Shown: positions 1 through 59,964 of the stretch, one piece after another
How positions within the stretch are numbered: the stretch's first letter is position 1
How the letters are laid out: the number at the start of each line of letters is the position of its first letter
IMG/VR virus record: IMGVR_UViG_3300037189_017920
Location: 1 to 59,964 of that record
Source: a virus
Length of the DNA: 59,964 bases
Direction: 5' to 3' (one strand)
Translations under genes and position numbers: made by a program
The notes under the pieces: model-generated
The model's input: only the letters and a program-made list of their open reading frames with translations
The model's database searches: none
What the model was told of the DNA's origin: nothing

Positions 1-1161
1 CTTATGGGTCGGGCTCAGGCCACGGCGCTTCGTAAAAATAAGAGTTTTTTAACATACGGCTTCTGCCAGATCCTGGAGATGATTATTTATCACCAGGAGC
101 AGATTTTTAGGGAAAGTTTCGCTGCCGTTACGGAGTTAAAGAAGCCGAAACCGCCTAAAGAACAGACGCCTGAGGCTGTTGAGAAATATGAAGCGTCTCT
201 TCAGAGGTTCGAGGCGAAATTAGACGCAGCGATTCAAAAAGCGCTCGAAGAGAGGCGTGTTCCGCCTGGTGTGTATGGTCTGCCACCGGATGGCGACCGC
301 GAGGTCTCGTATCGCTTCCAGGGCGACGTCTATGAAGACACAGCGTACGATTTAAACCAAAAATCTATCGTTGTCCGAAACCTACAGGAACTCGGCGTGG
401 ACTCGGTCGAGGCAATTAAGTACCTCTTCCCGGATAAAACCGACTCCGAACGTGCGGAAATGTTGAAGGGTTTTCCCTTCCGCATGATTCAACAGACACA
501 AAGCGCATTTCAGCAATTTTTAGTATTATTAAGTCAGATGTTGCAGACGCCACATCCTCTTGCGCCGAATCAACCCCTAGCGGCTGATCCTCGGCTAAAC
601 CTCACGCCCCTGTTTTACAGGACGTTTGATCACCTTGCGCAAGAACTGACTTACTCGGGCAGCTATGAGCCAGCAGATCCCAGCTTCGATCCCGAGCCCG
701 GTCTCCCCGGCGGTAGCGGCCCCGCAGGCAGCGCCCTCGGCGGACATGGGCTCCACCGCCTACCCCCAATGGGTGGCCAATACCCAGGCGGTCGCTTCGG
801 CGACTATGCCTCAAGCGCCGTCGCCGGCAACACCGGTTACGGCCCCGTCTACCAACAACCAGTACAGCCAGTATCCGTCAACCTCCTCCCCGTCCAATCC
901 GTGGGAAGCGGCGATGGGCAGTCTGGAGCGGGTGGTTTCCCGAATCTCCCCGTCCCCCAGCCAGGCACAACAGTATCCTCAGTACCTGACGGCTCCGCAG
1001 GATACTCAACAGTACAGTCAAATTTCACAGGCCCAGCCGTGGCAGTTCCAAGCCCCTACGGCTCAGCCGACCTCGTTCAGCAACGGGTCTACAACCCCGA
1101 CTTCTTATCAGACTTCTACGGGTCAACCACAGCTAAGCGAGGCAAGCGCGGCCGTAGTTAA
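1..1161 (+). CDS. portal-like virion protein, C-terminal part (left edge of window)
   Basis: The frame is open from base 1, so this is probably the end of a longer gene; the first ATG is at 4. About 220 residues are charged and helical, including KPKPPKEQTPEAVEKYEASL, then RMIQQTQSAFQQFLVLLSQM. The remainder is Gly/Pro-rich and ends in a basic tail, TTAKRGKRGRS. It lies upstream of a scaffold-like gene and the capsid gene, where tailed phages usually keep the portal, so portal is inferred from position and not from a motif. The last ~500 bases overlap the next gene in another frame. Either both frames are used, or this gene's tail is a by-product of the other. Confidence 0.5.
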   Translation, partial: LMGRAQATALRKNKSFLTYGFCQILEMIIYHQEQIFRESFAAVTELKKPKPPKEQTPEAVEKYEASLQRFEAKLDAAIQKALEERRVPPGVYGLPPDGDREVSYRFQGDVYEDTAYDLNQKSIVVRNLQELGVDSVEAIKYLFPDKTDSERAEMLKGFPFRMIQQTQSAFQQFLVLLSQMLQTPHPLAPNQPLAADPRLNLTPLFYRTFDHLAQELTYSGSYEPADPSFDPEPGLPGGSGPAGSALGGHGLHRLPPMGGQYPGGRFGDYASSAVAGNTGYGPVYQQPVQPVSVNLLPVQSVGSGDGQSGAGGFPNLPVPQPGTTVSSVPDGSAGYSTVQSNFTGPAVAVPSPYGSADLVQQRVYNPDFLSDFYGSTTAKRGKRGRS

Positions 1162-1579
1162 CCACTTCGGTCTCGAAGCTCCTGCTGTTCTGAACGAGTA
1201 CGCCGTCACTCTCGAAGACGCTTTAATCAAGCAGAACGAGACGATGGAGGCTCTGGGTGCCCGCGCTGGCGCCATGGAGCATATGCTGACGGATCCTGAT
1301 CAACTCGCCGACTACACCAACCGGTTCTTCACTGAGGTGTACCCAGTCGACGATACCGCTACTGACGTGTATCCCTCCCAGGGTTACGAGCCTCAGTACG
1401 ATCAGATGCCTGCTGTTCCCGCGGCTGCCACCGGCGGTGCGCGCAACGTCGATCCCGACACTCAGTGGCAAGGTTTCAACCAGACCATGAACCGCTCTCC
1501 CGAGCAGGCGTGGCGCTATCTGTCACAAATGTCTCCCGACGCTCTGCGCAGCAAGCTGCTCTTCATGGATAACGGCTGA
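665..1579 (+). CDS. Pro/Gln/Ser-rich scaffold-like or virion protein
   Basis: 304 residues. The first ~155 are low complexity (Pro, Gln, Ser, Ala, Tyr, with repeated QYPQY/QYSQ). The C-terminal half looks folded and acidic-helical (NHFGLEAPAVLNEYAVTLEDAL, MLTDPDQLADYTNRFF). Its codons look more natural than those of the upstream frame over the same bases, so it is the more secure of the two. The ATG at 665 has only a weak upstream purine run; ATG codons at 746, 806 and 912 are alternatives, all still inside the upstream gene. Position between a portal-like gene and the capsid gene suggests scaffold or a capsid-associated protein, but no diagnostic motif is seen. Confidence 0.6.
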   Translation: MSQQIPASIPSPVSPAVAAPQAAPSADMGSTAYPQWVANTQAVASATMPQAPSPATPVTAPSTNNQYSQYPSTSSPSNPWEAAMGSLERVVSRISPSPSQAQQYPQYLTAPQDTQQYSQISQAQPWQFQAPTAQPTSFSNGSTTPTSYQTSTGQPQLSEASAAVVNHFGLEAPAVLNEYAVTLEDALIKQNETMEALGARAGAMEHMLTDPDQLADYTNRFFTEVYPVDDTATDVYPSQGYEPQYDQMPAVPAAATGGARNVDPDTQWQGFNQTMNRSPEQAWRYLSQMSPDALRSKLLFMDNG

Positions 1580-1585
1580 TATAAT
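1580..1585 (+). promoter_or_regulatory. possible -10 box TATAAT
   Basis: A perfect TATAAT follows the stop of the preceding gene. A purine-rich AAGAGGA lies at 1594-1600 and a hairpin at 1606-1622. No convincing -35 hexamer is seen at the usual distance, so this is only a candidate. Confidence 0.25.
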
Positions 1586-1605
1586 CCAGGCGTAAGAGGA
1601 CATTA

Positions 1606-1629
1606 CCCCGCCTCGTGCGGGGTTTTTTT
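1606..1629 (+). terminator. Rho-independent terminator
   Basis: The stem CCCCGC (1606-1611) pairs with GCGGGG (1617-1622) around a five-base loop, followed by seven T. It closes the first transcription unit. It sits directly against the ATG of the next gene at 1630, so it may also influence translation of that gene. Confidence 0.8.
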
Positions 1630-2295
1630 ATGAACGCCCGGCACGCCTTTCAGTCTTACTTTCTTTCCGTCGACGACGACCGAGCAGCTCAAAATTTCAA
1701 AGATTATGCGTATGTTTTAGAGGCGCTTCGGTACGCAGCGTTTAACGAGATCGTTCCAGACTTTGAGTTTGCTAATGCGTTCCCGGGAGATCACTACAGA
1801 CTTTTAAGTGGCCTCATTCGAACTGGGCGCCCACGCACCGTGGTCGACATCGGCACTTATCGCGGTTGTTCTGCCCGGGTAATGCTGGATAACTCGTTTT
1901 TAGATTGCACTGTTCATACGTTTGACCTATATGACTACAAACATTTTGATTGGACTGTTCTCAACGAGTCTGATTTTGCGTCGGGTCGTTTGATTCAACA
2001 TCTAGACGATTTGATTGACCCCGGCAGTTTTAAGAAGCACAAATCGTTGCTTGAGTCTGCTGATTTCATCATGCTTGATGGTCCCAAGGACAGTAATTTT
2101 GAGCCCAAGTTTCTGCAGCTTCTGACAACACTGCAACCTACAAATAAATTCAAGTGGCTTTTTATTGACGACATTCGTTTTGACAACATGCTGCCCCTTT
2201 GGCGCGCCATCAAGTCGCCAAAACTAGATTTAAGTTCTTTCGGGCATTTTTCTGGCTCGGGACTGGTTAATATACAAGGAGGACTTGTTATCTAA
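1630..2295 (+). CDS. class I SAM-dependent methyltransferase-like protein
   Basis: About 221 residues. The motif VVDIGTYRGCSARVML resembles glycine-rich motif I of class I methyltransferases of the Methyltransf_24 type, and the acidic segments FIMLDGPKD and WLFIDDIRF fit later strands of that fold. Substrate unknown; proteins of this kind often modify small molecules or sugars. The start is uncertain: GTG at 1615 lies inside the terminator hairpin, while ATG at 1630 comes right after its T run; I prefer 1630. Being between structural genes does not reveal its role. Confidence 0.65.
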   Translation: MNARHAFQSYFLSVDDDRAAQNFKDYAYVLEALRYAAFNEIVPDFEFANAFPGDHYRLLSGLIRTGRPRTVVDIGTYRGCSARVMLDNSFLDCTVHTFDLYDYKHFDWTVLNESDFASGRLIQHLDDLIDPGSFKKHKSLLESADFIMLDGPKDSNFEPKFLQLLTTLQPTNKFKWLFIDDIRFDNMLPLWRAIKSPKLDLSSFGHFSGSGLVNIQGGLVI

Positions 2296-2296
2296 A

Positions 2297-2566
2297 ATGC
2301 CTTTCGCCAGTGAGGCTCAGCGCCGTAAGTTCTATGCCATGGCCGAGCGGGGTGAAATTTCAAAGGGCAAGGTGCGCGAATACGAAAAAGAAACCAAAGG
2401 CGATATCCCTGAGAAAGTAAAAAAAGTCAAAGAAGAAACTCTTGATGACGCTAAACGGCGCGCTGCGTATCTCGCTGAGCAAGGCAAAAGACAAAAGCAT
2501 TCGAAAGAAGCGGCTCGTTTGGCTAAATCAAAAGCCAAAAAAGCTGCCGCAAAACGTAGAGGTTGA
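2297..2566 (+). CDS. small Lys-rich phage protein (MPFxSEAQRR type)
   Basis: About 89 residues, starting MPFASEAQRRKFYAMAERG and ending in a Lys/Ala-rich basic tail. The opening (Met-Pro-Phe, Ser-Glu-Ala-Gln-Arg-Arg) matches a small protein type I know from many phage genomes, usually near head genes, with no settled function. A strong AAGGAGGA at 2276-2283 precedes the ATG at 2297; TTG at 2285 would be too close to it. The basic tail may bind DNA. Confidence 0.65.
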   Translation: MPFASEAQRRKFYAMAERGEISKGKVREYEKETKGDIPEKVKKVKEETLDDAKRRAAYLAEQGKRQKHSKEAARLAKSKAKKAAAKRRG

Positions 2567-2570
2567 TCAA

Positions 2571-2747
2571 ATGTCTGCACTGCATCGTCGGTACGGGGCT
2601 CTCCGCCCACTCAACTCGGAACTCGACGAGTTGAAGAAAGATCTTGAAACGCTTAAAGCGTTGTATACGCAGGATATGCAAAGCATATCCGCTGATATTC
2701 AGACGCTGAGCGATCAAATCTCAAGCGTGGCTCCGTCCGGCGTTTGA
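2571..2747 (+). CDS. short coiled-coil protein
   Basis: 58 residues from the ATG at 2571, four bases after the preceding stop. Heptad-like hydrophobic spacing runs through LNSELDELKKDLETLKALY and SADIQTLSDQISS, predicting a single coiled coil. No homologue recognised. Its place in the head module suggests an assembly or spacer role, which is inference. Confidence 0.5.
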   Translation: MSALHRRYGALRPLNSELDELKKDLETLKALYTQDMQSISADIQTLSDQISSVAPSGV

Positions 2748-2787
2748 GTCGCAGGGATTTAAACTATAAATATCTGAGGGCGCGCCA

Positions 2788-3537
2788 ATGTATACGCCGT
2801 TGAGCAATTGGCGTCACGATGTCGGCCCACGTCGGGTTGAGTCTGGTCCTGCCCACGAGGGTTTCATAGTTGTCAGCTCTGGTATTCAAGATCAGGGCGC
2901 TGACCTAGGTGTTGTTACCGCTGGACCCCCAGATCGTTACACCGGACTTTTAAGCACCGCGTGGCGCGCCGTACCTCCTGCGGTGTCTGGGTACTGGACT
3001 GACTTTTCTAACGTTGACTACGCGCCGAGTGGCGCACTTAGTAGCTACGTAGGGTATCGACCACTCGGTACTTCAAAGATTGCTAACGCCAAAGTTTCCA
3101 GTGCATACGGGCCGCAGTTTGGCGCTCGTGATGCTGGCGCTTACACGTACTTCCGAGGTACCGCACCCGACACTCAAAGGTATACCCCGTACAACACACC
3201 TGATAACAACAGCGCTGCTCAGGGTTATACGGGCGGCGGTGTAACCCACGCTCGGTACGAGGGCGGAATCCTTACGAACCCGACTAACGACACGTCGGGC
3301 TCACGCGCCTCGTGGCAGTACAACCCTCCTGTTTACTGTCAGACATTCACTGAAACCGTCCGGTCCACGACTCCTGGTTTGATGTCTTCGCCTTTGAGAT
3401 TTGTGTACCGCGGCAAATCCTCTAGGTACGCTTACAACTACGGTTCTATTTACTACCAGGCGCCTGAAGGTGTTCGTACGATGCTGCATCGGTTTAGTCC
3501 CACGGTCAATTCGAGCAATCAAAAAAATATTGGCTAA
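2788..3537 (+). CDS. virion protein of unknown function, upstream of capsid gene
   Basis: 249 residues, rich in Tyr, Gly, Ser, Pro and Asn, starting MYTPLSNWRHDVGPRRVESG. No signal peptide or membrane segment. The composition (many Tyr-Gly and Asn-Pro turns) suggests a beta-rich structural protein. A purine run GAGGGCGCG lies 5' of the ATG at 2788. It sits two genes after the scaffold-like gene and 84 bases before the capsid start, so head completion or decoration is likely but unproven. Confidence 0.55.
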   Translation: MYTPLSNWRHDVGPRRVESGPAHEGFIVVSSGIQDQGADLGVVTAGPPDRYTGLLSTAWRAVPPAVSGYWTDFSNVDYAPSGALSSYVGYRPLGTSKIANAKVSSAYGPQFGARDAGAYTYFRGTAPDTQRYTPYNTPDNNSAAQGYTGGGVTHARYEGGILTNPTNDTSGSRASWQYNPPVYCQTFTETVRSTTPGLMSSPLRFVYRGKSSRYAYNYGSIYYQAPEGVRTMLHRFSPTVNSSNQKNIG

Positions 3538-3621
3538 ATCCCGCTAAAAATGCGACACATACTCAGCGCATTCAGTCGGTTTTAGGTAAAGTAGTTATGT
3601 AGTTCTTCGGGAGTTGGCGCT

Positions 3622-5732
3622 TTGTTCGTCGACAATGATTTTCCGAAGCTGCTCGGTGCCGAATTATACCGTCCGCATCCTGCGTACGTTGTAGAAATGG
3701 CAGCTGAGCCCGTGGTTGTTCACGACTTGGACGCACGCGTCTAGAGTCCCTCTAGGTGAAAGCCTTTAGGTTAAACTCCGTGAATTGCTGGAAAGCCGGA
3801 CCCGAAAGGGAGGCCAATCAGCAGCCAAGCCAGTCCGAAAAGACTGGAAGGTTCAACGACTAACACTGCTCGAATGCTCTCTCGAAGCGACCGCTCCTTT
3901 CTTAAAGGGGTCTGTTTGGGCGATGGCTGCCTCAGGCAGATAACGACTTACCCAAGTCTTCATCTAACCCACTCCAAAAAACAGTTTGAGTTTCTCCGCT
4001 GGAAAGTGGGAAGGTTAAATCGTATTTTTGGAATAAAACAGCCCATTAAAAGCAGAGAAGCAAACTGTCAGACAGGAAGTTTTCCTGCTTGTCAGTGGTG
4101 GTCTAATCAACAAGAGCTGTTATTACCTATTTATAGGGAACTCTACCCTCACGGTAAAAAAGAGTTTACTGCTTCTTTTTTACGAGACGTAGGGTTAGAA
4201 GGGCTGTCTCTCCTTTATATGGATGACGGCACTTTACATCTCCGCAAGCGTGGCTCATACACGCGTACAGGAGAACCTTATATCAGGGAACGCATTGTAG
4301 AGCTAGCTTTATATATCCCGTACGACACAGCTTTAGTTGTCTCGGATTGGATAGAAAGCCTTACAGGCGCCTCATTGGTTCCTCGGGTTCCGATGGCTAA
4401 AAAGAATCCTGATTTATGGAATCTCAGAGCCAACGGTACGTCCGCCAGGCAATTCGTCGAGGTTTTAAAGCCTTACGGTTGTAAAGCTATGAGCTACAAA
4501 TTCGACCTTCGCTACGACACCCGAACAAATCGGGGTAAGTCGAAGTGGAGCGAGGCTGACCGCAACAAATTTGTTGTAGAAGCCGATAAGGTGACACGAG
4601 TGCGGAGCACCCAAACAGAGGTTATACCTGCTGTGGGTGAAGATATAGTCTACTCATCAACGCCCTTAAGTTGATGTTACGTAAGGATAAAGAGCCTTAC
4701 GGTGCTTGCTAAAGCATTACAGGTAGCAAACAACCCGGCCAGACCGTTCAGCTTGACCGTTATCGCTTCTGGGGCAACCCCGGTAGCAAGGAATCACGCG
4801 AGCGTACTGCAGAGCAGACCATTGGTACTGCAAGCAGCAGGAACATTGTCAAGGACAAAGTTCTTGTAACGCTCCGTGAGTATACAGGCCCTGCGGATCC
4901 GTCTGATCCTACTCAGCCCAGCACTTTCAAGATTGCGCGTGAGACGTTAATCACCGCGCAACGTTTGCTGTTGGACACCGGTAATCTTACCGCGTTCCAC
5001 CAGTCCATCGGCTCCTTAACTCTTCTCGACGACTATCGTCGTTGGCGCGACCGGGTGTTCATCAACGAACTCCTTAAAGCTGTTTCTAAGGGCCAAGCTT
5101 CTGACACCCAAGGTGGTTATTACTACCCTGGCGATCTCGCTGTCGGCAGCCTGACTTACGCCAACGCCGAACAAGCTAAGTTCGACGTTAAGGATGACCT
5201 GCTGCGCGTGGTGAAGAGCCTGCGTAAGCGGAATACTCCCACGTATCAGGACGGTTTCTATCGCTGCGTTTGCGATCCGACCTTCCTTATGCACCTCCGC
5301 CAGAACAGCGACTTCCGCGAAGTTGCTCGTTACCCTGGCAACGGGCAGATCAACCCTCTCATGTCCTCGATGCAGCCTAACGCTGCCATCTACATGGGTC
5401 AGGGTTTTGGCCAAGCTACTTTTGTGGCTGGCGAGCCCATCATGCCCACCGGCTTCGTGTTCGAAGGCGTTCGCTTCTTCGAGTCCACGAACATGCCCTC
5501 GCAGGCTCAGTCTGCGACTATCGGTGGTACTGCTGCTTCTTACGAAGCTGCGATCGGTATGTTCTTCGGTCCCCAGAGCGTTGGCGTCGGCATCGGCGGC
5601 AACAATGCTCAGGTGCTCCTGAACAACAACGACGACTTCAGCCGTTTCATCATGATGATTTGGAGCCTGTACGCAGGTTTCGAACTTCTGAACGCTGACT
5701 TCGCGACCATCGCTTACTCCTTTAACGCTTGA
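3622..5732 (+). CDS. major capsid protein, split by a group I intron
   Basis: Exon 1 is 3622-3728 and exon 2 is 4724-5732, together 371 residues. Exon 1 starts at TTG with GGGAG eight bases upstream and reads FVDNDFPKLLGAELYRPHP...VVVHD. Exon 2 continues SKQPGQTVQLDRYRFWGNPG. Joined at these sites the codon becomes TTT (Phe) and the frame runs on without a stop, whereas unspliced reading meets TAG soon after exon 1. The QTVQLDRYRFWGNPG region and the later capsid-like segment (QDGFYRCVCDPTFLMHLRQN) fit a tailed-phage HK97-fold capsid protein; this is family recognition, not alignment. Followed by GAGGAGATA and a capsid-associated gene. Confidence 0.8.
3729..4723 (+). ncRNA. group I intron in the capsid gene
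   Basis: Core elements are visible: P-like AATTGCTGGAAA (3783-3794), Q-like AATCAGCAGCCAAGCC (3816-3831), R-like GTTCAACGACTA (3851-3862) and S-like GAAGATATAGTC (4639-4650). P1 pairs exon end GACTT (3724-3728) with GAGTC (3744-3748), ending in the expected U-G at the 5' splice site. P10 can form between exon 2 TAG (4724-4726) and CTA at 3741-3743, next to the P1 guide. The intron would end in G at 4723, as group I introns do. Length 995 bases, with the endonuclease frame between R and S, that is in the P8 region. Confidence 0.9.
3874..4674 (+). CDS. LAGLIDADG homing endonuclease, intron-encoded
   Basis: 266 residues with two LAGLIDADG-type helices: FLKGVCLGDGCL (about 9-20) and LSLLYMDDGTL (about 111-121), each with the acidic residue that binds metal at the active site. 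A monomeric two-motif enzyme of this kind cuts an intronless capsid gene and drives intron spread. The frame lies in the P8 region of the intron. Its last residues are coded by the S element and the following core, so coding and ribozyme sequence overlap. Both motifs look intact, so activity is plausible. Confidence 0.88.
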   Translation: MLSRSDRSFLKGVCLGDGCLRQITTYPSLHLTHSKKQFEFLRWKVGRLNRIFGIKQPIKSREANCQTGSFPACQWWSNQQELLLPIYRELYPHGKKEFTASFLRDVGLEGLSLLYMDDGTLHLRKRGSYTRTGEPYIRERIVELALYIPYDTALVVSDWIESLTGASLVPRVPMAKKNPDLWNLRANGTSARQFVEVLKPYGCKAMSYKFDLRYDTRTNRGKSKWSEADRNKFVVEADKVTRVRSTQTEVIPAVGEDIVYSSTPLS

Positions 5733-5746
5733 GGAGATAACTAACG

Positions 5747-6619
5747 ATGGCCATCAATCCTAAACAGCTCGCCGTTACCAAGATCTATCCTGGTAACTAT
5801 ACGAACGTTCTTCGTTACTGGCATGACCCTAAGACGGTCACCTCCCTTAACGAAAACGGCACCAGTCAGAATCTGGTTAACCAGCCTGTCGGCGGCCCCG
5901 TGGGCGTCGTCGTTCAGCCTGGTTGGGTCGCACAACAGGCCGTAGGCTACGTCGACCTCTCCTACCAGAACCTGGGTAGCGTCAACCAGCTGGAGTACTA
6001 CGCTACTCCTTTCGGCTCTGGTGGCGCTGACTACAGCACCTTCATCAGTGGTGCTGTGATCATTCCGTCCCCCGACTATCACAAAGATATTCGGACGGAT
6101 ATCACCAACGGTATCGTGGTGCCTTCGGGTGCTTACGTGTATCGCGCCTCCATCCGTCTCGACGGCGGCGACGTGATCTCCAGCGGCGTAACGGGCGGTT
6201 CTGCCACCCCGACTCTGGGCCTCGGCCCCGCTGTCGCCGTGGGTCTGAACACCACGCCTTCCCCCAGCGGTTTCTTTGCAACCCTGGTCGGCGCCAACAG
6301 CCGGATCGAAAACGGTTCGCAGAATTCCGCCAACGCGTGGAACACTGCAAACATGCACCGTGTGGCCGCAGACGCTACCTACCGTCTGTTCACTGTCGCC
6401 AACCTTGGCGGTGCCGCAGCTTCGGGTCTCACTCAAGCCGCCGGCGGTGTTTACGATCCTCGTGCTAAGGCTGGCAAACTCACCGGCCGCGATAAAGCAC
6501 TCGCAATCTGCGAAGTGTGCTGGTTCGTTCCCGACGAAGCTCCCACCCGGAGCGACCTCGCCCTTCAGCCGGCAGGTGTGGTCGAATCCAGCATCTATAC
6601 CTCGACATCCCCGACCTGA
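5747..6619 (+). CDS. capsid-associated or decoration protein
   Basis: 290 residues, starting MAINPKQLAVTKIYPGNYTN, with GAGGAGATA just before the ATG and only 14 bases after the capsid stop. Gly, Ala, Thr and Val-rich with no membrane segment, consistent with a beta-rich virion protein such as a head decoration protein. Codon use is highly C/G-ending like the capsid gene, suggesting strong expression. A strong terminator follows. The specific role is inferred from position. Confidence 0.6.
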   Translation: MAINPKQLAVTKIYPGNYTNVLRYWHDPKTVTSLNENGTSQNLVNQPVGGPVGVVVQPGWVAQQAVGYVDLSYQNLGSVNQLEYYATPFGSGGADYSTFISGAVIIPSPDYHKDIRTDITNGIVVPSGAYVYRASIRLDGGDVISSGVTGGSATPTLGLGPAVAVGLNTTPSPSGFFATLVGANSRIENGSQNSANAWNTANMHRVAADATYRLFTVANLGGAAASGLTQAAGGVYDPRAKAGKLTGRDKALAICEVCWFVPDEAPTRSDLALQPAGVVESSIYTSTSPT

Positions 6620-6642
6620 TAAACTCAGGTTGAAGGATGGGG

Positions 6643-6666
6643 CCCCCTCTTCGGAGGGGGTTTTTT
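6643..6666 (+). terminator. strong Rho-independent terminator
   Basis: CCCCCTC (6643-6649), loop TTCG, GAGGGGG (6654-6660), then six T. A UUCG tetraloop on a seven-pair GC stem is very stable. It ends the head gene transcript and faces the convergent minus-strand gene beginning to its right. Confidence 0.92.
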
Positions 6667-6672
6667 ATTGCC

Positions 6673-7110
6673 TCAGAACGACGGCGGCACAGACGTCATG
6701 CCACGCGCGGCCTTTAGAAACTGTTGAGTTTGTTCATAACGTTTTTCTTCAAGCAGCGCGTTCACAGCTTTTTCTATATATCGATCTGGGTTTGTTACAG
6801 CCGCCCCTTCTGATATAGCCCGTTCCGTGGGCGACAGCCTTCCGTTTTTAGCGGCTTTAACTGCTGTCATAACAACATCGGTCATGCCGGGCACGAAATC
6901 CGCGCCTCCCGTCACCGCCGATGCTGCCGCACCTCCTAAACCGGTTAAGATTGCCGCAGGAATTGCGCGTGGGGTGCCCGCATGTCTACCTAACGTCCCT
7001 GTTATTACGGCGTTTAAGACATCTCCTGCAAAAGGAACGCTACCTAAGAATTTCCCCGCCATTCGGAAATCCATTAGTTTTCTGTAATCTGATACTTCTT
7101 CGATTAACAC
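6673..7110 (-). CDS. hypothetical protein with hydrophobic Gly/Ala segments
   Basis: Up to 145 residues from GTG at 7110; an inner ATG at 7074 gives MDFRMAGKFLGSVPFAGDVL. Gly/Ala-rich hydrophobic stretches (IPAAILTGLGGAAASAVTGG) could insert in membrane, followed by a charged helical C-terminus (ALLEEKRYEQTQQFLKAARG). No family recognised. It runs against its neighbours, and neither start has a clear ribosome site, which lowers confidence. The long open frame and sensible composition argue that it is real. Confidence 0.5.
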   Translation of the reverse strand: MLIEEVSDYRKLMDFRMAGKFLGSVPFAGDVLNAVITGTLGRHAGTPRAIPAAILTGLGGAAASAVTGGADFVPGMTDVVMTAVKAAKNGRLSPTERAISEGAAVTNPDRYIEKAVNALLEEKRYEQTQQFLKAARGMTSVPPSF

Positions 7111-7143
7111 TGTAGCCTATACTGACCGAAGGCTTATGTTCAC

Positions 7144-7581
7144 ATGATGACTGCCTCCTTAGTTAAAGAGTACACGTTTACTCCCAACGGCGTTAAGGTC
7201 GAAGTCCTCGGCACGCATGATGACGGCGAGTACTTCATGGTGCGATCTTTAACTACCGGTAAAGTTTTTTTTGCCCATAAAAACCAGATCGTTGAGGAAG
7301 CTAAAGAAGTAGAAAGCTCGGAAAAACCCGTTAAGCAAAGGCGTGGTCGACAGATCGTTAAGCCCGAAGTGGCGGCTCACAACCGGATCAATCTCAACGG
7401 CGCTACCCCGCAGCTCTTGACTCAAATTCTTAAAGGTATTGGCCTTAAGACTGCTATCGAAATCAAAGAACTGCAGCAATCTTTACCTGGCGAACGGTTT
7501 ACTAAGTTAGATCAGCTGCGCGCTATTTCGCGTGTTGATTGGGATAGTGTTCTTGAAAGCGGTGACGTTTACGTAGAATAA
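7144..7581 (+). CDS. protein with C-terminal helix-hairpin-helix-like domain
   Basis: 145 residues. The N-terminus has a small beta domain (VKVEVLGTHDDGEYFMVRSL...KVFFAHKNQIVE), then a basic linker (KPVKQRRGRQIVKP). The end, INLNGATPQLLTQILKGIGLKTAIEIKELQQ, looks like the ComEA-type helix-hairpin-helix fold (asparagine-containing opening, then KGIG hairpin and ALA-type helix) that binds DNA without sequence preference. In virion genes such domains may touch packaged DNA; this role is inference. Confidence 0.6.
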   Translation: MMTASLVKEYTFTPNGVKVEVLGTHDDGEYFMVRSLTTGKVFFAHKNQIVEEAKEVESSEKPVKQRRGRQIVKPEVAAHNRINLNGATPQLLTQILKGIGLKTAIEIKELQQSLPGERFTKLDQLRAISRVDWDSVLESGDVYVE

Positions 7582-7604
7582 ATTTAATGAACGCTTGCTG
7601 AGCC

Positions 7605-8225
7605 GTGGCTCCGTTATCGCCGCAAGAACTGGAGCAAATCCAGAGTTATTTATCGCAGCAAGGCGTTGTCTTCCAACCGGACACGACTGACGCAACAAAG
7701 CGCGAGGTCGTATATGCGGCGATTAATCAGATAACCCGAAACCCGGCTCAGGTTTTTGGTTTTAAGCTCGACGACTTTAACTTTAGTCGTGTTGCATATC
7801 ACTTAGGGTACAATATTGCTACCGTACCTGCTGGGGATTACGCCAGGCTAATTGAAGCTAGTCAGAGTATCCCCAGTGAGTTTTATTACGATAAAATAGT
7901 TCAGCAAGTCGAGCGTTGTGAGGAGGCTGAGCGCTTAACTGAATTGGCAACGGGACGGGCAACCAGTCGCCAGGAGACAATTTTGGGCGACGTCAGCCGC
8001 TCAATCAACATTCAAGATAAAAGAGAGACTGCAAAAATTTGGCGTGAAAACTATTTGTATGAGTGCGACCGGTTAGCACACATGCTTTACGTTCCAAATT
8101 ACCGAGACCCCGTGGCAGCTCGTTACAGATTTGAAAGAAGTGGCGGGGAGTTTATTCAAGCAATACCGGGTCCTCCTGATGTGTCTCGTTCTGATCGTCT
8201 GTACTTTTACGCAAACTGGCGATAA
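7605..8225 (+). CDS. hypothetical head-tail or virion protein
   Basis: 206 residues, mostly helical, beginning MAPLSPQELEQIQSYLSQQG from GTG at 7605 in the context CCGTGGCT, 23 bases after the upstream stop. Contains a charged coiled-coil-like part (QQVERCEEAERLTELATGRA) and an aromatic C-terminus. No family recognised. Its size and position after the capsid block would fit a head-tail connector, but this cannot be shown from sequence. Confidence 0.5.
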   Translation: MAPLSPQELEQIQSYLSQQGVVFQPDTTDATKREVVYAAINQITRNPAQVFGFKLDDFNFSRVAYHLGYNIATVPAGDYARLIEASQSIPSEFYYDKIVQQVERCEEAERLTELATGRATSRQETILGDVSRSINIQDKRETAKIWRENYLYECDRLAHMLYVPNYRDPVAARYRFERSGGEFIQAIPGPPDVSRSDRLYFYANWR

Positions 8226-8260
8226 ACGCTATATTTATCTAAGGACCGTGTAGCGTCGTA

Positions 8261-9928
8261 ATGTCCACGGAAGGCTGGTCAAAAGCCGTAGAACTAGGCA
8301 TGGGGGTCATGCGGAACCCCCAAGTTTTACGCGCTCTTCAAAATGTTCCGGGCGCTACTGCCGAAGCGGTTTCGGACGCGTTAGAGAATTTCGGTCGGGC
8401 TGCCCGTGCTGGTCTGCTTGGACCTGACATCAAGAACAAAGTTACCTATGGCGGACCTCCTGTACCTGCAGGTCCAATTCCGACAAGGCGAGCAGAAGTT
8501 CAACAGCTTCCGTTAGCTTTACGGACCCGCGGTGGTAGGCCCGTTACAGGTTCCGCTCCGCGTCCAACGCCTCGTAACGCCGAGACTATCCGTCTATCTC
8601 GACAGCCCTCCGTGGCTGACACAGCTTCGTTTGAGCGGGCATATCGGCAATTGCGTCCGGGCGAAGCTCCGGGTCAACAAAATCTGTTTGCTGCCCCCGA
8701 ACCACAGTTCCGTACAACTCCTCGGGAACTTCCCTCGTCGGAAGCTGCTAAGACTTTGTACGCGCAGCAGCCCGGCACTTATAACGCTATTCAAACTCTG
8801 GCCGATCGAGCTTCGGCGCATTACGGCGTTCCTGTTACTTTTGATGATCTGGTTGGTCCTAAAGGTACTCTCATTCTTCAAGAATTAGAATACGGGCCTT
8901 TAGCTATTCAGAAAGCTGCTGGTGGAGGCATGGTGCCTCCGTCTTCTGCCGGGCGTTTGGCTGAGTTTGAACCTGGCGGTCCGCTTACCGTTTCCCCTGG
9001 CGGTGCTTTAGGTCGTCCTGCTCCTGCCACCGCCAGCGCCGACAACATCATTGATCTGGATTACAGCGTTATTCGAGATCTTCCTCAAGGCATGCGTGGC
9101 GCAGTCCCGTCCGCTACCACCGATCTAGGCAAAACCGCATCTGGTGCTCGACTGAGCCGCGAACAGTTAATTGCTCTCGGCTTAGGAGCAGGCGCAGTGG
9201 GCGGAGGTACGCTTGCCAGTTACTTACGAGGAGGCGCCCCTCAAGGTCAACCCGAGCAACTTACCGAAGAGCAAATCCGAGGAGCTGCAGCGCAGTTGAC
9301 CGAACAGCCAATGCCCGAAAGCGGGATTGGTTTACGTGAAGCCCCCGTCATGCCCGCCACCAGCGTGGCCGGTCAGATTGGCAGCGGGCCCGCTGTTATC
9401 CGTCAGGACGATCGCGAAAGTAACTACCGCCAAGCTCGGGCCAACGCGATTGCTGCGGCTCTTGGCAAACCAGGCGCACCGAAAGAAGCCGGCCAGTACG
9501 ACAAAATCAGTAAATACTACGCCGAGCGTGAACGGTACGCTAAGCAACCCGAAATGCGAGCCGAGCTGGCTGCTAAGGCTGCCGCATTAGAAGGCATGCC
9601 GCCTAATGCGCTGCAGTGGGCTGCTGCCAACCCCACGCTGGCGTACGAATTACTTAAGCGCGCTAATTCGCGACCTGAGCTTTCGCAGCAAACTCCGCAA
9701 CCGCAGGGCGCGACGGTCGGCACTCAGCTAGGCGACAACTCGCAAAACAATATGGTCGGCAATGCCCAAGCCGCTGCAGCTACCGCCGTGGAAGGTACCG
9801 CGGGCGCCTCAGATTTGGAAGATGCGACACGTCCATTAATTCGTCCGGCTCTTAATCGTGTTCCTCTCGGTGGCCGTTTTGTTCCCTTAGGCGGCTCGGC
9901 CGCATACCCCACCGTTCCTTTCGTTTGA
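8261..9928 (+). CDS. large Ala/Pro-rich virion protein, possibly internal
   Basis: 555 residues, Ala, Pro, Gly and Gln-rich. Helical N-terminus (MSTEGWSKAVELGMGVMRNP), long low-complexity linkers, and one hydrophobic glycine-rich segment LIALGLGAGAVGGGTLASYL near residue 305 that could span a membrane. Such a mix recalls proteins ejected or threaded through the envelope by short-tailed phages; that is inference. Part of a compact plus-strand series with the following genes. No catalytic motif seen. Confidence 0.55.
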   Translation: MSTEGWSKAVELGMGVMRNPQVLRALQNVPGATAEAVSDALENFGRAARAGLLGPDIKNKVTYGGPPVPAGPIPTRRAEVQQLPLALRTRGGRPVTGSAPRPTPRNAETIRLSRQPSVADTASFERAYRQLRPGEAPGQQNLFAAPEPQFRTTPRELPSSEAAKTLYAQQPGTYNAIQTLADRASAHYGVPVTFDDLVGPKGTLILQELEYGPLAIQKAAGGGMVPPSSAGRLAEFEPGGPLTVSPGGALGRPAPATASADNIIDLDYSVIRDLPQGMRGAVPSATTDLGKTASGARLSREQLIALGLGAGAVGGGTLASYLRGGAPQGQPEQLTEEQIRGAAAQLTEQPMPESGIGLREAPVMPATSVAGQIGSGPAVIRQDDRESNYRQARANAIAAALGKPGAPKEAGQYDKISKYYAERERYAKQPEMRAELAAKAAALEGMPPNALQWAAANPTLAYELLKRANSRPELSQQTPQPQGATVGTQLGDNSQNNMVGNAQAAAATAVEGTAGASDLEDATRPLIRPALNRVPLGGRFVPLGGSAAYPTVPFV

Positions 9929-9937
9929 GCCAAAACA

Positions 9938-10372
9938 ATGACTCTGTTTCCTCCGACGACTCCTCTTCCTACGTTTGACCCGACTCTCCCGTCGCGTTTA
10001 CCGGGCGGTCCCTCTGGGCAGTACAAGCCGGAAGTTCCGGCAATTTTTACACCTCAACCTGCCAGCCCAAAAATGCCCGGGTGGGGCGAGCAGCTCAACC
10101 AGTTTTTTACGGGAATTGGCCGTCTTGCCGGCGGCGTGGGCAGCGCAGTCGCTGCTTTTAAAGGAATGCCGATGGCTGGCGCTCAAATGATGAGCCAGTT
10201 TGGTATGGACGACACCGGTGCGAAAACGCCCGAAGATAATGTTGCGAATTTAGAAAACGTCTTAAAAATTCTCCAGCAGTACGGCGTAATTGGGTCTGGG
10301 TCTAAAGGCTCGGAATCCAAGAGCCCTGAGCTGACCTTAGATGTCGGCGCCGGCAACACTCGAATCGGCTGA
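9938..10372 (+). CDS. hypothetical virion protein
   Basis: 144 residues starting MTLFPPTTPLPTFDPTLPSR, nine bases after the previous stop. Proline-rich N-terminus, then a Gly/Ala-rich amphipathic segment (LAGGVGSAVAAFKGMPMAGA) and a helical tail. Similar composition to the large protein just upstream, so the two may be partners. No family recognised. Confidence 0.5.
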   Translation: MTLFPPTTPLPTFDPTLPSRLPGGPSGQYKPEVPAIFTPQPASPKMPGWGEQLNQFFTGIGRLAGGVGSAVAAFKGMPMAGAQMMSQFGMDDTGAKTPEDNVANLENVLKILQQYGVIGSGSKGSESKSPELTLDVGAGNTRIG

Positions 10373-10406
10373 TCTTCAGATCTGTTCTCAAACCCCACGC
10401 GGATAA

Positions 10407-10961
10407 ATGGCCTCGACCTCCACTAACAAAAGCCCCTGTCTTATCGACCGCCCGTTTCTGCGTGGGGCTCGAATTACCAGTTCAACTGGTACCTGTGATT
10501 CAACTAATCCGAATCTGACGGATCTGATTCAACTTGTTCGCGTCGGCGATCTGCCGTCCGAGGATGCGGCGCTAGTCGAAGACATCACCGTCGTTAGTAA
10601 CGAAGGTTATCGCGACAACAGTGGCGTACGTACCTGCGAACTTGGCTTGTACGTTTATGCGCCTAATCAGGCTGCGCCTTCGACTTCGTCTGCGTTGATG
10701 ATCGGGCGCGTCGAGGTCGGCTTAAGTGGTTCGACTCAAGGGTATCCACAGAGCGTGCAGTTGTTCGCAACTAACGCTCCGGTACCTCAAGTCGGCAACA
10801 CGAACCTGTTGGCTCCAATTCAAATCGGTAAGAGCGAAGGGCTGTACTTAGAGAAGGGTTACATTCTCGCCGTGGGTTACTTAGGCGCGGGCCCTGCTGC
10901 TGTGTCTGGTGGTTTAAGTCCTTCTGGTATCACTGTGTGGGCTCAGGGCGGATTCTATTGA
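10407..10961 (+). CDS. structural protein, probably beta-rich
   Basis: 184 residues, starting MASTSTNKSPCLIDRPFLRG. Alternating hydrophobic and polar residues with many Gly, Ser and Thr suggest a beta sandwich. One base separates its stop from the next ATG. No specific motif. Position among tail or head completion genes suggests a virion part. Confidence 0.5.
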   Translation: MASTSTNKSPCLIDRPFLRGARITSSTGTCDSTNPNLTDLIQLVRVGDLPSEDAALVEDITVVSNEGYRDNSGVRTCELGLYVYAPNQAAPSTSSALMIGRVEVGLSGSTQGYPQSVQLFATNAPVPQVGNTNLLAPIQIGKSEGLYLEKGYILAVGYLGAGPAAVSGGLSPSGITVWAQGGFY

Positions 10962-10962
10962 T

Positions 10963-12504
10963 ATGGGCCGCCGTAAGGGGTCTGATAATTTTGGTTTTCG
11001 CGAATTAAAAGCTACAAAAAGCGTAGAGCTGCCTAAAACTATACGAGGAGCGGATAACGTTCAAGAGTTATCTAATCCTCTTTCGTTCGATCGCCGCTTT
11101 CGTCCGGCGTTAAATACAAAGGATTTCAGTTTAGTTAGCGAGTACGATTACGCGTCGCTTTGGACTCGTTGGCGCCGTGGCTATGAGTTAGCCATGTACT
11201 CGCAGCAGGCTTACGACGGCCTTACGTATTCGTTTAAGTACTATCCGACAGGCACAACCGGCGTAGGTGTTTACCTGCCTGGAGTCTGTTTTATGTACCC
11301 GACGATGCGCTCGGATATGCGCATGTGGATGGTCGGCGTCCGCCCCCGTAATTCTTTCAACTTCTTAGACGTCGGTTACTCCATAACTTCTGTAACGCAA
11401 TACGACGACAGCACATACGCTGTTCGGCTAAGTTCCAGGTTTGGTGCTCCTGTCTCCTTTTTTACTGGAGAAGTCGTTTCTAATAAGTTTAACGCGGACG
11501 GTACAGAGAAAGCGTACAACTACAATAATTACACAGTTACAGCAGTTGGTATAAACGATGTACCAAGGTCTCCTACGTATGCCCCTATATTCAATACTTT
11601 ATTTTTATCTGTTGCGAGAGATAAAAGCTGGTCTGTCGTCGACGCGAATACGCTAGCGGTTCCTGCCACGGGTGCTCCCCTCGTAGGCGAATACTTGACT
11701 ACGGAGATGCGGGCACAGTGCACCTGTCCAGACTTCTTAAGTCGCGAAAATGTAAATCTCTGGGAAACAAGTCTCAAGAAACGATATCCGTTTACTCGTG
11801 TTCAGAACTTGGACCCCGGTATTTACGACGCCGGTGCCGGGCGTACGCCCCGCGTGGTCAACGCTCCGGACGACCCCGGTTTTGCACGTTCCTTTGGTTT
11901 TATATACCTCAACCAAATTTACGATATTCCCAAGTTCGATGAGCGCCCTTACTCAGATCCTAACGTTTATTACTACCAGCCTAAATGGTGCAAACACATA
12001 TATGCTGCTATGTGGGACATGCAGTTGCGTTACAACCAACAAAACGCAACATCTCCGTGGGTGTTACATCAACCAAGTGACGAACCTTTAAACGAGTACT
12101 ACCGAGAAAAGTTCGACAAAGATTTAGCTAAACAGTCTGATTTTTTAGAGAGGGAGAGAAATCTGGTTTGGTGGCAGCGGCACAGTCCTGCTAAGGACGC
12201 TATGCCTAATCGGATGATGAAATCCGATATGTATAACATGATGAGTAAAACATTAAACTCAGGCGATTTAGACAGCTTAAACGAACTTAGAGCGCCTTCG
12301 TTTGAGATGTATACATTTGATGAGTTTAATCCGTTTGAGCCTATTACGTTGACTGGACTTCAAGTTTATGACGGAGGCACATATACTGCAGGCTCTAACG
12401 TCGTGTATCCTGGGTCGCCGGTTCGAACGCTTGACGGCAGCACATACGCTAACGGAACTCAAATCCCGCCTCTTGCGTATTCTCTGAACGGAGGAACTTA
12501 CTAA
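10963..12504 (+). CDS. large virion protein with SWIM-like zinc motif
   Basis: 513 residues, Tyr-rich. CTCPDFLSR at about residue 251 and WCKHIYAAMW about 90 residues later together make CxC...CxH, the zinc pattern of SWIM domains, here with an unusually long spacer. The rest (SEYDYASLWTRWRRGYELAMY and others) looks structural. The stop overlaps the next start as TAATG. SWIM domains bind zinc and nucleic acid or protein; a structural zinc site in a virion protein is the simplest reading. Confidence 0.55.
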   Translation: MGRRKGSDNFGFRELKATKSVELPKTIRGADNVQELSNPLSFDRRFRPALNTKDFSLVSEYDYASLWTRWRRGYELAMYSQQAYDGLTYSFKYYPTGTTGVGVYLPGVCFMYPTMRSDMRMWMVGVRPRNSFNFLDVGYSITSVTQYDDSTYAVRLSSRFGAPVSFFTGEVVSNKFNADGTEKAYNYNNYTVTAVGINDVPRSPTYAPIFNTLFLSVARDKSWSVVDANTLAVPATGAPLVGEYLTTEMRAQCTCPDFLSRENVNLWETSLKKRYPFTRVQNLDPGIYDAGAGRTPRVVNAPDDPGFARSFGFIYLNQIYDIPKFDERPYSDPNVYYYQPKWCKHIYAAMWDMQLRYNQQNATSPWVLHQPSDEPLNEYYREKFDKDLAKQSDFLERERNLVWWQRHSPAKDAMPNRMMKSDMYNMMSKTLNSGDLDSLNELRAPSFEMYTFDEFNPFEPITLTGLQVYDGGTYTAGSNVVYPGSPVRTLDGSTYANGTQIPPLAYSLNGGTY

Positions 12505-13250
12505 TGACTTCCACACCTGTTGTATTTCTATTAAAAAGATCTGGTCTCGCGTCAGATAGACCTAGCGGTACGATCTTGACGCCCGGCGAACCGGCAATTT
12601 GTTTCGCCGCCGTGGATCCCGGCGTCTATTTTGAAGATTCTGCCGGCTCTATTCGAAAAGTTGGACCGCCGCACTACGGCACTTCCGGACCTAACTCCAC
12701 GCCGGCAGGGCTTCCTGGAAACTCAATCGGCGAATTATGGACTGACTCAAACGGCGGTTACGCATATTTAAAAGTTTGGACCGGCGCAGCTTGGAAGAAA
12801 GTTGATTCCGGATACGCCGATGTCGCCGGTACAGCGCTCAGTGGAACGTTTGCTTCACAAGCCGATACAGCAATTCTGGCGTCAGGCGCTGTACTTGCGT
12901 CAGGAGCTATTGGAGCACGTATTGCATCAGGTACCTTAATTGCGTCAGGTGCTATAACTGCTAATACAGCAACGCTTTCTTCGGGTTCGGTCTTAGCCTC
13001 TGGCGCAATCGGTGCGTTCTTAGCTTCGGGCGCAATTAGCGCATCAGGTGCTGTTTCGGCTAATACAGCAACCTTGGCATCCGGTTGCATACTGGCCTCA
13101 GGAGTTGTTGCTGGAGCCAGCGTGGTTAGTAGCGGACTACCTACAGCAGCAAGCTACCCGTCAGGCACCTTCTACTACACGGTGTATGGATCCGGTGCGT
13201 TCACAGCCGGACTCTACATTCGTGCCTCGGATACCTGGCTTCTGGTTTAA
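12504..13250 (+). CDS. fibre protein with ASGA repeats
   Basis: 248 residues. The N-terminal third is an attachment-type domain (LTPGEPAICFAAVDPGVYFEDSAG, then GELWTDSNGGYAYLKVWTG). Residues ~110-215 repeat short Ala-Ser-Gly units (LASGAVLASGAIGARIASGT and similar), as in an elongated trimeric shaft. A small C-terminal cap follows (YPSGTFYYTVYGSGAFTAGL). Starts on the upstream stop (TAATG), so the two are probably translationally coupled. Confidence 0.65.
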   Translation: MTSTPVVFLLKRSGLASDRPSGTILTPGEPAICFAAVDPGVYFEDSAGSIRKVGPPHYGTSGPNSTPAGLPGNSIGELWTDSNGGYAYLKVWTGAAWKKVDSGYADVAGTALSGTFASQADTAILASGAVLASGAIGARIASGTLIASGAITANTATLSSGSVLASGAIGAFLASGAISASGAVSANTATLASGCILASGVVAGASVVSSGLPTAASYPSGTFYYTVYGSGAFTAGLYIRASDTWLLV

Positions 13251-13777
13251 TTCCTGAGAGTGCTCTTGAGGAACCACGAGGCTTTGAAGCTTGCCCCGAC
13301 TAAGTCGGCCATGTAGTTCTCGACGTCAGGCGCTTGAACCTTTCGAGCCAGTGTGCCTACGTCTTTTGCCATGAAGCCACAGGTCTCAAGATTTTTCAAA
13401 TAAACCGTTAGGGCTTCGCGGGCTTCGTAAGATTTAACGTGCTTAAAGCCCTTGTATGCCGTCAGCAAACCTCGCTGACACATCGGCATAAGGAAGTCCA
13501 TCGACCGCACGAACTCAGCAATGGCGTCGAACTGAGTAATGTGTGCGTCGTACTGACCTTTTAAGAACTCGTGGATGGGTAGAAAAAGCGGCCCCTCGAT
13601 GTTTAAGTGAATTAAGTGACTCTGTGTGTAGAGCTGGTGTACATACGACGAAAGAGACACCAGCGAGAGGATTAATTCCTCCACTGGTGCCTCGGTTTCG
13701 ACTTCCGGGCCTTCGTTGGGCTCAACTTCCCCGTCTGTAGGAACCTGAGCCGTGTTGAAAGAACCGGAAAACGTCAT
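13247..13777 (-). CDS. dps: Dps-like ferritin (DNA-protecting iron-binding protein)
   Basis: 176 residues. After an acidic N-terminal extension, IHLNIEGPLFLPIHEFLKGQ and FDAIAEFVRSM match the Dps signature (HxNxxG, then LHE, then DxxAE). Ferroxidase ligands H57, H69, D84 and E88 are present; the aspartate usual a few residues after HE is replaced by Lys. The C-terminus SWFLKSTL also fits the family. Dps oxidises Fe(II) with peroxide and shields DNA. Encoded opposite to the surrounding virion genes, next to a minus-strand HTH gene, so the pair forms a separate cassette. Convergent with the fibre gene, overlapping by four bases. Confidence 0.8.
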   Translation of the reverse strand: MTFSGSFNTAQVPTDGEVEPNEGPEVETEAPVEELILSLVSLSSYVHQLYTQSHLIHLNIEGPLFLPIHEFLKGQYDAHITQFDAIAEFVRSMDFLMPMCQRGLLTAYKGFKHVKSYEAREALTVYLKNLETCGFMAKDVGTLARKVQAPDVENYMADLVGASFKASWFLKSTLRN

Positions 13778-13785
13778 GATCTAGC

Positions 13786-14049
13786 TCAAATGGTGCAGTT
13801 AGCTGCCGTGGCAACCTCGTCTTCTACTTTAGTGGCAGAAGAACTCTTGAGGTAATCCTCCAGAGCGCTCTTGTTGACACGGTACAGGGACTTGGCGCCG
13901 TTGGGCTGCAGGTTCACGTACACCGACTTGGGCCAACCGCCAGGCTGACTCGCTTCAGATAACGCAATGCGCTTGCGGACAAAACCGGAGCTGCAGTTCA
14001 GTAATTCAGCTGTTTCTGCGATGGTGAGGAGAGATTTACCTTCCGACAT
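13786..14049 (-). CDS. excisionase/MerR-like small HTH protein
   Basis: 87 residues from the ATG at 14049 (MSEGKSLLTIAETAELLNCS). TIAETAELLNCSSGFVRKRI is a winged-helix HTH_17/excisionase-type reading head, followed by a wing with Tyr-Val and a basic strand. Ends in VATAANCTI. Upstream of the start on the minus strand lies AT-rich sequence (TAATATATA around 14080) that could be its promoter. Probably a regulator of itself and the Dps gene just downstream; no recombinase is nearby. Confidence 0.65.
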   Translation of the reverse strand: MSEGKSLLTIAETAELLNCSSGFVRKRIALSEASQPGGWPKSVYVNLQPNGAKSLYRVNKSALEDYLKSSSATKVEDEVATAANCTI

Positions 14050-14178
14050 TAGAGAAGCGGAATAAAAGCAACGGCTATATATTACCTTTATTTGCTGTGT
14101 GCGCAAGCGTATGTGCCAAACCTAATGCCTTTTTTATGTTTCGGTTGGTATGCTTGTAAGAGCCACCTGAGACCAAAA

Positions 14179-14424
14179 ATGATTCGGCTAGCAGGAGAGG
14201 TCTTTAAAGGGTACAATCAGCCGAAACGAGACGTTCAAAGCGGCAAAGAGTACTCCGTGGCAGCTAAAGAAGGCAATACGGTGCGCCTAGTCCGCTTTGG
14301 CGACCCCAACATGAAGAACCGCAGCAACGAACCGGACCGTAAAGCTGCGTTCAGGTCTCGCCACAGCTGTGACGAGCAAAAAAGCAAACTGAGCGCAGGA
14401 TACTGGTCCTGTAAAAACTGGTAA
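14179..14424 (+). CDS. small basic phage protein (KPKR...RFGDP...SAGYW type)
   Basis: 81 residues from ATG at 14179 (MIRLAGEVFKGYNQPKRDVQ). The run RLVRFGDPNM, then AAFRSRHSC and SAGYWSCKNW match a small basic protein widespread in phage genomes of many hosts. It has conserved Cys residues and no assigned function I know of. It starts 129 bases right of the divergent HTH gene, so the region between is a control region. Confidence 0.7.
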   Translation: MIRLAGEVFKGYNQPKRDVQSGKEYSVAAKEGNTVRLVRFGDPNMKNRSNEPDRKAAFRSRHSCDEQKSKLSAGYWSCKNW

Positions 14425-14543
14425 ATTTGTACCTTTTGTGATCTGGGTACAGTGGTCCCTGCGCGTCGCCTGGCGATACTGGTCGAAGTGTTGTCGCTCA
14501 GCTACCTTGACACGGTTAAACTGAGAGTACTTGGAGTCCTTTT

Positions 14544-14795
14544 ATGGCTTCGCGTAAAGGGGGGAACATCGAATGCGGGCTTACGCTCGAAGACGAATTT
14601 GTGTTGACTCGAATCAGAGCCAAAGCTCACTCGTTAAAAAGCAAAGACCGAGATTCGTATCTTTGGAAGACTATTCTTAAATTAATATGTACAGAGCGCG
14701 CTTATAAGACTGTTTTAAAAGAAGTCGGCGTCCGCGTGGATACAAATATCAATTTATTCGACGACGAAGACACCCAGCCTGCTGATCATGCCTGA
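14544..14795 (+). CDS. hypothetical small protein
   Basis: 83 residues, starting MASRKGGNIECGLTLEDEFV. Basic and helical in the middle (RIRAKAHSLKSKDRDSYLWK), acidic at the end (FDDEDTQPADHA). Preceded by GGAGTCC. Overlaps the next start by eight bases, so it is coupled to the lysin gene. Not recognised. The 119 bases before it hold no gene or clear terminator that I can see. Confidence 0.5.
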   Translation: MASRKGGNIECGLTLEDEFVLTRIRAKAHSLKSKDRDSYLWKTILKLICTERAYKTVLKEVGVRVDTNINLFDDEDTQPADHA

Positions 14796-16152
14796 CACAA
14801 CCAGCCGCCGTCTCGGTCTTACTCCTGCTGAACGTAATGCTCTAATTCTGCTTAGCGGACTTGAGGCTCATCGCGGAGGCGCTGGTCGGGATATTGCTGC
14901 TGTTACTGCCAACGTTATCAACCGACGGTTAAGCGGTAAATATCCGGTCAATATTTTAAATATTGCTAAACAGCCGAACCAGTACGCTGCTGTGTTTCCC
15001 TACACGATGCAGCAAATTAGCGACCCTACTTTCGGTCGTAGGTTGCTCGGCAAAGAGTACGACAGGGTTGCGGCGGTTGTTGATAATCCGTCTTTAATTG
15101 CACAGGAGATTAAGAATCTTAGAGGTGCTACAGAGTTTAGGGGACAGGCCAACTTAAAATATAAAAAGCCAGAAGATTACATGGCGGATCCCCGCGGTAA
15201 CTTCTATTTCAATTTCAGTCCAGATATTCAACAGAAAGGTTTAAAACTCTTCGGATCGCCTACGCAAGCTCCGACCTCCGCCGCTCCTGTACCTAGTCAA
15301 AACCCCTCAGTTTCTCCTGGCGCACCGGCCCCCGCACTGTTTGACCTAAAAGGAGCGATCAAAAAATTCTTGCTGCGTTCTTCTATAGAAGGTCTTGCGG
15401 CCCCCACCGTGGGCGCAGGGGCAATTGCTCTGCAGCAAGAGGCCGACGCTCTGCGAGATAGCGGTAACGACAATGCGGCGGACATTAAAGAGTCGCAGGT
15501 GATGTCCAGTCTGTTAAGCGATACTCAGAAAGAAACAGGGCTCAGTCCGTCCAGTTTAATACAGGGTTTGCTTGATATTAAGCTACAGCAACGAGAGTAT
15601 AATAATGCAATTGAAGGTTCGTCTCAGAATTTAACCGCGAGTCAAACTGCCCAAGGCATCGGAACAAATGCCGCAACCGGTGCTCGAATGGCTCAAGGCA
15701 TCTCTTATCCGGGAGCTGTGGTCACGTCGCCAAGGGATGTTACTGGCGAACCCGGACTTGATTTTGCTTTAGCAGGCGGTCGCGGCGCGATGTTTGCATC
15801 GCCTTTTCGAGCGCAAGTTTTAAAAGTTGTTCGAGAAGCCAATTCGGCTAATCGCGGACCCGGCGGCCGTGGCTATGGAAATTATGTGGAATTGCGAGGG
15901 GTTACGCCCGAAGGGAAACCTTTCGATACCCTGATCGCTCACTTCGATCAACTTAATCCGAATCTTCGCCCAGGCATGACCATTGAACCTGGAACTCGAA
16001 TCGGAACCCAAGGAGAAACTGGACGGGCTACTGGTCCTCATATTTCGATGGATTTCTTCGATCCTGGCGAACCATCCGCAAGCAGTGATATTTTGAGGCT
16101 ACGTGACATTGTTGCTAGTAGAATACAAAAAGGATTATCACCGTTTGGATAA
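14788..16152 (+). CDS. virion lysin: SleB-like hydrolase domain plus degenerate M23 peptidase domain
   Basis: 454 residues. The N-terminus (LLSGLEAHRGGAGRDIAAVT, VINRR, then QPNQYAAVFPY) fits the SleB/CwlJ cell-wall hydrolase fold with its early Glu and NR motif. The middle is Pro/Ala-rich and helical. The C-terminus follows the M23 lysostaphin layout (SPFRAQVLKVV, GYGNYVEL, GTRIGTQGETGRATGPH), but the first zinc His is Glu (EPGLDFA for HxGxDxA) and HLH is HIS. The M23 part is therefore probably non-catalytic. Likely a virion-borne peptidoglycan enzyme used at entry. Confidence 0.65.
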   Translation: MPDTTSRRLGLTPAERNALILLSGLEAHRGGAGRDIAAVTANVINRRLSGKYPVNILNIAKQPNQYAAVFPYTMQQISDPTFGRRLLGKEYDRVAAVVDNPSLIAQEIKNLRGATEFRGQANLKYKKPEDYMADPRGNFYFNFSPDIQQKGLKLFGSPTQAPTSAAPVPSQNPSVSPGAPAPALFDLKGAIKKFLLRSSIEGLAAPTVGAGAIALQQEADALRDSGNDNAADIKESQVMSSLLSDTQKETGLSPSSLIQGLLDIKLQQREYNNAIEGSSQNLTASQTAQGIGTNAATGARMAQGISYPGAVVTSPRDVTGEPGLDFALAGGRGAMFASPFRAQVLKVVREANSANRGPGGRGYGNYVELRGVTPEGKPFDTLIAHFDQLNPNLRPGMTIEPGTRIGTQGETGRATGPHISMDFFDPGEPSASSDILRLRDIVASRIQKGLSPFG

Positions 16153-16685
16153 TGGGCTTATTTGGTCCGTCTCCTCAGGAGCAGGCTCGTCAGGCCGTCG
16201 AAAAAGCTAAAGAGGCTCAAAAGAAATCTGCAAGCTATCTGAAAAAAGAGAACAAAAGCATTCGTCAGAAGTACAGGAGTTTAAAGCAAGAGGTATCGAC
16301 TCTTACGGGTCTTGCTCCTAAAGAGGCAGCGCAGGGCTTTAACGAAAATTTCTATAAAACTATTGCAGGTATTGGTGCTGCGTATGCGGGTCAGCTTGCG
16401 AAGTACGATCCAAACGTTCTTGGCTCTCAGTCCGCTAGACGTTTTGCAGGAGCCGTAAATGCCTCTCTGAAAGATTACACTACTCGATTGAATGCTGTGA
16501 GTCGCGAGGGCAGTGCGCGCATGTATCAGGCTTTGGCCGCTCCTATTGCGCAGTTTCAAAGGATCGCTCAAGACCCTGCTTTCAATAACTTAATGGATAC
16601 TACTTACATGGAGTACGCCAAGAATCCGCCTACTGTTACTAGCGATGTAGAGTCTATGAAGAATCTCTACACGTACAATGTCTGA
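16152..16685 (+). CDS. coiled-coil virion protein
   Basis: 177 residues, start overlapping the upstream stop (TAATG). N-terminal Lys/Gln/Glu-rich helix (EQARQAVEKAKEAQKKSASY, then QKYRSLKQEVSTL), then an Ala/Tyr-rich helical domain. No family recognised. Part of the same coupled string as the virion lysin, so probably packaged with it. Confidence 0.5.
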   Translation: MGLFGPSPQEQARQAVEKAKEAQKKSASYLKKENKSIRQKYRSLKQEVSTLTGLAPKEAAQGFNENFYKTIAGIGAAYAGQLAKYDPNVLGSQSARRFAGAVNASLKDYTTRLNAVSREGSARMYQALAAPIAQFQRIAQDPAFNNLMDTTYMEYAKNPPTVTSDVESMKNLYTYNV

Positions 16686-16983
16686 CGAAATACGGGAGTC
16701 TAGCCACGAACGCAAAGTTCGGTTTCACGGCGACGCTCCCTTTGCAAAACACGATTACCGATACCGTAGTCGTGATGTGATTCGTATGGCCGGCAAAGTC
16801 TGGGCCGAGAGTCCACGTGAACGACAGTTCCGCTTAGCTAAAACTCGTTCTTTAGCTAAATCTAGGGAAACGCCTGTGGGCCTAGGCTTTTCCGAAAAGG
16901 ATGAATTCGGCCCAGATAACTCGTACAACTCAATTCAAAGTCTTAATAGTACACCCGGCCCAGAGAGCTATATGTTTCGCTAA
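16678..16983 (+). CDS. small basic protein
   Basis: 101 residues, starting MSDEIRESSHERKVRFHGDA, overlapping the upstream gene by eight bases. Many Arg, Lys and His and the segment PRERQFRLAKTRSLAKSR suggest nucleic-acid contact. Its 3' end overlaps the convergent methyltransferase-like gene by about 40 bases. No family recognised. Confidence 0.5.
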   Translation: MSDEIRESSHERKVRFHGDAPFAKHDYRYRSRDVIRMAGKVWAESPRERQFRLAKTRSLAKSRETPVGLGFSEKDEFGPDNSYNSIQSLNSTPGPESYMFR

Positions 16984-17521
16984 ATTCTAAAACTCTTTTT
17001 GAAGTGTTGTGTAAGCTGGGAAAATAATACACAAAACCAAAGCATCTGGTATTTGTTAGTTTCGGCAGACCCGGGGTATCTAAAAATAGATCTGGCCGTG
17101 TCTTCATAATGCACAACGGAAAATCAATCCCCAGTTTTTGCGTGGTTATTAAAGCAACTTCAGAAGATGTCAGTAGCACAACAGCCTCATCGAATTCCCG
17201 TTTTAAATAGCGCTTATAGCATTCTTCAAGCCACACACGTTGTGCGGACTTTATAAAACGTTTTGGTTTTTTAAAGACATGTCTAGTTTTTGGTTGTTCG
17301 TCATAGGACATTAATTCCCTAGGAGGGTACAGATATATGTTTTTGGCTTTCCAAGATTGTGCCAATCCGTTCGACCGCGGGGTGAAATAACGATTGGCGT
17401 TGATAAGAGTGTTGGCCTCGTCGCTGGACGCTGGATCGAGGTCAATCTCGCCCCCAAAAAATGAGGTTGTTACTCCTACTAGATCTGGGGGCGAAACGAA
17501 ATCAAAGTCGGCTATAGGCAT
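16943..17521 (-). CDS. phage Dam-like adenine methyltransferase, catalytic motif altered
   Basis: 192 residues. Starts DFVSPPDLVGVTTSFFGGEI, followed by DLDPASSDEANTLINANRYF and NGLAQSWKAKNIYLYPPRE. This is the layout of the phage DNA N6-adenine methyltransferase family (PF05869-type), where the last element is normally NPPY; here it reads YPPR. The enzyme may be inactive or changed. Start overlaps the end of the gene upstream on the minus strand by ~20 bases; third gene of a minus-strand run with two short genes. Confidence 0.7.
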   Translation of the reverse strand: MPIADFDFVSPPDLVGVTTSFFGGEIDLDPASSDEANTLINANRYFTPRSNGLAQSWKAKNIYLYPPRELMSYDEQPKTRHVFKKPKRFIKSAQRVWLEECYKRYLKREFDEAVVLLTSSEVALITTQKLGIDFPLCIMKTRPDLFLDTPGLPKLTNTRCFGFVYYFPSLHNTSKRVLEFSETYSSLGRVYY

Positions 17522-17924
17522 CTGCTATTTCGTCAATGTGCTTATTAATTTCATTTAAATCCATGGTAAACAAGGCTAACTTTTTATTATCTACAAGTAC
17601 AACAATTGAATTTTCTGAATCTGCTTCTTTATCTACGACCTTAGACAGAATTTTCAAAAACTTAGCAGTTTCTTCGTCACAGAGTTCTTCTGCTAAAGCT
17701 ATGTCGTTTCTAATCTCAGGCAGCGTCAGATATGTGCTCTTTTCTGGATTAAAGGGGTTGAAAAACAGTGCTCCATAACCCTTTGCTTTTTTAAACTCTG
17801 CGTACAGAGTGCACACATCCCCGAAAATGACCTTAAGCGCACTTTTAGAGATACGATTTTGAACTTCGCTTTTGCCGAAAAGTTTTTGACCAAAGCTCTT
17901 AAGATTGTTACCGAAATTAGTCAT
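17502..17924 (-). CDS. hypothetical protein, minus-strand regulatory operon
   Basis: 140 residues from the ATG at 17924 (MTNFGNNLKSFGQKLFGKSE). A longer reading is possible, but it would overlap the upstream gene fully in another frame. Basic N-terminus, then a globular helical part (ALAEELCDEETAKFLKILSK) and a final stretch VVLVDNKKLALFTMDLNEIN. Overlaps the upstream gene by eight bases. No family recognised. Confidence 0.55.
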   Translation of the reverse strand: MTNFGNNLKSFGQKLFGKSEVQNRISKSALKVIFGDVCTLYAEFKKAKGYGALFFNPFNPEKSTYLTLPEIRNDIALAEELCDEETAKFLKILSKVVDKEADSENSIVVLVDNKKLALFTMDLNEINKHIDEIADAYSRL

Positions 17925-18249
17925 TCTCGTAGTTTGTGAAGTTAGTCCAGGCTGCCTCAAGTACTTTAATCGAGTCAAACAAAAAGTTTGAAATGTTTGC
18001 TTCGGTAGGATCCAGTTTACAGTAATGTACTCCTTCAATAAGACCAGAAGTGCCACCAGATGTAATCCCTTGATATACAAGTTTATCGATAACCACAGGA
18101 GCAACCCCAAGCCGAGCTGCGACAACCTTTCGATTAACAAACGCCGTGGTTTTCTTCGATGTTTTGGCATTAGCTAAAATTTGCAAACTTAAGTCGATAC
18201 TCTGAAGAACATCTACAACTTTTTTGAGATCTGACCTAATTAAATCCAT
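17917..18249 (-). CDS. HTH-type DNA-binding protein
   Basis: 110 residues, starting MDLIRSDLKKVVDVLQSIDL. The middle (FVNRKVVAARLGVAPVVIDK, then LVYQGI and EGVHYCKL) resembles an excisionase/MerR-like HTH with a wing. First gene of the minus-strand run reading to 16943. An 83-base cloverleaf-like RNA element lies just upstream in its presumed 5' leader. Probably a regulator; the target is unknown. Confidence 0.55.
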   Translation of the reverse strand: MDLIRSDLKKVVDVLQSIDLSLQILANAKTSKKTTAFVNRKVVAARLGVAPVVIDKLVYQGITSGGTSGLIEGVHYCKLDPTEANISNFLFDSIKVLEAAWTNFTNYEND

Positions 18250-18273
18250 TTAGATGAAGATAGAGAGTTAAGA

Positions 18274-18356
18274 GGAGGGCCGCCTCACCTCCTGACGTCA
18301 GGAAGCAAGGTTCGCTTGCGGCTCAAGGGAAAAGGCTAAAACCCTGAGCGCCCTCC
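18274..18356 (-). ncRNA. cloverleaf-like structured RNA element, unidentified
   Basis: An outer stem GGAGGGC (18274-18280) pairs with GCCCTCC (18350-18356) and encloses three hairpins: TCCTGA/TCAGGA (18290-18303), GCAAG/CTTGC (18305-18319) and GCTCA-A-GGG/CCC-TGAGC (18321-18349). It lies between two minus-strand genes, in the presumed leader of the HTH gene at 18249. Loop sizes and arm order do not fit a tRNA on either strand. GCCGC (18279-18283) can alternatively pair with GCGGC (18318-18322), so two folds compete. Confidence 0.45.
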
Positions 18357-18403
18357 AGGATACTACGATGCGGCCTTTCTTACGACATCGCAGTGCTACC
18401 AGT

Positions 18404-18829
18404 TTAAGGTTGTCGTAACCATTCCGCATCGCTCAATGCGTTGACATCCTTAAGTTTTCGATTGAACCCGCTTCGTACTTTCTTTACGATCTGAGGTTTC
18501 TCGAAACGCGACAGCAAATGCGCCGGATTAACGCAATCGGGTCGCCTGCAGATGTTTTTTAGAGCCGCAGAGCCCACGTCCGCTTTAAAAAACGCGTATA
18601 AAACGTTACTGATTGGCCATTTTTTGCCATCGAGGGTGATGCCCGCGTGGCTAGTTCTCCAACACTTCGTAAAATCTGTGTTCTGAAGGGTTAGCTGTGT
18701 AACCAACCCTCTTAATTCGGGCTCGATTTGGTTTAAGTCAGGGAATACCAGAGGATTATTTATTTCTTTTAAACAATCCTGGCATACTTCACTTGTTTTC
18801 GTGTGTTTTGTGTTTTTTAAACACTTCAT
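18404..18829 (-). CDS. HNH-like zinc protein, catalytic His apparently lost
   Basis: 141 residues. An N-terminal Cys pair (CQDCLKEI) and later ICRRPDCVNPAHLLSRF match the zinc-loop C(x4)CVNPxHL of phage HNH proteins, where a catalytic His normally precedes the first Cys; here it is Asn. Basic C-terminus (KKVRSGFNRKLK). It overlaps the upstream gene by four bases. It may bind DNA or regulate without cutting; weak activity cannot be ruled out. Confidence 0.6.
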   Translation of the reverse strand: MKCLKNTKHTKTSEVCQDCLKEINNPLVFPDLNQIEPELRGLVTQLTLQNTDFTKCWRTSHAGITLDGKKWPISNVLYAFFKADVGSAALKNICRRPDCVNPAHLLSRFEKPQIVKKVRSGFNRKLKDVNALSDAEWLRQP

Positions 18830-19248
18830 AGAAGTTTTTCAAGTTGTCCAACAAAGTCTGTAGGGTCTTCGATCAGCAAATTGATCAAAGTTTTTACTGT
18901 CTTCTCAAGTTCCGACGTCTCGGCGTCTCTTTCGTTTAGCAGTAACCAGTACGTGTAGGCGTTAAGTAAGTACAGGTGCGTCTGTTTTGCTCGCAGAGCC
19001 TGTGCTTTCCACTTTTCGTAATCGAATGCGCTGTTGTGACGGCTGTTGCCTGTTTTTAATTCGAGTTCACGAATTTCGATCTGTAAATCGATGTCCTTGA
19101 TGGTGTACTTCGTTGCTGAGATTTTGGCCTTGCAGTCAGCTAGTGATGTGGGCTGATTGTTGTCCGTATAAATCCAGACTGGAAGGTTGTCGATGACATA
19201 ATTTTTATCCCAAAGAAGAGCTTTGGCTGGCGTGGCCGTAAAAGTCAT
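18826..19248 (-). CDS. hypothetical helical protein
   Basis: 140 residues, starting MTFTATPAKALLWDKNYVID. Long charged helices (DLQIEIRELELKTGN, then KWKAQALRAKQTHLYLLNAY). Four-base overlaps with both neighbours (ATGA type) show a tight minus-strand operon. Not recognised. Confidence 0.5.
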   Translation of the reverse strand: MTFTATPAKALLWDKNYVIDNLPVWIYTDNNQPTSLADCKAKISATKYTIKDIDLQIEIRELELKTGNSRHNSAFDYEKWKAQALRAKQTHLYLLNAYTYWLLLNERDAETSELEKTVKTLINLLIEDPTDFVGQLEKLL

Positions 19249-19577
19249 AGAGCGAGGACTGTATTTATAAGTGAATTAAACTCGCCGTTAACACAATACA
19301 GAATGTGTTGCTCAAAAATAATTTTGATGACGATTCTGTACTTGATCAGCCTGTTTAAATCTCGCAAAACCCGAGGTTTTGAGAAACCTAAAGAAGCTAC
19401 TAGATCGCGTGTCGACAACGGTTGCTCGCATGTTAGCAGATGAAGCAAATCGGAATGATGCGCTATGCAAGCGCAGATTTTTTTATGTTCGTAATCGTGC
19501 GCATCGAAAACTTGCGGTTGTACTTCTCCGCGAGCAAGTTTTGAATCATTTGGTTGGTTGCCCTCTTGGAAATCCAT
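19245..19577 (-). CDS. winged-helix DNA-binding protein
   Basis: 110 residues from the ATG at 19577 (MDFQEGNQPNDSKLARGEVQ). LSTRDLVASLGFSKPRVLRD and LNRLIKYRIVIKIIF look like a recognition helix and wing. No later ATG or GTG could replace this start, so the gene overlaps the end of the upstream gene by about 115 bases in another frame. Likely regulator; target unknown. Confidence 0.55.
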   Translation of the reverse strand: MDFQEGNQPNDSKLARGEVQPQVFDAHDYEHKKICACIAHHSDLLHLLTCEQPLSTRDLVASLGFSKPRVLRDLNRLIKYRIVIKIIFEQHILYCVNGEFNSLINTVLAL

Positions 19578-20122
19578 GTTTTTACATCTGCCAGCATGGC
19601 CGGTGTGACCTTTGTAGCTGGGCTGGCAGCACGAAGCATATGATGCGGGTTCACGCAATCGGGGTCTCCGCAAGTCGTGAGAATCTTATCCTTTTCTGAA
19701 AGAGTTACATTGTTGAACTTGGCGTAAACGAACCGCCGTGGACGCATAATTGTTTTATCTGTAGCATCCACAAGGCGTGCAAATGTACAAGGTAGATGGA
19801 CGTGTTGGTCTGGTGTGATGGCGTACTTGTTTTGACGGAACCACACGGCGATCTTGTCAGAGGGGCTTCGGGCTTGGCGGAGTTCCTCTAAGCAGAGCGG
19901 GCAGGCGTAGAGACCAGCGACAGGGTGCGCCTTCTCCAGGTCCGTCGTAGCCACGAGCAGGGCGTGGTAGCGACCGCATTTGCAAATCAGTTTTGAAGTC
20001 GCGCCGTGCTCTTCGACTCGGAATGAGTCCAAGGTGTACACACGCGATACGGGTGTATCGGAGGGTTCGACCGGGGTCTGCACTAACAGGCCCAGGATCG
20101 AAACCAGTACGGGGTCGATCAT
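19463..20122 (-). CDS. zinc-ribbon / HNH-like protein with C-terminal HTH
   Basis: 219 residues from the ATG at 20122 (MIDPVLVSILGLLVQTPVEP). A zinc-ribbon-like CKCGRYH...CPLC, then LTTCGDPDCVNPHHMLRAAS, the CVNPxH zinc loop of HNH proteins with Thr in place of the catalytic His. The end (QMIQNLLAEKYNRKFSMRTI) resembles an HTH. Reads left from the control region at 20.1-20.5 kb. Likely an early regulator or a decayed nuclease. TTG at 20170 would extend it. Confidence 0.6.
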   Translation of the reverse strand: MIDPVLVSILGLLVQTPVEPSDTPVSRVYTLDSFRVEEHGATSKLICKCGRYHALLVATTDLEKAHPVAGLYACPLCLEELRQARSPSDKIAVWFRQNKYAITPDQHVHLPCTFARLVDATDKTIMRPRRFVYAKFNNVTLSEKDKILTTCGDPDCVNPHHMLRAASPATKVTPAMLADVKTWISKRATNQMIQNLLAEKYNRKFSMRTITNIKKSALA

Positions 20123-20472
20123 GGCGTGCTTTGTATGTGCCTGAAGCTCACCTAACCATAGCACGGACAACCTGGCCCTTAGAAATCAATTTATCTCTTA
20201 AGGCCCCGCTTAACAAAACTTGCCTGTCGCAGCTGTGTCGCAGCACGGTTCGCCTAGTTACGTGTTTTTGCTAATTGCGTGCTTACTGTATTTCTAAATT
20301 AATTTTTAGACTATTTAAATACGCTAATTTGCACGCAACTTACGTTAAGTCCAGACTCTGAAAGCTTTTTTTCTCGCCATGCTGATGAGATCAGGCGTGG
20401 ATTTCCGTACTACTCACGTTTTTTTAAGGTTATGACGTAATATTGGGTCACATAAATCCGTACCTGACTCCA
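20123..20472. promoter_or_regulatory. divergent control region with nested inverted repeats
   Basis: No gene fits in these 350 bases. They separate leftward minus-strand genes from rightward plus-strand genes. TGTCGCAGC occurs twice (20225-20233, 20236-20244). Nested inverted repeats follow: TTGCGTGC/GCACGCAA (20275-20282, 20331-20338), GTATTT/AAATAC (20288-20293, 20317-20322) and CTAAA/TTTAG (20294-20298, 20305-20309). The core is AT-rich. TAATAT around 20441 could be a rightward -10 box. An operator/promoter or an origin of replication are both possible. Confidence 0.5.
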
Positions 20473-20637
20473 ATGGCTCCGGTACCTCCTGTATCTTCGA
20501 ATACCGATCTCGATCCCGATGTGGAGTTTTGGCAAGAGTGCCGTCGGCGCGCCTTAGAGCTTCATGTGCCCGCCTGGCAACTTGCTGAGGAACGCTTCAC
20601 ACACCGCACTGTTGACACTGGCTCAACAGACCGGTAA
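20473..20637 (+). CDS. hypothetical small protein
   Basis: 54 residues from the ATG at 20473 (MAPVPPVSSNTDLDPDVEFW), or 64 from TTG at 20443. A proline-rich start is followed by an amphipathic helix (EFWQECRRRALELHVPAWQL). A terminator-like hairpin overlaps its end. Not recognised. Confidence 0.45.
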   Translation: MAPVPPVSSNTDLDPDVEFWQECRRRALELHVPAWQLAEERFTHRTVDTGSTDR

Positions 20638-20657
20638 GGTCCGCCTGTTGCTTTTTG
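20624..20657 (+). terminator. imperfect terminator-like hairpin
   Basis: CAACAG (20624-20629) can pair with CTGTTG (20645-20650), with GACC/GGTC inside (20629-20632, 20638-20641), followed by a run of five T. Asymmetric bulges make it weaker than the other terminators here. Confidence 0.4.
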
Positions 20658-20660
20658 GGT

Positions 20661-21008
20661 ATGCTCACTAAAAAAGACGTACAGGAGCGCCAAGAGCGTT
20701 TTGAATCTATTTATAACATGTACTTTGCGGGGTACAGCTATCGGCAGATAGCGCACGAATTCAGTATTTCCGCTGAACGTGTCCGACAGATTTTGCATCA
20801 GTATGCTTCGCCGACTCAACGTATAGCACTGCATGATGAAATCAGTAAGCGCCGTGAAACCAGCTGGCAATCAAAAGAAATTGAGTATTTGCTAGAGGCA
20901 GGTAATACGTGTAAAACGGTAGCCAATATCCTCAATGTCTCTATAGATGTAGTTAAACGCGTCAGTGCTCGCCATCGGAGAACCAAGCTAGAAACCGCTC
21001 GTAGTTAA
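20661..21008 (+). CDS. sigma region 4-like / HTH regulator
   Basis: 115 residues from ATG at 20661 (MLTKKDVQERQERFESIYNM). GYSYRQIAHEFSISAERVRQ followed by ILHQYASP is very close to the region 4.2 HTH of sigma factors, and a second HTH-like unit follows (TCKTVANILNVSIDVVKRVS). There is no region 2, so it cannot be a full sigma factor. It may act as a sigma-like adaptor or repressor controlling the fibre genes beside it. Confidence 0.6.
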   Translation: MLTKKDVQERQERFESIYNMYFAGYSYRQIAHEFSISAERVRQILHQYASPTQRIALHDEISKRRETSWQSKEIEYLLEAGNTCKTVANILNVSIDVVKRVSARHRRTKLETARS

Positions 21009-21020
21009 AATTAATGGAGG

Positions 21021-21043
21021 TATAATTACGTCTAGGAGGGGGA
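21021..21043 (+). promoter_or_regulatory. TATAAT box and strong ribosome site before the fibre block
   Basis: TATAAT at 21021-21026 and AGGAGGGGG at 21035-21043 precede the ATG at 21059. No clear -35 is seen. The spacing from this ribosome site to the ATG is long (15 bases), but no other site is present. Confidence 0.35.
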
Positions 21044-21058
21044 CTTTTTCGTCTGATT

Positions 21059-21856
21059 ATGACTGCGTGTCCCCATTATCCTGTTCGTAAGGCTTTTCAC
21101 CAAGCAAACTTCAACGGCATAATCGAGGCCGTTGTCGACGTCATCTATGTAATCAGCGGCGTGGGCACCACAAGTTTTACTCTGGATCCCCGAGGCTACG
21201 CCCCTAATTTTGATGGTGTCGTACAGGTTCTTGAAGATTTAGCTTATACGATCAGCGGAATTCAAGCAGGTGGCGGCGGCGGTATTGTAATCTCCGGCAT
21301 TGGCGTATCTGGGATCGTTGCCGGTCCAGGTATGCAGGTAACTTCCTCGGGCAGCTATCTGGTTTTTGGTACCAATGCGTCTGGTATTGGCGGCACTACT
21401 ACCAGTTACAGCGGATCCACCTTAATAATTAACAGCACTAAGTACGCCAACACGGTTGTATCTGGCACCGCACCTGCCGACGCTACAAACGGTACGCTTT
21501 GGTTCGATCAAAACGAAGGCCGCTTGTTCGTGTATGCCAGCGGCGGCGTGGCGACGGGCAGTGGCGGTTGGTATCAAACCAATGCGGACGCCGTTGTCGT
21601 CAAGAGCGAAGTTCCGCCATCTGGCACTGGTGCAAATGCCCCGGTCCGCGACGGTCTGCTCTGGTTCAATACCTTACAGGGTTCACTGTTTATTTACGAC
21701 GCTGTTACCAGCGGCTGGTATGAGACTGCTCCTGGACCTAAGGGTGCCGAGTACTCGACCGGTGCTCCAATTCCTGAGAAACAGGGTGACCTTTGGTACT
21801 CGGTCGATGAGACTGTTCTCAAGGTTTGGGATGGCACCGCGTGGATCTCTACTTAA
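21059..21856 (+). CDS. tail fibre protein with repeated LWF...GWY modules
   Basis: 265 residues. N-terminus with conserved attachment-like sequence (NFNGIIEAVVDVIYVISGVG), then a Gly/Ser-rich shaft. Three similar modules follow: GTLWFDQNEGRLFVYASGG...GGWYQT, GLLWFNTLQGSLFIYDAVTS...GWYET and GDLWYSVDETVLKVWDGTAW. These small beta modules are frequent in cyanophage fibre and adaptor proteins. First of the fibre run. Confidence 0.7.
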   Translation: MTACPHYPVRKAFHQANFNGIIEAVVDVIYVISGVGTTSFTLDPRGYAPNFDGVVQVLEDLAYTISGIQAGGGGGIVISGIGVSGIVAGPGMQVTSSGSYLVFGTNASGIGGTTTSYSGSTLIINSTKYANTVVSGTAPADATNGTLWFDQNEGRLFVYASGGVATGSGGWYQTNADAVVVKSEVPPSGTGANAPVRDGLLWFNTLQGSLFIYDAVTSGWYETAPGPKGAEYSTGAPIPEKQGDLWYSVDETVLKVWDGTAWIST

Positions 21857-21905
21857 GCTTCTAAGTTTCAAACACGGTAAACTGTAGATACTTACTGGCA
21901 AACCA

Positions 21906-23162
21906 GTGCCGATATCTATTTTTCGAGCTGGCGAGACAATTACACCGGGAAATATTGTCGCGGTTACTCACAATTCCGTTGTTAAAAAAGCTTCGGTTAA
22001 CGATCCGGAGACTTTTAGAGCTATTGGGGTAGCTACGACGTCGGGGTATGCGGGGGATGCTGTAAAAGTTGTTGTTGATGATCAGGTTCATATTTTTTCT
22101 GGTTTAACTCCTGGCAGTCAGTTATATTTGAGCCCAACTCCTGGGCTTTATACGACTTCTTACACGACAATTACATCGGGTGTTGGCTTATCGCTTAACG
22201 GATCCTCGAATTTAAGTCCGTTTGCTCGGGCTATTTCGGCGTCGGGCATAACGCTGCAGACTCCAGCCGCTGTGGTTGCTGATGTGTCTTCTGAAAGTAT
22301 TGTTTTAGAAAATACGCCGACAAATAATATTTTTGGTTTTTTAACAGAGGGGTATTTTGATGTTGTAAAAGAATCTGGAGATTCCCCTTATATTCCTTAT
22401 GATCCCGAGGCATATGCTTATATACGTGCTGTCGAAAACGCAGACGGCCAGTTTTTAGAAAACAATGTGCGGCAGGCAATTGACAACTTCGTCTTGGGGT
22501 GCAAGGCGGATGGTATTTGGAGTGCCATTAAAGCAAGTTGCATCCTTGCTGGTGCCCGCACTCTGAGTGGGGCGCTGGTTCCGTTGGTTGGCACAGCACC
22601 TACCAATCCCAGCAACGTCTTTGTGCAGGCTGACTACAACCGAAAGACGGGGCTGGTGGGGAATGGGACCACAAAGTATCTGGATAGCGGCAGGTTAAGC
22701 AGCTCTGACCCGCAAGATAACGTTCATCTGAGCACTTATGTAACCACCGCAGCCAGTGCCGGAAACACCTTTTACATGGGCTCCGCTTCCACAACTGAGG
22801 GCGGCAGTGAGTTAATACTTGGACAAACTACAACACCAGTCTTCAGAGTGCGGTGCAGGAATGGTACACCTTTTGATGTGACGGTGACAGGGGCTTTGGA
22901 AGGATTTTTTGGTGCTTCGCGATTATCTTCAGCCAATTTTACCGTAAGAGCAGGTTCGTCTAATGCAACAGCAACTAGTGTTTCTCAAAGTCTTACTACG
23001 GGGCTTCCACTTTATATTTATGGACGGTATCTGAACGGGGCGCTAGCTGCTCCTGTCAACGCCCGCCTCGCCTTCTACAGCATCGGCGAATCCCTCAACC
23101 TAGCCCTCCTCGACGCCCGCGTCACCGACCTGATCAACGCATTCGCAGCTGCTATCTCATAA
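21906..23162 (+). CDS. tail fibre with receptor-binding-type C-terminal domain
   Basis: 418 residues from GTG at 21906. The N-terminal part (FRAGETITPGNIVAVTHNSV, then a beta-rich adaptor) is AT-richer than the rest. The C-terminal half (DGIWSAIKASCILAGARTLS, then PLVGTAPTN and FVQADYNRKTGLVGNGTTKY) resembles a phage tail-fibre domain I have seen in cyanobacterial and other phages. The change in composition near 22440 suggests that the two halves were joined by recombination. Confidence 0.65.
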   Translation: MPISIFRAGETITPGNIVAVTHNSVVKKASVNDPETFRAIGVATTSGYAGDAVKVVVDDQVHIFSGLTPGSQLYLSPTPGLYTTSYTTITSGVGLSLNGSSNLSPFARAISASGITLQTPAAVVADVSSESIVLENTPTNNIFGFLTEGYFDVVKESGDSPYIPYDPEAYAYIRAVENADGQFLENNVRQAIDNFVLGCKADGIWSAIKASCILAGARTLSGALVPLVGTAPTNPSNVFVQADYNRKTGLVGNGTTKYLDSGRLSSSDPQDNVHLSTYVTTAASAGNTFYMGSASTTEGGSELILGQTTTPVFRVRCRNGTPFDVTVTGALEGFFGASRLSSANFTVRAGSSNATATSVSQSLTTGLPLYIYGRYLNGALAAPVNARLAFYSIGESLNLALLDARVTDLINAFAAAIS

Positions 23163-23197
23163 CAGACTGTATAATTTAAAAAAATAGTAACCGCAGC

Positions 23198-24100
23198 GTG
23201 GCTTCCGAAAAGATCTCTCAGTTTCCGGATCTAACCGCTGTAGCTAGCGGTGACTTTTTTCCGGTCGTCGATATATCCGAAGCTGATCCATATTTACAGA
23301 ATAAAAAAGTACAAATTGGCGCACTTGATGCGCGTTACGTTAATGCAGACGGTGATACCGCATCTGGAACTTTTTCGTTCCAAAACCTTGTTATTCCTAG
23401 CGGCGGTTCGTTAACCCTTGCCGACGGCGCGACCGCATATAACCTTCCCGACACCACTCAACTTATTAACCGGTCGATTCCAGAAATAAACCTGAACCTC
23501 GTCCGCGGCGACTCGTGGGATGGGTTCTATATGTATTTACAAGAGCCCGACGGCACTCCCTCTAACCTGACCGACTCGACTGTCTCCGCTTCCGCCCGTA
23601 CATCAACCTACGCTCAGATCACCCCTCTGAACGCCACGATTGTTGGTCCGGCGTCCGGTTACGTCCGAATTTGGGGCTCGTCCGCTCAAACTGCTCAGCT
23701 TCCTATTACTTCTGGCCAACAGGTTTTCTGGGAAGTCAGCCGCGTGTCTAACTCCCGCGTGGCTACGATTTCAGGCTTCACAAATAGCGCCTCGGGAACG
23801 CTTTCGGTCATCACCGTTGAATATCCCGGCGTTTCCTCTTACGACAACGTTTTTATCAGCGGTGTTCTAGCCAGTGGCTTGCCGGCCAACACATACAACG
23901 TTTTATATCCTACAACAACCAGCGGTCAGGATCGTCTTAACCTAATTACTTCTACTCCTCCGTATTCCTTCGCAATTCCTCAGTTATCTACGTCCGGCAC
24001 TGATGTTGCAGGTACCGGTGTATATCCTACGGGCGTCTCGTTATATCAGCGCCGCACGGATACGATGGTGCGCGGCATTATTTTTGTGACGCTACCTTGA
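23198..24100 (+). CDS. appendage/fibre adaptor protein
   Basis: 300 residues, GTG start in the context GCGTGGCTTCC. Starts with ASEKISQFPDLTAVASGDFF, PVVDISE, a common opening of phage fibre adaptor proteins (ISxLPxLT...GDxxPVVD). The remainder is Ser/Thr/Gly-rich and beta-type with repeated SG pairs. Followed by a possible terminator. Confidence 0.6.
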   Translation: MASEKISQFPDLTAVASGDFFPVVDISEADPYLQNKKVQIGALDARYVNADGDTASGTFSFQNLVIPSGGSLTLADGATAYNLPDTTQLINRSIPEINLNLVRGDSWDGFYMYLQEPDGTPSNLTDSTVSASARTSTYAQITPLNATIVGPASGYVRIWGSSAQTAQLPITSGQQVFWEVSRVSNSRVATISGFTNSASGTLSVITVEYPGVSSYDNVFISGVLASGLPANTYNVLYPTTTSGQDRLNLITSTPPYSFAIPQLSTSGTDVAGTGVYPTGVSLYQRRTDTMVRGIIFVTLP

Positions 24101-24121
24101 TTCAGTAACAGGATTCTGTTT

Positions 24122-24153
24122 GAAGAGGTAAGATGTGTAAAAGCCTCTTCTTT
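24122..24153 (+). terminator. weak terminator-like hairpin
   Basis: GAAGAGG (24122-24128) pairs with CCTCTTC (24144-24150) around a 15-base loop, followed by only three T. A processing site or attenuator is equally possible. Confidence 0.3.
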
Positions 24154-24185
24154 AGTTAACACTACCGAGGCGCTGCTTTAGACAC

Positions 24186-25940
24186 ATGGCGGACGTTAAC
24201 GCGACAGTTATCACAATCGGCCGCACCCCGCCGATTCCGCCCGGCCAGCAGACGATGGAGAACAGTCTGCCCGTGGTTGTCGCGAGCGATCAGACTGCCG
24301 TCCCCGTTTCAATTCAAAATCAACAAATCAGCGAAGTCAGCTTAAGCCTGCTGGGTATACCTAGGGCTGAAACTGCACTGGGTATTTTTTCTGACGTAAC
24401 CACATATGATATTAACCCTAACGAATGGGCTAGCGCAGGGTCTGGCACAGTCGTTCACTTAGCGTCTGAAAGTGCTGCTCAAATTGTTGTTTCTGGTAAC
24501 CAAACTAATAGTTTTGAGGTTCTAAGCAGTAAGCGTTTCTTCCGATATCAACCGGGTCGTGTCAGCTCTGCCACTTTTGGCGTCCGGTTTGCGTCTAGCA
24601 CCGATGAAACCGATCTCAAGAAAGCTGGCGCATTCGACAGCCGCGACGGTTACTACTGGGAAGTTCAAGGCGGTTCGCAAACTTCTGCCGGAGATCCGCG
24701 CACTAATAAACCTGTAAATTTCTTAGCTGTTCGTCGCAGCAGCGCATTCGAAACTGCAGCGTCCGGCATTCGTTTCCCCGATCCCGCTGATGGCGACCGG
24801 GGCACCGCCGGCACCGACCTCGTGATCGTGCGTGGCGGCCTCACGTACATTCACGCTGCGCTTTACGATCGCAGTCTTCGTCAAAATACCACCGGTATCA
24901 ACATCGGCGGTAACTCGTCTTCGACTGGTACGACGACGGTTTCCGGCAACTTCCTGACCGTTGCCAGCGGCTCGCGCTATACCTATGAGTATCGCGTACC
25001 CCGTAAATATTTCAGCGGTGATCGTCTCGACGGCACGACCGATTCGCTGTTCTATTCCGATCGTACGCCCGGCAAGAACAGTTTCACCCTGCACGCCAGT
25101 GGTTCGATTGATCGTCCCTTAGTTTCTTACATCGACGGTTCGCGTGTTACCGATTCGGTCGGTAACTTCCTAACCGACACTTCAGTCTGGAACTACGACT
25201 TCACCAAAGTCACCATGCTGAAGATCGACTACTCCTGGTATGGAGCAGTCGGCGCCCGATTCTTCGCCTTGGTTCCCGATTCCACCACTGCCGGCACAGC
25301 CCAGTGGGTCCGGGTCCACGACATTCGCACGTCAAACCAGCTCGCAGGTCCGAGCCTCTCGAACCCGACGTTACCAATTACTTACGTTGCTCAAAAAGCC
25401 AACAGCGCTAACGACTCGACCGTCTACAAGTACGGTGCTTCGTACTACATCGACGGCGGCGACAAGGGCACCGTCGTGGCCAGGTCGGCTAGCAACGCGG
25501 CAGACCGCTCCGTCACAACTGCCGGCGAAGCACTGTTAGCTCTGCGCGTTCGCGAAAACATCAATAACGTTCGCAACCGTATGCAGGTCTACCCGACCCG
25601 CCTCGGTGTCGGTACCAGCGCACGCGGCACTGTCAAACTCATTAAAAACCCTGTAATTATCTCGGGTTTCCCGACGTTCACGACCGCCGACACCCTCAGC
25701 CCCATTCAGTACGCCGACGCCAGCGGAGTTACCGTTATTAGTGGCGGCACGACGGTTGCAACGTTCTTCGTTGGCGCAGGCGGCGTGGATATCGACCTGG
25801 CGCCTTACTTCGGATACAACAAAGACTACTTATCGTTCCCGCTGACTGCTGCGTCCGGCGACGCCCTGTATGTTTATGCTCAGAGTTCTGCTGGCACGAT
25901 GAATGCCAGCACCTCCCTGACCTGGGAAGAGCAAATCTGA
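24186..25940 (+). CDS. large structural fibre protein, paralogue A
   Basis: 584 residues, ends TWEEQI. Shares blocks with the next gene: SLLGIPRAETALGIF, FRYQPGRVSSATFGVRF, YYWEVQGG, WYGAVGARFFALVP, YYIDGGDKGTVVARS. The two are diverged tandem paralogues. Very C/G-ending codons in the middle suggest high expression. Probably a beta-rich virion appendage; no enzymatic motif. Confidence 0.6.
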   Translation: MADVNATVITIGRTPPIPPGQQTMENSLPVVVASDQTAVPVSIQNQQISEVSLSLLGIPRAETALGIFSDVTTYDINPNEWASAGSGTVVHLASESAAQIVVSGNQTNSFEVLSSKRFFRYQPGRVSSATFGVRFASSTDETDLKKAGAFDSRDGYYWEVQGGSQTSAGDPRTNKPVNFLAVRRSSAFETAASGIRFPDPADGDRGTAGTDLVIVRGGLTYIHAALYDRSLRQNTTGINIGGNSSSTGTTTVSGNFLTVASGSRYTYEYRVPRKYFSGDRLDGTTDSLFYSDRTPGKNSFTLHASGSIDRPLVSYIDGSRVTDSVGNFLTDTSVWNYDFTKVTMLKIDYSWYGAVGARFFALVPDSTTAGTAQWVRVHDIRTSNQLAGPSLSNPTLPITYVAQKANSANDSTVYKYGASYYIDGGDKGTVVARSASNAADRSVTTAGEALLALRVRENINNVRNRMQVYPTRLGVGTSARGTVKLIKNPVIISGFPTFTTADTLSPIQYADASGVTVISGGTTVATFFVGAGGVDIDLAPYFGYNKDYLSFPLTAASGDALYVYAQSSAGTMNASTSLTWEEQI

Positions 25941-25947
25941 GGCTCGA

Positions 25948-28290
25948 ATGACCGTTTTATCCGGATACTACCAGCTGCCTGAGGGTATCAGTACTGCTGG
26001 TCTCACCGCCACTGAAGTCGAATTATTAGATTTTTCGACTGGTCAGCTCCTGGTTGAATCCGGTACGAGCACGGTATTAACAGCTACAGAAGATATTGTC
26101 GTTGCATCTGGCGCCTTATCCGTGCCGGTTGTTATCAACAATACCTCCGAGTCTGTAATCTCCGTAAATGCGCCTAACTACGGGCAGCCTAGCGCCGTTT
26201 CTACGTCTCTTCTGGGCATACCTAAAGAGGAGACCAAACTTGCAATTTTTGAATCTGTAAATACTTACGGCGCGAACTCTCAATATTGGGGCTCATATGC
26301 AAGTTATACGTACTTTCAAGACCCTTCAGCGTGGACGTTTAGGGACACGTACGGATATTTTGCTCAGTCTCTGACAACTGAGGCTGCATTACAGGCCTAC
26401 GTGTACCCGGTGCCCGTCAGTTTCACGTATACTTACGACGATAATACAGGTCGTTACCCTGGCGGCTACACTAACGGTGTACAGACTGCTATTTGGCGCA
26501 CTAAGAAGAATTTTCGATACCAGCCTGGCCGGATCACGGGCGTCACACTTGGCGTTCGTATGTCTACGAACAGCCAGTTACCTGGCGAAGTGATTCAATG
26601 GGGCGTCAAGAACGATGTTGGCGACGGGTATTACTTCCAACTTGAGCGCGGCACGGATCTCTACATCGTCAGAACGTCCCCCGATTTAGGGACTTTAAAA
26701 GTTGCCCGTGACGACTGGAACGGCGACCCGATCACAGCAACTAGCCCCGCGGCGTGGAACTTAGATTTATCTAAAACCACCATGTTTGCCATCGAGTTTG
26801 GTTGGTATGGTGCTATCGGTGCTCGTTTCCTAGCTTACGTTCCTAGCGCATACAGAGATTCTCGCTGGGTCGTGCTGCATGAAATTACAGCATGTAACGA
26901 ATACGCGTATCCGAGCCTTCGTTCGCCGTTCATGTACGTGTTCGGCCAAGTTCAATCTGTTGCTGGCGCAACCCAACCAACATTTATAAACCTTTACGGG
27001 TCCAGCGTTTACATCGATGGCGGCGACAAAGGTACGATTAACGTTAATAGTGCCGCTACTCCTACGCCGCTCTTAGTTGATTCAAAAGAACGTACGTTAC
27101 TAGGGCTTCAGATCCGACCCACTGTTAATAACGTTACAAACGTTCAAACAGCGTATCCGATTAGTGCAACGGCTACTGCTGATGTCGACGCAAAACTCAG
27201 TTTTGTATTTGCCCCTAATCGAACTACAGATATAAACTATTCTCCCGGTTACGGCACAATTTTAAGTCGAGGGGCTAGCGCACCTATTACCGTAACTTGT
27301 CCGACTCCGACGACACTTAGCGGGTCGTTCCCGAATATCTCCGGTGAACTCAGCGGCACTTTGACGTATACGACGGGACGCCGCGTCAAAGTTGTTGGCG
27401 CCGGCATCTACGCCACTCATGTTCAGTCCGTCAGTGCCGACGGACGTGTCGTTACCGTCACTTCTCCTCAGGATTTGCCCTCTGGTACGACGTCGGTCAC
27501 GTTATCTCGATTCAACGCGTGGGCGCTAAGTAGCGGCACAATTTCGTCTGGAGTAACTCAAGGCTCTATTTATTACACAGATGGCGGCGGCTATTGGCGA
27601 ATTGGACTTGTTCCTAACGCATCGGGCACCACGTACAACACGAACACGAACGTTGTCTGGGCTGCTACAAGTTATCCAGGCGTAAATTACAACTTAGCAG
27701 GGCAGATTGTCGGCGAGTCGGCTTTCCCGCAAGACGACTACAGCACAAGTTTTACTATTACGTCCGGCACTAGCTCGACGATTACTGCCGGCGGCCAAAC
27801 TCTGACTCTTTCCGGCGTAACTAACCCGTACCCGGTCAAGATTGTCGTAGAAATGCAAGATAACTCTCAGTTATCTGATTTAGTTTATACAACTGTCAGC
27901 TCTTCTGCTATTACGAGCGCCCCTGCAAACTCCACCGTCGCACTTACGGAGTGGACAACCAGCGGCGTGGCAATCACCTCAACCGACGCAGGCGGTCCTA
28001 CGTACCGCTCAAATCAATTCAGCGTTCCGTCGAGCAATCGCTTGTCCGCATGTCTTGTCGATACGCAAGGATATAGAATTTTAGAAACGCCAGAACGCGT
28101 CGCTACTTATTTTGTGGCAAGCGGCCAAGTCGTCACGCTTGATCTATCGAACATCTTCGGTCCCGACAAACGGTACCTGGCTGGTCCCCTTACCAGTGTA
28201 TTCAGCACAGGCTCTCTTTACTTAACTGGTCAAGCGCGTACAGGTTCTGGATTTGCTCAAGCAACTCTTAACTGGGAGGAGCAACAGTAA
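25948..28290 (+). CDS. large structural fibre protein, paralogue B
   Basis: 780 residues, ends NWEEQQ, seven bases after its paralogue's stop. Shares SLLGIPKEETKLAIF, FRYQPGRITGVTLGVRM, WYGAIGARFLAYVP, VYIDGGDKGTINVNS. An extra central region (about residues 440-650, SGTT/SGVT-rich) distinguishes it. The stop overlaps the following ATG. A second virion appendage arisen by duplication is the simplest reading. Confidence 0.6.
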   Translation: MTVLSGYYQLPEGISTAGLTATEVELLDFSTGQLLVESGTSTVLTATEDIVVASGALSVPVVINNTSESVISVNAPNYGQPSAVSTSLLGIPKEETKLAIFESVNTYGANSQYWGSYASYTYFQDPSAWTFRDTYGYFAQSLTTEAALQAYVYPVPVSFTYTYDDNTGRYPGGYTNGVQTAIWRTKKNFRYQPGRITGVTLGVRMSTNSQLPGEVIQWGVKNDVGDGYYFQLERGTDLYIVRTSPDLGTLKVARDDWNGDPITATSPAAWNLDLSKTTMFAIEFGWYGAIGARFLAYVPSAYRDSRWVVLHEITACNEYAYPSLRSPFMYVFGQVQSVAGATQPTFINLYGSSVYIDGGDKGTINVNSAATPTPLLVDSKERTLLGLQIRPTVNNVTNVQTAYPISATATADVDAKLSFVFAPNRTTDINYSPGYGTILSRGASAPITVTCPTPTTLSGSFPNISGELSGTLTYTTGRRVKVVGAGIYATHVQSVSADGRVVTVTSPQDLPSGTTSVTLSRFNAWALSSGTISSGVTQGSIYYTDGGGYWRIGLVPNASGTTYNTNTNVVWAATSYPGVNYNLAGQIVGESAFPQDDYSTSFTITSGTSSTITAGGQTLTLSGVTNPYPVKIVVEMQDNSQLSDLVYTTVSSSAITSAPANSTVALTEWTTSGVAITSTDAGGPTYRSNQFSVPSSNRLSACLVDTQGYRILETPERVATYFVASGQVVTLDLSNIFGPDKRYLAGPLTSVFSTGSLYLTGQARTGSGFAQATLNWEEQQ

Positions 28291-28841
28291 TGCCACAGAC
28301 AGGCCTCGAAGCTGCCGAGAACCTACGGGATCTAACGAATACAACAACAGCATGGAATAACTTGGGCGCCGGCGTCACGTACGCGTCTGGTGTTTCTACA
28401 GTTACTCTTCAAATCGTTGCTGGCGACATGTACGCCGCTAGCGGCGCGGCGTGCGTTCCTAGACAAGATTTACTTCTCCTCCGAAATCTGAGCGATCGGG
28501 TTCAGCCCCGAATGACCACGATCTCCGGCGTGGTTGCCAGCGGTCTCGGGCTTCGCGATAAAGCTTTACCTAAATTAAATCCCACGTCCAGTGGATTTTT
28601 TGGCATTACTGAAGGTGTGCTTAGCGGCACAGCTCTTCGGATTAACGGTGTTGCTGTTACATCTCTGTCTACTACACCATTTACCGGCACGACTGCAATA
28701 TCTCCTATTAAGTTGGACACAATTCGTTTGAGTACGAATGTCCGCTGGGCCCAACCGGTTGTTTCAGGAACTTTAGCTAGCGGTGTTAAAGCTATTCCTG
28801 TTCAGTACGGCGGTTTTATAATGTATCTTAAAGCTGGCTGA
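28290..28841 (+). CDS. fibre-associated protein with LRDL-type N-terminal motif
   Basis: 183 residues. The N-terminus NLRDLTNTTTAWNNLGAG is a short motif that recurs at 28.8 kb and 35.2 kb in this window and in other phage fibre proteins (LxDLxxxxxAxxNLG), probably the attachment to the virion. The rest is Ser-Gly-rich beta (MTTISGVVASGLGLRDK). Starts on the upstream stop (TAATG). Confidence 0.6.
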   Translation: MPQTGLEAAENLRDLTNTTTAWNNLGAGVTYASGVSTVTLQIVAGDMYAASGAACVPRQDLLLLRNLSDRVQPRMTTISGVVASGLGLRDKALPKLNPTSSGFFGITEGVLSGTALRINGVAVTSLSTTPFTGTTAISPIKLDTIRLSTNVRWAQPVVSGTLASGVKAIPVQYGGFIMYLKAG

Positions 28842-28843
28842 TT

Positions 28844-30190
28844 ATGGCGCTTTATCAGCGATACGGCTTACGTGCTGATTTAAATTTATCTGACGTCGCT
28901 AGTCGTAACACGACTTGGGATAACTTAGGGTTTACTCGATCTGATTTAGCGTGTTTAGTTAATACAGGCGCATCGGGTGTCACCGCTGCCGATTATATTG
29001 CTTGTTCTGGCCTTAGTTACAACTTAGAGACCCAAGTCGTCGCCGTCCTGCCGCGTGCCCTTAGCTACGTAAATCAACTTGGCCAATACGTTTCGACGTC
29101 TGGCGATACCCGCATCAACTCAATCTTTGCCAATACGGTCAACAACGACCGTGGCTACTACGACACCTCTAACTACATTTATTCAACTTCAACTAACACC
29201 TTTTTCTCTACCACTAATTCCTCTGGACTTTACACTCAGGAAGCTCAGTACTTACTCGGTCCGGTTCGCGCCACGACTGCGACCATTAGTGGTCTGAACT
29301 TCCGCGGCGATGCCAAGGATTTCAGCTCATACTACGTACAGTACAAGCAATATCTACAAATTCAAGAATCGCCATCTTTTGCTACTCGGTATACGCCGAC
29401 ATACCTGGCGCCCCCGACTGCGTACGCATCCAACATTCTTTGGTTTGACTCGGAATACAGCGCCGTTTCAATTGACGGCAGCCGCCGCGTGGCCTCCTGG
29501 TCTGACGTCATGGGGCGCGGGTCGGCTGTACAGACAACTGACGCCAATAAACCGTTATACACGCTCAACTTGTTAAATAATAAGCCTGGCGTTGTTTTTG
29601 ACGGATCGAACGACTTCTTAACGATTCCACAAGCCTCGATCCCGGTCACCGATGCGGCCACCGTGGTCATTATCGCACGCGTACAGGATACTGAGTACAA
29701 CATCATGGGCAACAGCCTTAACACGGCTGCTCGCTGGCGCAGTGCTTCTACTGGTGACGGAAACTTTGGACTGTTTGTTAAGCAAGCAGGTACCGCGACG
29801 ACGCCCGTTCCAAACTTCCCCTCTGCGATGCCAGCTAACGGCACACTGTTGTTCAGCATCCGCGCTAACCGGGCGTTTGGTTTGACTTTTGACGTCAACA
29901 AAGCACGTAGCGTTCCGTATCCTGGCGGTCAATTTGAGTTCGTTAATACCGGCACGATGTATATCGGCACCGCTGTTGACGGTTCTAGCGGCGCCTTTAA
30001 CGGGGAAATTTACGCTATTGCAATATTCAATGCTATTTTGTCGGACTTAGAACTCTCCAGCGTGGAAGAATATTTTGCATGGCGTTATAATTTCGTGTAT
30101 GACCCCGAACGATTCCAGCCCATAGAAGCTGAGCTAGAATCAGACGGAGACTTTAAGACTGAGAACTTCGTCTCGTTCCAGATTGGGTAA
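28844..30190 (+). CDS. fibre with LamG/concanavalin-like domain
   Basis: 448 residues. N-terminus NLSDVASRNTTWDNLGFTRS is the fibre attachment motif. The C-terminal half (ASNILWFDSEYSAVSIDGSR, VVFDGSNDFLTIPQAS, then a late NGEIYAIAIFNAILSDLELS) fits the LamG/concanavalin-like fold that binds sugars. Likely contacts host surface glycans. Two bases separate it from the previous gene. Confidence 0.68.
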   Translation: MALYQRYGLRADLNLSDVASRNTTWDNLGFTRSDLACLVNTGASGVTAADYIACSGLSYNLETQVVAVLPRALSYVNQLGQYVSTSGDTRINSIFANTVNNDRGYYDTSNYIYSTSTNTFFSTTNSSGLYTQEAQYLLGPVRATTATISGLNFRGDAKDFSSYYVQYKQYLQIQESPSFATRYTPTYLAPPTAYASNILWFDSEYSAVSIDGSRRVASWSDVMGRGSAVQTTDANKPLYTLNLLNNKPGVVFDGSNDFLTIPQASIPVTDAATVVIIARVQDTEYNIMGNSLNTAARWRSASTGDGNFGLFVKQAGTATTPVPNFPSAMPANGTLLFSIRANRAFGLTFDVNKARSVPYPGGQFEFVNTGTMYIGTAVDGSSGAFNGEIYAIAIFNAILSDLELSSVEEYFAWRYNFVYDPERFQPIEAELESDGDFKTENFVSFQIG

Positions 30191-30192
30191 TT

Positions 30193-32421
30193 ATGCCAGC
30201 GGGATCCGGAATCAGAATTAGCCAGCTTACCGACATTGGCTCTGGCTTAGCTCCTGGCGACCAGTTTATTCTCCGAGACGTTAGTGATGCTGTTACGCCT
30301 AACAAGGCTGTAACCATCAGTGGTTTATCTGCGTATTTCAACTTAGGTACTGCCGGCGGCGGTTCGTTTGTACCGAGCGAAGCCGAGGCTGAATCTGACG
30401 CCCGCATCCAGCGCGACGGTTATCAACGAAGCGGTTTCATCACGCGTGGGAACGCAGTTGTTTTTGCGTCGGGTATTCGCACAACGAGCACCGTTGTTGA
30501 CACGTTCCAAGTCGGCGATAGCACGGTTTCCTTTAACCCTGATGCGTCGTATCCGTACATTAATGCTTTCGGATACCCTCTGCGTGTTGAGTACGTAAAC
30601 ACTACTACAGCACTCACAAACCGGGTTCAACTGCCTCCCGCTTCGTCAGGCACTGAGACTTATAACACCACCACAAACGTCTATACGGTTTTTTCTGGGT
30701 ATCAGCAAGCATTTGATACTGATACTCAGTCCATTACGTTTAACCAGGCTCAAACGCTTGCCGACAACACCGTTATTACTCAGTCGGGTAACTACGATGT
30801 TCTGATTCTGTCGGCCACCGCTAGCGTGCCGGCCGGCTCCGTCGTGACCCAGTCTGGTATCACGGCCAGCGGCGTGGTCCGACGCAGTACTTACGGTTCG
30901 TACGCGCTAGAGGTTTACCGGTTGTCGGCTAGCGGCTTCGCGGCGGCCGGTTCTGGTTATCAGTTAATTTCGACCGTTACGGGGTCCGGTCTCGGCTCCA
31001 CTGTGTTCCCTAGTGGCGTCAGTACTTCTGGATTCCTTGCGTCTGGTCTGACCTTCGGTTCGATTACATCGAACGTTTCGGTCACGATGGACGGCTTAAC
31101 CAGCCAGCCGTTCGTGGCCATATCGGGGTTTGAGGTCTCCGGCAGCGGCGTTACCGCAGGTACTTATCTAACTACGGTCGGTTCGCGTACCTCTAACGTC
31201 ATTCTGAACCGTCAAGACCTCGTCGCGCTTGAGGTTTGGCACGAGAAAGTTAACGCACGAGACTACGTCTATCCGTACGGCAACATTCAAAACTCGTCGA
31301 TAACTTACACGGCGCCAGACGGGACCTCGCTGTCGATGGCACCGCCTTCCAGTGGTACCGCCACGACTAATGGCAGTGGGTACGGCACAGAGTTTTCAAC
31401 ATACTGGGGCAGCGTCACGCATCGAGGTGCGGCTGTGCCTAGCTCGCAGACCTACAGCTTGTTCGGTAGCTGGCAGGCTGCTGGCGGTCTGGTCGGACGC
31501 GGCACGCGGTGGTCGACTCTGACGACGACGGCTCAGAAGAGCTTCGCCGCAGACCCGAATAACAACATGTATTTCAGTGATGACGGCGACTTCGTGCAAG
31601 TCCGTTATCGCTTCAGGACCCTGGCCGGTTACGGCAGCGACTGGACTGGGTATGATCCGGCCCAACACGCCGACATCCGATACGAAAACGCTTGGAGTAT
31701 GTATCTCCAAGGCCAGACCTCGTCTGCGTCGGGTGATTTCGAGAGTACGGACCGCTGGTCTCAGATCACCAGCCCGTATACCGACGACGGCCTGTGGCTG
31801 GGAACCCGTTTTGCGTACAACAACAAAGCGTACGCGCTGCCGATCGCGCTGGTCGCCCGCCGCAACCAGGGCGCTTATCACCCGCTGCTGAACCCCAGTG
31901 GCGCCGCCACGTTCATCAATACGAACGGTTCGACCGAAACGACTTACGCCACGACCGATCAATCCGTTCTGGCACCTGTCGATGCGTTCAAGTTTGTTAA
32001 AGCTGGTGAAGGTGCTATTGGTCAGACCAGCGGCCGTGATGACGGCTATTTCTATGACGGCATTGTGTGGGTCGACATTAACGACCAGCGCAAGCAAGCG
32101 TTTAATGATCTGACGTATAACATCGCGGGCACGGAGCCGGACAACGTGCCGCTGGTCGGCATGCTGGGCCAGCTTGCGTTCATGGACGACTACGCGCCCG
32201 CAGGTATGCGCCCGGCCGGCGGCGGTTTGGATTATTTCCAAGTGATCGCGTCCGGTACGACGGGTAGCGGTGTGCTGGCGATGAACAACGTTCAGGTCAG
32301 CGGCACCGCTTCGGGTCTGTTTACTACCGTTGTAAATAAACCCGGTACTCAATCCGCTGCCAGCACATGGGTCAGCGTGGTTATTGACGGTACTCAGTTC
32401 TATATGCCTGCCTGGCGCTGA
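30193..32421 (+). CDS. large appendage protein
   Basis: 742 residues, starting MPAGSGIRISQLTDIGSGLA, then PGDQFILRD, another adaptor-type opening. It has a beta-rich Ser-Gly-rich body. The C-terminal part, from about residue 420, is dense in Trp, Tyr, Asp and Gly, with codons ending strongly in C/G, which may mark high expression or different ancestry. No enzyme motif identified. Two bases before the next ATG. Confidence 0.55.
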   Translation: MPAGSGIRISQLTDIGSGLAPGDQFILRDVSDAVTPNKAVTISGLSAYFNLGTAGGGSFVPSEAEAESDARIQRDGYQRSGFITRGNAVVFASGIRTTSTVVDTFQVGDSTVSFNPDASYPYINAFGYPLRVEYVNTTTALTNRVQLPPASSGTETYNTTTNVYTVFSGYQQAFDTDTQSITFNQAQTLADNTVITQSGNYDVLILSATASVPAGSVVTQSGITASGVVRRSTYGSYALEVYRLSASGFAAAGSGYQLISTVTGSGLGSTVFPSGVSTSGFLASGLTFGSITSNVSVTMDGLTSQPFVAISGFEVSGSGVTAGTYLTTVGSRTSNVILNRQDLVALEVWHEKVNARDYVYPYGNIQNSSITYTAPDGTSLSMAPPSSGTATTNGSGYGTEFSTYWGSVTHRGAAVPSSQTYSLFGSWQAAGGLVGRGTRWSTLTTTAQKSFAADPNNNMYFSDDGDFVQVRYRFRTLAGYGSDWTGYDPAQHADIRYENAWSMYLQGQTSSASGDFESTDRWSQITSPYTDDGLWLGTRFAYNNKAYALPIALVARRNQGAYHPLLNPSGAATFINTNGSTETTYATTDQSVLAPVDAFKFVKAGEGAIGQTSGRDDGYFYDGIVWVDINDQRKQAFNDLTYNIAGTEPDNVPLVGMLGQLAFMDDYAPAGMRPAGGGLDYFQVIASGTTGSGVLAMNNVQVSGTASGLFTTVVNKPGTQSAASTWVSVVIDGTQFYMPAWR

Positions 32422-32423
32422 TC

Positions 32424-33644
32424 ATGAGTGATTATCCGACATCCCGTCCGCGCTTAGTACTTGATTTTGCTAATTCGAAAAAGCTAGATCGTCGAATTAC
32501 ATTTCGTCGGTCCTCGTCCGGTACTTATGTTGGCGCGGACGGGTTAATTAAGACTGCGAATATTGATCAGCCTCGGTTCGATCACGACCCGGTTACTGGG
32601 CAGAGTTTGGGGTTGTTGGTGGAAGAGAGTAGGACGAATTCTTGGACATACAGCGAACAACTTGAAAATGCAGCGTGGACAAAGACTGACACAACAGTAA
32701 CAGCAAATTCAGCAACTGCCCCAGACGGAACAACTACAGCAAGCAAAATTACTTCTACTGCGACGACTGCCGTACATAGCATCTCTCGCCTCAAAACAGT
32801 TGTATCTCCCGCATGGGTAACGGTTTATCTAAAGGCAGCCGAATATACTATTTGCGATGTATACGATGTAAATATCGACACAGGGTTTCGTATCAACTTG
32901 TTGACGGGTGCTCTTTCTGAATCTCCTGCTTTTGTAGGCAAGTTTATAAGTGGGAGATACGGCATTAGTTCCGCCGGAAACGGTTGGTTCCGTGTGCAAC
33001 TTGGTTTAGCTACCTCAGACGCAACAGTAAATAATCCTGTACGCATTTATCCCAACGGCGCTCAAAGCTATTTAGGGGATGGCACTTCCGGCATTCTTGT
33101 CTGGGGCGCCCAGCTAGAAGCCGGCGCCTTCCCCACCTCCTACATCCCCACGGCGGGCTCAACCGTAACCCGCAGCGCGGATCTGGCGAGTATTACGGGG
33201 ACGAATTTTAGTTCGTGGTATAACTTTAACGAAGGTTCGTTATGTGTAGAAACGCCTCAAGGTTTAGTTTTGCCTACATCAGCTAACACTACGGTATTAG
33301 GGTTTTCTGCCGGAACTTTATCTGCCAGTTTGTCAACAGGCGACGGGATTAAATACGGTAGTGGAAACACTGGTACAAATACTAGAGTTCAAATTATCAC
33401 TAACAGCAGCACGGTTTTTGATAACGGTTCCTCTACTAACGCTCGTAAAGTCTTAATTAGTTATAAAAAAGATAATTTTGCTATTGCGAGAAACGGCGTT
33501 TTAGGAGTAGACAATAGCGGGGACGTGCCACTTACTGTCGATAGATTTACTTTACGAGCCGGAGGGGCCACTTCTTACTCTCGTATTCTTTACTGGCCCA
33601 AACGCCTGCCCGACTCCCAGCTCATCGCCCTAACCCGGCGCTAA
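32424..33644 (+). CDS. tail spike/fibre, conserved ends and variable centre (copy 1)
   Basis: 406 residues. Starts MSDYPTSRPRLVLDFANSKK and has RRSSSGTYVGADGLIKTA, then SLGLLVEESRTN, near-identical to the gene at 34059. The centre differs. Conserved GAQLEAGAFPTSYIPTAGST and YWPKRLPDSQL return at the end. The C-terminal domain probably folds as a jelly-roll or lectin domain. The similarity extends to DNA level in the shared blocks, so recent recombination is likely. Confidence 0.65.
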   Translation: MSDYPTSRPRLVLDFANSKKLDRRITFRRSSSGTYVGADGLIKTANIDQPRFDHDPVTGQSLGLLVEESRTNSWTYSEQLENAAWTKTDTTVTANSATAPDGTTTASKITSTATTAVHSISRLKTVVSPAWVTVYLKAAEYTICDVYDVNIDTGFRINLLTGALSESPAFVGKFISGRYGISSAGNGWFRVQLGLATSDATVNNPVRIYPNGAQSYLGDGTSGILVWGAQLEAGAFPTSYIPTAGSTVTRSADLASITGTNFSSWYNFNEGSLCVETPQGLVLPTSANTTVLGFSAGTLSASLSTGDGIKYGSGNTGTNTRVQIITNSSTVFDNGSSTNARKVLISYKKDNFAIARNGVLGVDNSGDVPLTVDRFTLRAGGATSYSRILYWPKRLPDSQLIALTRR

Positions 33645-33670
33645 ACTGACTAATAACCCCACACAGCACA

Positions 33671-34054
33671 ATGTACGCCGCATATTACTTACGTTTTGCA
33701 GACGAGACGGAAGGCAACACAGTACTGAGTGCTGTTGGATATCGTACGTGTCAAATGGTGCCGGCGCCCCCGGCGGAGCCGGTAGAAGGCGAACCCCCAG
33801 CCGAAGACCCTGCGCCCGAAGTCGAACAGTGCTGGTACACGACCGGCGAACAAGACGGCGCCGTGGACATTGTCGGCACTCTGTATAACAACGACGCCGT
33901 TATCGATCCGGATACCGGCGAAACCATCACGCCGCCGACCCCCATCCCCGGCTGGCACGTCAATATCGCACTGTCCGGCGCCCTGCCCGCCGACCTGCAA
34001 TCTTATCTTGTTGAACCTCAGCACCCCCGTCGCATTTTCGCTGGTTTAGGTTGA
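33671..34054 (+). CDS. small accessory protein between two spike genes
   Basis: 127 residues, starting MYAAYYLRFADETEGNTVLS. A Pro/Glu-rich linker (PAEPVEGEPPAEDPAPEVEQ) precedes a C-terminal part (WHVNIALSGALPADLQSYLV). A small protein of this type sits beside spike genes of similar type in other phages as I recall, perhaps as a chaperone or an assembly factor; this is tentative. Confidence 0.5.
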   Translation: MYAAYYLRFADETEGNTVLSAVGYRTCQMVPAPPAEPVEGEPPAEDPAPEVEQCWYTTGEQDGAVDIVGTLYNNDAVIDPDTGETITPPTPIPGWHVNIALSGALPADLQSYLVEPQHPRRIFAGLG

Positions 34055-34058
34055 TCCG

Positions 34059-35177
34059 ATGTCTGATTATCCGTCGATTCGCCCCAGCCTTAATTTAAAT
34101 TTTGCGCGGACGAAGAAGCTTGACCCGCGTATTACGTTTCGGCGGTCGTCGACGGGTACGTATGTTGATTCGGATGGGTTGATTAAGACTGCGGGGATTA
34201 ATGTCCCGCGGTTTGACCACAACCCCACCACGGGCGAAAGCCTGGGGCTGTTGGTGGAGGAGGCGAGGACGAATGTAGTTACCTATAGCGTGATTGACGC
34301 TACCAATTGGACTACAACTGACGGAGCAACAATCACGGCCAACGCTGCGGTTGCACCCGATGGAACCCTTACAGCAGCATTAGTTACATTTCCAGGAGCT
34401 AATGTTCCCAGAATCAATAGATCTTTAACTGTTGGGGCGGGAACCGTTACTCAAACAGTATGGCTCAAGGCTGTCACTGGAACCGTGTCGATACGGGTCG
34501 GCAATCCAAGCGATTACGGTGCCAACCAAACGATAGGAACTACTTGGACTCGCGTATCCGCTTCCTACGCATCCGGTAGCAATTCGTTTGGCATTTATTG
34601 CTCTAGCCCTGTATCAGCAGCATCGTTCTATGCCTGGGGTGCCCAGATGGAACTTGGCTCCTTCCCCACCTCCTACATCCCCACGACCGCATCAACCGTA
34701 ACCCGCAGCTTGGATTTGGCGAGTATGACGGGGACGAACTTCAGCTCGTGGTATAACCAGAGCGAGGGAAGTTTATTAACAATCGCAGCATTTCCGGCAA
34801 GCGGCACCCGTGGTCTGGCTCAAATAGCCTCTAATAGTCCTTCTTCAAATGTAATTGGAAATATAGTCGTAAATAACGCCGATCCTCGATTGAGAGTAGT
34901 ATCAAATTCAATCCAACAAGCCGAGATACAATCAGGAGGTCCGTATCTTTCAAATTCTATATGCAAACTTGTTTCTAGATTTTCGTTAAATGATTTCGCT
35001 GTTTGTTTTAACGGCGGTAGTCTTACTTTTGATAAATCTGGGTCATTACCTATTGTTGATAGATTGGGTATTGGGCGTGATTTTGTATCTGGATTTTTGA
35101 ACGGCACCATTTCCCGCATCGCCTATTGGCCAAAACGCCTACCCGACGCGCAGCTCCAAGCCCTAACCCGGCGCTAA
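34059..35177 (+). CDS. tail spike/fibre, conserved ends and variable centre (copy 2)
   Basis: 372 residues. Opens MSDYPSIRPSLNLNFARTKK and shares SLGLLVEEARTN, GAQMELGSFPTSYIPTTAST, FSSWYNQSEGSL and YWPKRLPDAQL with the gene at 32424. The centres (from about residue 75 to 190, and again after the SSWYN block) differ. A pair of spikes with different tips could widen the range of receptors; not tested. Confidence 0.65.
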   Translation: MSDYPSIRPSLNLNFARTKKLDPRITFRRSSTGTYVDSDGLIKTAGINVPRFDHNPTTGESLGLLVEEARTNVVTYSVIDATNWTTTDGATITANAAVAPDGTLTAALVTFPGANVPRINRSLTVGAGTVTQTVWLKAVTGTVSIRVGNPSDYGANQTIGTTWTRVSASYASGSNSFGIYCSSPVSAASFYAWGAQMELGSFPTSYIPTTASTVTRSLDLASMTGTNFSSWYNQSEGSLLTIAAFPASGTRGLAQIASNSPSSNVIGNIVVNNADPRLRVVSNSIQQAEIQSGGPYLSNSICKLVSRFSLNDFAVCFNGGSLTFDKSGSLPIVDRLGIGRDFVSGFLNGTISRIAYWPKRLPDAQLQALTRR

Positions 35178-35218
35178 TTAAATGCCTAGATTTAAAATAA
35201 TGTATATGCCTGACTGAC

Positions 35219-35746
35219 ATGCCGGTCGGATTATTACGCGATAACAACTTATCTGATCTTCCGGATCGCCAGCAGGCGCTCCGAAATCTCGGGTTTTCGG
35301 ACACAGCCATCCGCAACCTAAATGGCGTGGCGTTTCCGGGCGGCGTTCGCGCTGTCGATATTCAACGAATCTCGAACTCCAGCGGCAATTACCAGGGGCA
35401 GCTGGACGGTTTCAATATCAATCTAAATAGTATAAATTTTTCTCAATACGTCTTACGCGCTGGCGATACGATCTCCGGCACCTGGACTAACTACGGCCGG
35501 ATTCAAGCACGAGCGTTTTACGCCAACGGCGTGGTCCGCACACCCTCTACCGACTCGGTGTTTAGCCACAACCGAGACGGGCAATTTGAGTTAACTACCG
35601 CGACGATTAATTACAACCGGGGCGTCAGCACAGTCAATATTGCCGATTTCGACAACGCAATTATGAGCGGTGTGTTAGTTCCTAATAAGATTATGCCTGT
35701 TCAAATTAATGGTGTATCTTACAACTTAGAGACGGTTGCGCTTTAA
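35219..35746 (+). CDS. fibre protein with LSDL/NLG attachment motif
   Basis: 175 residues from ATG at 35219. NNLSDLPDRQQALRNLGFSD is the third copy of the attachment motif in this window. The rest is beta-type (SGTWTNYGRIQARAFYANGV) and ends with NGVSYNLETVAL. Probably a short appendage protein. Confidence 0.6.
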   Translation: MPVGLLRDNNLSDLPDRQQALRNLGFSDTAIRNLNGVAFPGGVRAVDIQRISNSSGNYQGQLDGFNINLNSINFSQYVLRAGDTISGTWTNYGRIQARAFYANGVVRTPSTDSVFSHNRDGQFELTTATINYNRGVSTVNIADFDNAIMSGVLVPNKIMPVQINGVSYNLETVAL

Positions 35747-35772
35747 AATTAGATATATCGAACTGAGCAGCA

Positions 35773-36282
35773 GTGCCTAACCGTAATATCTTTTCTCGTA
35801 GCTACACCGGCTTTAACTCCGGCGGCACCGAGGTATTCGTAATTGACGGCGCAGGGGTATCAACCACTCTGCCTACAACTCGTACGTTTACAGCTGGCGA
35901 GCCTCTAATTCAAGGTGATTTTGTCTACGTCAGCGGCACTCAGGTTCTTAAAGCCTCTGCTTTGAGCGGCGTGGCCGCGACCCGTTACGGCGTAATTGGC
36001 GCCACGACTTCTGCGGCCTCGACAGGTAGCGGCGTTTCTGTCAGCACTGACGGAGTTGTGACCGTCAGTTCCGCCAACATTACCGCGGATGTGTCCTTAG
36101 TTCCTGGCCAGTATTACTATTTGTCGAAGTATTCCGGACAAATTACTCGGTATGCGACGGCGTCCGGAACTGTTACTTTATCTGGCACAAACCAGTATCA
36201 AGCTGCTGTAAATGTTGGTGTTGCCGTCAGCAACACGGAACTCGAACTTGAAATCCAACCGCCCATAGTTCTTTATTACTGA
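35773..36282 (+). CDS. appendage protein, beta-rich
   Basis: 169 residues from GTG at 35773 (MPNRNIFSRSYTGFNSGGTE). Contains FTAGEPLIQGDFVYVSGTQV and later FYYLS-type strands, resembling the N-terminal adaptor of the gene at 21906 (ETITPGNIVAV...). No motif beyond that. Confidence 0.5.
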   Translation: MPNRNIFSRSYTGFNSGGTEVFVIDGAGVSTTLPTTRTFTAGEPLIQGDFVYVSGTQVLKASALSGVAATRYGVIGATTSAASTGSGVSVSTDGVVTVSSANITADVSLVPGQYYYLSKYSGQITRYATASGTVTLSGTNQYQAAVNVGVAVSNTELELEIQPPIVLYY

Positions 36283-36313
36283 TTAGCTATGATGGTGAAA
36301 GGAGACTAAGATT

Positions 36314-36922
36314 ATGGCCGCTCGCAGACCGCTTGTTTTAATCAGTGGCGTTCTTACCGAGCTGCCCCCTGGCGACGGTGTGCTCGGCGGGGAAATTACT
36401 GCCGGTAGTGGCTTAGCCGGCGGCGGTTTACTTAATCCGACAGCACGTTTCGACGTCAACCTGGCTCCGAACCCCAGCGGTCTGATTTTTGTAAACGGCG
36501 CGCTCGGGATTGACGGCAAAGCCGAAGCTTCTGGCTTGGCGGCTCAGCAACTCGCAGCCGCTGCATACAATCTTGCACTGAGTGGACCGTATTCCCCTGA
36601 TCAGGGCGAAGTCAAGTTCCTCGATTCTCAGATCTCGTACGCCACTGTCGGCGAACAGCTTGATTCGTTCCCTAGCGGCACGTTCCGTAACTGCATCTAC
36701 ACCGTTCAAGTTGCGCGTGGTAACGAATCGCAAAGCTCTCAGCTTCACTTAGTACACAATAACTTAGCTGTTACTCTTTCTACTATTTCAAATCTTGTCA
36801 CCAGCGGCACTCTGGCTGCGTACAGCGGCGCGCTTGTCGGTGGCACAATCGAGCTGAATGCGTTCCCGACAACCGCCGACGCTACTCGCTTCCGGATTCT
36901 TCGTCAGGGGCAGGCTTACTAA
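36314..36922 (+). CDS. appendage/fibre protein
   Basis: 202 residues starting MAARRPLVLISGVLTELPPG, then GDGVLGGEITAGSGLAGGGL, with a sequence typical of bases of fibre proteins (DxVxGG...AGSGLxGGG). Preceded by AAAGGAGAC about ten bases before the ATG. Last of the plus-strand fibre run; its end overlaps the convergent glycosyltransferase by four bases. Confidence 0.55.
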   Translation: MAARRPLVLISGVLTELPPGDGVLGGEITAGSGLAGGGLLNPTARFDVNLAPNPSGLIFVNGALGIDGKAEASGLAAQQLAAAAYNLALSGPYSPDQGEVKFLDSQISYATVGEQLDSFPSGTFRNCIYTVQVARGNESQSSQLHLVHNNLAVTLSTISNLVTSGTLAAYSGALVGGTIELNAFPTTADATRFRILRQGQAY

Positions 36923-37803
36923 ACCGCTAGTTTCTGACACATTGCTGTGAACTCGTTGCGCCAACGAGTTTTCCAGTGCTCCCAAAATCCGTTACATAAT
37001 TTTTGAAGGGTTGGCCATTCGCCCTGCTTTTCGACCTGCTCGACAATTTCGAAGCACTCGGCCCACGTATTTCCGATGATGAACGGCAAGTCCGTTTCGC
37101 CCAGAAACACGGCGTGCCAATACGAAGGCTGAATGTTCATGCGTTCTGTTGACCGCAGTGCCACTGGTACGCAACCGGCTTCTAGCGCCTCGTACAGCCT
37201 GAACGAATCCATGCTGTCCTGCCCCGGCGGGCATAGTGCGTATCTGCTGTCTTGCAACATGTTTACGTAGTCTTGTGTATCTAAAGCGTCCGCGGCCCCA
37301 AATCCGCTACACGAGTGCGTTTTATTCGGACCCAGCTTGGCAAACGTATCGAGCATCTTTTGCCGTTCACCGTGCAGAGTTCCTGCGAACGACCAAATCA
37401 AGTCCCGCTCAACTCCTGTGTTTTTTAGATATTTCTGGAAGTCCCGCTTGTAGCCCAATCCAAATGTCTTGATTTTTGGGTGCGTGAATTGCAGCGGATT
37501 GAAGTAGTTACGTAGTAATCCAACACACGCTGGGTCGTGCAGCCACTCGCAGGGTTCGATAAGATTCTCGTCCGAAGTTAAAACAATTACATAACGCTTT
37601 GAGTTCTGTCGCAGTCGTTCCAGAATCGGCCTGTAGTTAACCGCGTGGTTAGCAATTAGAACTGTATTTTTATCTGTTCTAATTTTTGTCTGCTCGAATT
37701 CGATGTCGATGTAGTCCGACACATCTCCCAACAGGTACCTGAGCCAATCAACTTCCCAAAATGTTTCGTCTTTTGTCAACCATTGAACGTTTACCGGATT
37801 CAT
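36919..37803 (-). CDS. exostosin (GT47)-like glycosyltransferase
   Basis: About 294 residues from ATG at 37803 (TTG at 37833 is an alternative). SRYALCPPGQDSMDSFRLYE, then ALEAGCVPVAL is the exostosin/GT47 donor-site pattern (LCPxGxxxxSxRxxEAxxxGCxPV). WSFAGTLHGERQKML also fits. It would add a sugar to a virion protein, the phage receptor or another acceptor. Isolated on the minus strand beside fibre genes, so fibre glycosylation or receptor masking are attractive but unproven. Confidence 0.72.
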   Translation of the reverse strand: MNPVNVQWLTKDETFWEVDWLRYLLGDVSDYIDIEFEQTKIRTDKNTVLIANHAVNYRPILERLRQNSKRYVIVLTSDENLIEPCEWLHDPACVGLLRNYFNPLQFTHPKIKTFGLGYKRDFQKYLKNTGVERDLIWSFAGTLHGERQKMLDTFAKLGPNKTHSCSGFGAADALDTQDYVNMLQDSRYALCPPGQDSMDSFRLYEALEAGCVPVALRSTERMNIQPSYWHAVFLGETDLPFIIGNTWAECFEIVEQVEKQGEWPTLQKLCNGFWEHWKTRWRNEFTAMCQKLAV

Positions 37804-37883
37804 TTTGATTGTGGAAAGGTTGACCCAGTGCAAGCCGTCAGTAGTGTAGGCGTTAAAATTGGTTGTGGTTTGGAGTTCCTGAT

Positions 37884-38240
37884 GTGAGCGGTAAGCACTG
37901 TGTGCAGGAACTGTACCGAGCCAATTCGGCCAAGCTCAACGATGAGGCTTACCTGCGCACTGCCCTAGCAGCGGCCGCCGAGGCCTCAAACGCGACCCTG
38001 TTGGACATCCGCACTCACGCGTTCGAGCCCCAAGGCGTCACTGGTTTTGCGTTGCTTGCCGAAAGTCACATCAGTATCCACACGTGGCCCGAGCACGGCT
38101 ATGCCGCCGTGGATGTATTTACCTGCGGCGATACGACCGATCCCGAGCGCGCCTGTTCGTATCTTGCAGAAGCTCTAGAAGCTCGGAGTCAACACGTAAT
38201 TACTTTAGATCGATACCTTCCAGAATTATCTAAAACTTAA
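37884..38240 (+). CDS. speD: S-adenosylmethionine decarboxylase (prokaryotic SpeD)
   Basis: 118 residues from GTG at 37884, with GGAG eight bases upstream; a longer TTG start at 37863 would lack this spacing. GVTGFALLAESHISIHTWPE holds the self-cleavage site E60-S61, where Ser becomes the pyruvoyl group, and FTCG holds the conserved Cys81. It decarboxylates AdoMet to make the propylamine donor for spermidine. Common in cyanophages as an auxiliary metabolic gene. Length fits the family's short form. Confidence 0.92.
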   Translation: MSGKHCVQELYRANSAKLNDEAYLRTALAAAAEASNATLLDIRTHAFEPQGVTGFALLAESHISIHTWPEHGYAAVDVFTCGDTTDPERACSYLAEALEARSQHVITLDRYLPELSKT

Positions 38241-38290
38241 TCCCCTTGTACCGGTTTCCTTTTTAGACTGGGGCAGGTCGCACGTTACGT

Positions 38291-38680
38291 GTGAACGAAG
38301 GTGAACTTCTGTTCGAACTCAAGTGCCTTCAACGTAGCAAAGCGAGAAAACGATTTCGAAAAGATATCTTCGAGTTTTGGGAAGCCTGCGCTTACTGCGG
38401 GACTAAAAACCCCTCAACCTTGGACCACGTAATCGCCAAATCACGCGGAGGCTCCACAACCCGCAGCAATCTGGTTGCCTCGTGCGCTTGTTGCAATTTA
38501 AATAAATCTGATATGTCCTGGTTTTCCTGGTTTCGTGCTCAGGATTTCTGGTCCGAGGAACGCGAGCTTAAGATTCTCGCGTGGCTGCATCAGAACTCGA
38601 ATGAAGTGGAGTCGGCCCGGGTCTACACAACCCTGTGCGCGACTCCACTTTTCGACCCTTGTGAATCACTCAGCGCTTAG
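38291..38680 (+). CDS. HNH endonuclease
   Basis: 129 residues, GTG start. [20 protein letters not shown], then [20 protein letters not shown] is the HNH layout: CxxC zinc pair, catalytic DH, RGG, SN and CxxCN. The catalytic His and metal-site residues look intact. It may be a homing-type mobile nuclease or take part in packaging or replication; no terminase is adjacent. Its end overlaps a small convergent gene by 11 bases. Confidence 0.85.
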
Positions 38681-38846
38681 CTAAACGAGTCACGATACCG
38701 GCCAACAGCTCTACAAGTTTGTAGTACTTATAGACTGCTTCGTTATCTTTCGGGGTGGGCGTTAAGTTAACGAAAAACAAAGCAATCACATGGACTGCGA
38801 ACAGAACTTGAATCAAGTTCTCAGCGTGGCCAATAATTTGTGCCAT
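38670..38846 (-). CDS. 58-residue single-membrane-segment protein, holin-like
   Basis: Starts ATG at 38846 ([20 protein letters not shown]), then [18 protein letters not shown]. One hydrophobic helix (about residues 11-27) is followed by NLTPTPKD and an amphipathic helix. AGAGG lies nine bases upstream. I associate the TPTPKD pattern after a membrane helix with small holin-like proteins near cyanophage lysis genes, but this is recall. Close to two more minus-strand helical genes and 1.1 kb from the endolysin. Confidence 0.6.
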
Positions 38847-38872
38847 GGAAAGTGGCCTCTACTGCTTTTATC

Positions 38873-39187
38873 TTACTCTCGTTTAAATGTACTTTTTATT
38901 TCGATTGCGCCGCCGAGCAGTTTTTGAGCTTCTGAGCCGTTTGGTTCGTGCTCGACGATTATGAACTTTGGGGGTTGCTCAGCCTCCCACTGTTTTTGAA
39001 TTTTTTCTATATCTCGATCGACTGATTTTAAAGTCGACTCAACTTTCCACAACACCCAATCGTGTTTACAGTACGCCAGGATCAATTTCACCCATTTATT
39101 ACTTCTTAATTTTTTGTAATGTTCTTTTAAGGCCGTCAAAATTTCGTAAGTTAGAGCAAACCAAAGATTGTACTTAGATTTTTTCAT
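38873..39187 (-). CDS. small helical protein in the lysis-neighbourhood
   Basis: 104 residues starting MKKSKYNLWFALTYEILTAL. Basic, Trp- and Lys-rich amphipathic N-terminus, coiled C-terminal half (STLKSVDRDIEKIQKQWEAE). No strongly hydrophobic segment. Overlaps its upstream neighbour by 14 bases. Not recognised. Confidence 0.45.
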   Translation of the reverse strand: MKKSKYNLWFALTYEILTALKEHYKKLRSNKWVKLILAYCKHDWVLWKVESTLKSVDRDIEKIQKQWEAEQPPKFIIVEHEPNGSEAQKLLGGAIEIKSTFKRE

Positions 39188-39443
39188 TAGGTTTGCCCAT
39201 GATTAACCTGTCCAATTTGTCGTTGATGTTGCGCAGCCAAGTTCTTATATCGTCTAAATCTCCGTCTAAGTCTGCTTTTAGCACGTACTTCACTGGAAGT
39301 TCTTCCAGCTTGCCTTCAGCAGCTTCCAGGCGTCTCTTAATCGAATCAAACCGGGCGTTAGTGACCTGCTGCCGCTGTTGGTGCGACCACGTGAGAAGCC
39401 CCGCGCCCAAAGTTATTGCGGCTATGAAAGCTTCCAACCCCAC
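39174..39443 (-). CDS. membrane-anchored coiled-coil protein, holin- or spanin-like
   Basis: 89 residues. N-terminal membrane segment (FIAAITLGAGLLTWSHQQRQ) followed by a charged coiled coil (FDSIKRRLEAAEGKLEELPV, then WLRNINDKLDRLIM). The architecture resembles phage haemolysin/holin-type proteins. Together with the 58-residue protein and the endolysin at 39.97 kb it may form the lysis set, though they are on the opposite strand to the endolysin. Confidence 0.5.
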   Translation of the reverse strand: MGLEAFIAAITLGAGLLTWSHQQRQQVTNARFDSIKRRLEAAEGKLEELPVKYVLKADLDGDLDDIRTWLRNINDKLDRLIMGKPNEKI

Positions 39444-39533
39444 GACCGGTTTTTAACTATCTCAATTTTAGAGGACTGTTCGCCGTCTGATTGATCTTTA
39501 TCATTTAAAATAAACGCATAGAGGAACTCAGAA

Positions 39534-39971
39534 ATGAGCCAGTTCACTAAGAATTTAGAGCTTGATACCGTTTTGGCAAGCGGTACTGCGCTGTCTAACT
39601 GGCGCTCGGCTTCGACAAGTTTTGACCAGCGTCGCATCCTCGATGCCAGCGGCGTGGTTGTAAACACCGTAGCTGCTCGTACGTACATTGCCGACGGTAT
39701 TTACGGCATCTCTGACTACTATCCTTTAACGGTCAACGGTACCGGAATCTTACAAGTCGACATCCGCAACCAAAATAATTGTGGCGACGTTGTCGTTCTT
39801 AATTCGACGGGTGCTGAAGTTCTTGTCGCTTCGCCGTCTAAGTTGAGCGCACGCAAGACTGCTGTTACGCAGGCTCGAATTGCAGCTAGCGGCACGTATT
39901 ACACCTACGTTCAGTTAAAAGGTCGTTCCGGTACGGAGTATCGTATTGGTATTGATCTCCAAGTTCGGTGA
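39534..39971 (+). CDS. small beta-rich protein preceding endolysin
   Basis: 145 residues, ATG at 39534 (MSQFTKNLELDTVLASGTAL). It contains repeated beta strands (LTVNGTGILQVDIRN and TYYTYVQLKGRSGTEYR), typical of an appendage or cap protein. The end overlaps the endolysin start by four bases (GTGA), so the two are co-translated. Confidence 0.5.
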   Translation: MSQFTKNLELDTVLASGTALSNWRSASTSFDQRRILDASGVVVNTVAARTYIADGIYGISDYYPLTVNGTGILQVDIRNQNNCGDVVVLNSTGAEVLVASPSKLSARKTAVTQARIAASGTYYTYVQLKGRSGTEYRIGIDLQVR

Positions 39972-41206
39972 ACTTTTCAGACAACGGATTCTCCTTATTA
40001 AAGGAATTCGAAGGCTGTCGTTTAAAAGCGTATAAAGATGTAGGCGGTGTGTGGACCATTGGCTACGGCGCCACTGGTCCCGACGTTTACGAGGGGTTAG
40101 TCATTTCGCAAGAGCAAGCCGACACGTGGCTTCGCCAAGACGTTTCTTACTTTGCTAAATCTGTCAACGATTTCGTAACTGTAAAATTAAATCAAAATGA
40201 ATTTGATGCTTTAGTTTGTCTGTCGTACAATATCGGCTTAGGTGCGTTTAAATCGTCCACATTACTTAAACTGCTCAACGGTAACACTGATCGCAGCTTA
40301 GTCGCATCAGAGTTTTTAAAGTGGTGTAAAGTTGATGGGAAAGTTGTAGAAGGTCTAAAACGTCGGCGCGAGCGCGAAAAATCGCTATTCTTGACGAAGG
40401 CTCTTCATCCTCTCTTGGCCACCTCCATCCTTGCTCAAAAAGATACGTGGCTTAAGCGTGAGCCCAAGCAGGCCGCCGACTTGCCGGCCGAAAAAAAACT
40501 ATTCGTGCCCAAGGGATCTGCGCACGAGTGGGCATCTATAACGATGGTGCCAGGAGAGCCGCACTTCAAGATTTCACTTAAGGCCCAGCCAGACGCCACG
40601 TGGTGGTTTTGGCCAGCTGATTTCAAAATCATCAACGACGTTGCGCCAGTCGTCGAAGAGCCGTCTGCGACTCTGCCAAAACTTGTTCTTGACGTTCCGT
40701 ACTACAGCCAACGGGACAACTACACGAATCCTCTGTCCACGTGCTACTCCAGTGCATGCGCGATGCTCTTGAAGTACTTGCGTCCCGGTGCTATATCCTC
40801 CGATGACGAATACTTAAAGACTGTTTATAAGTACGGTGAGTCCGAAGAGGCGTCGGCGCAGCTTGCGGCATTGAAGCATTACGGTCTGCAGGCCGAATTC
40901 AGGCAAGACGGCTCGTGGTCAGACCTCGAAAGCCTCCTGGTTCAAGGAATTCCAATTCCCATCGGAATCCTTCATAAAGGACCAGTGTCAAATCCGACAG
41001 GTAACGGACATTGGATTACCGTCATCGGCCGCACTGCCGATAACAAGGGCTTGATTGTCAACGATCCGTTTGGCGACTTAGACCTCGTCAAAGGCACTTA
41101 TATCAGCACGAACGGCAAGTCTCTTACTTACTCCAAGAAGAACTTAGGACCGCGTTGGATGGTTCCCGTCAGCGGCAACGGTTGGTTTATTAAGGCCAAA
41201 AAATGA
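39968..41206 (+). CDS. two-domain endolysin: GH24 lysozyme plus C39-type peptidase
   Basis: 412 residues from GTG at 39968. The first ~145 residues are T4-type GH24 lysozyme: E15 (EFEGC), D24 and T30 keep the T4 catalytic spacing, with TIGYG following. A linker leads to a C39-like cysteine peptidase (about 240-405): C260 in STCYSSACAM, H349 in GHWITVIG, D367 in VNDPFG. One half would cut the glycan strands, the other peptide bonds, releasing progeny. The peptidase role is inferred. Confidence 0.85.
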   Translation: MNFSDNGFSLLKEFEGCRLKAYKDVGGVWTIGYGATGPDVYEGLVISQEQADTWLRQDVSYFAKSVNDFVTVKLNQNEFDALVCLSYNIGLGAFKSSTLLKLLNGNTDRSLVASEFLKWCKVDGKVVEGLKRRREREKSLFLTKALHPLLATSILAQKDTWLKREPKQAADLPAEKKLFVPKGSAHEWASITMVPGEPHFKISLKAQPDATWWFWPADFKIINDVAPVVEEPSATLPKLVLDVPYYSQRDNYTNPLSTCYSSACAMLLKYLRPGAISSDDEYLKTVYKYGESEEASAQLAALKHYGLQAEFRQDGSWSDLESLLVQGIPIPIGILHKGPVSNPTGNGHWITVIGRTADNKGLIVNDPFGDLDLVKGTYISTNGKSLTYSKKNLGPRWMVPVSGNGWFIKAKK

Positions 41207-41394
41207 CGCCTAGCGATTGGCTCAACGTGGCTCGGTGCGCTAACATTCGAGCCGATGCCAAAACATTTAACTGGGACGAGGACGACAGTCCCCTCGGTGA
41301 ATTAATTACGCGTGAAGCGGCACGAATGCTCGCTTACCGTAAGGCATTAATTGATGCTGTCATTGCGGACTTTGTATCCCACGGTTTCCCATGA
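41203..41394 (+). CDS. hypothetical small protein
   Basis: 63 residues, ATGA overlap with the endolysin. Acidic N-terminal part (DWLNVARCANIRADAKTFNW), then an Ala/Arg-rich helix. Not recognised. Confidence 0.5.
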   Translation: MTPSDWLNVARCANIRADAKTFNWDEDDSPLGELITREAARMLAYRKALIDAVIADFVSHGFP

Positions 41395-41654
41395 GCGAAA
41401 ACTCGTCTGATTGGCAACAAGTTCTTTTGACTTGGGACGTAAAAGCCGAACAAGAGAAAGCAGACTTTCTTGAAATTCTTTATAAATTTTGCGAGCCGAA
41501 AGACCACACTTACACTGGTCTCTACCAATCTTTTTGTGAAGCAGCGCCCCAAATCCTTAAACGGATTGTCTTGCAGAACTTCTCAACAGACTCAAGTTCT
41601 TCTAATGATACCGATTCGCGCCGCGATCCTCAACAGCCTATTTGCGACGTTTAG
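41391..41654 (+). CDS. hypothetical small protein
   Basis: 87 residues, ATGA overlap with the previous gene. Helical with conserved-looking Trp and Cys (TWDVKAEQEKADFLEILYKF), Ser-rich tail. Not recognised. Confidence 0.45.
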   Translation: MSENSSDWQQVLLTWDVKAEQEKADFLEILYKFCEPKDHTYTGLYQSFCEAAPQILKRIVLQNFSTDSSSSNDTDSRRDPQQPICDV

Positions 41655-41713
41655 GCGATTCACCGTGGCGATAAAAGAGGCGCTTCTAAAATACGTGTAG
41701 CTAGTTATCTGCC

Positions 41714-41935
41714 ATGAGTCGCGACTATAAAAAAGAGTACGAAGAGTACCACGCTAAGCCAGAGCAAATCAAGCGAAGGGCTTCCCGTAATAAGGCTAGG
41801 GCTTACATGATGAAGAATGGTCGCGCACACAAAGGCGACGGGAAAGAAGTCGATCACCGTAATCACAATCCCTTAGATAATTCCTCTGACAATATTAGAA
41901 TGAGGGACAAAAGGGCCAATCGGCGCGATCAGTAA
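41714..41935 (+). CDS. small basic HNH-like protein
   Basis: 73 residues, starting MSRDYKKEYEEYHAKPEQIK. EVDHRNHNPLDNSSDNIRMR resembles the DHxxxNPLDNRxxNLR core of HNH nucleases (VDHRNHNPLDN), without Cys ligands. Such small proteins occur in many phages. It may be a nuclease or a DNA-binding packaging factor. Overlaps the next start by one base (TAATG). Confidence 0.65.
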   Translation: MSRDYKKEYEEYHAKPEQIKRRASRNKARAYMMKNGRAHKGDGKEVDHRNHNPLDNSSDNIRMRDKRANRRDQ

Positions 41936-42432
41936 TGGCTATTGTTCCCGGTGTAGGCGGAACCGGCGCGCCTGAGGCGACTCCCCAACCTAAGTTTCTG
42001 CAGGGACGCCTCGGCTACAACCGCGAACCTGAGCTATCGGTCCGTCGGATCGCGTCGATCGACTCGATTACCCGCGTGGCCGCTCAGCTTGAGCACGATC
42101 GGGGCGTTTACCGCCGTCCCCCGGTTCAAACGGTCGAGTACGGAGAGGGCAATATTAAGAAGAGTCATTATGTGACTGGAGCCGGGGGCTACAACCAGCG
42201 CGCTATTGCCGCTCCGGACAGTGCTGACGACATGTCGCAAGAGCAATACATGCTGTCAGCAGCTCAGATGAAGCCCGATCAGCGTCTTCGACTTCAACAG
42301 GAGCTAGTTCTGAACGCAAAACAGAACTTTTTAAATACAAAAGTTCTGGCAACCGACTACCCCCAGCACAGTCACAATATGATCGACAATCTTATGTCGA
42401 TCGCCAAAGCTAAGAAGCAAGGTAACGCATGA
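41935..42432 (+). CDS. hypothetical protein
   Basis: 165 residues starting MAIVPGVGGTGAPEATPQPK. Glycine- and proline-rich start and a charged helical end (FLNTKVLATDYPQHSHNMID). Overlaps the next gene by four bases. Not recognised; composition fits a minor virion or regulatory protein. Confidence 0.5.
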   Translation: MAIVPGVGGTGAPEATPQPKFLQGRLGYNREPELSVRRIASIDSITRVAAQLEHDRGVYRRPPVQTVEYGEGNIKKSHYVTGAGGYNQRAIAAPDSADDMSQEQYMLSAAQMKPDQRLRLQQELVLNAKQNFLNTKVLATDYPQHSHNMIDNLMSIAKAKKQGNA

Positions 42433-42563
42433 TGTCTCACAACGATTTCCCTATTCGCATGGCCGGTCAGCGCCTGAATCTCGACGCCACTAAGCTTGCA
42501 GGGATTACGCCGAGTGAGGTCACCCGCCGACTTCGGTATCAGGAAGCCTTCCCACGCAGTTAA
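42429..42563 (+). CDS. 44-residue small protein
   Basis: ATG at 42429, overlapping the previous gene as ATGA. It reads MMSHNDFPIRMAGQRLNLDA, then TKLAGITPSEVTRRLRYQEA. A basic helix (EVTRRLRY) suggests nucleic-acid contact. Too short for a firm family call, but open and well linked. Confidence 0.5.
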   Translation: MMSHNDFPIRMAGQRLNLDATKLAGITPSEVTRRLRYQEAFPRS

Positions 42564-42587
42564 TATGCGGGCAGCCTGACCGCTGCC

Positions 42588-43325
42588 GTGGCCGCACCAA
42601 AAGATTTATCGAGTGTAAAACTCGATTGGATTACGTTTGAAGCTGAGAAAGTAATTGCCAAACACGCTAGGGTCTCCACAAAAGACCCCGAGCGAGAAGA
42701 TTATGTAAAACTTTTAAAGTATTGTCTGCGTGAGAACCACGTAAGTATTTTTGAACAAGCATCTATTTCGTTTGAGATTATTACATCTCGTGCTGTGTCG
42801 GCGCAGCTGATTCGTCACCGTAGTTTCCACTTCCAGGAACTGTCTGCTCGGTACTCGGACCCAAGCTATGTCTTGGATTCGTATGCGGAAAAGTGCTGGC
42901 AGTTTGAGTTGCGTGCTCAGGACGCCAAAAACCGTCAGAACAGTCTGGAGTACGAGGATTCAGATATTGAAGATCAATTCAGAGACCGGATTAAAGATCT
43001 GTTTGACCAAAACCAAAAGCTCTACCGCGACATGCTTACAGCCGGCGTGGCCAAAGAGTGTGCTCGAAACCTGCTCTGGATGTGTATGCCGACCCGACTT
43101 CACATGAGCGGCACGGTCCGTGACTGGTTGTTCTACGTTGGCGTCAGGTCTGCGCCTGGCACTCAGAAAGAGCACAAGTACATCTCAGATCGCATCGGGT
43201 GCTTTATGTCTAGTTACCTGCCGACGATCGCCCTCGCTGTCCGTGAACTAGCCGAGGAAGATAAAAACCCCGGATTGAAGGGGTGGAAGCATATCGATGA
43301 TTTCTGGAAAACAGTTTTGATTTAA
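42588..43325 (+). CDS. thyX: flavin-dependent thymidylate synthase ThyX
   Basis: 245 residues, GTG start in the context GCCGTGGCC. The ThyX signature RHRx7SxR is intact at 76-88 (RHRSFHFQELSAR). ThyX makes dTMP from dUMP using methylene-THF and FAD, providing thymidine for phage DNA. Frequent in cyanophages and in their hosts. Followed by a bidirectional terminator and the convergent replication operon. Confidence 0.95.
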   Translation: MAAPKDLSSVKLDWITFEAEKVIAKHARVSTKDPEREDYVKLLKYCLRENHVSIFEQASISFEIITSRAVSAQLIRHRSFHFQELSARYSDPSYVLDSYAEKCWQFELRAQDAKNRQNSLEYEDSDIEDQFRDRIKDLFDQNQKLYRDMLTAGVAKECARNLLWMCMPTRLHMSGTVRDWLFYVGVRSAPGTQKEHKYISDRIGCFMSSYLPTIALAVRELAEEDKNPGLKGWKHIDDFWKTVLI

Positions 43326-43330
43326 AAAGC

Positions 43331-43373
43331 GAAAGGGGGGCTTCATGGGCCCCCTTCATCGCCTTTGCGCGCA
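43331..43373. terminator. bidirectional terminator-like hairpin between thyX and the replication operon
   Basis: AAGGGGG (43333-43339) pairs with CCCCCTT (43350-43356) around a ten-base loop. T-rich sequence lies on both sides in the relevant directions. It sits between two converging transcription units. Confidence 0.55.
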
Positions 43374-43377
43374 GTAT

Positions 43378-43959
43378 TTATTTTATCAGGTTTTGCCACG
43401 GATCTTGCGATTCCGCTGGTGAAACTGGAACCTGCCCCGGCGTGGACAGCTGGTTCATCTTGGCGATCACATTTTGCACCATGCCAAGCTGCTGTTTTAA
43501 TGCTGCGTTTTCGGACGCCAGAGCTGTGTTTCGGCTTTCAGCCCATGCAGTTGCGTTGGCCGTCAGCTGATCCAGCACGTTCTCTGGGTGCGGCAGCTTG
43601 AACATCACGCTATTTTCCGTCGGGATTGCTTGCCCGCCTTGGCTCTCAGCCAACGCAGCTAAAAAAGTTTTAGCTTTATCGAACGGAATGTCTGAGTTGA
43701 ACGCTAATTGCTCTGGAATTAGCAGACCCTTGTTCTGCTCGTACAGGTAGTTGAAAACCTTAGCGACCTTGGCTGCTTCAACAGCGTCTTCTTCCGACTT
43801 GCGCCGGATTTCGCTTGCGACCGAGGCGCCGGTCAACAAACCCCCCGTGGCCGACATAGCCACTGAAATGTATTCAGGCCGGACAACTGCAGTTGATAAG
43901 GTGCCCAGTGCGCCGACTGCGATCAGCGAGCTAAACAGGTGTTTCTGTAGAAAGTCCAT
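43378..43959 (-). CDS. membrane-anchored coiled-coil protein
   Basis: About 193 residues from the ATG at 43959 (MDFLQKHLFSSLIAVGALGT). A hydrophobic segment (SLIAVGALGTLSTAVV) is followed by a coiled coil (EEDAVEAAKVAKVFNYLYEQ) and a Gln-rich end. Last gene of the minus-strand replication run, start overlapping the end of the primase-helicase gene by about 30 bases. Perhaps membrane attachment of replication; inferred from position only. Confidence 0.5.
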   Translation of the reverse strand: MDFLQKHLFSSLIAVGALGTLSTAVVRPEYISVAMSATGGLLTGASVASEIRRKSEEDAVEAAKVAKVFNYLYEQNKGLLIPEQLAFNSDIPFDKAKTFLAALAESQGGQAIPTENSVMFKLPHPENVLDQLTANATAWAESRNTALASENAALKQQLGMVQNVIAKMNQLSTPGQVPVSPAESQDPWQNLIK

Positions 43960-46690
43960 CGTGAGCTTCAAAGGCTGTTTGCCAAAAAGATTGAACTGGA
44001 TTCGAGGCCCATTCCACGGGGGAGGGCAAACGGTTGTCGCCGCTGGCGGCTCGGTCCGTACTCGGATCGTAGGGCTTCAATCGTAGCCCGCTGAAGACCG
44101 CCTTACCATTAATAAACTTTGGAGCAACGCCATCGATCTTGAGAACATTACGCACAGTCTCTTTAAGGCGGTCAACAAAACGAGGTTTCGCTGAGTGTTT
44201 GTAGCCGTTTGATTTGCAGAAGTTCACGTAGCTTGCATACAGCTCTGAGTATGCGTTTTTAACAAACATGCCTCGTTCGCTCTCGTCTGTGTTGGGGCGG
44301 AACGCACCGCCGCCGATCAGCGCGTGGCTGTTTGGGGCGTACATGGTGCATTCAGCAAGCCAAGCGACATACGGGTTGTTGAAGATCAACGCTTCGAGGT
44401 TGGTCGCGTTGAGTGAGGGTACGTGCTTAACGGGGTTGGCCAACACATCCCGCATATCGTCAAACGGCATATCCAACGCCCAGGACACCACGCCGCTGAG
44501 TTCCGGCACCAGCTCACCTTCGATCCGGTCCTGGTATACGTTGAGCAGGTCGCGCCGCTCAGATGCGGGCACGACTCGATCCATGATGATGGTGAGTCGT
44601 CGCCGCTCTAGGCCGCTACTGATATCGGAGCTGCTGATGTGCTCGTTAGATGCGATGCAGACCAGAGCTTCGGGCTTGAAGCTGATTACCTCTTTGCCGT
44701 ACTTACGTTCTGCACGCAGGGTGTCGGATGCTGATGTGATCTTTTTAAGAACGTCGAGTCGCTTGTTGAAGTTTGCCTCGTCCGTGAGCAACAGCAACTT
44801 CTTACCGATTAGGTTATGACACTCAAATTTGTTCGTCTCGATGATCTCCAGGTTGCTTGTGTGAGTCGCGCCAAACCCTGCGAGTGCAATCAGAAGCTGC
44901 TGCAGCGTGGACTTACCCGTGCCTCCAGGACCAACCAAATGCAGGAATCGCTCGCCCGTTGTGTAGCCCGTCAGTAGCGCACGGCAGAATGCTCGGACAA
45001 TTACAACACGTTCCGTACCTACGCAGGAGTCAATCCAGGTAAGGAACTTGGGGCACTGTGCATTCGGCTTGTAGGGGTACGCCAGGCGGCTACGCAGATA
45101 CAGCTCCTTCTGGTTGTCTTCCTCAAAGTTAAAGTTTTCGGCGTTGAGCACCCCGTTTGTGAATGGGATCTTGCCTCGTGACTTGCTCCAGATTGAAGTA
45201 CGACCGCCGTCGACCGATTTCAACAGCTTTGCCTTCAAGATCTGGTAGACGGAGCTGACCGTTGCTGAGTTGTACCTGGGCAGCACGCCAGCGGTCACAA
45301 ACGTATCAAGAGTCTTTACGATTCGCCGTTTGATGTGCTGCTCGTCTTGGATATACCAAATGCCACGGTCGTTGTCGTAGGTAAAGAACTCATCTAGCGA
45401 CGAGTCAAACAGAAAATCCGTGCCGTAGTTGTTGACGATAATGTCAGCAACGTCGTTCTCCGAGAACTGTCGATTGTTTTGCTGTATCTGAACGAGTTGA
45501 GCCGGCGTGGCTGGAGTCTGCGTCACTGTCGGAGCCTTCTCTGTTGGTGTTGATGTTGATGTAGGCGTCTCTTCGAGCAGTTCGTCGAAGGACAGAATTG
45601 AATTCGAAGCCTTTGGTTTCTTGGCTGCAATCTCGGTCTTTATGGACTCAGGACAATGCGTCTCGTAAATCTCTTTATAAGATTGGCGCACGCGACGCCA
45701 GACTGCAGCTTCCCCGTCGTCTGAAGCAATCGCGATTGCTGGTTGCAGATCCTGCGCATCAGTGATGCTGTTCAGGATCCTGTAAAACTTGCCATCCAGT
45801 GCCGGGTCGTACTCGTAGATATTCTCGAACACCAGTTGTGCGGTTGTCAAGGGGTCCGCAATTGCCGGCAACCCGTGAGTGTTCAACCAGTTGCACCAGC
45901 CGATCAGCTCTTTGAGGGCCAGGGCCATCGAGAACGACCTGTCGTCGACCTCCTCCCCTTCCAGGATCGCCCTGACGGCACCGCTCGCCACCCGTGACAG
46001 ATCGATGCCTGCCAGGCTCACCTCCGTTTTGAGACGCTCCTCCGCGTCGTACTCAGCCGGCGTGGTCTTAGGCAGCGACTCGTACAGGGCAAACGCCTCG
46101 TCGATTTTTGAACTGGGTATATATCTGTCAGTTACACAGATTCGACTTTCTACGCCCGCGCCGCCGTAGAACAGGTTGGGCACCTGAGTGGCTCGCCGAT
46201 CAGACCCTGGGATCTGATTCGCGATGTAACGAGTAAACCACTGATAGAACCCCGTATCCGTAATCTCTTTCTCAAGCCCAAACACGAGCCTGAACCGAGG
46301 CCAATCCGCCGCGTGGCTAGGTGAGTAGTAAGCAAAACTTAAATAGTTTTTGCAGAGTTCTAGTTCTAGTGCTTGCTCAACGCTTAATTGTTGATCTTGA
46401 ATCTTGTTACCGTTTTCATCTTTACCGTCTGCTTGATTATCGATGTCAATAATTATCAACCCGCTCTTTAGACAACCTGTCTCTTTTTCTTTCCGTTTGC
46501 CGTCAGTTAAGTGCCACGCGCACAATCCGTTTTGCTTGTCGCAAACGAATTCCGCAAGCTTATCGACATCACCTTCACAAGCGATCCAGTTCTCGTTAAA
46601 CGCGCGGAAATTGCCGCCGGGCGCGATCTTGCCAGACTTGGCGTTTATATATTTTTGAACCTCCTCGTTGCGGCTGAAGTAAAAGTCCAC
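43931..46690 (-). CDS. primase-helicase (AEP-like primase plus D5-type SF3 helicase)
   Basis: 919 residues from GTG at 46690 with AGGAGGGG upstream. The N-terminal part (GLIIIDIDNQ, later SHAADWPRFRLVFGL) suits an archaeo-eukaryotic-type primase/RepB-like domain. The C-terminal half is D5/SF3 helicase: Walker A GPGGTGKST near residue 587, Walker B LLLLTDE, motif C ALVCIASNE. It would prime and unwind at the replication fork. The large size agrees with fused primase-helicases. Downstream of the exonuclease and polymerase region. Confidence 0.85.
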   Translation of the reverse strand: MDFYFSRNEEVQKYINAKSGKIAPGGNFRAFNENWIACEGDVDKLAEFVCDKQNGLCAWHLTDGKRKEKETGCLKSGLIIIDIDNQADGKDENGNKIQDQQLSVEQALELELCKNYLSFAYYSPSHAADWPRFRLVFGLEKEITDTGFYQWFTRYIANQIPGSDRRATQVPNLFYGGAGVESRICVTDRYIPSSKIDEAFALYESLPKTTPAEYDAEERLKTEVSLAGIDLSRVASGAVRAILEGEEVDDRSFSMALALKELIGWCNWLNTHGLPAIADPLTTAQLVFENIYEYDPALDGKFYRILNSITDAQDLQPAIAIASDDGEAAVWRRVRQSYKEIYETHCPESIKTEIAAKKPKASNSILSFDELLEETPTSTSTPTEKAPTVTQTPATPAQLVQIQQNNRQFSENDVADIIVNNYGTDFLFDSSLDEFFTYDNDRGIWYIQDEQHIKRRIVKTLDTFVTAGVLPRYNSATVSSVYQILKAKLLKSVDGGRTSIWSKSRGKIPFTNGVLNAENFNFEEDNQKELYLRSRLAYPYKPNAQCPKFLTWIDSCVGTERVVIVRAFCRALLTGYTTGERFLHLVGPGGTGKSTLQQLLIALAGFGATHTSNLEIIETNKFECHNLIGKKLLLLTDEANFNKRLDVLKKITSASDTLRAERKYGKEVISFKPEALVCIASNEHISSSDISSGLERRRLTIIMDRVVPASERRDLLNVYQDRIEGELVPELSGVVSWALDMPFDDMRDVLANPVKHVPSLNATNLEALIFNNPYVAWLAECTMYAPNSHALIGGGAFRPNTDESERGMFVKNAYSELYASYVNFCKSNGYKHSAKPRFVDRLKETVRNVLKIDGVAPKFINGKAVFSGLRLKPYDPSTDRAASGDNRLPSPVEWASNPVQSFWQTAFEAHDGLSTETPV

Positions 46691-46748
46691 GTCCCCTCCT
46701 AGTCAAGCCATTGTGCCACGGCCGCCCCGCCGCTGACGGTGCAAAACC

Positions 46749-47528
46749 TTAAGTCTGGCCTAGGTTCTCGTAGAACTTTTGTAAAACCGCCAGCCATTGT
46801 GTTTCGTGTTTTTCAACTTCTTTTGGGCCGAAAGTGAATACTTGAACTGAGTACTCCGGCACCGGAGTAGACACGATAATTTGAGTTTTATCGATAGAGA
46901 TACCCAAGCATCTTTCGGCAGCCATTTTGTACGCAGCCAGCTGCAGTTGTGTTTTCTTAAGTTTGAAAACTCCCGATACGAGCGCTTTACGAGTGGCGTC
47001 GTCTAGTTGTGCGGTTGCGCGTGGGAAATTACAGCTGTACGGCCCAGTCGACGTTTTGAAGTCTCCTAGGATTGTTTCGCCGTTATGGTCTCTATAAATG
47101 ATGTCACAGCACCCCGCGTAACCGTGCTGCGTCTTTTCGTCATAATAATGAATTCTGCCTACACCATCTTCACCTACGTATTTAGCCCACGCAGGTTGGT
47201 TAAAAGGCTTCTCTGACCACAGGATTTTGCCACCGTCTAGAAGCTCTTCAAGTTTTTCTGGCATCCCGTCCCAATACGGCTTGTAGTCCGCAGGCGGGTG
47301 TACTGCTAGGCCGCGCACATAATTTTCTACACAGTTATGAATCCATGTCCCTCTTTCAGCTGCTTTATCTGCTACACCCGGATTCATCAGATTCCAGTGC
47401 GCCAGCTTTTTTCGGGTCTCCTCGGTCTGCGTGGCTGACAAAACAGACGTAACAGATGGTAATGGCCTTGGAACGCCATCACACACGTAATGTCTTAGTC
47501 CGTTTAATGTTAGCCTTGTCGAGGACAC
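46749..47528 (-). CDS. PD-(D/E)XK exonuclease (RecB-like)
   Basis: 259 residues, GTG start. GYAGCCDIIYRDHNGETILG, then DFKTSTG keeps the D...(D/E)xK triad of RecB-like nucleases. RGTWIHNCVENYVRGL forms the helix before it. Likely a cyanophage-type 5'-3' exonuclease for host DNA degradation or recombination. Followed on the minus strand by the primase-helicase. Confidence 0.85.
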   Translation of the reverse strand: MSSTRLTLNGLRHYVCDGVPRPLPSVTSVLSATQTEETRKKLAHWNLMNPGVADKAAERGTWIHNCVENYVRGLAVHPPADYKPYWDGMPEKLEELLDGGKILWSEKPFNQPAWAKYVGEDGVGRIHYYDEKTQHGYAGCCDIIYRDHNGETILGDFKTSTGPYSCNFPRATAQLDDATRKALVSGVFKLKKTQLQLAAYKMAAERCLGISIDKTQIIVSTPVPEYSVQVFTFGPKEVEKHETQWLAVLQKFYENLGQT

Positions 47529-47567
47529 TTAATAATGCTAATCAAGCCCCAGTTTACCCGATCTTAA

Positions 47568-47930
47568 TCACCACGCCATTGTAAAATTTGGCGCCGGAGG
47601 CGCATCTTCGTCATCCTCGTCATCTTCATCTTCTTCGTACAACTCTTCGTCCTCTGCCTCAATGAAAAATTCTGATTTCTGATACTGAAACTCCTGAGTA
47701 CGGTTTTTAAGATCCTCGGCCAGACACATGCCCGCCATGTAGCTTTCGCTTACTATTTCTGCGCATTCAGTGGCAGAGCGCGCCTCGCCGTCTGGCGAGA
47801 CACACTCTTGCAACAACTGATTTGAGATCAATAAAGCGTTTATCTTTTCCAATAGCTCGTTGTTCTTAGTTAAAAGATCTACAACGTCCCTTTGGAACTT
47901 TTCAAATTTTTGAGCGCGTGTGAAACTCAT
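47568..47930 (-). CDS. acid-tailed small protein
   Basis: 120 residues. Helical N-terminus (LTKNNELLEKINALLISNQL), then an extended acidic tail (about 15 Glu/Asp in a row region, ELYEEDEDDEDDEDAPPAPN) ending NFTMAW. Acid tails of this kind occur in DNA-mimic proteins and in SSB-type protein docking tails. Overlaps the upstream gene by four bases. No family recognised. Confidence 0.5.
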   Translation of the reverse strand: MSFTRAQKFEKFQRDVVDLLTKNNELLEKINALLISNQLLQECVSPDGEARSATECAEIVSESYMAGMCLAEDLKNRTQEFQYQKSEFFIEAEDEELYEEDEDDEDDEDAPPAPNFTMAW

Positions 47931-48469
47931 GCTAATGGTGGCAACGGTTCAACCCTGTCCCAATTCAAACCAAAAGTAATTTGTGTGCCATCGTGCCACA
48001 GCTCAGGACGCTGGAAAACAAACCAGCAACTTGTGACTGAGTCTCTGGTCGAGCCGATGGCGCGGAACTTAGGACGAGGGTTGAGCACAATCATATTGCT
48101 GATCTTGTTTGCCAGCAGAAAACTTTTACGTTTAGCCACTGGTTCGATAAATGATAGGCGATCAAGAACGGCTATGCCCTGTGTAGCAATCTGAATGCCG
48201 TATTCGAGAATATATTCGGTGTGATCGCCCAACCCCGTGGTCGCAGCTACGACCCAGTCGTACTTCTTTTCCTTTTGCGCCGTCCACCAGATCGGGTCGG
48301 TCAGATTTGATTCATCCGTGTTGGTCGTGACCGTAAACCTGTGTTTCCGCAGTTGATCGCTAAGGACCGAAAGCGGATCGTAAGGCACCAGGATTGTTCC
48401 TGTGATGTAAGAGTGCTTCACCAGCGCGTGGGTGACGCCGGCTGGAATTGTGTAAAACGAGTCTTGCAT
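47927..48469 (-). CDS. degenerate DNA methyltransferase-like protein
   Basis: 180 residues. DWVVAATTGLGDHTEYI, AVLDRLSFIEPVAKRKSFLL and MIVLNPRPKFRAIGSTRDSV match the second half of small phage adenine-methyltransferase-like proteins I recall, where an NPPF-type motif is usual; here the site reads DPIWWT. It may have kept the fold and lost activity. It is the last minus gene left of the isolated nblA, separated by a ~115-base divergent region. Confidence 0.45.
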   Translation of the reverse strand: MQDSFYTIPAGVTHALVKHSYITGTILVPYDPLSVLSDQLRKHRFTVTTNTDESNLTDPIWWTAQKEKKYDWVVAATTGLGDHTEYILEYGIQIATQGIAVLDRLSFIEPVAKRKSFLLANKISNMIVLNPRPKFRAIGSTRDSVTSCWFVFQRPELWHDGTQITFGLNWDRVEPLPPLA

Positions 48470-48584
48470 GAGAAGTTAAGACACACATCATATGGGTCTG
48501 AGTCAGAGTTTAAACAAAATTTCCAGCCACGGCTTGATCTGTTGCTTAAGATAATGCTAGTAAATTCTATAAGTTTTCTTGCAC

Positions 48585-48818
48585 ATGGAGTGGTTAAGCA
48601 CGGAGCAAGAGTTTATGCACAAGAGTGCGATGATCGAAGCAGAGAAATTAGATCGAGAAAAGTTACTTGATGTGCTGCAGAAAGTTCATAAACAATATCT
48701 TATTTATCACAACTTGTTTTCTAAGATGGTGCTCTGGTGCGGACGCAAGCAAATAATGCTTCCATCTTTTTCCGAGTTGCTTGAGCTTTCGTCTTCAATA
48801 TCGTCTAAAGACGCATAA
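48585..48818 (+). CDS. nblA: NblA-like phycobilisome degradation protein
   Basis: 77 residues from ATG at 48585. MEWLSTEQEFMHKSAMIEAE, then KLDREKLLDVLQKVHKQYLI, YHNLFSKMVLWC follows the NblA pattern: LxxEQEF, a helix, then a Q/V-rich helix with a final N(L/V). NblA binds phycobiliproteins and the Clp protease to break down the light-harvesting antenna. Some freshwater cyanophages carry it. It stands alone on the plus strand among minus genes, so it probably has its own promoter; TTGCTT at ~48542 and TATAA at ~48569 are a candidate pair. The cyanobacterial extra tail (RKQIMLPSFSELLEL) is unusual. Confidence 0.78.
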   Translation: MEWLSTEQEFMHKSAMIEAEKLDREKLLDVLQKVHKQYLIYHNLFSKMVLWCGRKQIMLPSFSELLELSSSISSKDA

Positions 48819-48844
48819 AAAAGAGCGGCTTTTGTTAGCCGCTC
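48817..48844 (-). terminator. terminator of the minus-strand replication run
   Basis: GAGCGGCT (48823-48830) pairs with AGCCGCTC (48837-48844) around a six-base loop. On the minus strand six T follow (A run 48817-48822 on the plus strand), which also overlap the nblA stop. It ends the transcript entering from the right. Confidence 0.85.
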
Positions 48845-48884
48845 CGGTGTTCCTAGAGGTTACCCAGCGTTAGTTTAGCGCTAG

Positions 48885-49676
48885 TCAGAAATCAATTCCG
48901 AGCATTTTGGCCTGTTCTTCGGTCAGCTCCATAGACTTCTTTTCTTTCGAAGCAGTCGGAGGAGCAGCAGTCGGTAACTGCTTTGCCGGTTTTTCAGCTT
49001 GGAACGCAGGAACCGGATTGTTCCGGGTTTCCGCGAACTTCGCTTTAATCTCAGCGTGGTCTGAGCCGAGCGGCAGTTCAACCAAATCGGATCCCGGAAT
49101 GTGAGATTTTAAGGCAGCGGAAATCAGATTGATTCCCTTGTCTGCAATCCACACATCGATGTCATCGACCAGCTTTTGTTCGTCGTCGTTACCCGGCGGG
49201 CGATCAGTGAATTCAAGCGCGTTGAAGTTAATCTTCGCGCCGTCCGCTCCCGTCATTGGGTCGCGCTCGTTGAAGCTCTTCGTTACGAACTTAGTTGTCG
49301 TGATTAAAGAGGCACAATTAATACGGTTGTTATAAAGAGTTTGGAAGTAACTAATAAAGTTTTTCTGGGAGGACTTGCCCGAAATCATTGAGGTTGTGAC
49401 GCACCGTGGCGGCAACAGTCGATGGTTCGGCGACACGCCAATGTAAGCGATGCGTATAAATTCCTCACCGTTTCGCATACCCAGGTTGCCGTAAAAAGGC
49501 GTGAACCCGAGGAGAACGAATTCAATAGGAATGCCGTTGTCATTTCTGTCGATGATCGCAGACTCAGGGTCTACGTCAGACTTCCAGCGACGAGCCTGTA
49601 AATCAATCCGGAGAGTGTGCGGCGGAACGTTACAGAGAATTTCGTCGCGCGAAAATTGGCCAGCGATAAACACCAT
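48885..49676 (-). CDS. single-stranded-DNA-binding-like protein with IDF tail
   Basis: 263 residues starting MVFIAGQFSRDEILCNVPPH. Long beta-rich body (PIEFVLLGFTPFYGNLGMRN, then EEFIRIAYIGVSPN), then a Pro/Lys-rich linker and an acidic end finishing MLGIDF. The tail resembles the acidic-hydrophobic tip by which SSB proteins recruit partners (DIPF type). Four other proteins of this operon share or partly share it. No exact family identified; an OB-fold replication protein is likely. Confidence 0.5.
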   Translation of the reverse strand: MVFIAGQFSRDEILCNVPPHTLRIDLQARRWKSDVDPESAIIDRNDNGIPIEFVLLGFTPFYGNLGMRNGEEFIRIAYIGVSPNHRLLPPRCVTTSMISGKSSQKNFISYFQTLYNNRINCASLITTTKFVTKSFNERDPMTGADGAKINFNALEFTDRPPGNDDEQKLVDDIDVWIADKGINLISAALKSHIPGSDLVELPLGSDHAEIKAKFAETRNNPVPAFQAEKPAKQLPTAAPPTASKEKKSMELTEEQAKMLGIDF

Positions 49677-49690
49677 TAGTAGTACCTAGA

Positions 49691-50335
49691 TCAGAGTGAG
49701 AAATCGATCGAACCGATAGCGGCAGCAGCTACCTTGCCTTTTTCTGGGTCTACAGCTTTTTTAGGAGCGGACTTAGTCGACTTAGGCAGATAAAGAACTT
49801 TATCTAGATTATAGTTTAAATAGAGCTTACTGTCTTTTTCGCTTGTCGAGACTTTACCCACAGCGATTGTAGGTGTACCGGGGCTCAATTCTGCCAGCTG
49901 TGTGGACAATTCCCCCCAAGCTGTCAGTTTGAACCACGCCGTTTCGCTTTCGTCTGTCTGCCATGCGAGAGACCGATTAGTTACGGTCGTATCATTTACT
50001 TCGGTTTCCTCTGTCTTGGGCCCAAGACCCCCCGTGGCAAAGAAGACGTTGATTGCCAGCAGATCGTTGAAGTTTTCCTCTGTTACGACCAGCATGGCCT
50101 GCATCTTCAGCACGCCGTCCAGGGTCGGTTTAGTTGGACCCAAAGCTAAGACGGTTTGTCCTACCTCTAAGTTTTTAAGAAGCTTTCCGACGTAGTGATT
50201 TGCTTGTTGTAAGAGTTGCACTTTAGTCGCAACCCGTTTTTCGTTTGAAGGCAGGTTTTCCGCAAGTACGTTTACTAAGCCTTCATCTTCCTGCGCAGTA
50301 GCAGTGATCTTTAGCCCCAGCAAAAACAGATTCAT
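49691..50335 (-). CDS. SSB-like OB-fold protein
   Basis: 214 residues. AWFKLTAWGELSTQLAELSP, then TPTIAVGKVSTSEKDSKLYL and NYNLDKVLYLP fit the OB-fold of single-strand DNA-binding proteins (WxxLTxWG...GxVxVxGK). Acid/hydrophobic tail AAAIGSIDFSL. It would protect ssDNA during replication and recombination. 15 bases downstream on the minus strand is the IDF-tailed protein. Its start overlaps the upstream gene by 53 bases. Confidence 0.6.
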   Translation of the reverse strand: MNLFLLGLKITATAQEDEGLVNVLAENLPSNEKRVATKVQLLQQANHYVGKLLKNLEVGQTVLALGPTKPTLDGVLKMQAMLVVTEENFNDLLAINVFFATGGLGPKTEETEVNDTTVTNRSLAWQTDESETAWFKLTAWGELSTQLAELSPGTPTIAVGKVSTSEKDSKLYLNYNLDKVLYLPKSTKSAPKKAVDPEKGKVAAAAIGSIDFSL

Positions 50336-50864
50336 GCTTTAGGTTTCTGTAAATGGTTGAACGATGGACGTTAAGCACCTTGGCGATCTGGGTGATCCCG
50401 GCGCCGCGGCTCCGATAGGCTACTAGCAGTCGGCGGTCGCCGCTTGAAATTTTTTCATTTTTACTGGAACTGTATTTGAAGTGATACGGATTTATACAAG
50501 TCTTGTTTCCGCAACTTGGCCTGGCGCAACTGTCTTCTTTTGGGATATCTAAGTACCTGAGAATGACGTTGCGGATGTAGTGGCGTTCTTGTAGAGCGTA
50601 GCAACAGGGAATACCATTACACACAGACCCTGCCCACAGTGTGCACACACTGTGGTGGAAACTGTTGTCAGCTAAATCTTTGAAAATATCCGAGACTACG
50701 GTATCTTTTGACGGCTCGTACAACAAATCGTACAAGTTTGCACCAAAGGCACGAGCAATATCCGCCGCTTGAGCTTGCGCGTGGCCACAGTCTTGTGCCC
50801 ATATCGCAAGCTTTAGTGTTTTAGAACGTTTGCCTAGTCGAAGCGTATAACAGTCTTTACTCAC
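50283..50864 (-). CDS. zinc / degenerate HNH protein with C-terminal HTH
   Basis: 193 residues, GTG start. CARPSCGNKTCINPYHFKYS holds the CxNPxH zinc loop of HNH proteins with the catalytic His absent. The C-terminus (YRSRGAGITQIAKVLNVHRS, then TIYRNLKHE) is a recombinase-type HTH. Probably a DNA-binding regulator or a decayed nuclease. Same design as the genes at 18404 and 19463. Confidence 0.6.
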   Translation of the reverse strand: MSKDCYTLRLGKRSKTLKLAIWAQDCGHAQAQAADIARAFGANLYDLLYEPSKDTVVSDIFKDLADNSFHHSVCTLWAGSVCNGIPCCYALQERHYIRNVILRYLDIPKEDSCARPSCGNKTCINPYHFKYSSSKNEKISSGDRRLLVAYRSRGAGITQIAKVLNVHRSTIYRNLKHESVFAGAKDHCYCAGR

Positions 50865-50870
50865 GTATTT

Positions 50871-51818
50871 TTACTTCTTTTTATTGTTGCCCGAACGGTT
50901 GCCGCTGCTGTTACCACTACTCGATCTCGCAGGTGCAGGTGCCGCAGTAGGTCGGTTATTACCACTACTCGATCTCGCAGGTGCAGGTGCCGCAGTAGGT
51001 CGGTTAAACGTTATCTGTGACGTAGTGCTTGATGTTAAATACGACTGCGATTTGTCTTTCGCCTCCTTAGCTTTTTGCTGCGTGGCAGGCACAGTTTTCT
51101 TCGGAGCCACGCCTACCGACCATCCACCTTGTGTGCCGGGCTTAACATTAAATCCCATTTGCTTTAATTCTTTCTTAGTTCCTGAATCCAGAGATTTTGC
51201 AGTGCTAGCAAATTCAGCTATTGTCCCCTTTTTAGCTCCTAAACTTTTCAAGTTTGTCACGTCCTTCATTGTGAAGGACTTTCCTATATTGTATGTAAGT
51301 CCTCCAAATGTTTTATTTGCTGCTTGTTTTGTCGCTCCTTCTTGTTTTAATGTATCTCCTGCCTTTGTCACATACTCAGGTGTTCCAAATACACCCTTAA
51401 GACTTTCTATTAAGCCGCTCGCAAATTCGTCTGGGTTGAACTTAGAGGATTCTTCCTCTGAAGGTTCAAAGGCAGATTCAAAAGCAGACATGTCAAACGT
51501 CGGCACCTCCATCTGAGGCATGAAGCTTTGCGGCATAAAGCTGGACGTTTGCTGTGTCCGCAGTTGATTTATGCTGCCAATCAGCTCATCGATTCCTAAC
51601 TGTTTCCTTAATCCTGCTATGTCCTGACCAAGAAGTGGGGACGTGCCTGGCTTGAATAACTGCGGGTTTTGAGCCTGCGCCGTGGCGCCTTGAGCCTGCG
51701 CTTCGGCAGTACTACCGCCCAACCTTCCGCCGCGTCCCGAGTTTCCCTCAGCAGCTCCGGTCGGAACTTGAGGAAGACCGGTTTGAAATTGACCTGCAAA
51801 ACGGCGGAAACCGGCCAC
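50871..51818 (-). CDS. hypothetical Ala/Gln/Ser-rich protein with tandem C-terminal repeats
   Basis: 315 residues, GTG start. N-terminus basic and Gly-rich, centre with Met/Phe/Gln-rich (SFMPQSFMPQMEVPTFDMSA), then ordered segments (GGLTYNIGKSFTMKDVTNLK). Ends with two copies of NRPTAAPAPARSSSGN, coded by a perfect 48-base tandem repeat, and a basic tail. Virion-like composition inside the replication operon. Not recognised. Confidence 0.5.
   Translation of the reverse strand: MAGFRRFAGQFQTGLPQVPTGAAEGNSGRGGRLGGSTAEAQAQGATAQAQNPQLFKPGTSPLLGQDIAGLRKQLGIDELIGSINQLRTQQTSSFMPQSFMPQMEVPTFDMSAFESAFEPSEEESSKFNPDEFASGLIESLKGVFGTPEYVTKAGDTLKQEGATKQAANKTFGGLTYNIGKSFTMKDVTNLKSLGAKKGTIAEFASTAKSLDSGTKKELKQMGFNVKPGTQGGWSVGVAPKKTVPATQQKAKEAKDKSQSYLTSSTTSQITFNRPTAAPAPARSSSGNNRPTAAPAPARSSSGNSSGNRSGNNKKK
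50911..51006 (-). repeat. perfect 48-base tandem repeat (two copies) inside a gene
   Basis: Units 50911-50958 and 50959-51006 are identical. Each codes on the minus strand for a 16-residue Pro/Ala/Ser unit. Copy number may vary between isolates. In-frame, so gain or loss of a unit keeps the gene open. Confidence 0.9.
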
Positions 51819-51846
51819 GACTACAGACGCACTTGCTTCTTAAATA

Positions 51847-52350
51847 TTAGCTGACTGTGTTTTTATTGTGCTCTATAAAGTAACGCCGTAGTTGATGCCC
51901 CCTTTTTGCAACTAAATCCAGTGTTTTGGTGTATGACGAAGCTTCTTCATATGTCCTGAATACTAAAGCTTTACTTAGTTCAGCACTATAGCTTGCTACT
52001 TTTTTGTCTTTGAGCACAGAGGATACGTAAGTATTCTGCGGGCTTAAAATGACCCAAGCTTCCTTAAATCGTAAGTGGGTAAGCTCGGCCACTTCGAGGT
52101 CTGTATATAAGACATATTTTGGCTTAAGTGTACTAGCCGTTTTGGGCTTAGGCGCATGCTTTACGTTTGCTTTTACTTTGTGGATTTTCTTCTGAGACCT
52201 GGCGTGGTTAGAAGCAGCTAGCGGTGTATCAAATATCTCTGGTAGCAGATAGAACTCATCTGTGCCTAAGATTAACCCTAGGTATTTATCCTTAAACTTA
52301 AGAGTGAAAACTTCTTTGTTCACATCTTTACAAATTTTTATAAGATCCAT
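51847..52350 (-). CDS. hypothetical basic protein
   Basis: 167 residues, starting MDLIKICKDVNKEVFTLKFK. Lys-rich with linker (KVKANVKHAPKPKTASTLKP). No membrane segment or family recognised. Located right of the polymerase gene and on the same strand. Confidence 0.45.
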   Translation of the reverse strand: MDLIKICKDVNKEVFTLKFKDKYLGLILGTDEFYLLPEIFDTPLAASNHARSQKKIHKVKANVKHAPKPKTASTLKPKYVLYTDLEVAELTHLRFKEAWVILSPQNTYVSSVLKDKKVASYSAELSKALVFRTYEEASSYTKTLDLVAKRGHQLRRYFIEHNKNTVS

Positions 52351-52381
52351 TTTTTAGAGAAGGCCTACTATCAAAGTCACT

Positions 52382-54280
52382 CTATTTTGCAGACCAATCG
52401 GCGCCAATGCCGGGTTCCGCTACTAATTTTGTCTTTTTAAACACGGACTCCCCAGCTTGCACCATGATTTCAGCAAGCTTTTCTCCCCACTCCTCTTCTA
52501 ATCCTTTCTTAACTTCTAGCACGCATTCGTCGTGTACCACAGCAACCAATCGCACGTCATCGCTCAGATGTTCTCCTAGATTACCGAGAGCAATCTTGAG
52601 AATATCAGCACCGGTTCCTTGAATCAGGGTGTTTGCCGCCGTGGTCATCTTCGCATCGTCATACGACAGCAGACGTCGACGCCCTAATGCGGTACGGGTG
52701 TAGCACCACCCGTCTTGAACCAGTGCTCCTCTTTGACGATGCCATTCCCGAAGCCTGGGATAACTGCTATGGAATTTCGCGTGAAGTACTTTGCTTTCGG
52801 AAAGGGATAAATGCAGGTCATACGCAGCGGCAGCGTACGTTTTGAACTTACGAAATCCGATGCCAAAAATCATGCCGAAGTTGGCGCCCTTTGCCATCTG
52901 TCTTTGATCTTTTGTGACATTCTCTAGTTCACAATTGTTTATTAGACTTGCTGTAAGCCTGTGAAGATCTACGTCGTTGTTGTAAGCTTCCTGCATTTCT
53001 TTAATGTCTGCTAACTCTGCTAGCAGCCGCAGCTCCATCTGGTTGTAATCTGCGATCACCAGACTATATCCTTCGCTTGCTTTAAAGCACTTCCTAAACT
53101 CCTTTGAACGTGGAATCTGTTGCAAGTTGACTGCAAAAGTCGATTTGGCGTTCTTTTTGGTTTCCTTGGCGGCGCCTGCACACGTGAAGCGCCCGCTGTT
53201 TGCCCCAACTTGATTGTAAAAACTATGAATACGCTGTGTTACTGGGTGTATGTTGTTAATTAATTTTGTTATATGCTCCAGACTTGTTTCTAGTTTTACC
53301 CGCTCTCGGTAAAGCTGGAGGGTAGGGTCGTTGCTGTCAAATTCTGACAACGCTATCTGACTCAAAGTCTTTCGTCCCGTTGTTTCACTTACAGGTACTT
53401 CGATTCCGCACAGTGCGAAAGCACTCGTCACCTGCGAAGTCGAGCCAGGATTAAATTCTTTTTTTGCTTTTTTACCTACCAGAACTTGCCCATCATCACC
53501 GCGTGGCAGCTTCGCAAACTCAGGCAGTCGCTCGTCTAACGCATGAACAAATTCGTTGGTTTTTTCATCAAGGTTTTTCGTTATGGCGTCTCTTAAAGAA
53601 AACAGTTTATCTTTATCGACGTTGAATCCTGTATAGCACATGAGTGCAACCGGACGCACGCATCTTGATTCAATGCTGTAAATACCCAGAAGATCTTCTT
53701 CCTTTAACTCTTTCAATTGGTCTGCCGCAATTGCCGGCAAAATGTCGACGTCAGTTGCCGCGTATTCGATCTGTTCCGCAGTCAGCTCAGGCTGACTCCA
53801 GTCTGTCATTCGCTGCTCTTTACTTATTTCTCGGCCGAGTCTGCGGTTAGCTACCGCTTTTAGACCGCACGAGACGTCATCGAAGTACGGTTTATTCAGC
53901 TTGGGCGAAACCTTACGCTCTTTATAACCTGCACGCAGCACACGCTCTGCAACATATGTGTCAAATATCTTGTTCTTAAAATCAATTCCTAAATAATATA
54001 AAAACTGCAGATCAAAATTTAAATTGTGACCCAGCAACATCGCTCTAGATTCTATGAATTTTTTAAGTGATTGCATATCTGTTATTGCAAATAGATCTAA
54101 AACGTAAACAGTTCTGTCTTGCAAATCTGGCGCGGCATCGCAGATCTGCAGCAGTCTCGGTTTTGCTATCCGAGCCTGGAGCCCCGTGGTCTCAAAGTCC
54201 AAACAAATCTTTGATGTTTCCTTGAGTTCATCAAGAGCTTTTTGCTGCTGAGTGTTTTCTGTGATGTAAGTAACTTGCAT
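52382..54280 (-). CDS. polA: family A DNA polymerase with 3'-5' exonuclease domain
   Basis: 632 residues from ATG at 54280. Exonuclease: DFETTG (28-33), later YAATDVDILPAI with the Tyr/Asp pair. Polymerase: motif A DYNQMELR (411), motif B KGANFGMIFG (464-473), motif C VHDE (582-585). Motif B has Phe at the E. coli F762 position, and Phe instead of the Tyr at the E. coli Y766 position. No 5'-3' exonuclease domain. Phage replicative polymerase. The start was chosen over a longer frame because a strong terminator lies inside that frame. Confidence 0.92.
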   Translation of the reverse strand: MQVTYITENTQQQKALDELKETSKICLDFETTGLQARIAKPRLLQICDAAPDLQDRTVYVLDLFAITDMQSLKKFIESRAMLLGHNLNFDLQFLYYLGIDFKNKIFDTYVAERVLRAGYKERKVSPKLNKPYFDDVSCGLKAVANRRLGREISKEQRMTDWSQPELTAEQIEYAATDVDILPAIAADQLKELKEEDLLGIYSIESRCVRPVALMCYTGFNVDKDKLFSLRDAITKNLDEKTNEFVHALDERLPEFAKLPRGDDGQVLVGKKAKKEFNPGSTSQVTSAFALCGIEVPVSETTGRKTLSQIALSEFDSNDPTLQLYRERVKLETSLEHITKLINNIHPVTQRIHSFYNQVGANSGRFTCAGAAKETKKNAKSTFAVNLQQIPRSKEFRKCFKASEGYSLVIADYNQMELRLLAELADIKEMQEAYNNDVDLHRLTASLINNCELENVTKDQRQMAKGANFGMIFGIGFRKFKTYAAAAYDLHLSLSESKVLHAKFHSSYPRLREWHRQRGALVQDGWCYTRTALGRRRLLSYDDAKMTTAANTLIQGTGADILKIALGNLGEHLSDDVRLVAVVHDECVLEVKKGLEEEWGEKLAEIMVQAGESVFKKTKLVAEPGIGADWSAK

Positions 54281-54292
54281 TCTATTTGAGGG

Positions 54293-54318
54293 AAAAAAAG
54301 TCCCCGGAGACCGGGGAC
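54293..54318 (-). terminator. strong terminator on the minus strand
   Basis: GTCCCCGG (54300-54307) pairs with CCGGGGAC (54311-54318) around a three-base loop, with seven T following on the minus strand (plus-strand A run 54293-54299). It sits between the polymerase start and the preceding gene, so the polymerase needs its own promoter or antitermination. Confidence 0.93.
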
Positions 54319-54347
54319 AGAGCTGATCGTTTGTTGCTTCGTCGACT

Positions 54348-55142
54348 TTACTGCACGCGCAACTTGTAGAAATTGAAGATGTAATCTTCGCAGTCAGCCC
54401 AGAGTTCATACACGGCTTTACCCTTGTCAGTTGCTTTCAGTTTGTAGAAGAGGCGACTGAGAGTTTGGGCCTGCAACGCATTCTTAGCGTTCGGACTCGA
54501 GGTTGAGACGGAATTCTTAGTTACGACCAAACCATGCTTCTTACAAAAAATCAATCCGTCTCGCAACCCGATATACAACGGCGAAACATGGAAAGTTTTA
54601 CGTCTCTCTACTCCGTTTGCAAAATCTAAAGCAGCCAGCCCGCCGGTCCCATCTTCTTCGAAACCTTTAAACAGCACGGAAGTAGCCGGCATTCCCTTGC
54701 AACCCCAACAGTAATTTGCATAGTCGGTCGCAATTTGCCGCAGCGTGGTTAACTCCGACGACTCTCCGCAAACACTGTGAATGATTAAAGCCGCTCCGAC
54801 CGACCAGTATGCCTGAGTGCGATTTAGTTTATCAATTACCTTTTCTACAGTTAGTTGCTCAGAAAGTTTGTTTAGTGGCGTTAGTACGTCCAGTGTAGTC
54901 TTAACGCTTGCTTGCTTTTCGCTGCCGGTTTTAGCGACGGAGATTCGCCAAGCTAAATTGGCCAACTCAGGCTGTTTTTTCTCTACCGCCAGCTCAAACA
55001 GAAATTTGCTGCTGACTTTACGCAGATCGACGAGAGACGCCAAGTCAAGTGTTACCTCGTCATTTCCGGCCATTGCGCCCAGCAAGGCATACGCCTCTTT
55101 CTTTTCGATTGGCGTGCCGTTGAGTTGAAACTGCAGATCCAT
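54348..55142 (-). CDS. hypothetical protein upstream of the polymerase
   Basis: 264 residues from ATG at 55142 (MDLQFQLNGTPIEKKEAYAL). Helical, with Cys-rich spots (WGCKGMPATSVLFKGFEEDG) and basic C-terminus (YKLKATDKGKAVYELWADCE). Followed by the strong terminator. Not recognised; the same operon as the replication genes. Confidence 0.5.
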   Translation of the reverse strand: MDLQFQLNGTPIEKKEAYALLGAMAGNDEVTLDLASLVDLRKVSSKFLFELAVEKKQPELANLAWRISVAKTGSEKQASVKTTLDVLTPLNKLSEQLTVEKVIDKLNRTQAYWSVGAALIIHSVCGESSELTTLRQIATDYANYCWGCKGMPATSVLFKGFEEDGTGGLAALDFANGVERRKTFHVSPLYIGLRDGLIFCKKHGLVVTKNSVSTSSPNAKNALQAQTLSRLFYKLKATDKGKAVYELWADCEDYIFNFYKLRVQ

Positions 55143-55232
55143 TTCCACGAACAAGTAAGGTGGATGAACAAGGGGATAGTAAAGAAACGAGACTAGGTAA
55201 GCAAGCGGTTTAATACTGTTTTAAGATTCCTC

Positions 55233-55634
55233 TCAATGATGCCCGTCCCGCCGCCAGTGCAGGTCACCACATTTCATTAATATATCTTCCACAACATTAT
55301 CTGCTACGTCATTCATGACTTGATCCCATCGGATCGTTCCCCTCAACGTACTCAGAGAGTAAACTCCCAGATACTTAAACAGGTATTCTTCAAGTGTCAG
55401 GCACAGTTCTTCGATTCGTTTGTTGTCTGTTTTAACGATTGAAAAAATTCTTTTCTCTGCTAGGTACTTCAGGTGGCATGACGAAAGCATGAAATCTGTT
55501 AAACCAGGCGGTAGAGGCATATCCATGTACTCGCAGCACAGAATTCCACCCACCCAACGCCGCAGAGTGATGGAGTCTTTCGGCGTGTGGCAGTATTTAA
55601 CTGCAAGTTCTCTAATTACTTCTGCTTGCTTCAA
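55233..55634 (-). CDS. hypothetical protein
   Basis: 133 residues, starting MKQAEVIRELAVKYCHTPKD. Ser/Leu-rich helices and a C-terminal His-rich end. Four-base overlap with the next gene upstream. Not recognised. Confidence 0.45.
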   Translation of the reverse strand: MKQAEVIRELAVKYCHTPKDSITLRRWVGGILCCEYMDMPLPPGLTDFMLSSCHLKYLAEKRIFSIVKTDNKRIEELCLTLEEYLFKYLGVYSLSTLRGTIRWDQVMNDVADNVVEDILMKCGDLHWRRDGHH

Positions 55635-55858
55635 GTCGTTTCCTCCCCTAAGAAAAACTTTCTCGCGTTTTCAGAAGTTATTTCTGTCCACTTTGGTTTA
55701 CCCCCTATTTGTCCGTTACATATATATGTACGCTGTGTGGTTGGGTTGTACCAAAGACTACCTAACCTAGTAGTTGCACCCTTCGGCGTAATATCCCCAC
55801 CTTTTTCATAGTCTTCCTTTATTCGTTTGATTTCGTCAAACGGGTCGCTTGTCTGCAT
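55631..55858 (-). CDS. small protein, LWYNPTTQRTY type
   Basis: 75 residues, starting MQTSDPFDEIKRIKEDYEKG. The segment RLGSLWYNPTTQRTYICNG resembles the small beta modules of fibre proteins (WYNPTTxxxYxxxG), unusual for a replication operon. Four-base overlap downstream. Perhaps a domain reused from a fibre; low certainty. Confidence 0.45.
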   Translation of the reverse strand: MQTSDPFDEIKRIKEDYEKGGDITPKGATTRLGSLWYNPTTQRTYICNGQIGGKPKWTEITSENARKFFLGEETT

Positions 55859-55861
55859 GAT

Positions 55862-57412
55862 CTACCGAACACAACGTTGAATGACGTCGATCGTATTATC
55901 GAGACTGTACAACGAAACTGCGTAGACCTCGTCACTAAATTTATGACATGTGTCAGAGACCTCTGACTCGACACAGACGGTACTCCATTGAGTTCCAGTC
56001 GCTTGCTTAAACGCGTTCAGACGCTTTACTACCGAATCGTTGACGTCGGCGTGCCCGTCGGTGATCATCAGAACGTCGGTGCGGTCGTCGAAACAGCCCT
56101 TATCCGCGGCGTGGGCCAGGACGGCATTGAAGCTGGTTCCTCCTCCCAGAGTCCACTCCGCCATGAAATCGAGCACGTCCCTTCGCGCCGTTGTTTTTGA
56201 ATCAATCTTCAAGCTTTGATCGATTCTGGTGTCGAAGAGATTTATGTAAACTGTTCTATTTTCTTTCAAAGCGCTTTCTGCGACTACAAGTGCAATAGCT
56301 TTGCTCCACAGTTCTTTTTCGCCGCTCATCGAGCCTGATACGTCAACGTACATAACCACGGGGCCTTTGCCGAGATTTTTACAGGCTGCGTCGTAGTTTT
56401 TCGTTAGCAGAGTTTTGTGAGAGTACTTGAGTGCAAACAGCGCTTTACCTTTGTCTGTGCCAGCCAGTGCAAGCTCCGCTGGAAACGCACGCGTCAGGTT
56501 GTCGCTGAACTCCGCGCCAACAACAGCTTCGTACGAAGCCTTCGATTTTTTAGCTCGTTTCCGTTCATTCCAGATCTGACGGAGCGCTCCCAGCTTCTTC
56601 GCCAGTTCTTTCAGTTTCTTATTGTTTTCTAATCGGCGCGCCAGTTCCTGCTTTTCCTTTAAATCCATCGTTCGCGAACCTTGCCCAGGCAACACGCCGC
56701 ACAGCGTGGATAAGGCATCGTTCTTTTGCTGACTCTCTTTGAGCACCTCGTCAACAATGTCGTTCGTGTGCGCTTTTAGCGTATTCATAGCAGCTTGAAC
56801 TGCTTCATTAATTTTTTGATTGATTTGCTTACCTTGGCTGCGTGCTTTGCCTGCAGCAGTCCTATCATCATCTTCCAAAGCTTTCTTGCACTGTTCACGC
56901 AGTTTATTAAGCTCCTCGCTAGCTCCCGTTAACAGTTTTACGTCGAAAGTCATCGTGTGAATGGCTTCCTCAATCGCTTCTGAAAGTTTATTTAAAATGC
57001 TGATCGCGTTATTACCGCTGTTAAATTGCTCACCTACGCAGTGCTGCAGCAGAGTCGGCCACGCTGCTGTATTGCTTAGATCAGCCATGATCGCATGCCA
57101 AATTGCGTCTTCAGGTTTGTAGCCTTCAGGCATTGCGGCCGCGTCACCGTCACAAACTTTTCGGAAGTACTCTTCGTACGCATCCTCGGTTACAAGCCAC
57201 GTAACGTTATCAGCGTTGTAAAGACGATCGAACAGTTCCTTACCGAATCGTGAGAGTTGTCGAATGTTGTAATGATCGATTAGATAATTTACAGAAGGCC
57301 GTGCACTCCGAACGAAATCTTCCCACAAAAAATCAGCAAGTGCCGAGCACGCAAGCGTGAGCGGTTTGTTGTCTACTAGACGTACAAATTCAGTTTGCGT
57401 TGCAGTGTTCAT
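55862..57412 (-). CDS. VWA-domain protein, partner of MoxR ATPase
   Basis: 516 residues. Helical N-terminal half with charged segments, then a von Willebrand A domain: MYVDVSGSMSGEKELW (MIDAS DxSGS near 354), later TLGGGTSFN and VLMITDGHADVN, the other MIDAS positions. Long N-terminus plus C-terminal VWA is the layout of ViaA/CoxE/CobT-type partners of MoxR ATPases. The ATPase gene lies 330 bases away with one small gene between. Function unknown; client remodelling is the likely theme. Confidence 0.82.
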   Translation of the reverse strand: MNTATQTEFVRLVDNKPLTLACSALADFLWEDFVRSARPSVNYLIDHYNIRQLSRFGKELFDRLYNADNVTWLVTEDAYEEYFRKVCDGDAAAMPEGYKPEDAIWHAIMADLSNTAAWPTLLQHCVGEQFNSGNNAISILNKLSEAIEEAIHTMTFDVKLLTGASEELNKLREQCKKALEDDDRTAAGKARSQGKQINQKINEAVQAAMNTLKAHTNDIVDEVLKESQQKNDALSTLCGVLPGQGSRTMDLKEKQELARRLENNKKLKELAKKLGALRQIWNERKRAKKSKASYEAVVGAEFSDNLTRAFPAELALAGTDKGKALFALKYSHKTLLTKNYDAACKNLGKGPVVMYVDVSGSMSGEKELWSKAIALVVAESALKENRTVYINLFDTRIDQSLKIDSKTTARRDVLDFMAEWTLGGGTSFNAVLAHAADKGCFDDRTDVLMITDGHADVNDSVVKRLNAFKQATGTQWSTVCVESEVSDTCHKFSDEVYAVSLYSLDNTIDVIQRCVR

Positions 57413-57437
57413 GATGATCGTTAGGAAGGAGAGCTAG

Positions 57438-57734
57438 TTAGTCCTGTTTTTTAGACTCGACGAACAGGCTGCACTCACTGGCGAATCGTGAGTTCAGACC
57501 TGCTTCGGGGAAATCGAAGGCGCAGGCGTCGTTTTCCCAGTGCGCACATGAACGGCACATCTTCGTTTGAGGTCTCCACCGTGGAATGGACGGCGCAACC
57601 TTCGCGTAGACCTTGCCCAGGCGCACTTGATTTATGCACTGGCGAGAAACTTTTAACTCTGTCGCCAAGGAGACAGCTGAATCCGTCGATGTAAGAATGT
57701 ACACGACATCTGATGGTTTTAATTTGTGGCGCAT
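57438..57734 (-). CDS. HTH protein with Cys-rich C-terminus
   Basis: 98 residues from ATG at 57734 (MRHKLKPSDVVYILTSTDSA). VSRQCINQVRLGKVY is an HTH found in homing-endonuclease-associated and regulator proteins. CRSCAHW...CAF...ECSLF suggests a zinc site. It sits between the MoxR and VWA genes on the same strand, so it could regulate or assist that pair. Confidence 0.55.
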   Translation of the reverse strand: MRHKLKPSDVVYILTSTDSAVSLATELKVSRQCINQVRLGKVYAKVAPSIPRWRPQTKMCRSCAHWENDACAFDFPEAGLNSRFASECSLFVESKKQD

Positions 57735-57742
57735 GCTTGACT

Positions 57743-58933
57743 TTATTCGCGACTGAAGTCGTTAATTGCTCGGGCAAGAGTATCGCAGTTGCCTTGCAAA
57801 CTTTGCACCAACTTAACGCCAGAGCCCCGCGTGGTTGCACTCATGCGAAGTTTAGAGCCGTCAAGAATCTCAGAAACTTTTTCCTTAACGGTAGACATAT
57901 CTTTGTGATACTTACGTAGCAGCATTACGAAATCATTCAGTTCGTTTAGGTTCTTGTTCTTAGCTCTATGTGCGCTTGCTGCGTACTCTGCCATGATCCC
58001 AGCTGCCGCCCGTTTAGCGTCGCCGAATACTTTCTCTGCGGTAGGTATTTCCTGTTCGATAACCTCCCGAATAATCTCTTTATCTTCAGGAGTTTGATAA
58101 ACGATGTGAATGAGACTGTTGTGCATGTGCTCTGGATATAGTTCGTCGTCTCCTTGTACGACAGCCCACGCTCGGAGGAACTTAAGGATTTGAATACGGC
58201 GACGATCGCTGATCGTGATCGCCCGCTGCTCAAGCATTTCCCAGATTGAGCTAAATTTATCCAGAAAATCGTCTGATACGCTGACCTCACTCGCTGCCTC
58301 CTGGAGGGCCGTCAGCTCGTCTAGTGTCAGGTGCTCGCCTACCGCAGGCCTCTTCTTCAGTCCGAGGCCCCATTGATCGAGCTGCCGTTTGGAGACCGGT
58401 TTACGCAACAGATCAACCGTGGGGCGGAACAGGAAACGATCAGCGAAAGCCTGCAAAGATTCTTCGTCAGGCCAACTGTTTGTTGCGGCAACAATCGACT
58501 GAATTGGTGTCTTGATGTTTTCTTTGCCGTTGTTGAACGTGCGTTCGTTAAGCAGCGTCAGAAGAGAGTTCAAGATTGCCGAGCTTCCCCGGAATAGTTC
58601 GTCTGTGAACGCGATGTGCGCATCAGATAGATATCCTGTGACGTCGCGTTCGTACTCATCTTGCAAAAGCTTTGTCACCGCTACCGGGCCAAAGATTTCG
58701 GACGGGTCGGATGTTGGGGTCAACAAGTATCCGAAGTATCGAGCATCTTTGATACCGTTACACATGGCGCGCACCAGTTCGGATTTACCGGTGCCGGGCA
58801 CACCTAGCAAGAATGCGTTCTGCTTGCTGAGCAGCGTGGCCAACAAACCGTCGACGATATGCTCGCGTTCAAGGTATGCACTGTTAAGCGCACCACGAAA
58901 GTTCTGCAGTTTGACGAAAAGAGAGGTTTCCAT
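57743..58933 (-). CDS. MoxR-family AAA+ ATPase
   Basis: 396 residues. Walker A GVPGTGKS at 44-51, Walker B IAFTDELFRG near 107, a sensor-like IVAATNSWPDEESL, and the RFLFRP segment after it. MoxR proteins remodel other proteins, generally with a VWA protein coded nearby, as here. RavA-ViaA, CbbQ-CbbO and NorQ-NorD are known pairs; the CobS-type ring is close too. The helical C-terminal extension fits. Client in this phage unknown; ATV, an archaeal virus, has MoxR and VWA in its tail development. Confidence 0.88.
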   Translation of the reverse strand: METSLFVKLQNFRGALNSAYLEREHIVDGLLATLLSKQNAFLLGVPGTGKSELVRAMCNGIKDARYFGYLLTPTSDPSEIFGPVAVTKLLQDEYERDVTGYLSDAHIAFTDELFRGSSAILNSLLTLLNERTFNNGKENIKTPIQSIVAATNSWPDEESLQAFADRFLFRPTVDLLRKPVSKRQLDQWGLGLKKRPAVGEHLTLDELTALQEAASEVSVSDDFLDKFSSIWEMLEQRAITISDRRRIQILKFLRAWAVVQGDDELYPEHMHNSLIHIVYQTPEDKEIIREVIEQEIPTAEKVFGDAKRAAAGIMAEYAASAHRAKNKNLNELNDFVMLLRKYHKDMSTVKEKVSEILDGSKLRMSATTRGSGVKLVQSLQGNCDTLARAINDFSRE

Positions 58934-58963
58934 GTTTGTGTTTGTTAAGTGAATTTGACGGCT

Positions 58964-59179
58964 TCAGCTGCCTGAGCAAACAGGTTTAGGCAAGGGGAAC
59001 GGGATGGATGCCTCAGCTATCCAGCAACGTTGTTTCATGGTTTCTCTCGCCGTAGAGAGAGCCCGCCATGCCCGATCTGATGTCACGAAGAAACAAGCTT
59101 CCGCAGGGTCGTCTGTAAAAGAATTGAGATCCTTGATGTAACCGCTTGCGCAGCAGAGCACAGAGACACGTCGTTGCAT
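58964..59179 (-). CDS. hypothetical small protein
   Basis: 71 residues, starting MQRRVSVLCCASGYIKDLNS. Cys-rich and basic. Tight to the next gene (two bases). Not recognised. Confidence 0.4.
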   Translation of the reverse strand: MQRRVSVLCCASGYIKDLNSFTDDPAEACFFVTSDRAWRALSTARETMKQRCWIAEASIPFPLPKPVCSGS

Positions 59180-59180
59180 C

Positions 59181-59732
59181 TTAAAAATCGATTGCGAGTG
59201 TGGTGTTTTCGGCGACAGGAGCCTGCGTGGAAACCTCTGAAATTAGATCGTCCAGCTTCTCGCCGGCGTCGCCGATAAGTTCTTTCCGCTGATTAATCAG
59301 CTTCTTAAGTTGCTTGGAGCGTTGAGCATATACGTCAATCTCCAAGTTTGCGTCTTTGATCAAAAGATTCAAGGAGTTAACATTCTCCGCGGATTTGATG
59401 CGCTCGCACAGGGATTTGTAAGTGGAAGAAAGAGCCAATGAGCGCTGGAGTTTTTCCAAACCCTTAGAGCTGTCTCGCGTATTGCACACAGCCTCTAGTT
59501 CAGTTCTAATCTCTTCCTGAACAGCAAAAAACTCTTTTGTTCCGGCTTCCCGCGTGGCCCTGTCCGCAGCTTGAATATCTTGCCCGGCCTGAAGCAAGCG
59601 GTTTGCAAGCGTAGTGAGCTGCTCAAAACCTGCAACTGAATCGGAGATAAGCTTTAACCGCTCCGCTGTAATCTGCCACGAACCGCGTTTCTTGTCTCCC
59701 CCTGTTTGTTGTTTTCCTACTTTAGTTACATG
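59181..59732 (-). CDS. coiled-coil protein with IDF tail, N-terminus cut by a junction
   Basis: About 183 residues are readable (TKVGKQQTGGDKKRGSWQIT ... ENTTLAIDF). Helical coiled coil (KSLCERIKSAENVNSLNLLI, then YAQRSKQLKKLINQRKELIG). The C-terminus AIDF matches the tails of other proteins in this operon. Upstream sequence changes abruptly to GC-rich terminase DNA, so the true start is missing. The open frame can be extended into the GC-rich part, but that reading is nonsense there. Confidence 0.6.
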   Translation of the reverse strand, partial: HVTKVGKQQTGGDKKRGSWQITAERLKLISDSVAGFEQLTTLANRLLQAGQDIQAADRATREAGTKEFFAVQEEIRTELEAVCNTRDSSKGLEKLQRSLALSSTYKSLCERIKSAENVNSLNLLIKDANLEIDVYAQRSKQLKKLINQRKELIGDAGEKLDDLISEVSTQAPVAENTTLAIDF

Positions 59733-59964
59733 CCGGGCATCCAGATCGTCCAGCTTATCGGGCCGGGGTCGTTGGCGATCACCCAAGGAATCCAAACGTC
59801 GGCGACCAGCGTGCCGCCGATCTGCACGGCCTTGCGGAAATGCACGCGGCGCACCAGCGGATTCTGCAACGCGTCGAAGATCGGAACGAGCCACGGCGTC
59901 GTCCGCACCGAGAACGGTCCCGGCTGCGCGTAGGACTCCGGCAGCGTGATGTGCTTTCGCGCCC
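59733..59964 (-). pseudogene. GpA-like terminase large-subunit fragment, GC-rich, junction at its 3' end
   Basis: Minus-strand frame reads ARKHITLPESYAQPGPFSVR, then TTPWLVPIFDALQNPLVRRV and HFRKAVQIGGTLVADVWIPW. This fits the N-terminal ATPase region of GpA-type terminase large subunits (TPxLxxxMDALxxPxVxxVxxxKxxQxGxT, then PGPxxxV). It runs from beyond the right edge and ends at ATG CCC GGC ATG TAA where the local AT-rich gene begins. GC is about two-thirds, against about half in the neighbouring DNA, by eye. A mis-assembly or inserted foreign piece is likely. Confidence 0.7.

Follow-up and report, generated by a model that had tools for sequence, protein, structure and literature searches.

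An evenly spaced, strand-polar motif array in an environmental phage family and its possible use as primase recognition sites

The locus and its replication genes

The sequence analysed here is the 59,964-base virus record IMGVR_UViG_3300037189_017920, the whole of which we call the window. Positions 1-50990 are 99.996% identical to the contig IMGVR_UViG_3300032287_003712 (67,428 bp); that contig extends 16.4 kb further upstream than the window and stops ~9 kb earlier. The nearest named isolate is S-EIV1, with which the window shares its major head protein (62%) and a portal-like gene (51%). This relationship and a short stretch matching two Synechococcus phages suggest a cyanobacterial host, and the window belongs to a family of aquatic phages that probably infect cyanobacteria.

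Several loci of the window deserve mention in their own right. The major head protein gene (3590-4970) is split by an insert of ~1 kb, which falls between '...VVVHD' and 'QPGQTV...' and carries a LAGLIDADG endonuclease (3874-4674), and the corresponding gene of the relative G002 is unbroken. The insert is probably a self-splicing intron; Rfam, at its threshold, detected no known intron in it. A terminase homologue in another relative, G006 (the contig of locus L074), is split by ~1.2 kb relative to those of G007 and G005, perhaps by another intron. An exostosin-like glycosyltransferase (GT47; 36919-37833, minus strand) lies amid the tail genes, and a MoxR-type ATPase (55862-57412) adjoins a vWA protein (57743-58933) in a RavA/ViaA-like pair that is conserved through much of the phage family. 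Two further conserved proteins (19463-20170 and 50283-50864) have, as judged by eye, a CxNPxH zinc-site motif and no HNH catalytic histidine; they are possible DNA-binding regulators.

The replication cluster includes, on the minus strand, a primase-helicase (43931-46690) that is assigned by PHROG to the DNA primases and that we propose as the reader of the motif described below. An AEP/PrimPol fold (residues ~1-205) is followed by a helical bundle (~225-356) and then by the Pfam domains D5_N and DUF5906 of a C-terminal SF3 helicase, both of which are present in all 17 aligned members; the NCBIfam P4-family domain TIGR01613 also matches, under its cut-off. An AF2 model of the N-terminal 380 residues (pLDDT 84.7) had as its best Foldseek match in the PDB the AEP domain of the PrimPol of cyanophage S-2L (prob 1.00, E 1e-3, TMt 0.50), with weaker matches to further AEP primases of viruses and archaea, and the model thus identifies the N-terminus as a predicted AEP/PrimPol catalytic fold. 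A sequence profile of the same region found no PDB sequence. The hhhDhD acidic motif reads IIIDIDN, and all of 27 relatives retain D82 and D84. At the apparent sxH motif the window has SPSH, and relatives have N, S, Y or D in place of the histidine. The modelled helical bundle (residues 225-362; 45605-46018, minus strand; pLDDT 91.8) matched nothing in the PDB at E<=0.001; in the model it takes the place that the GTG-reading helix-bundle domain has in the pRN1 and NrS-1 primases. The primase of S-EIV1 has a different N-terminus, in which Pfam recognises Prim-Pol and PriCT_2.

The remaining assigned members of the cluster, all on the minus strand, are an exonuclease (46749-47528; PHROG 298) with a homologue in S-EIV1 (37% identical); a probable single-strand DNA-binding protein (49691-50335; a weak Pfam SSB match, E 5e-4, below the cut-off); a protein with a C-terminal HTH (50283-50864; Pfam HTH_23/HTH_38), which is an alternative candidate reader and is present in G001-G005, G007 and G009 and absent in S-EIV1; and a family A DNA polymerase with a 3'-5' exonuclease domain, recognised by Pfam (PolA; 52382-54409). 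Several core replication genes are without an assigned function.

A one-strand array indifferent to gene orientation

The hexamer SCGTGG occurs 108 times on the plus strand of the window and 31 times on the minus strand, the plus-strand array extending from 395 to a last site at 59552-59557. Among all 6-mers of the window the strand skew is highest for GCGTGG (70:17). Shuffling of synonymous codons within genes yields an expectation of 38.0±4.9 sites on the plus strand and 30.4±4.6 on the minus strand; the plus strand is thus enriched ~2.8-fold and the minus strand is at background, not depleted. A preliminary description of this DNA, made by eye, had asserted a plus-strand excess and had proposed such shuffles as its test, and they do not reproduce the strand ratio. 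It had also judged the complement to be clearly rarer at the left and about half as common at the right, and the counts agree, with 35 against 11 sites in the first 16 kb and 32 against 16 beyond 42.5 kb. Site density is similar in plus-strand genes (1.79/kb), minus-strand genes (1.86/kb) and non-coding DNA (1.56/kb), so that the description's argument against codon bias as the source of the skew holds; the three coincidences with GTG starts that it listed (7605, 23198 and 42588) are all correct.

The description was right about the skew of the hexamer and wrong about the length of the signal. The site proper is C-N-S-CGTGG (73:13 for plus and minus strands), which is followed by a weaker N-Y-R; the full pattern C-N-S-CGTGG-N-Y-R, the consensus of the array, is found 40 times on the plus strand and twice on the minus. 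With A or T at the S position there is no enrichment (WCGTGG, 15:34), and no single substitution within the core has a comparable skew in the window, each of them losing the excess. A repeated element was ruled out as the source of the array, the flanks being unconserved outside the consensus.

The plus-strand sites are also evenly spaced. The mean gap between SCGTGG sites is 553 bp, with a coefficient of variation of 0.54 as against 0.99±0.09 under random placement, and 2 gaps are shorter than a quarter of the mean where 23.6 are expected, which confirms the earlier impression of few short gaps. The run of gaps that had been read from 41.2 to 46.1 kb stands within rounding except for the first of them (440), which does not exist since no site lies near 41.2 kb (the gap from 39652 to 41663 measures 2,011 bp). 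Of the 398 6-mers that occur at least 25 times in the window, GCGTGG has the lowest gap variation. The minus-strand copies of SCGTGG have neither even spacing nor any such order. Both the even spacing and the avoidance of close pairs recurred in all eight relatives tested.

Two suggestions of the preliminary description can be weighed against these figures alone. As regards a host modification target with an orientation bias, avoidance of the type III restriction kind predicts depletion of one orientation and is ruled out, the reverse copies standing at 31 against 30.4 expected; a packaging signal fits no better, since packaging has no need of 70-100 evenly spaced copies.

Relatives, other cyanophages and hosts

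Searches of IMG/VR with PolA, the primase and the primase N-terminus returned many loci. Those of 9 kb or longer number 127, some of which overlap or share a contig, so that not all are independent. In every one of the 127 the strand that corresponds to the window's plus strand has the larger count, as the preliminary description would have predicted of related phages; the summed counts on that strand and its reverse are 2728:996 for the hexamer and 1705:296 for C-N-S-CGTGG. The core consensus is identical in every clade, and in contigs of 57-86 kb the polarity extends over most or all of the length. Across the family C-N-S-CGTGG recurs at intervals of ~0.5-1 kb, nearly always on the one strand. 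One of these contigs, G002, carries a terminal repeat of 304 bases; at ~86.0 kb it is probably complete. The polarity, taken relative to the replication genes, is kept among these loci down to 36% GC. In a distant PolA relative, L041, the primase and the bias were both absent from the stretch examined.

When homologous genes of relatives (59-67% nucleotide identity) are compared, ~27-39% of the sites are at a shared position as against ~6-25% of the reverse copies, for which the counts are small; sites are therefore retained above background, and most of them turn over. Such figures bear on the possibility that the array is a side effect of codon use, base composition or common descent. It is true that most sites of the window lie in a single codon frame (xSC-GTG-Gxx) and that about a third of the relatives' sites are at shared positions. 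However, about two thirds have turned over with the density maintained, loci at 36-42% GC are still polar, and the codon shuffles and the equal density in opposed genes and non-coding DNA point the same way. We regard the chance of a by-product as negligible, and a codon or composition artefact as ruled out by the shuffles, the equal density on both gene strands and the AT-rich relatives. Coding constraints affect where sites are placed but do not generate them. The shuffles, the spacing and the relatives together bear out the earlier reading of the motif as a strand-polar signal, and they strongly support the view that it is real and independent of genes and of codon bias.

This signal is not a general property of cyanophages, an idea that is ruled out by the absence of the extended bias in three of them. 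S-EIV1 (34:33) and S-SRP02 (41:37) have no strand bias; in KBS-S-2A the hexamer is skewed (31:14), but C-N-S-CGTGG is present in the ratio of only 7:4. The absence of the bias in S-EIV1 coincides with its different primase N-terminus, but this phage differs in much besides its primase, so that the comparison does not single out that protein. Nor does the motif appear to be a host signal. In 61 Cyanobiaceae genomes, the likely hosts to judge from the relationships of the phage, it is about as frequent as a reversed-pattern control or rarer and has no strand bias, and in 79 cyanobacterial segments there is no excess bias either (chi2 80 for 79). With the chromosome arms taken together in these counts, we consider a host signal unlikely for hosts of this kind.

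These host data weigh against both of the guide sequences, Chi-like and KOPS-like, that had been suggested, since the enrichment that they predict is absent from the presumed hosts. Chi-like sites would protect the phage DNA or steer a RecBCD-like nuclease of host or phage that enters at one end. Chi sequences are short, polar and blind to genes, that of E. coli ends in GTGG, a single exposed end would make one orientation useful, and the phage encodes an exonuclease. Nonetheless, even spacing and the avoidance of close pairs are not expected of Chi, neither the Cyanobiaceae genomes nor the cyanobacterial segments have the bias, and S-EIV1 retains the exonuclease without the motif; we consider this explanation unlikely. 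A polar, genome-wide motif could likewise be a KOPS-like guide, either for a DNA translocase or for the direction of packaging. But such a guide leaves the spacing and the rarity of close gaps unexplained, no FtsK-like protein was found among the window proteins scanned, and the likely hosts are without enrichment, all of which makes it highly improbable.

The preliminary description had also raised a nick signal. Strand-specific nicks made by a phage endonuclease, as in virions of the T5 or phiKMV kind, would indeed be biased to one strand, and HTH proteins such as that at 50283-50864 could be the readers; this protein is conserved together with the motif, and both it and the product of 19463-20170 appear by eye to carry zinc-site motifs like those of HNH nucleases. 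However, the catalytic histidine expected before the cysteine pair seems to be missing and no HNH family was detected. With ~100 regularly placed nicks, one strand would be left in fragments of 0.5 kb, and neither the GTGG core nor the spacing is predicted by nicking. We think this suggestion distinctly improbable.

Fork direction and a primase-site interpretation

If the direction of the replication fork sets the polarity of the motif, then a local flip of polarity in otherwise collinear DNA is to be predicted. Such a flip occurs in G007 (the contig of locus L026), whose left 40 kb have 35 plus-strand copies against 11.6 expected and which beyond 40 kb has 14 minus-strand copies against 5.1 expected, the polarity being opposite over ~17 kb (~40.9-57.5 kb). 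An inversion was ruled out, this stretch being collinear with its relatives. The equivalent stretch lies 1.5-19 kb upstream of the portal-like gene, and there the reverse copies are enriched in G003, G005, G006 and G008 (z 3.8-5.2); in the rest of these genomes they are mostly at expectation (G006, z 2.6). Since G005, G006 and G008 form one clade, these amount with G007 to about three independent cases. Two clades, that of G001 and the window and that of G002 and G004, have no reverse enrichment in the equivalent stretch. Among the reverse copies in that stretch the share with C at -2 is no more than slightly higher (48% as against 39%, p 0.12).

Base composition was also compared. At fourfold sites, once gene strand is corrected for, most relatives have more T than A on the motif strand, an asymmetry that is weak or absent in G007, G009 and S-EIV1; the composition skew of G007 does not flip with its motif polarity, and the classical leading-strand pattern of GC skew was not seen. 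The flipped stretch is suggestive of forks that run both ways near an origin or a terminus, and we regard 40.9-57.5 kb of G007 and its equivalents as a candidate region for one or the other.

The explanation that fits best is one that the preliminary description did not raise, and we lean modestly towards it: the phage's own AEP-type primase-helicase would recognise the motif and prime the lagging strand there. The plus strand would then serve as lagging-strand template along almost all of the genome, with copying by a rolling circle or in some otherwise one-directional manner. Exposed C-N-S-CGTGG would be read at its GTGG core by the primase-helicase, and the primer would start at the C just 5' of this core; because an invariant C stands before the GTGG, and S before that C, the primer would begin with G followed by C or G. 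Sites would define Okazaki fragments of ~0.5-1 kb, and the even spacing would result from selection that retained one site per interval and disfavoured close sites. A fork that moves one way should have its lagging-strand sites on one strand, without regard to genes and plausibly at the spacing of Okazaki fragments, so that the primase-site interpretation would explain the core, the strand bias, the spacing and the gene independence together. Primases that read such a core have been described. In the pRN1 primase the helix-bundle domain recognises 5'-GTG in the template (PMC11009956), and the NrS-1 primase uses 5'-GTGG and 5'-GTGA most efficiently (PMC8718748); in both, synthesis starts at the first upstream base. 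The asymmetry at fourfold sites and the flip in G007 also count in favour of this interpretation. On the other side stand the unmatched helical bundle and N-terminal profile, the variable histidine of the sxH motif, the skews of G007 and of GC, the two clades that have no reverse enrichment and the unusual length of the site.

Some other reader linked to replication, for example a host primosome entry site or another phage protein, is also to be considered. The polarity tracks something besides the genes and varies locally between collinear relatives, and the functionally unassigned genes of the replication core leave room for such a protein. But an additional reader would have to be invoked even though the phage already has a primase with a fold of the GTG-reading kind; we think this unlikely, if the least so of the alternatives.

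Known primase sites are usually 3-5 nt long, and they are normally in such large excess that the real primer starts cannot be read from the sequence. We know of no 8-nt primase site that is under this much selection, nor of an evenly spaced, one-strand, family-wide array of primase sites. The primase recognition site as a kind is known; such an array of them was not found in the open-access papers searched, where we likewise found no report of a motif array of this type. The broader proposal, that this phage lineage has been selected for an evenly spaced one-strand array of 8-nt primase sites, a genome-wide code for lagging-strand priming in which flips mark moved origins or changed fork directions, is one on which belief and doubt are for us evenly balanced. 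If it is true, fork direction and Okazaki length could be read directly from the sequence, a whole environmental phage family would display its lagging-strand priming map, and the array would make the copying of a phage genome unusually easy to read. With ~70 sites above expectation per 60 kb, replication could also, if the array is one of primase sites, strongly shape coding sequence.

Among known systems, Chi and KOPS resemble the array in being short, polar, genome-wide and gene-independent. They are, however, features of host chromosomes that are not evenly spaced, and the present motif is not enriched in the likely hosts. The sites of T7 gp4, 5'-(G/T)2GTC, would be alike in function, being lagging-strand-template sites that set Okazaki starts; but gp4 is a DnaG-type primase, few of its 177 pentanucleotide sites are believed to be active, and those parts of the T7 account on which we draw (PMC12839067) describe no comparable selection for even spacing. 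The primase ORF904 of plasmid pRN1 (PMC11009956) has in common with the present case the GTG core, a D5_N helicase and, on our reading, initiation at the adjacent 5' base. It belongs, however, to an archaeal plasmid for which no genomic array is reported, and it reads GTG by its helix-bundle domain, whose possible counterpart in the window is a modelled bundle that matched nothing in the PDB. The primase-polymerase of phage NrS-1 (NrSPol) uses 5'-GTGG/GTGA sites and TTTGGTTA (PMC8718748, PMC7102993). In NrS-1 there are two TTTGGTTA sites, one per strand, and the GTG sites are described only as numerous, with no evenly spaced one-strand array reported; the window, in contrast, has the longer site and its phage a separate PolA. 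The two nonetheless share a GTGG template core and an AEP primase, a phage-encoded combination of AEP core, accessory domain and helicase, and, if our reading of the window is correct, a primer start at the first base 5' of the core.

What the first reader, a model, noticed from the sequence alone, without database searches (positions are those of the whole stretch)
13247..14049. Phage-encoded Dps-like ferritin with its own small HTH gene, opposite to virion genes
H57, H69, D84 and E88 are retained, while the usual Asp near HE is Lys. Dps stores iron and limits Fenton damage. A phage copy could protect phage DNA while the host photosystem collapses, or take iron. The adjacent HTH gene suggests separate control.
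Basis: partly seen in the sequence, partly recalled or inferred. Interest (0 to 1): 0.65.

Follow-up and report, generated by a model that had tools for sequence, protein, structure and literature searches.

The report
Phage Dps mini-ferritin, altered iron site
A group of viruses that probably infect cyanobacteria carries its own version of Dps, the bacterial iron-storage cage, always next to a small DNA-binding gene and with two consistent changes at the iron-oxidising site that the bacterial Dps proteins examined here lack; virus-borne Dps genes are known, but this conserved altered form looks like a new variant.

Summary
ORF 13247-13777(-), 176 aa, is a Dps-type mini-ferritin: Pfam Ferritin above cut-off, AlphaFold pLDDT 84 with helices A-B-BC-C-D, target-normalised TM up to 0.92 to solved Dps. 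At least 293 IMG/VR contigs encode relatives. In 128 distinct phage proteins the four ligands never vary, position 73 is never Asp/Glu (Lys in 102), and the Trp of the cellular HWN motif is Leu/Phe. In 35 proteobacterial Dps that Trp is invariant and the residue matching Lys73 is Glu in 34. The HTH gene precedes dps in 86 of 86 loci with upstream DNA, with a recurrent -10-like element: a small conserved operon facing tail genes. I infer an iron-scavenging cage made under its own control during infection. Phage Dps is known (S-EIV1, phage G, LP65, SU10); this is a phage-specific variant with a remodelled ferroxidase centre. Oxidant, timing and cell-versus-virion location are untested. An adjacent NblA-like gene deserves follow-up.

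The parts
13247..13777 (-). dps: 176-aa Dps-type mini-ferritin; H57, H69, D84, E88 kept, Lys73 in place of the site-B carboxylate, Leu58 in place of Trp, acidic N-terminal tail (residues 1-34)
13786..14049 (-). 87-aa HTH (MerR/excisionase-like) protein, first gene of the HTH-dps operon, 8 nt upstream of dps; invariant Cys19
   Evidence: both curated models score just below cut-off
14079..14106 (-). promoter-like element upstream of the HTH gene: TTGCGC, 16 nt, TAATAT (35 nt before ATG); the TAnnnT element recurs 33-40 nt before the start in 32 of 35 non-redundant loci
   Evidence: not found by the strict scan
12504..13250 (+). convergent minor-tail-like gene whose 3' end overlaps dps by 4 nt (same overlap in 65 of 86 loci)
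14179..14424 (+). divergent 81-aa gene of unknown function between the HTH and NblA-like genes, found in 70 of 86 loci
14544..14795 (+). 83-aa NblA-like gene, conserved neighbour (81 of 89 window-type loci; most others are cut by contig ends)
   Evidence: below the Pfam cut-off

Best explanation
A tailed phage, probably of cyanobacteria, encodes a phage-specific Dps mini-ferritin in a two-gene HTH-dps operon. Shown by sequence or prediction: the Dps fold, the invariant site-A ligands (H57 of one subunit; D84 and E88 of its partner by analogy), the loss of the site-B carboxylate (Lys73) and of the Trp beside the site, the conserved gene pair, purifying selection. Inferred: it forms a 12-subunit cage that binds Fe2+ at site A, oxidises and stores it, and so lowers free Fe2+ and peroxide in the infected cell. 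Lys73 and Leu58 should weaken the second iron site and remove a redox-active side chain, so oxidant choice or rate should differ from cellular Dps. The HTH protein probably regulates its own operon. DNA coating is unlikely because the tail is acidic.
For: Fold and family. Ligands H57/H69/D84/E88 invariant in 128 distinct proteins while position 73 is never Asp/Glu; 35 proteobacterial Dps have Trp at the Leu58 position and 34 have Glu at the Lys73 position. Strict retention of site A argues for kept iron binding; crystals of most Dps show only one iron, at the His/Asp/Glu site (PMC7762939), and NpDps4 binds iron with Asn at the same position, though with extra His ligands (PMC6675082). HTH-dps adjacency 86/86, tight spacing, recurrent -10-like element scoring above all 100 shuffles, strong purifying selection.
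Against: No multimer model, iron assay or expression data. A Lys at site B could abolish ferroxidase turnover. The promoter reading fails the strict consensus scan. The host is inferred. The cellular comparison covers Pseudomonadota only; cyanobacterial Dps were compared only through papers and PDB hits.
Confidence: 0.6

Rival explanations
1. The Dps cage is a virion or assembly-associated protein: made together with virion parts, carried in or on the particle, protecting packaged DNA or delivering iron to the next host.
For: dps lies within the virion-gene region in the window type, next to a tail gene; in 65 of 84 S-EIV1-type loci a homologue of the large gene upstream of dps is found nearby. 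Structure search finds Dps-like domains in longer uncultured-phage proteins annotated as prohead protease.
Against: In the window type dps runs opposite to the virion genes with its own regulator and promoter-like element. No packaging signal was found; an N-terminal motif pattern that I tried matched only 10 of 128 proteins.
Confidence: 0.15
2. The protein keeps the cage but is no longer an efficient ferroxidase; it acts as a passive iron or other-metal binder or as a structural or protein-binding cage.
For: Lys, Gly, Asn, Gln or Arg at the site-B position in all 128 proteins and no Trp next to the site.
Against: Four metal ligands are invariant across 128 proteins down to about 41-50% identity, which is not expected without metal binding.
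Confidence: 0.15
3. It is an ordinary host Dps gene recently captured by the phage, doing exactly what host Dps does, including DNA binding.
For: Same fold as cyanobacterial Dps; phages often carry host-derived metabolic genes (PMC5083919, abstract).
Against: No close cellular relative; phage proteins form one clade on a long branch (Pseudomonadota sampling, support 0.75). Dps of the Synechococcus/Prochlorococcus/Cyanobium group examined in PMC6675082 have canonical centres. Acidic tail.
Confidence: 0.04

Closest known systems
Synechococcus phage S-EIV1 DNA-binding ferritin-like protein (AHV82153.1, KJ410740)
   Same: Same clade, 49% identical over the protein (56% over the core); same four ligands, Gly at position 73, Leu at 58
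   Different: No HTH partner; neighbours are a sulfate adenylyltransferase and an HNH-like ORF; less acidic tail
PHROG_3636 'DNA binding protein'
   Same: Phage protein family matched over 144 residues, E 2e-22
   Different: Only a family label; no described ferroxidase change or HTH partner
Other phage Dps: Bacillus phage G gp346, Lactobacillus phages LP65 and Semele, Escherichia phage SU10, uncultured Caudovirales
   Same: Dps fold in phages (Lactobacillus case discussed in PMC6669764)
   Different: 11-22% identical; not found by sequence in the phage records
Cellular Dps with solved structures: PA0962, TpF1, MrgA, C. jejuni Dps
   Same: Fold, helix order, four of five ferroxidase ligands
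   Different: Cellular Dps sampled here carry Trp after the first His and Glu at the position of Lys73
Cyanobacterial His-type Dps (NpDps4, TeDpsA)
   Same: Also lack the site-B carboxylate (Asn67 in NpDps4; PMC6675082)
   Different: They change Asp78 to His and add His164; the phage proteins keep the Asp (D84)

Membership tests
Dps (dodecameric mini-ferritin) | Ferritin-like sequence profile | tested here: met
   PF00210 34.9 bits against 24.5; profile against PDB Dps, best E 3e-12
Dps (dodecameric mini-ferritin) | Four-helix bundle with a short BC helix and no fifth helix | tested here: met
   Model pLDDT 84.3, helices 30-59, 65-92, 101-107, 119-146, 150-174; solved Dps fill the top matches
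Dps (dodecameric mini-ferritin) | Canonical intersubunit ferroxidase centre: 2 His + Asp/Glu from one subunit, Asp + Glu from the other | tested here: not met
   Four of five residues invariant; the site-B carboxylate is absent in 128 of 128. Non-canonical centres are accepted within Dps (NpDps4), so this lowers 'canonical Dps', not 'Dps fold'
Dps (dodecameric mini-ferritin) | 12-mer assembly | not testable with these tools
   No multimer prediction or biochemistry available
Dps (dodecameric mini-ferritin) | Fe2+ oxidation, preferring H2O2 | not testable with these tools
   Needs an assay
DNA-binding Dps | Positively charged N-terminal tail | tested here: not met
   Residues 1-34 net charge -9, pI about 5.2; not all Dps-type proteins bind DNA (PMC7762939)
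HTH_17 / excisionase-family DNA-binding protein | Score above curated cut-off; partner integrase if a true excisionase | tested here: inconclusive
   26.0 of 27 bits Pfam, 27.1 of 28.8 TIGR01764; no tyrosine integrase or serine resolvase in the record, so a regulator is more likely

The most novel reading that the evidence does not exclude
A phage-specific Dps class with a re-engineered ferroxidase centre (site A kept, Lys at site B, no Trp), controlled by an HTH autoregulator that senses redox or iron state (invariant Cys19) and coupled to an NblA-like protein in a divergent module, so that the phage dismantles light harvesting while it holds iron and peroxide in check.
Probability: 0.15. Interest if true: 0.75.

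Novelty: new variant of a known kind. Interest (0 to 1): 0.5.

Why it matters
Phage Dps genes are on record but are mostly noted in passing. Here hundreds of environmental phage contigs keep the gene; the window-type phages keep it with a fixed partner, and the whole clade shares a consistent change at the catalytic site. That suggests that handling of iron or peroxide is part of a standard infection programme and not an accident of gene capture. It offers a natural variant for testing what the second iron site and the nearby Trp do in Dps, and a handle on how phages manage iron in what are probably photosynthetic hosts.

Tried and rejected
The first AlphaFold run with 28 near relatives gave a poor model (pLDDT 65.7) and weak fold matches; it was replaced by the 126-sequence run. 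Strict sigma-70 and terminator scans gave nothing. Literature searches on phage Dps or ferritin gave nothing specific to cyanophages. HTH protein against phage records: no match. The tree does not resolve window-type from S-EIV1-type. A common N-terminal targeting motif: the pattern tried matched only 10 of 128 proteins. A true excisionase: no integrase or resolvase found. A psbA-type gene in the record: no match. A recent host capture was considered and rejected.

Full report
What is there. Pfam Ferritin is hit above its cut-off (34.9 bits against 24.5), PHROG_3636 at E 2e-22, and solved Dps sequences by phmmer and by profile. A structure prediction with 126 phage homologues gives pLDDT 84.3 and the Dps helix order A, B, short BC, C, D, with a low-confidence stretch at residues 1-28. 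Foldseek's best solved matches are Dps proteins, target-normalised TM-score up to 0.92.

How widespread. A profile scan of IMG/VR confirmed 293 contigs with relatives; a scan with an S-EIV1-type protein confirmed 188, overlap between the two not measured. In the species-genome collection the only hit was a contig in a Gammaproteobacteria bin whose neighbouring ORFs I read as primase-like and exonuclease-like, so probably phage DNA. In 399 genomes of that phylum the profile scored 239 bits on this contig and at most 61 elsewhere. Annotated phage records held one relative, in Synechococcus phage S-EIV1; plasmids held only distant cellular Dps below 30% identity among those listed. The family therefore looks like a phage clade, not a recent host capture, with the caveat that cyanobacterial chromosomes were covered only by the pattern-based scan.

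The iron site. In 128 distinct phage proteins (68 window-type, 60 without the window-type neighbours, mostly S-EIV1-type) H57, H69, D84 and E88 never vary. Position 73 is Lys in 102, Gly in 20, and Arg, Asn or Gln in 6; Asp or Glu never occurs. The residue after the first His is Leu in 126 and Phe in 2. By contrast, 35 proteobacterial Dps from two searches have Trp in all 35, and Glu in 34 and Met in 1 at the position of Lys73 (two unrelated chance matches set aside). [quoted passage not shown] NpDps4 has Asn there and still binds iron, with extra His ligands. According to PMC7762939 most Dps crystals show a single iron at the His/Asp/Glu site. So site A is intact here and site B is remodelled. 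What this does to the chemistry is inference. That the Trp beside the site is redox-active in cellular Dps is from my own knowledge of the family.

DNA binding. PMC7762939 ascribes Dps-DNA affinity to a positively charged N-terminal tail. Here residues 1-34 carry net charge -9 and the protein pI is about 5.2; the window-type median is -6, the other group +1. DNA coating by the usual route is unlikely for this protein.

The partner gene and its control. The HTH ORF (13786-14049) lies 8 nt upstream of dps on the same strand. Of 89 window-type loci, all 86 with upstream DNA have it; the other three (L058, L081, L083) are cut by the contig end. The gap is most often 1, 9, 10 or -4 nt. Its matches to HTH_17 and excisionase models fall just below the curated cut-offs; the HTH core and Cys19 are invariant in 55 aligned sequences; no integrase or resolvase was found, so a regulator is the better reading. 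A TAnnnT element lies 33-40 nt before the start codon in 32 of 35 non-redundant loci, and the two-hexamer score exceeds all 100 shuffles, although the strict consensus scan finds nothing. dps and the convergent tail gene overlap by 4 nt in 65 of 86 loci, and no terminator was found between them in the window; late read-through from the tail genes could therefore make antisense RNA over the operon, which is a guess. Selection is purifying: dN 0.18-0.24 for dps against mostly saturated dS.

Host. S-EIV1 shares Dps and, weakly, another gene; the DNA polymerase is nearest to Pseudanabaena phages at 28%; an S-adenosylmethionine decarboxylase occurs here and one is annotated in S-EIV1; an NblA-like gene lies beside the operon. 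Together these favour a cyanobacterial host without proving it.

Mechanism and rank. Most likely the phage makes a small iron cage under its own regulator during infection to limit free Fe2+ and peroxide, with site chemistry altered from that of cellular Dps (0.6). Rivals are a virion-associated cage (0.15), a non-catalytic cage (0.15) and plain host capture (0.04). Novelty: phage Dps are known (S-EIV1; phage G, LP65 and SU10; Lactobacillus phages in PMC6669764); the conserved non-canonical centre and the invariant HTH partner make this a new variant of a known kind. The literature search covered only the open-access library, so absence of a description there does not prove novelty.

Noticed in passing
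window 14544-14795 (+): 83-aa protein with a weak NblA (phycobilisome degradation) match: 15 bits against a cut-off of 25; 7 of 19 family members hit NblA, best E 0.0012. A conserved neighbour of the HTH-dps operon.
   Followed up: partly
window 13786-14049 (-): Cys19 in the HTH core is invariant in 55 aligned HTH proteins, and 41 of 55 have a second Cys within the last 8 residues: a possible thiol or metal switch.
   Followed up: partly
window 14179-14424 (+): 81-aa protein without any NCBIfam match, conserved in 70 of 86 loci between the HTH and NblA-like genes.
   Followed up: partly
BFVD entries A0A6J7XDU5, A0A6J7WPK9, A0A6J7WIS1: Uncultured-phage proteins of 333-763 aa named 'prohead protease' contain a Dps-like domain: a possible ferritin fused to a head-maturation protein.
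   Followed up: no
window 36919-37833 (-): Glycosyltransferase-like ORF (Exostosin GT47, 42 bits; RXYLT1_C, 38 bits; both above cut-off) inside the tail region, on the opposite strand.
   Followed up: no
window 37863-38240 (+) and 42588-43325 (+): S-adenosylmethionine decarboxylase (PF02675, 140 bits) and a thymidylate synthase (phrog_85).
   Followed up: no
window 3874-4674 (+): LAGLIDADG endonuclease (PF03161, 40 bits), upstream of the major head protein ORF at 4965-5732.
   Followed up: no
window 10963-12504 (+): 513-aa conserved ORF in the virion-gene region with a weak SWIM zinc-finger match (16.7 bits, below cut-off) and no PHROG match.
   Followed up: no
L041 (PCBA01000062.1): Contig with primase-like and exonuclease-like ORFs and a related Dps, assigned to a Gammaproteobacteria genome bin; probably a phage contig in the wrong bin.
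   Followed up: partly
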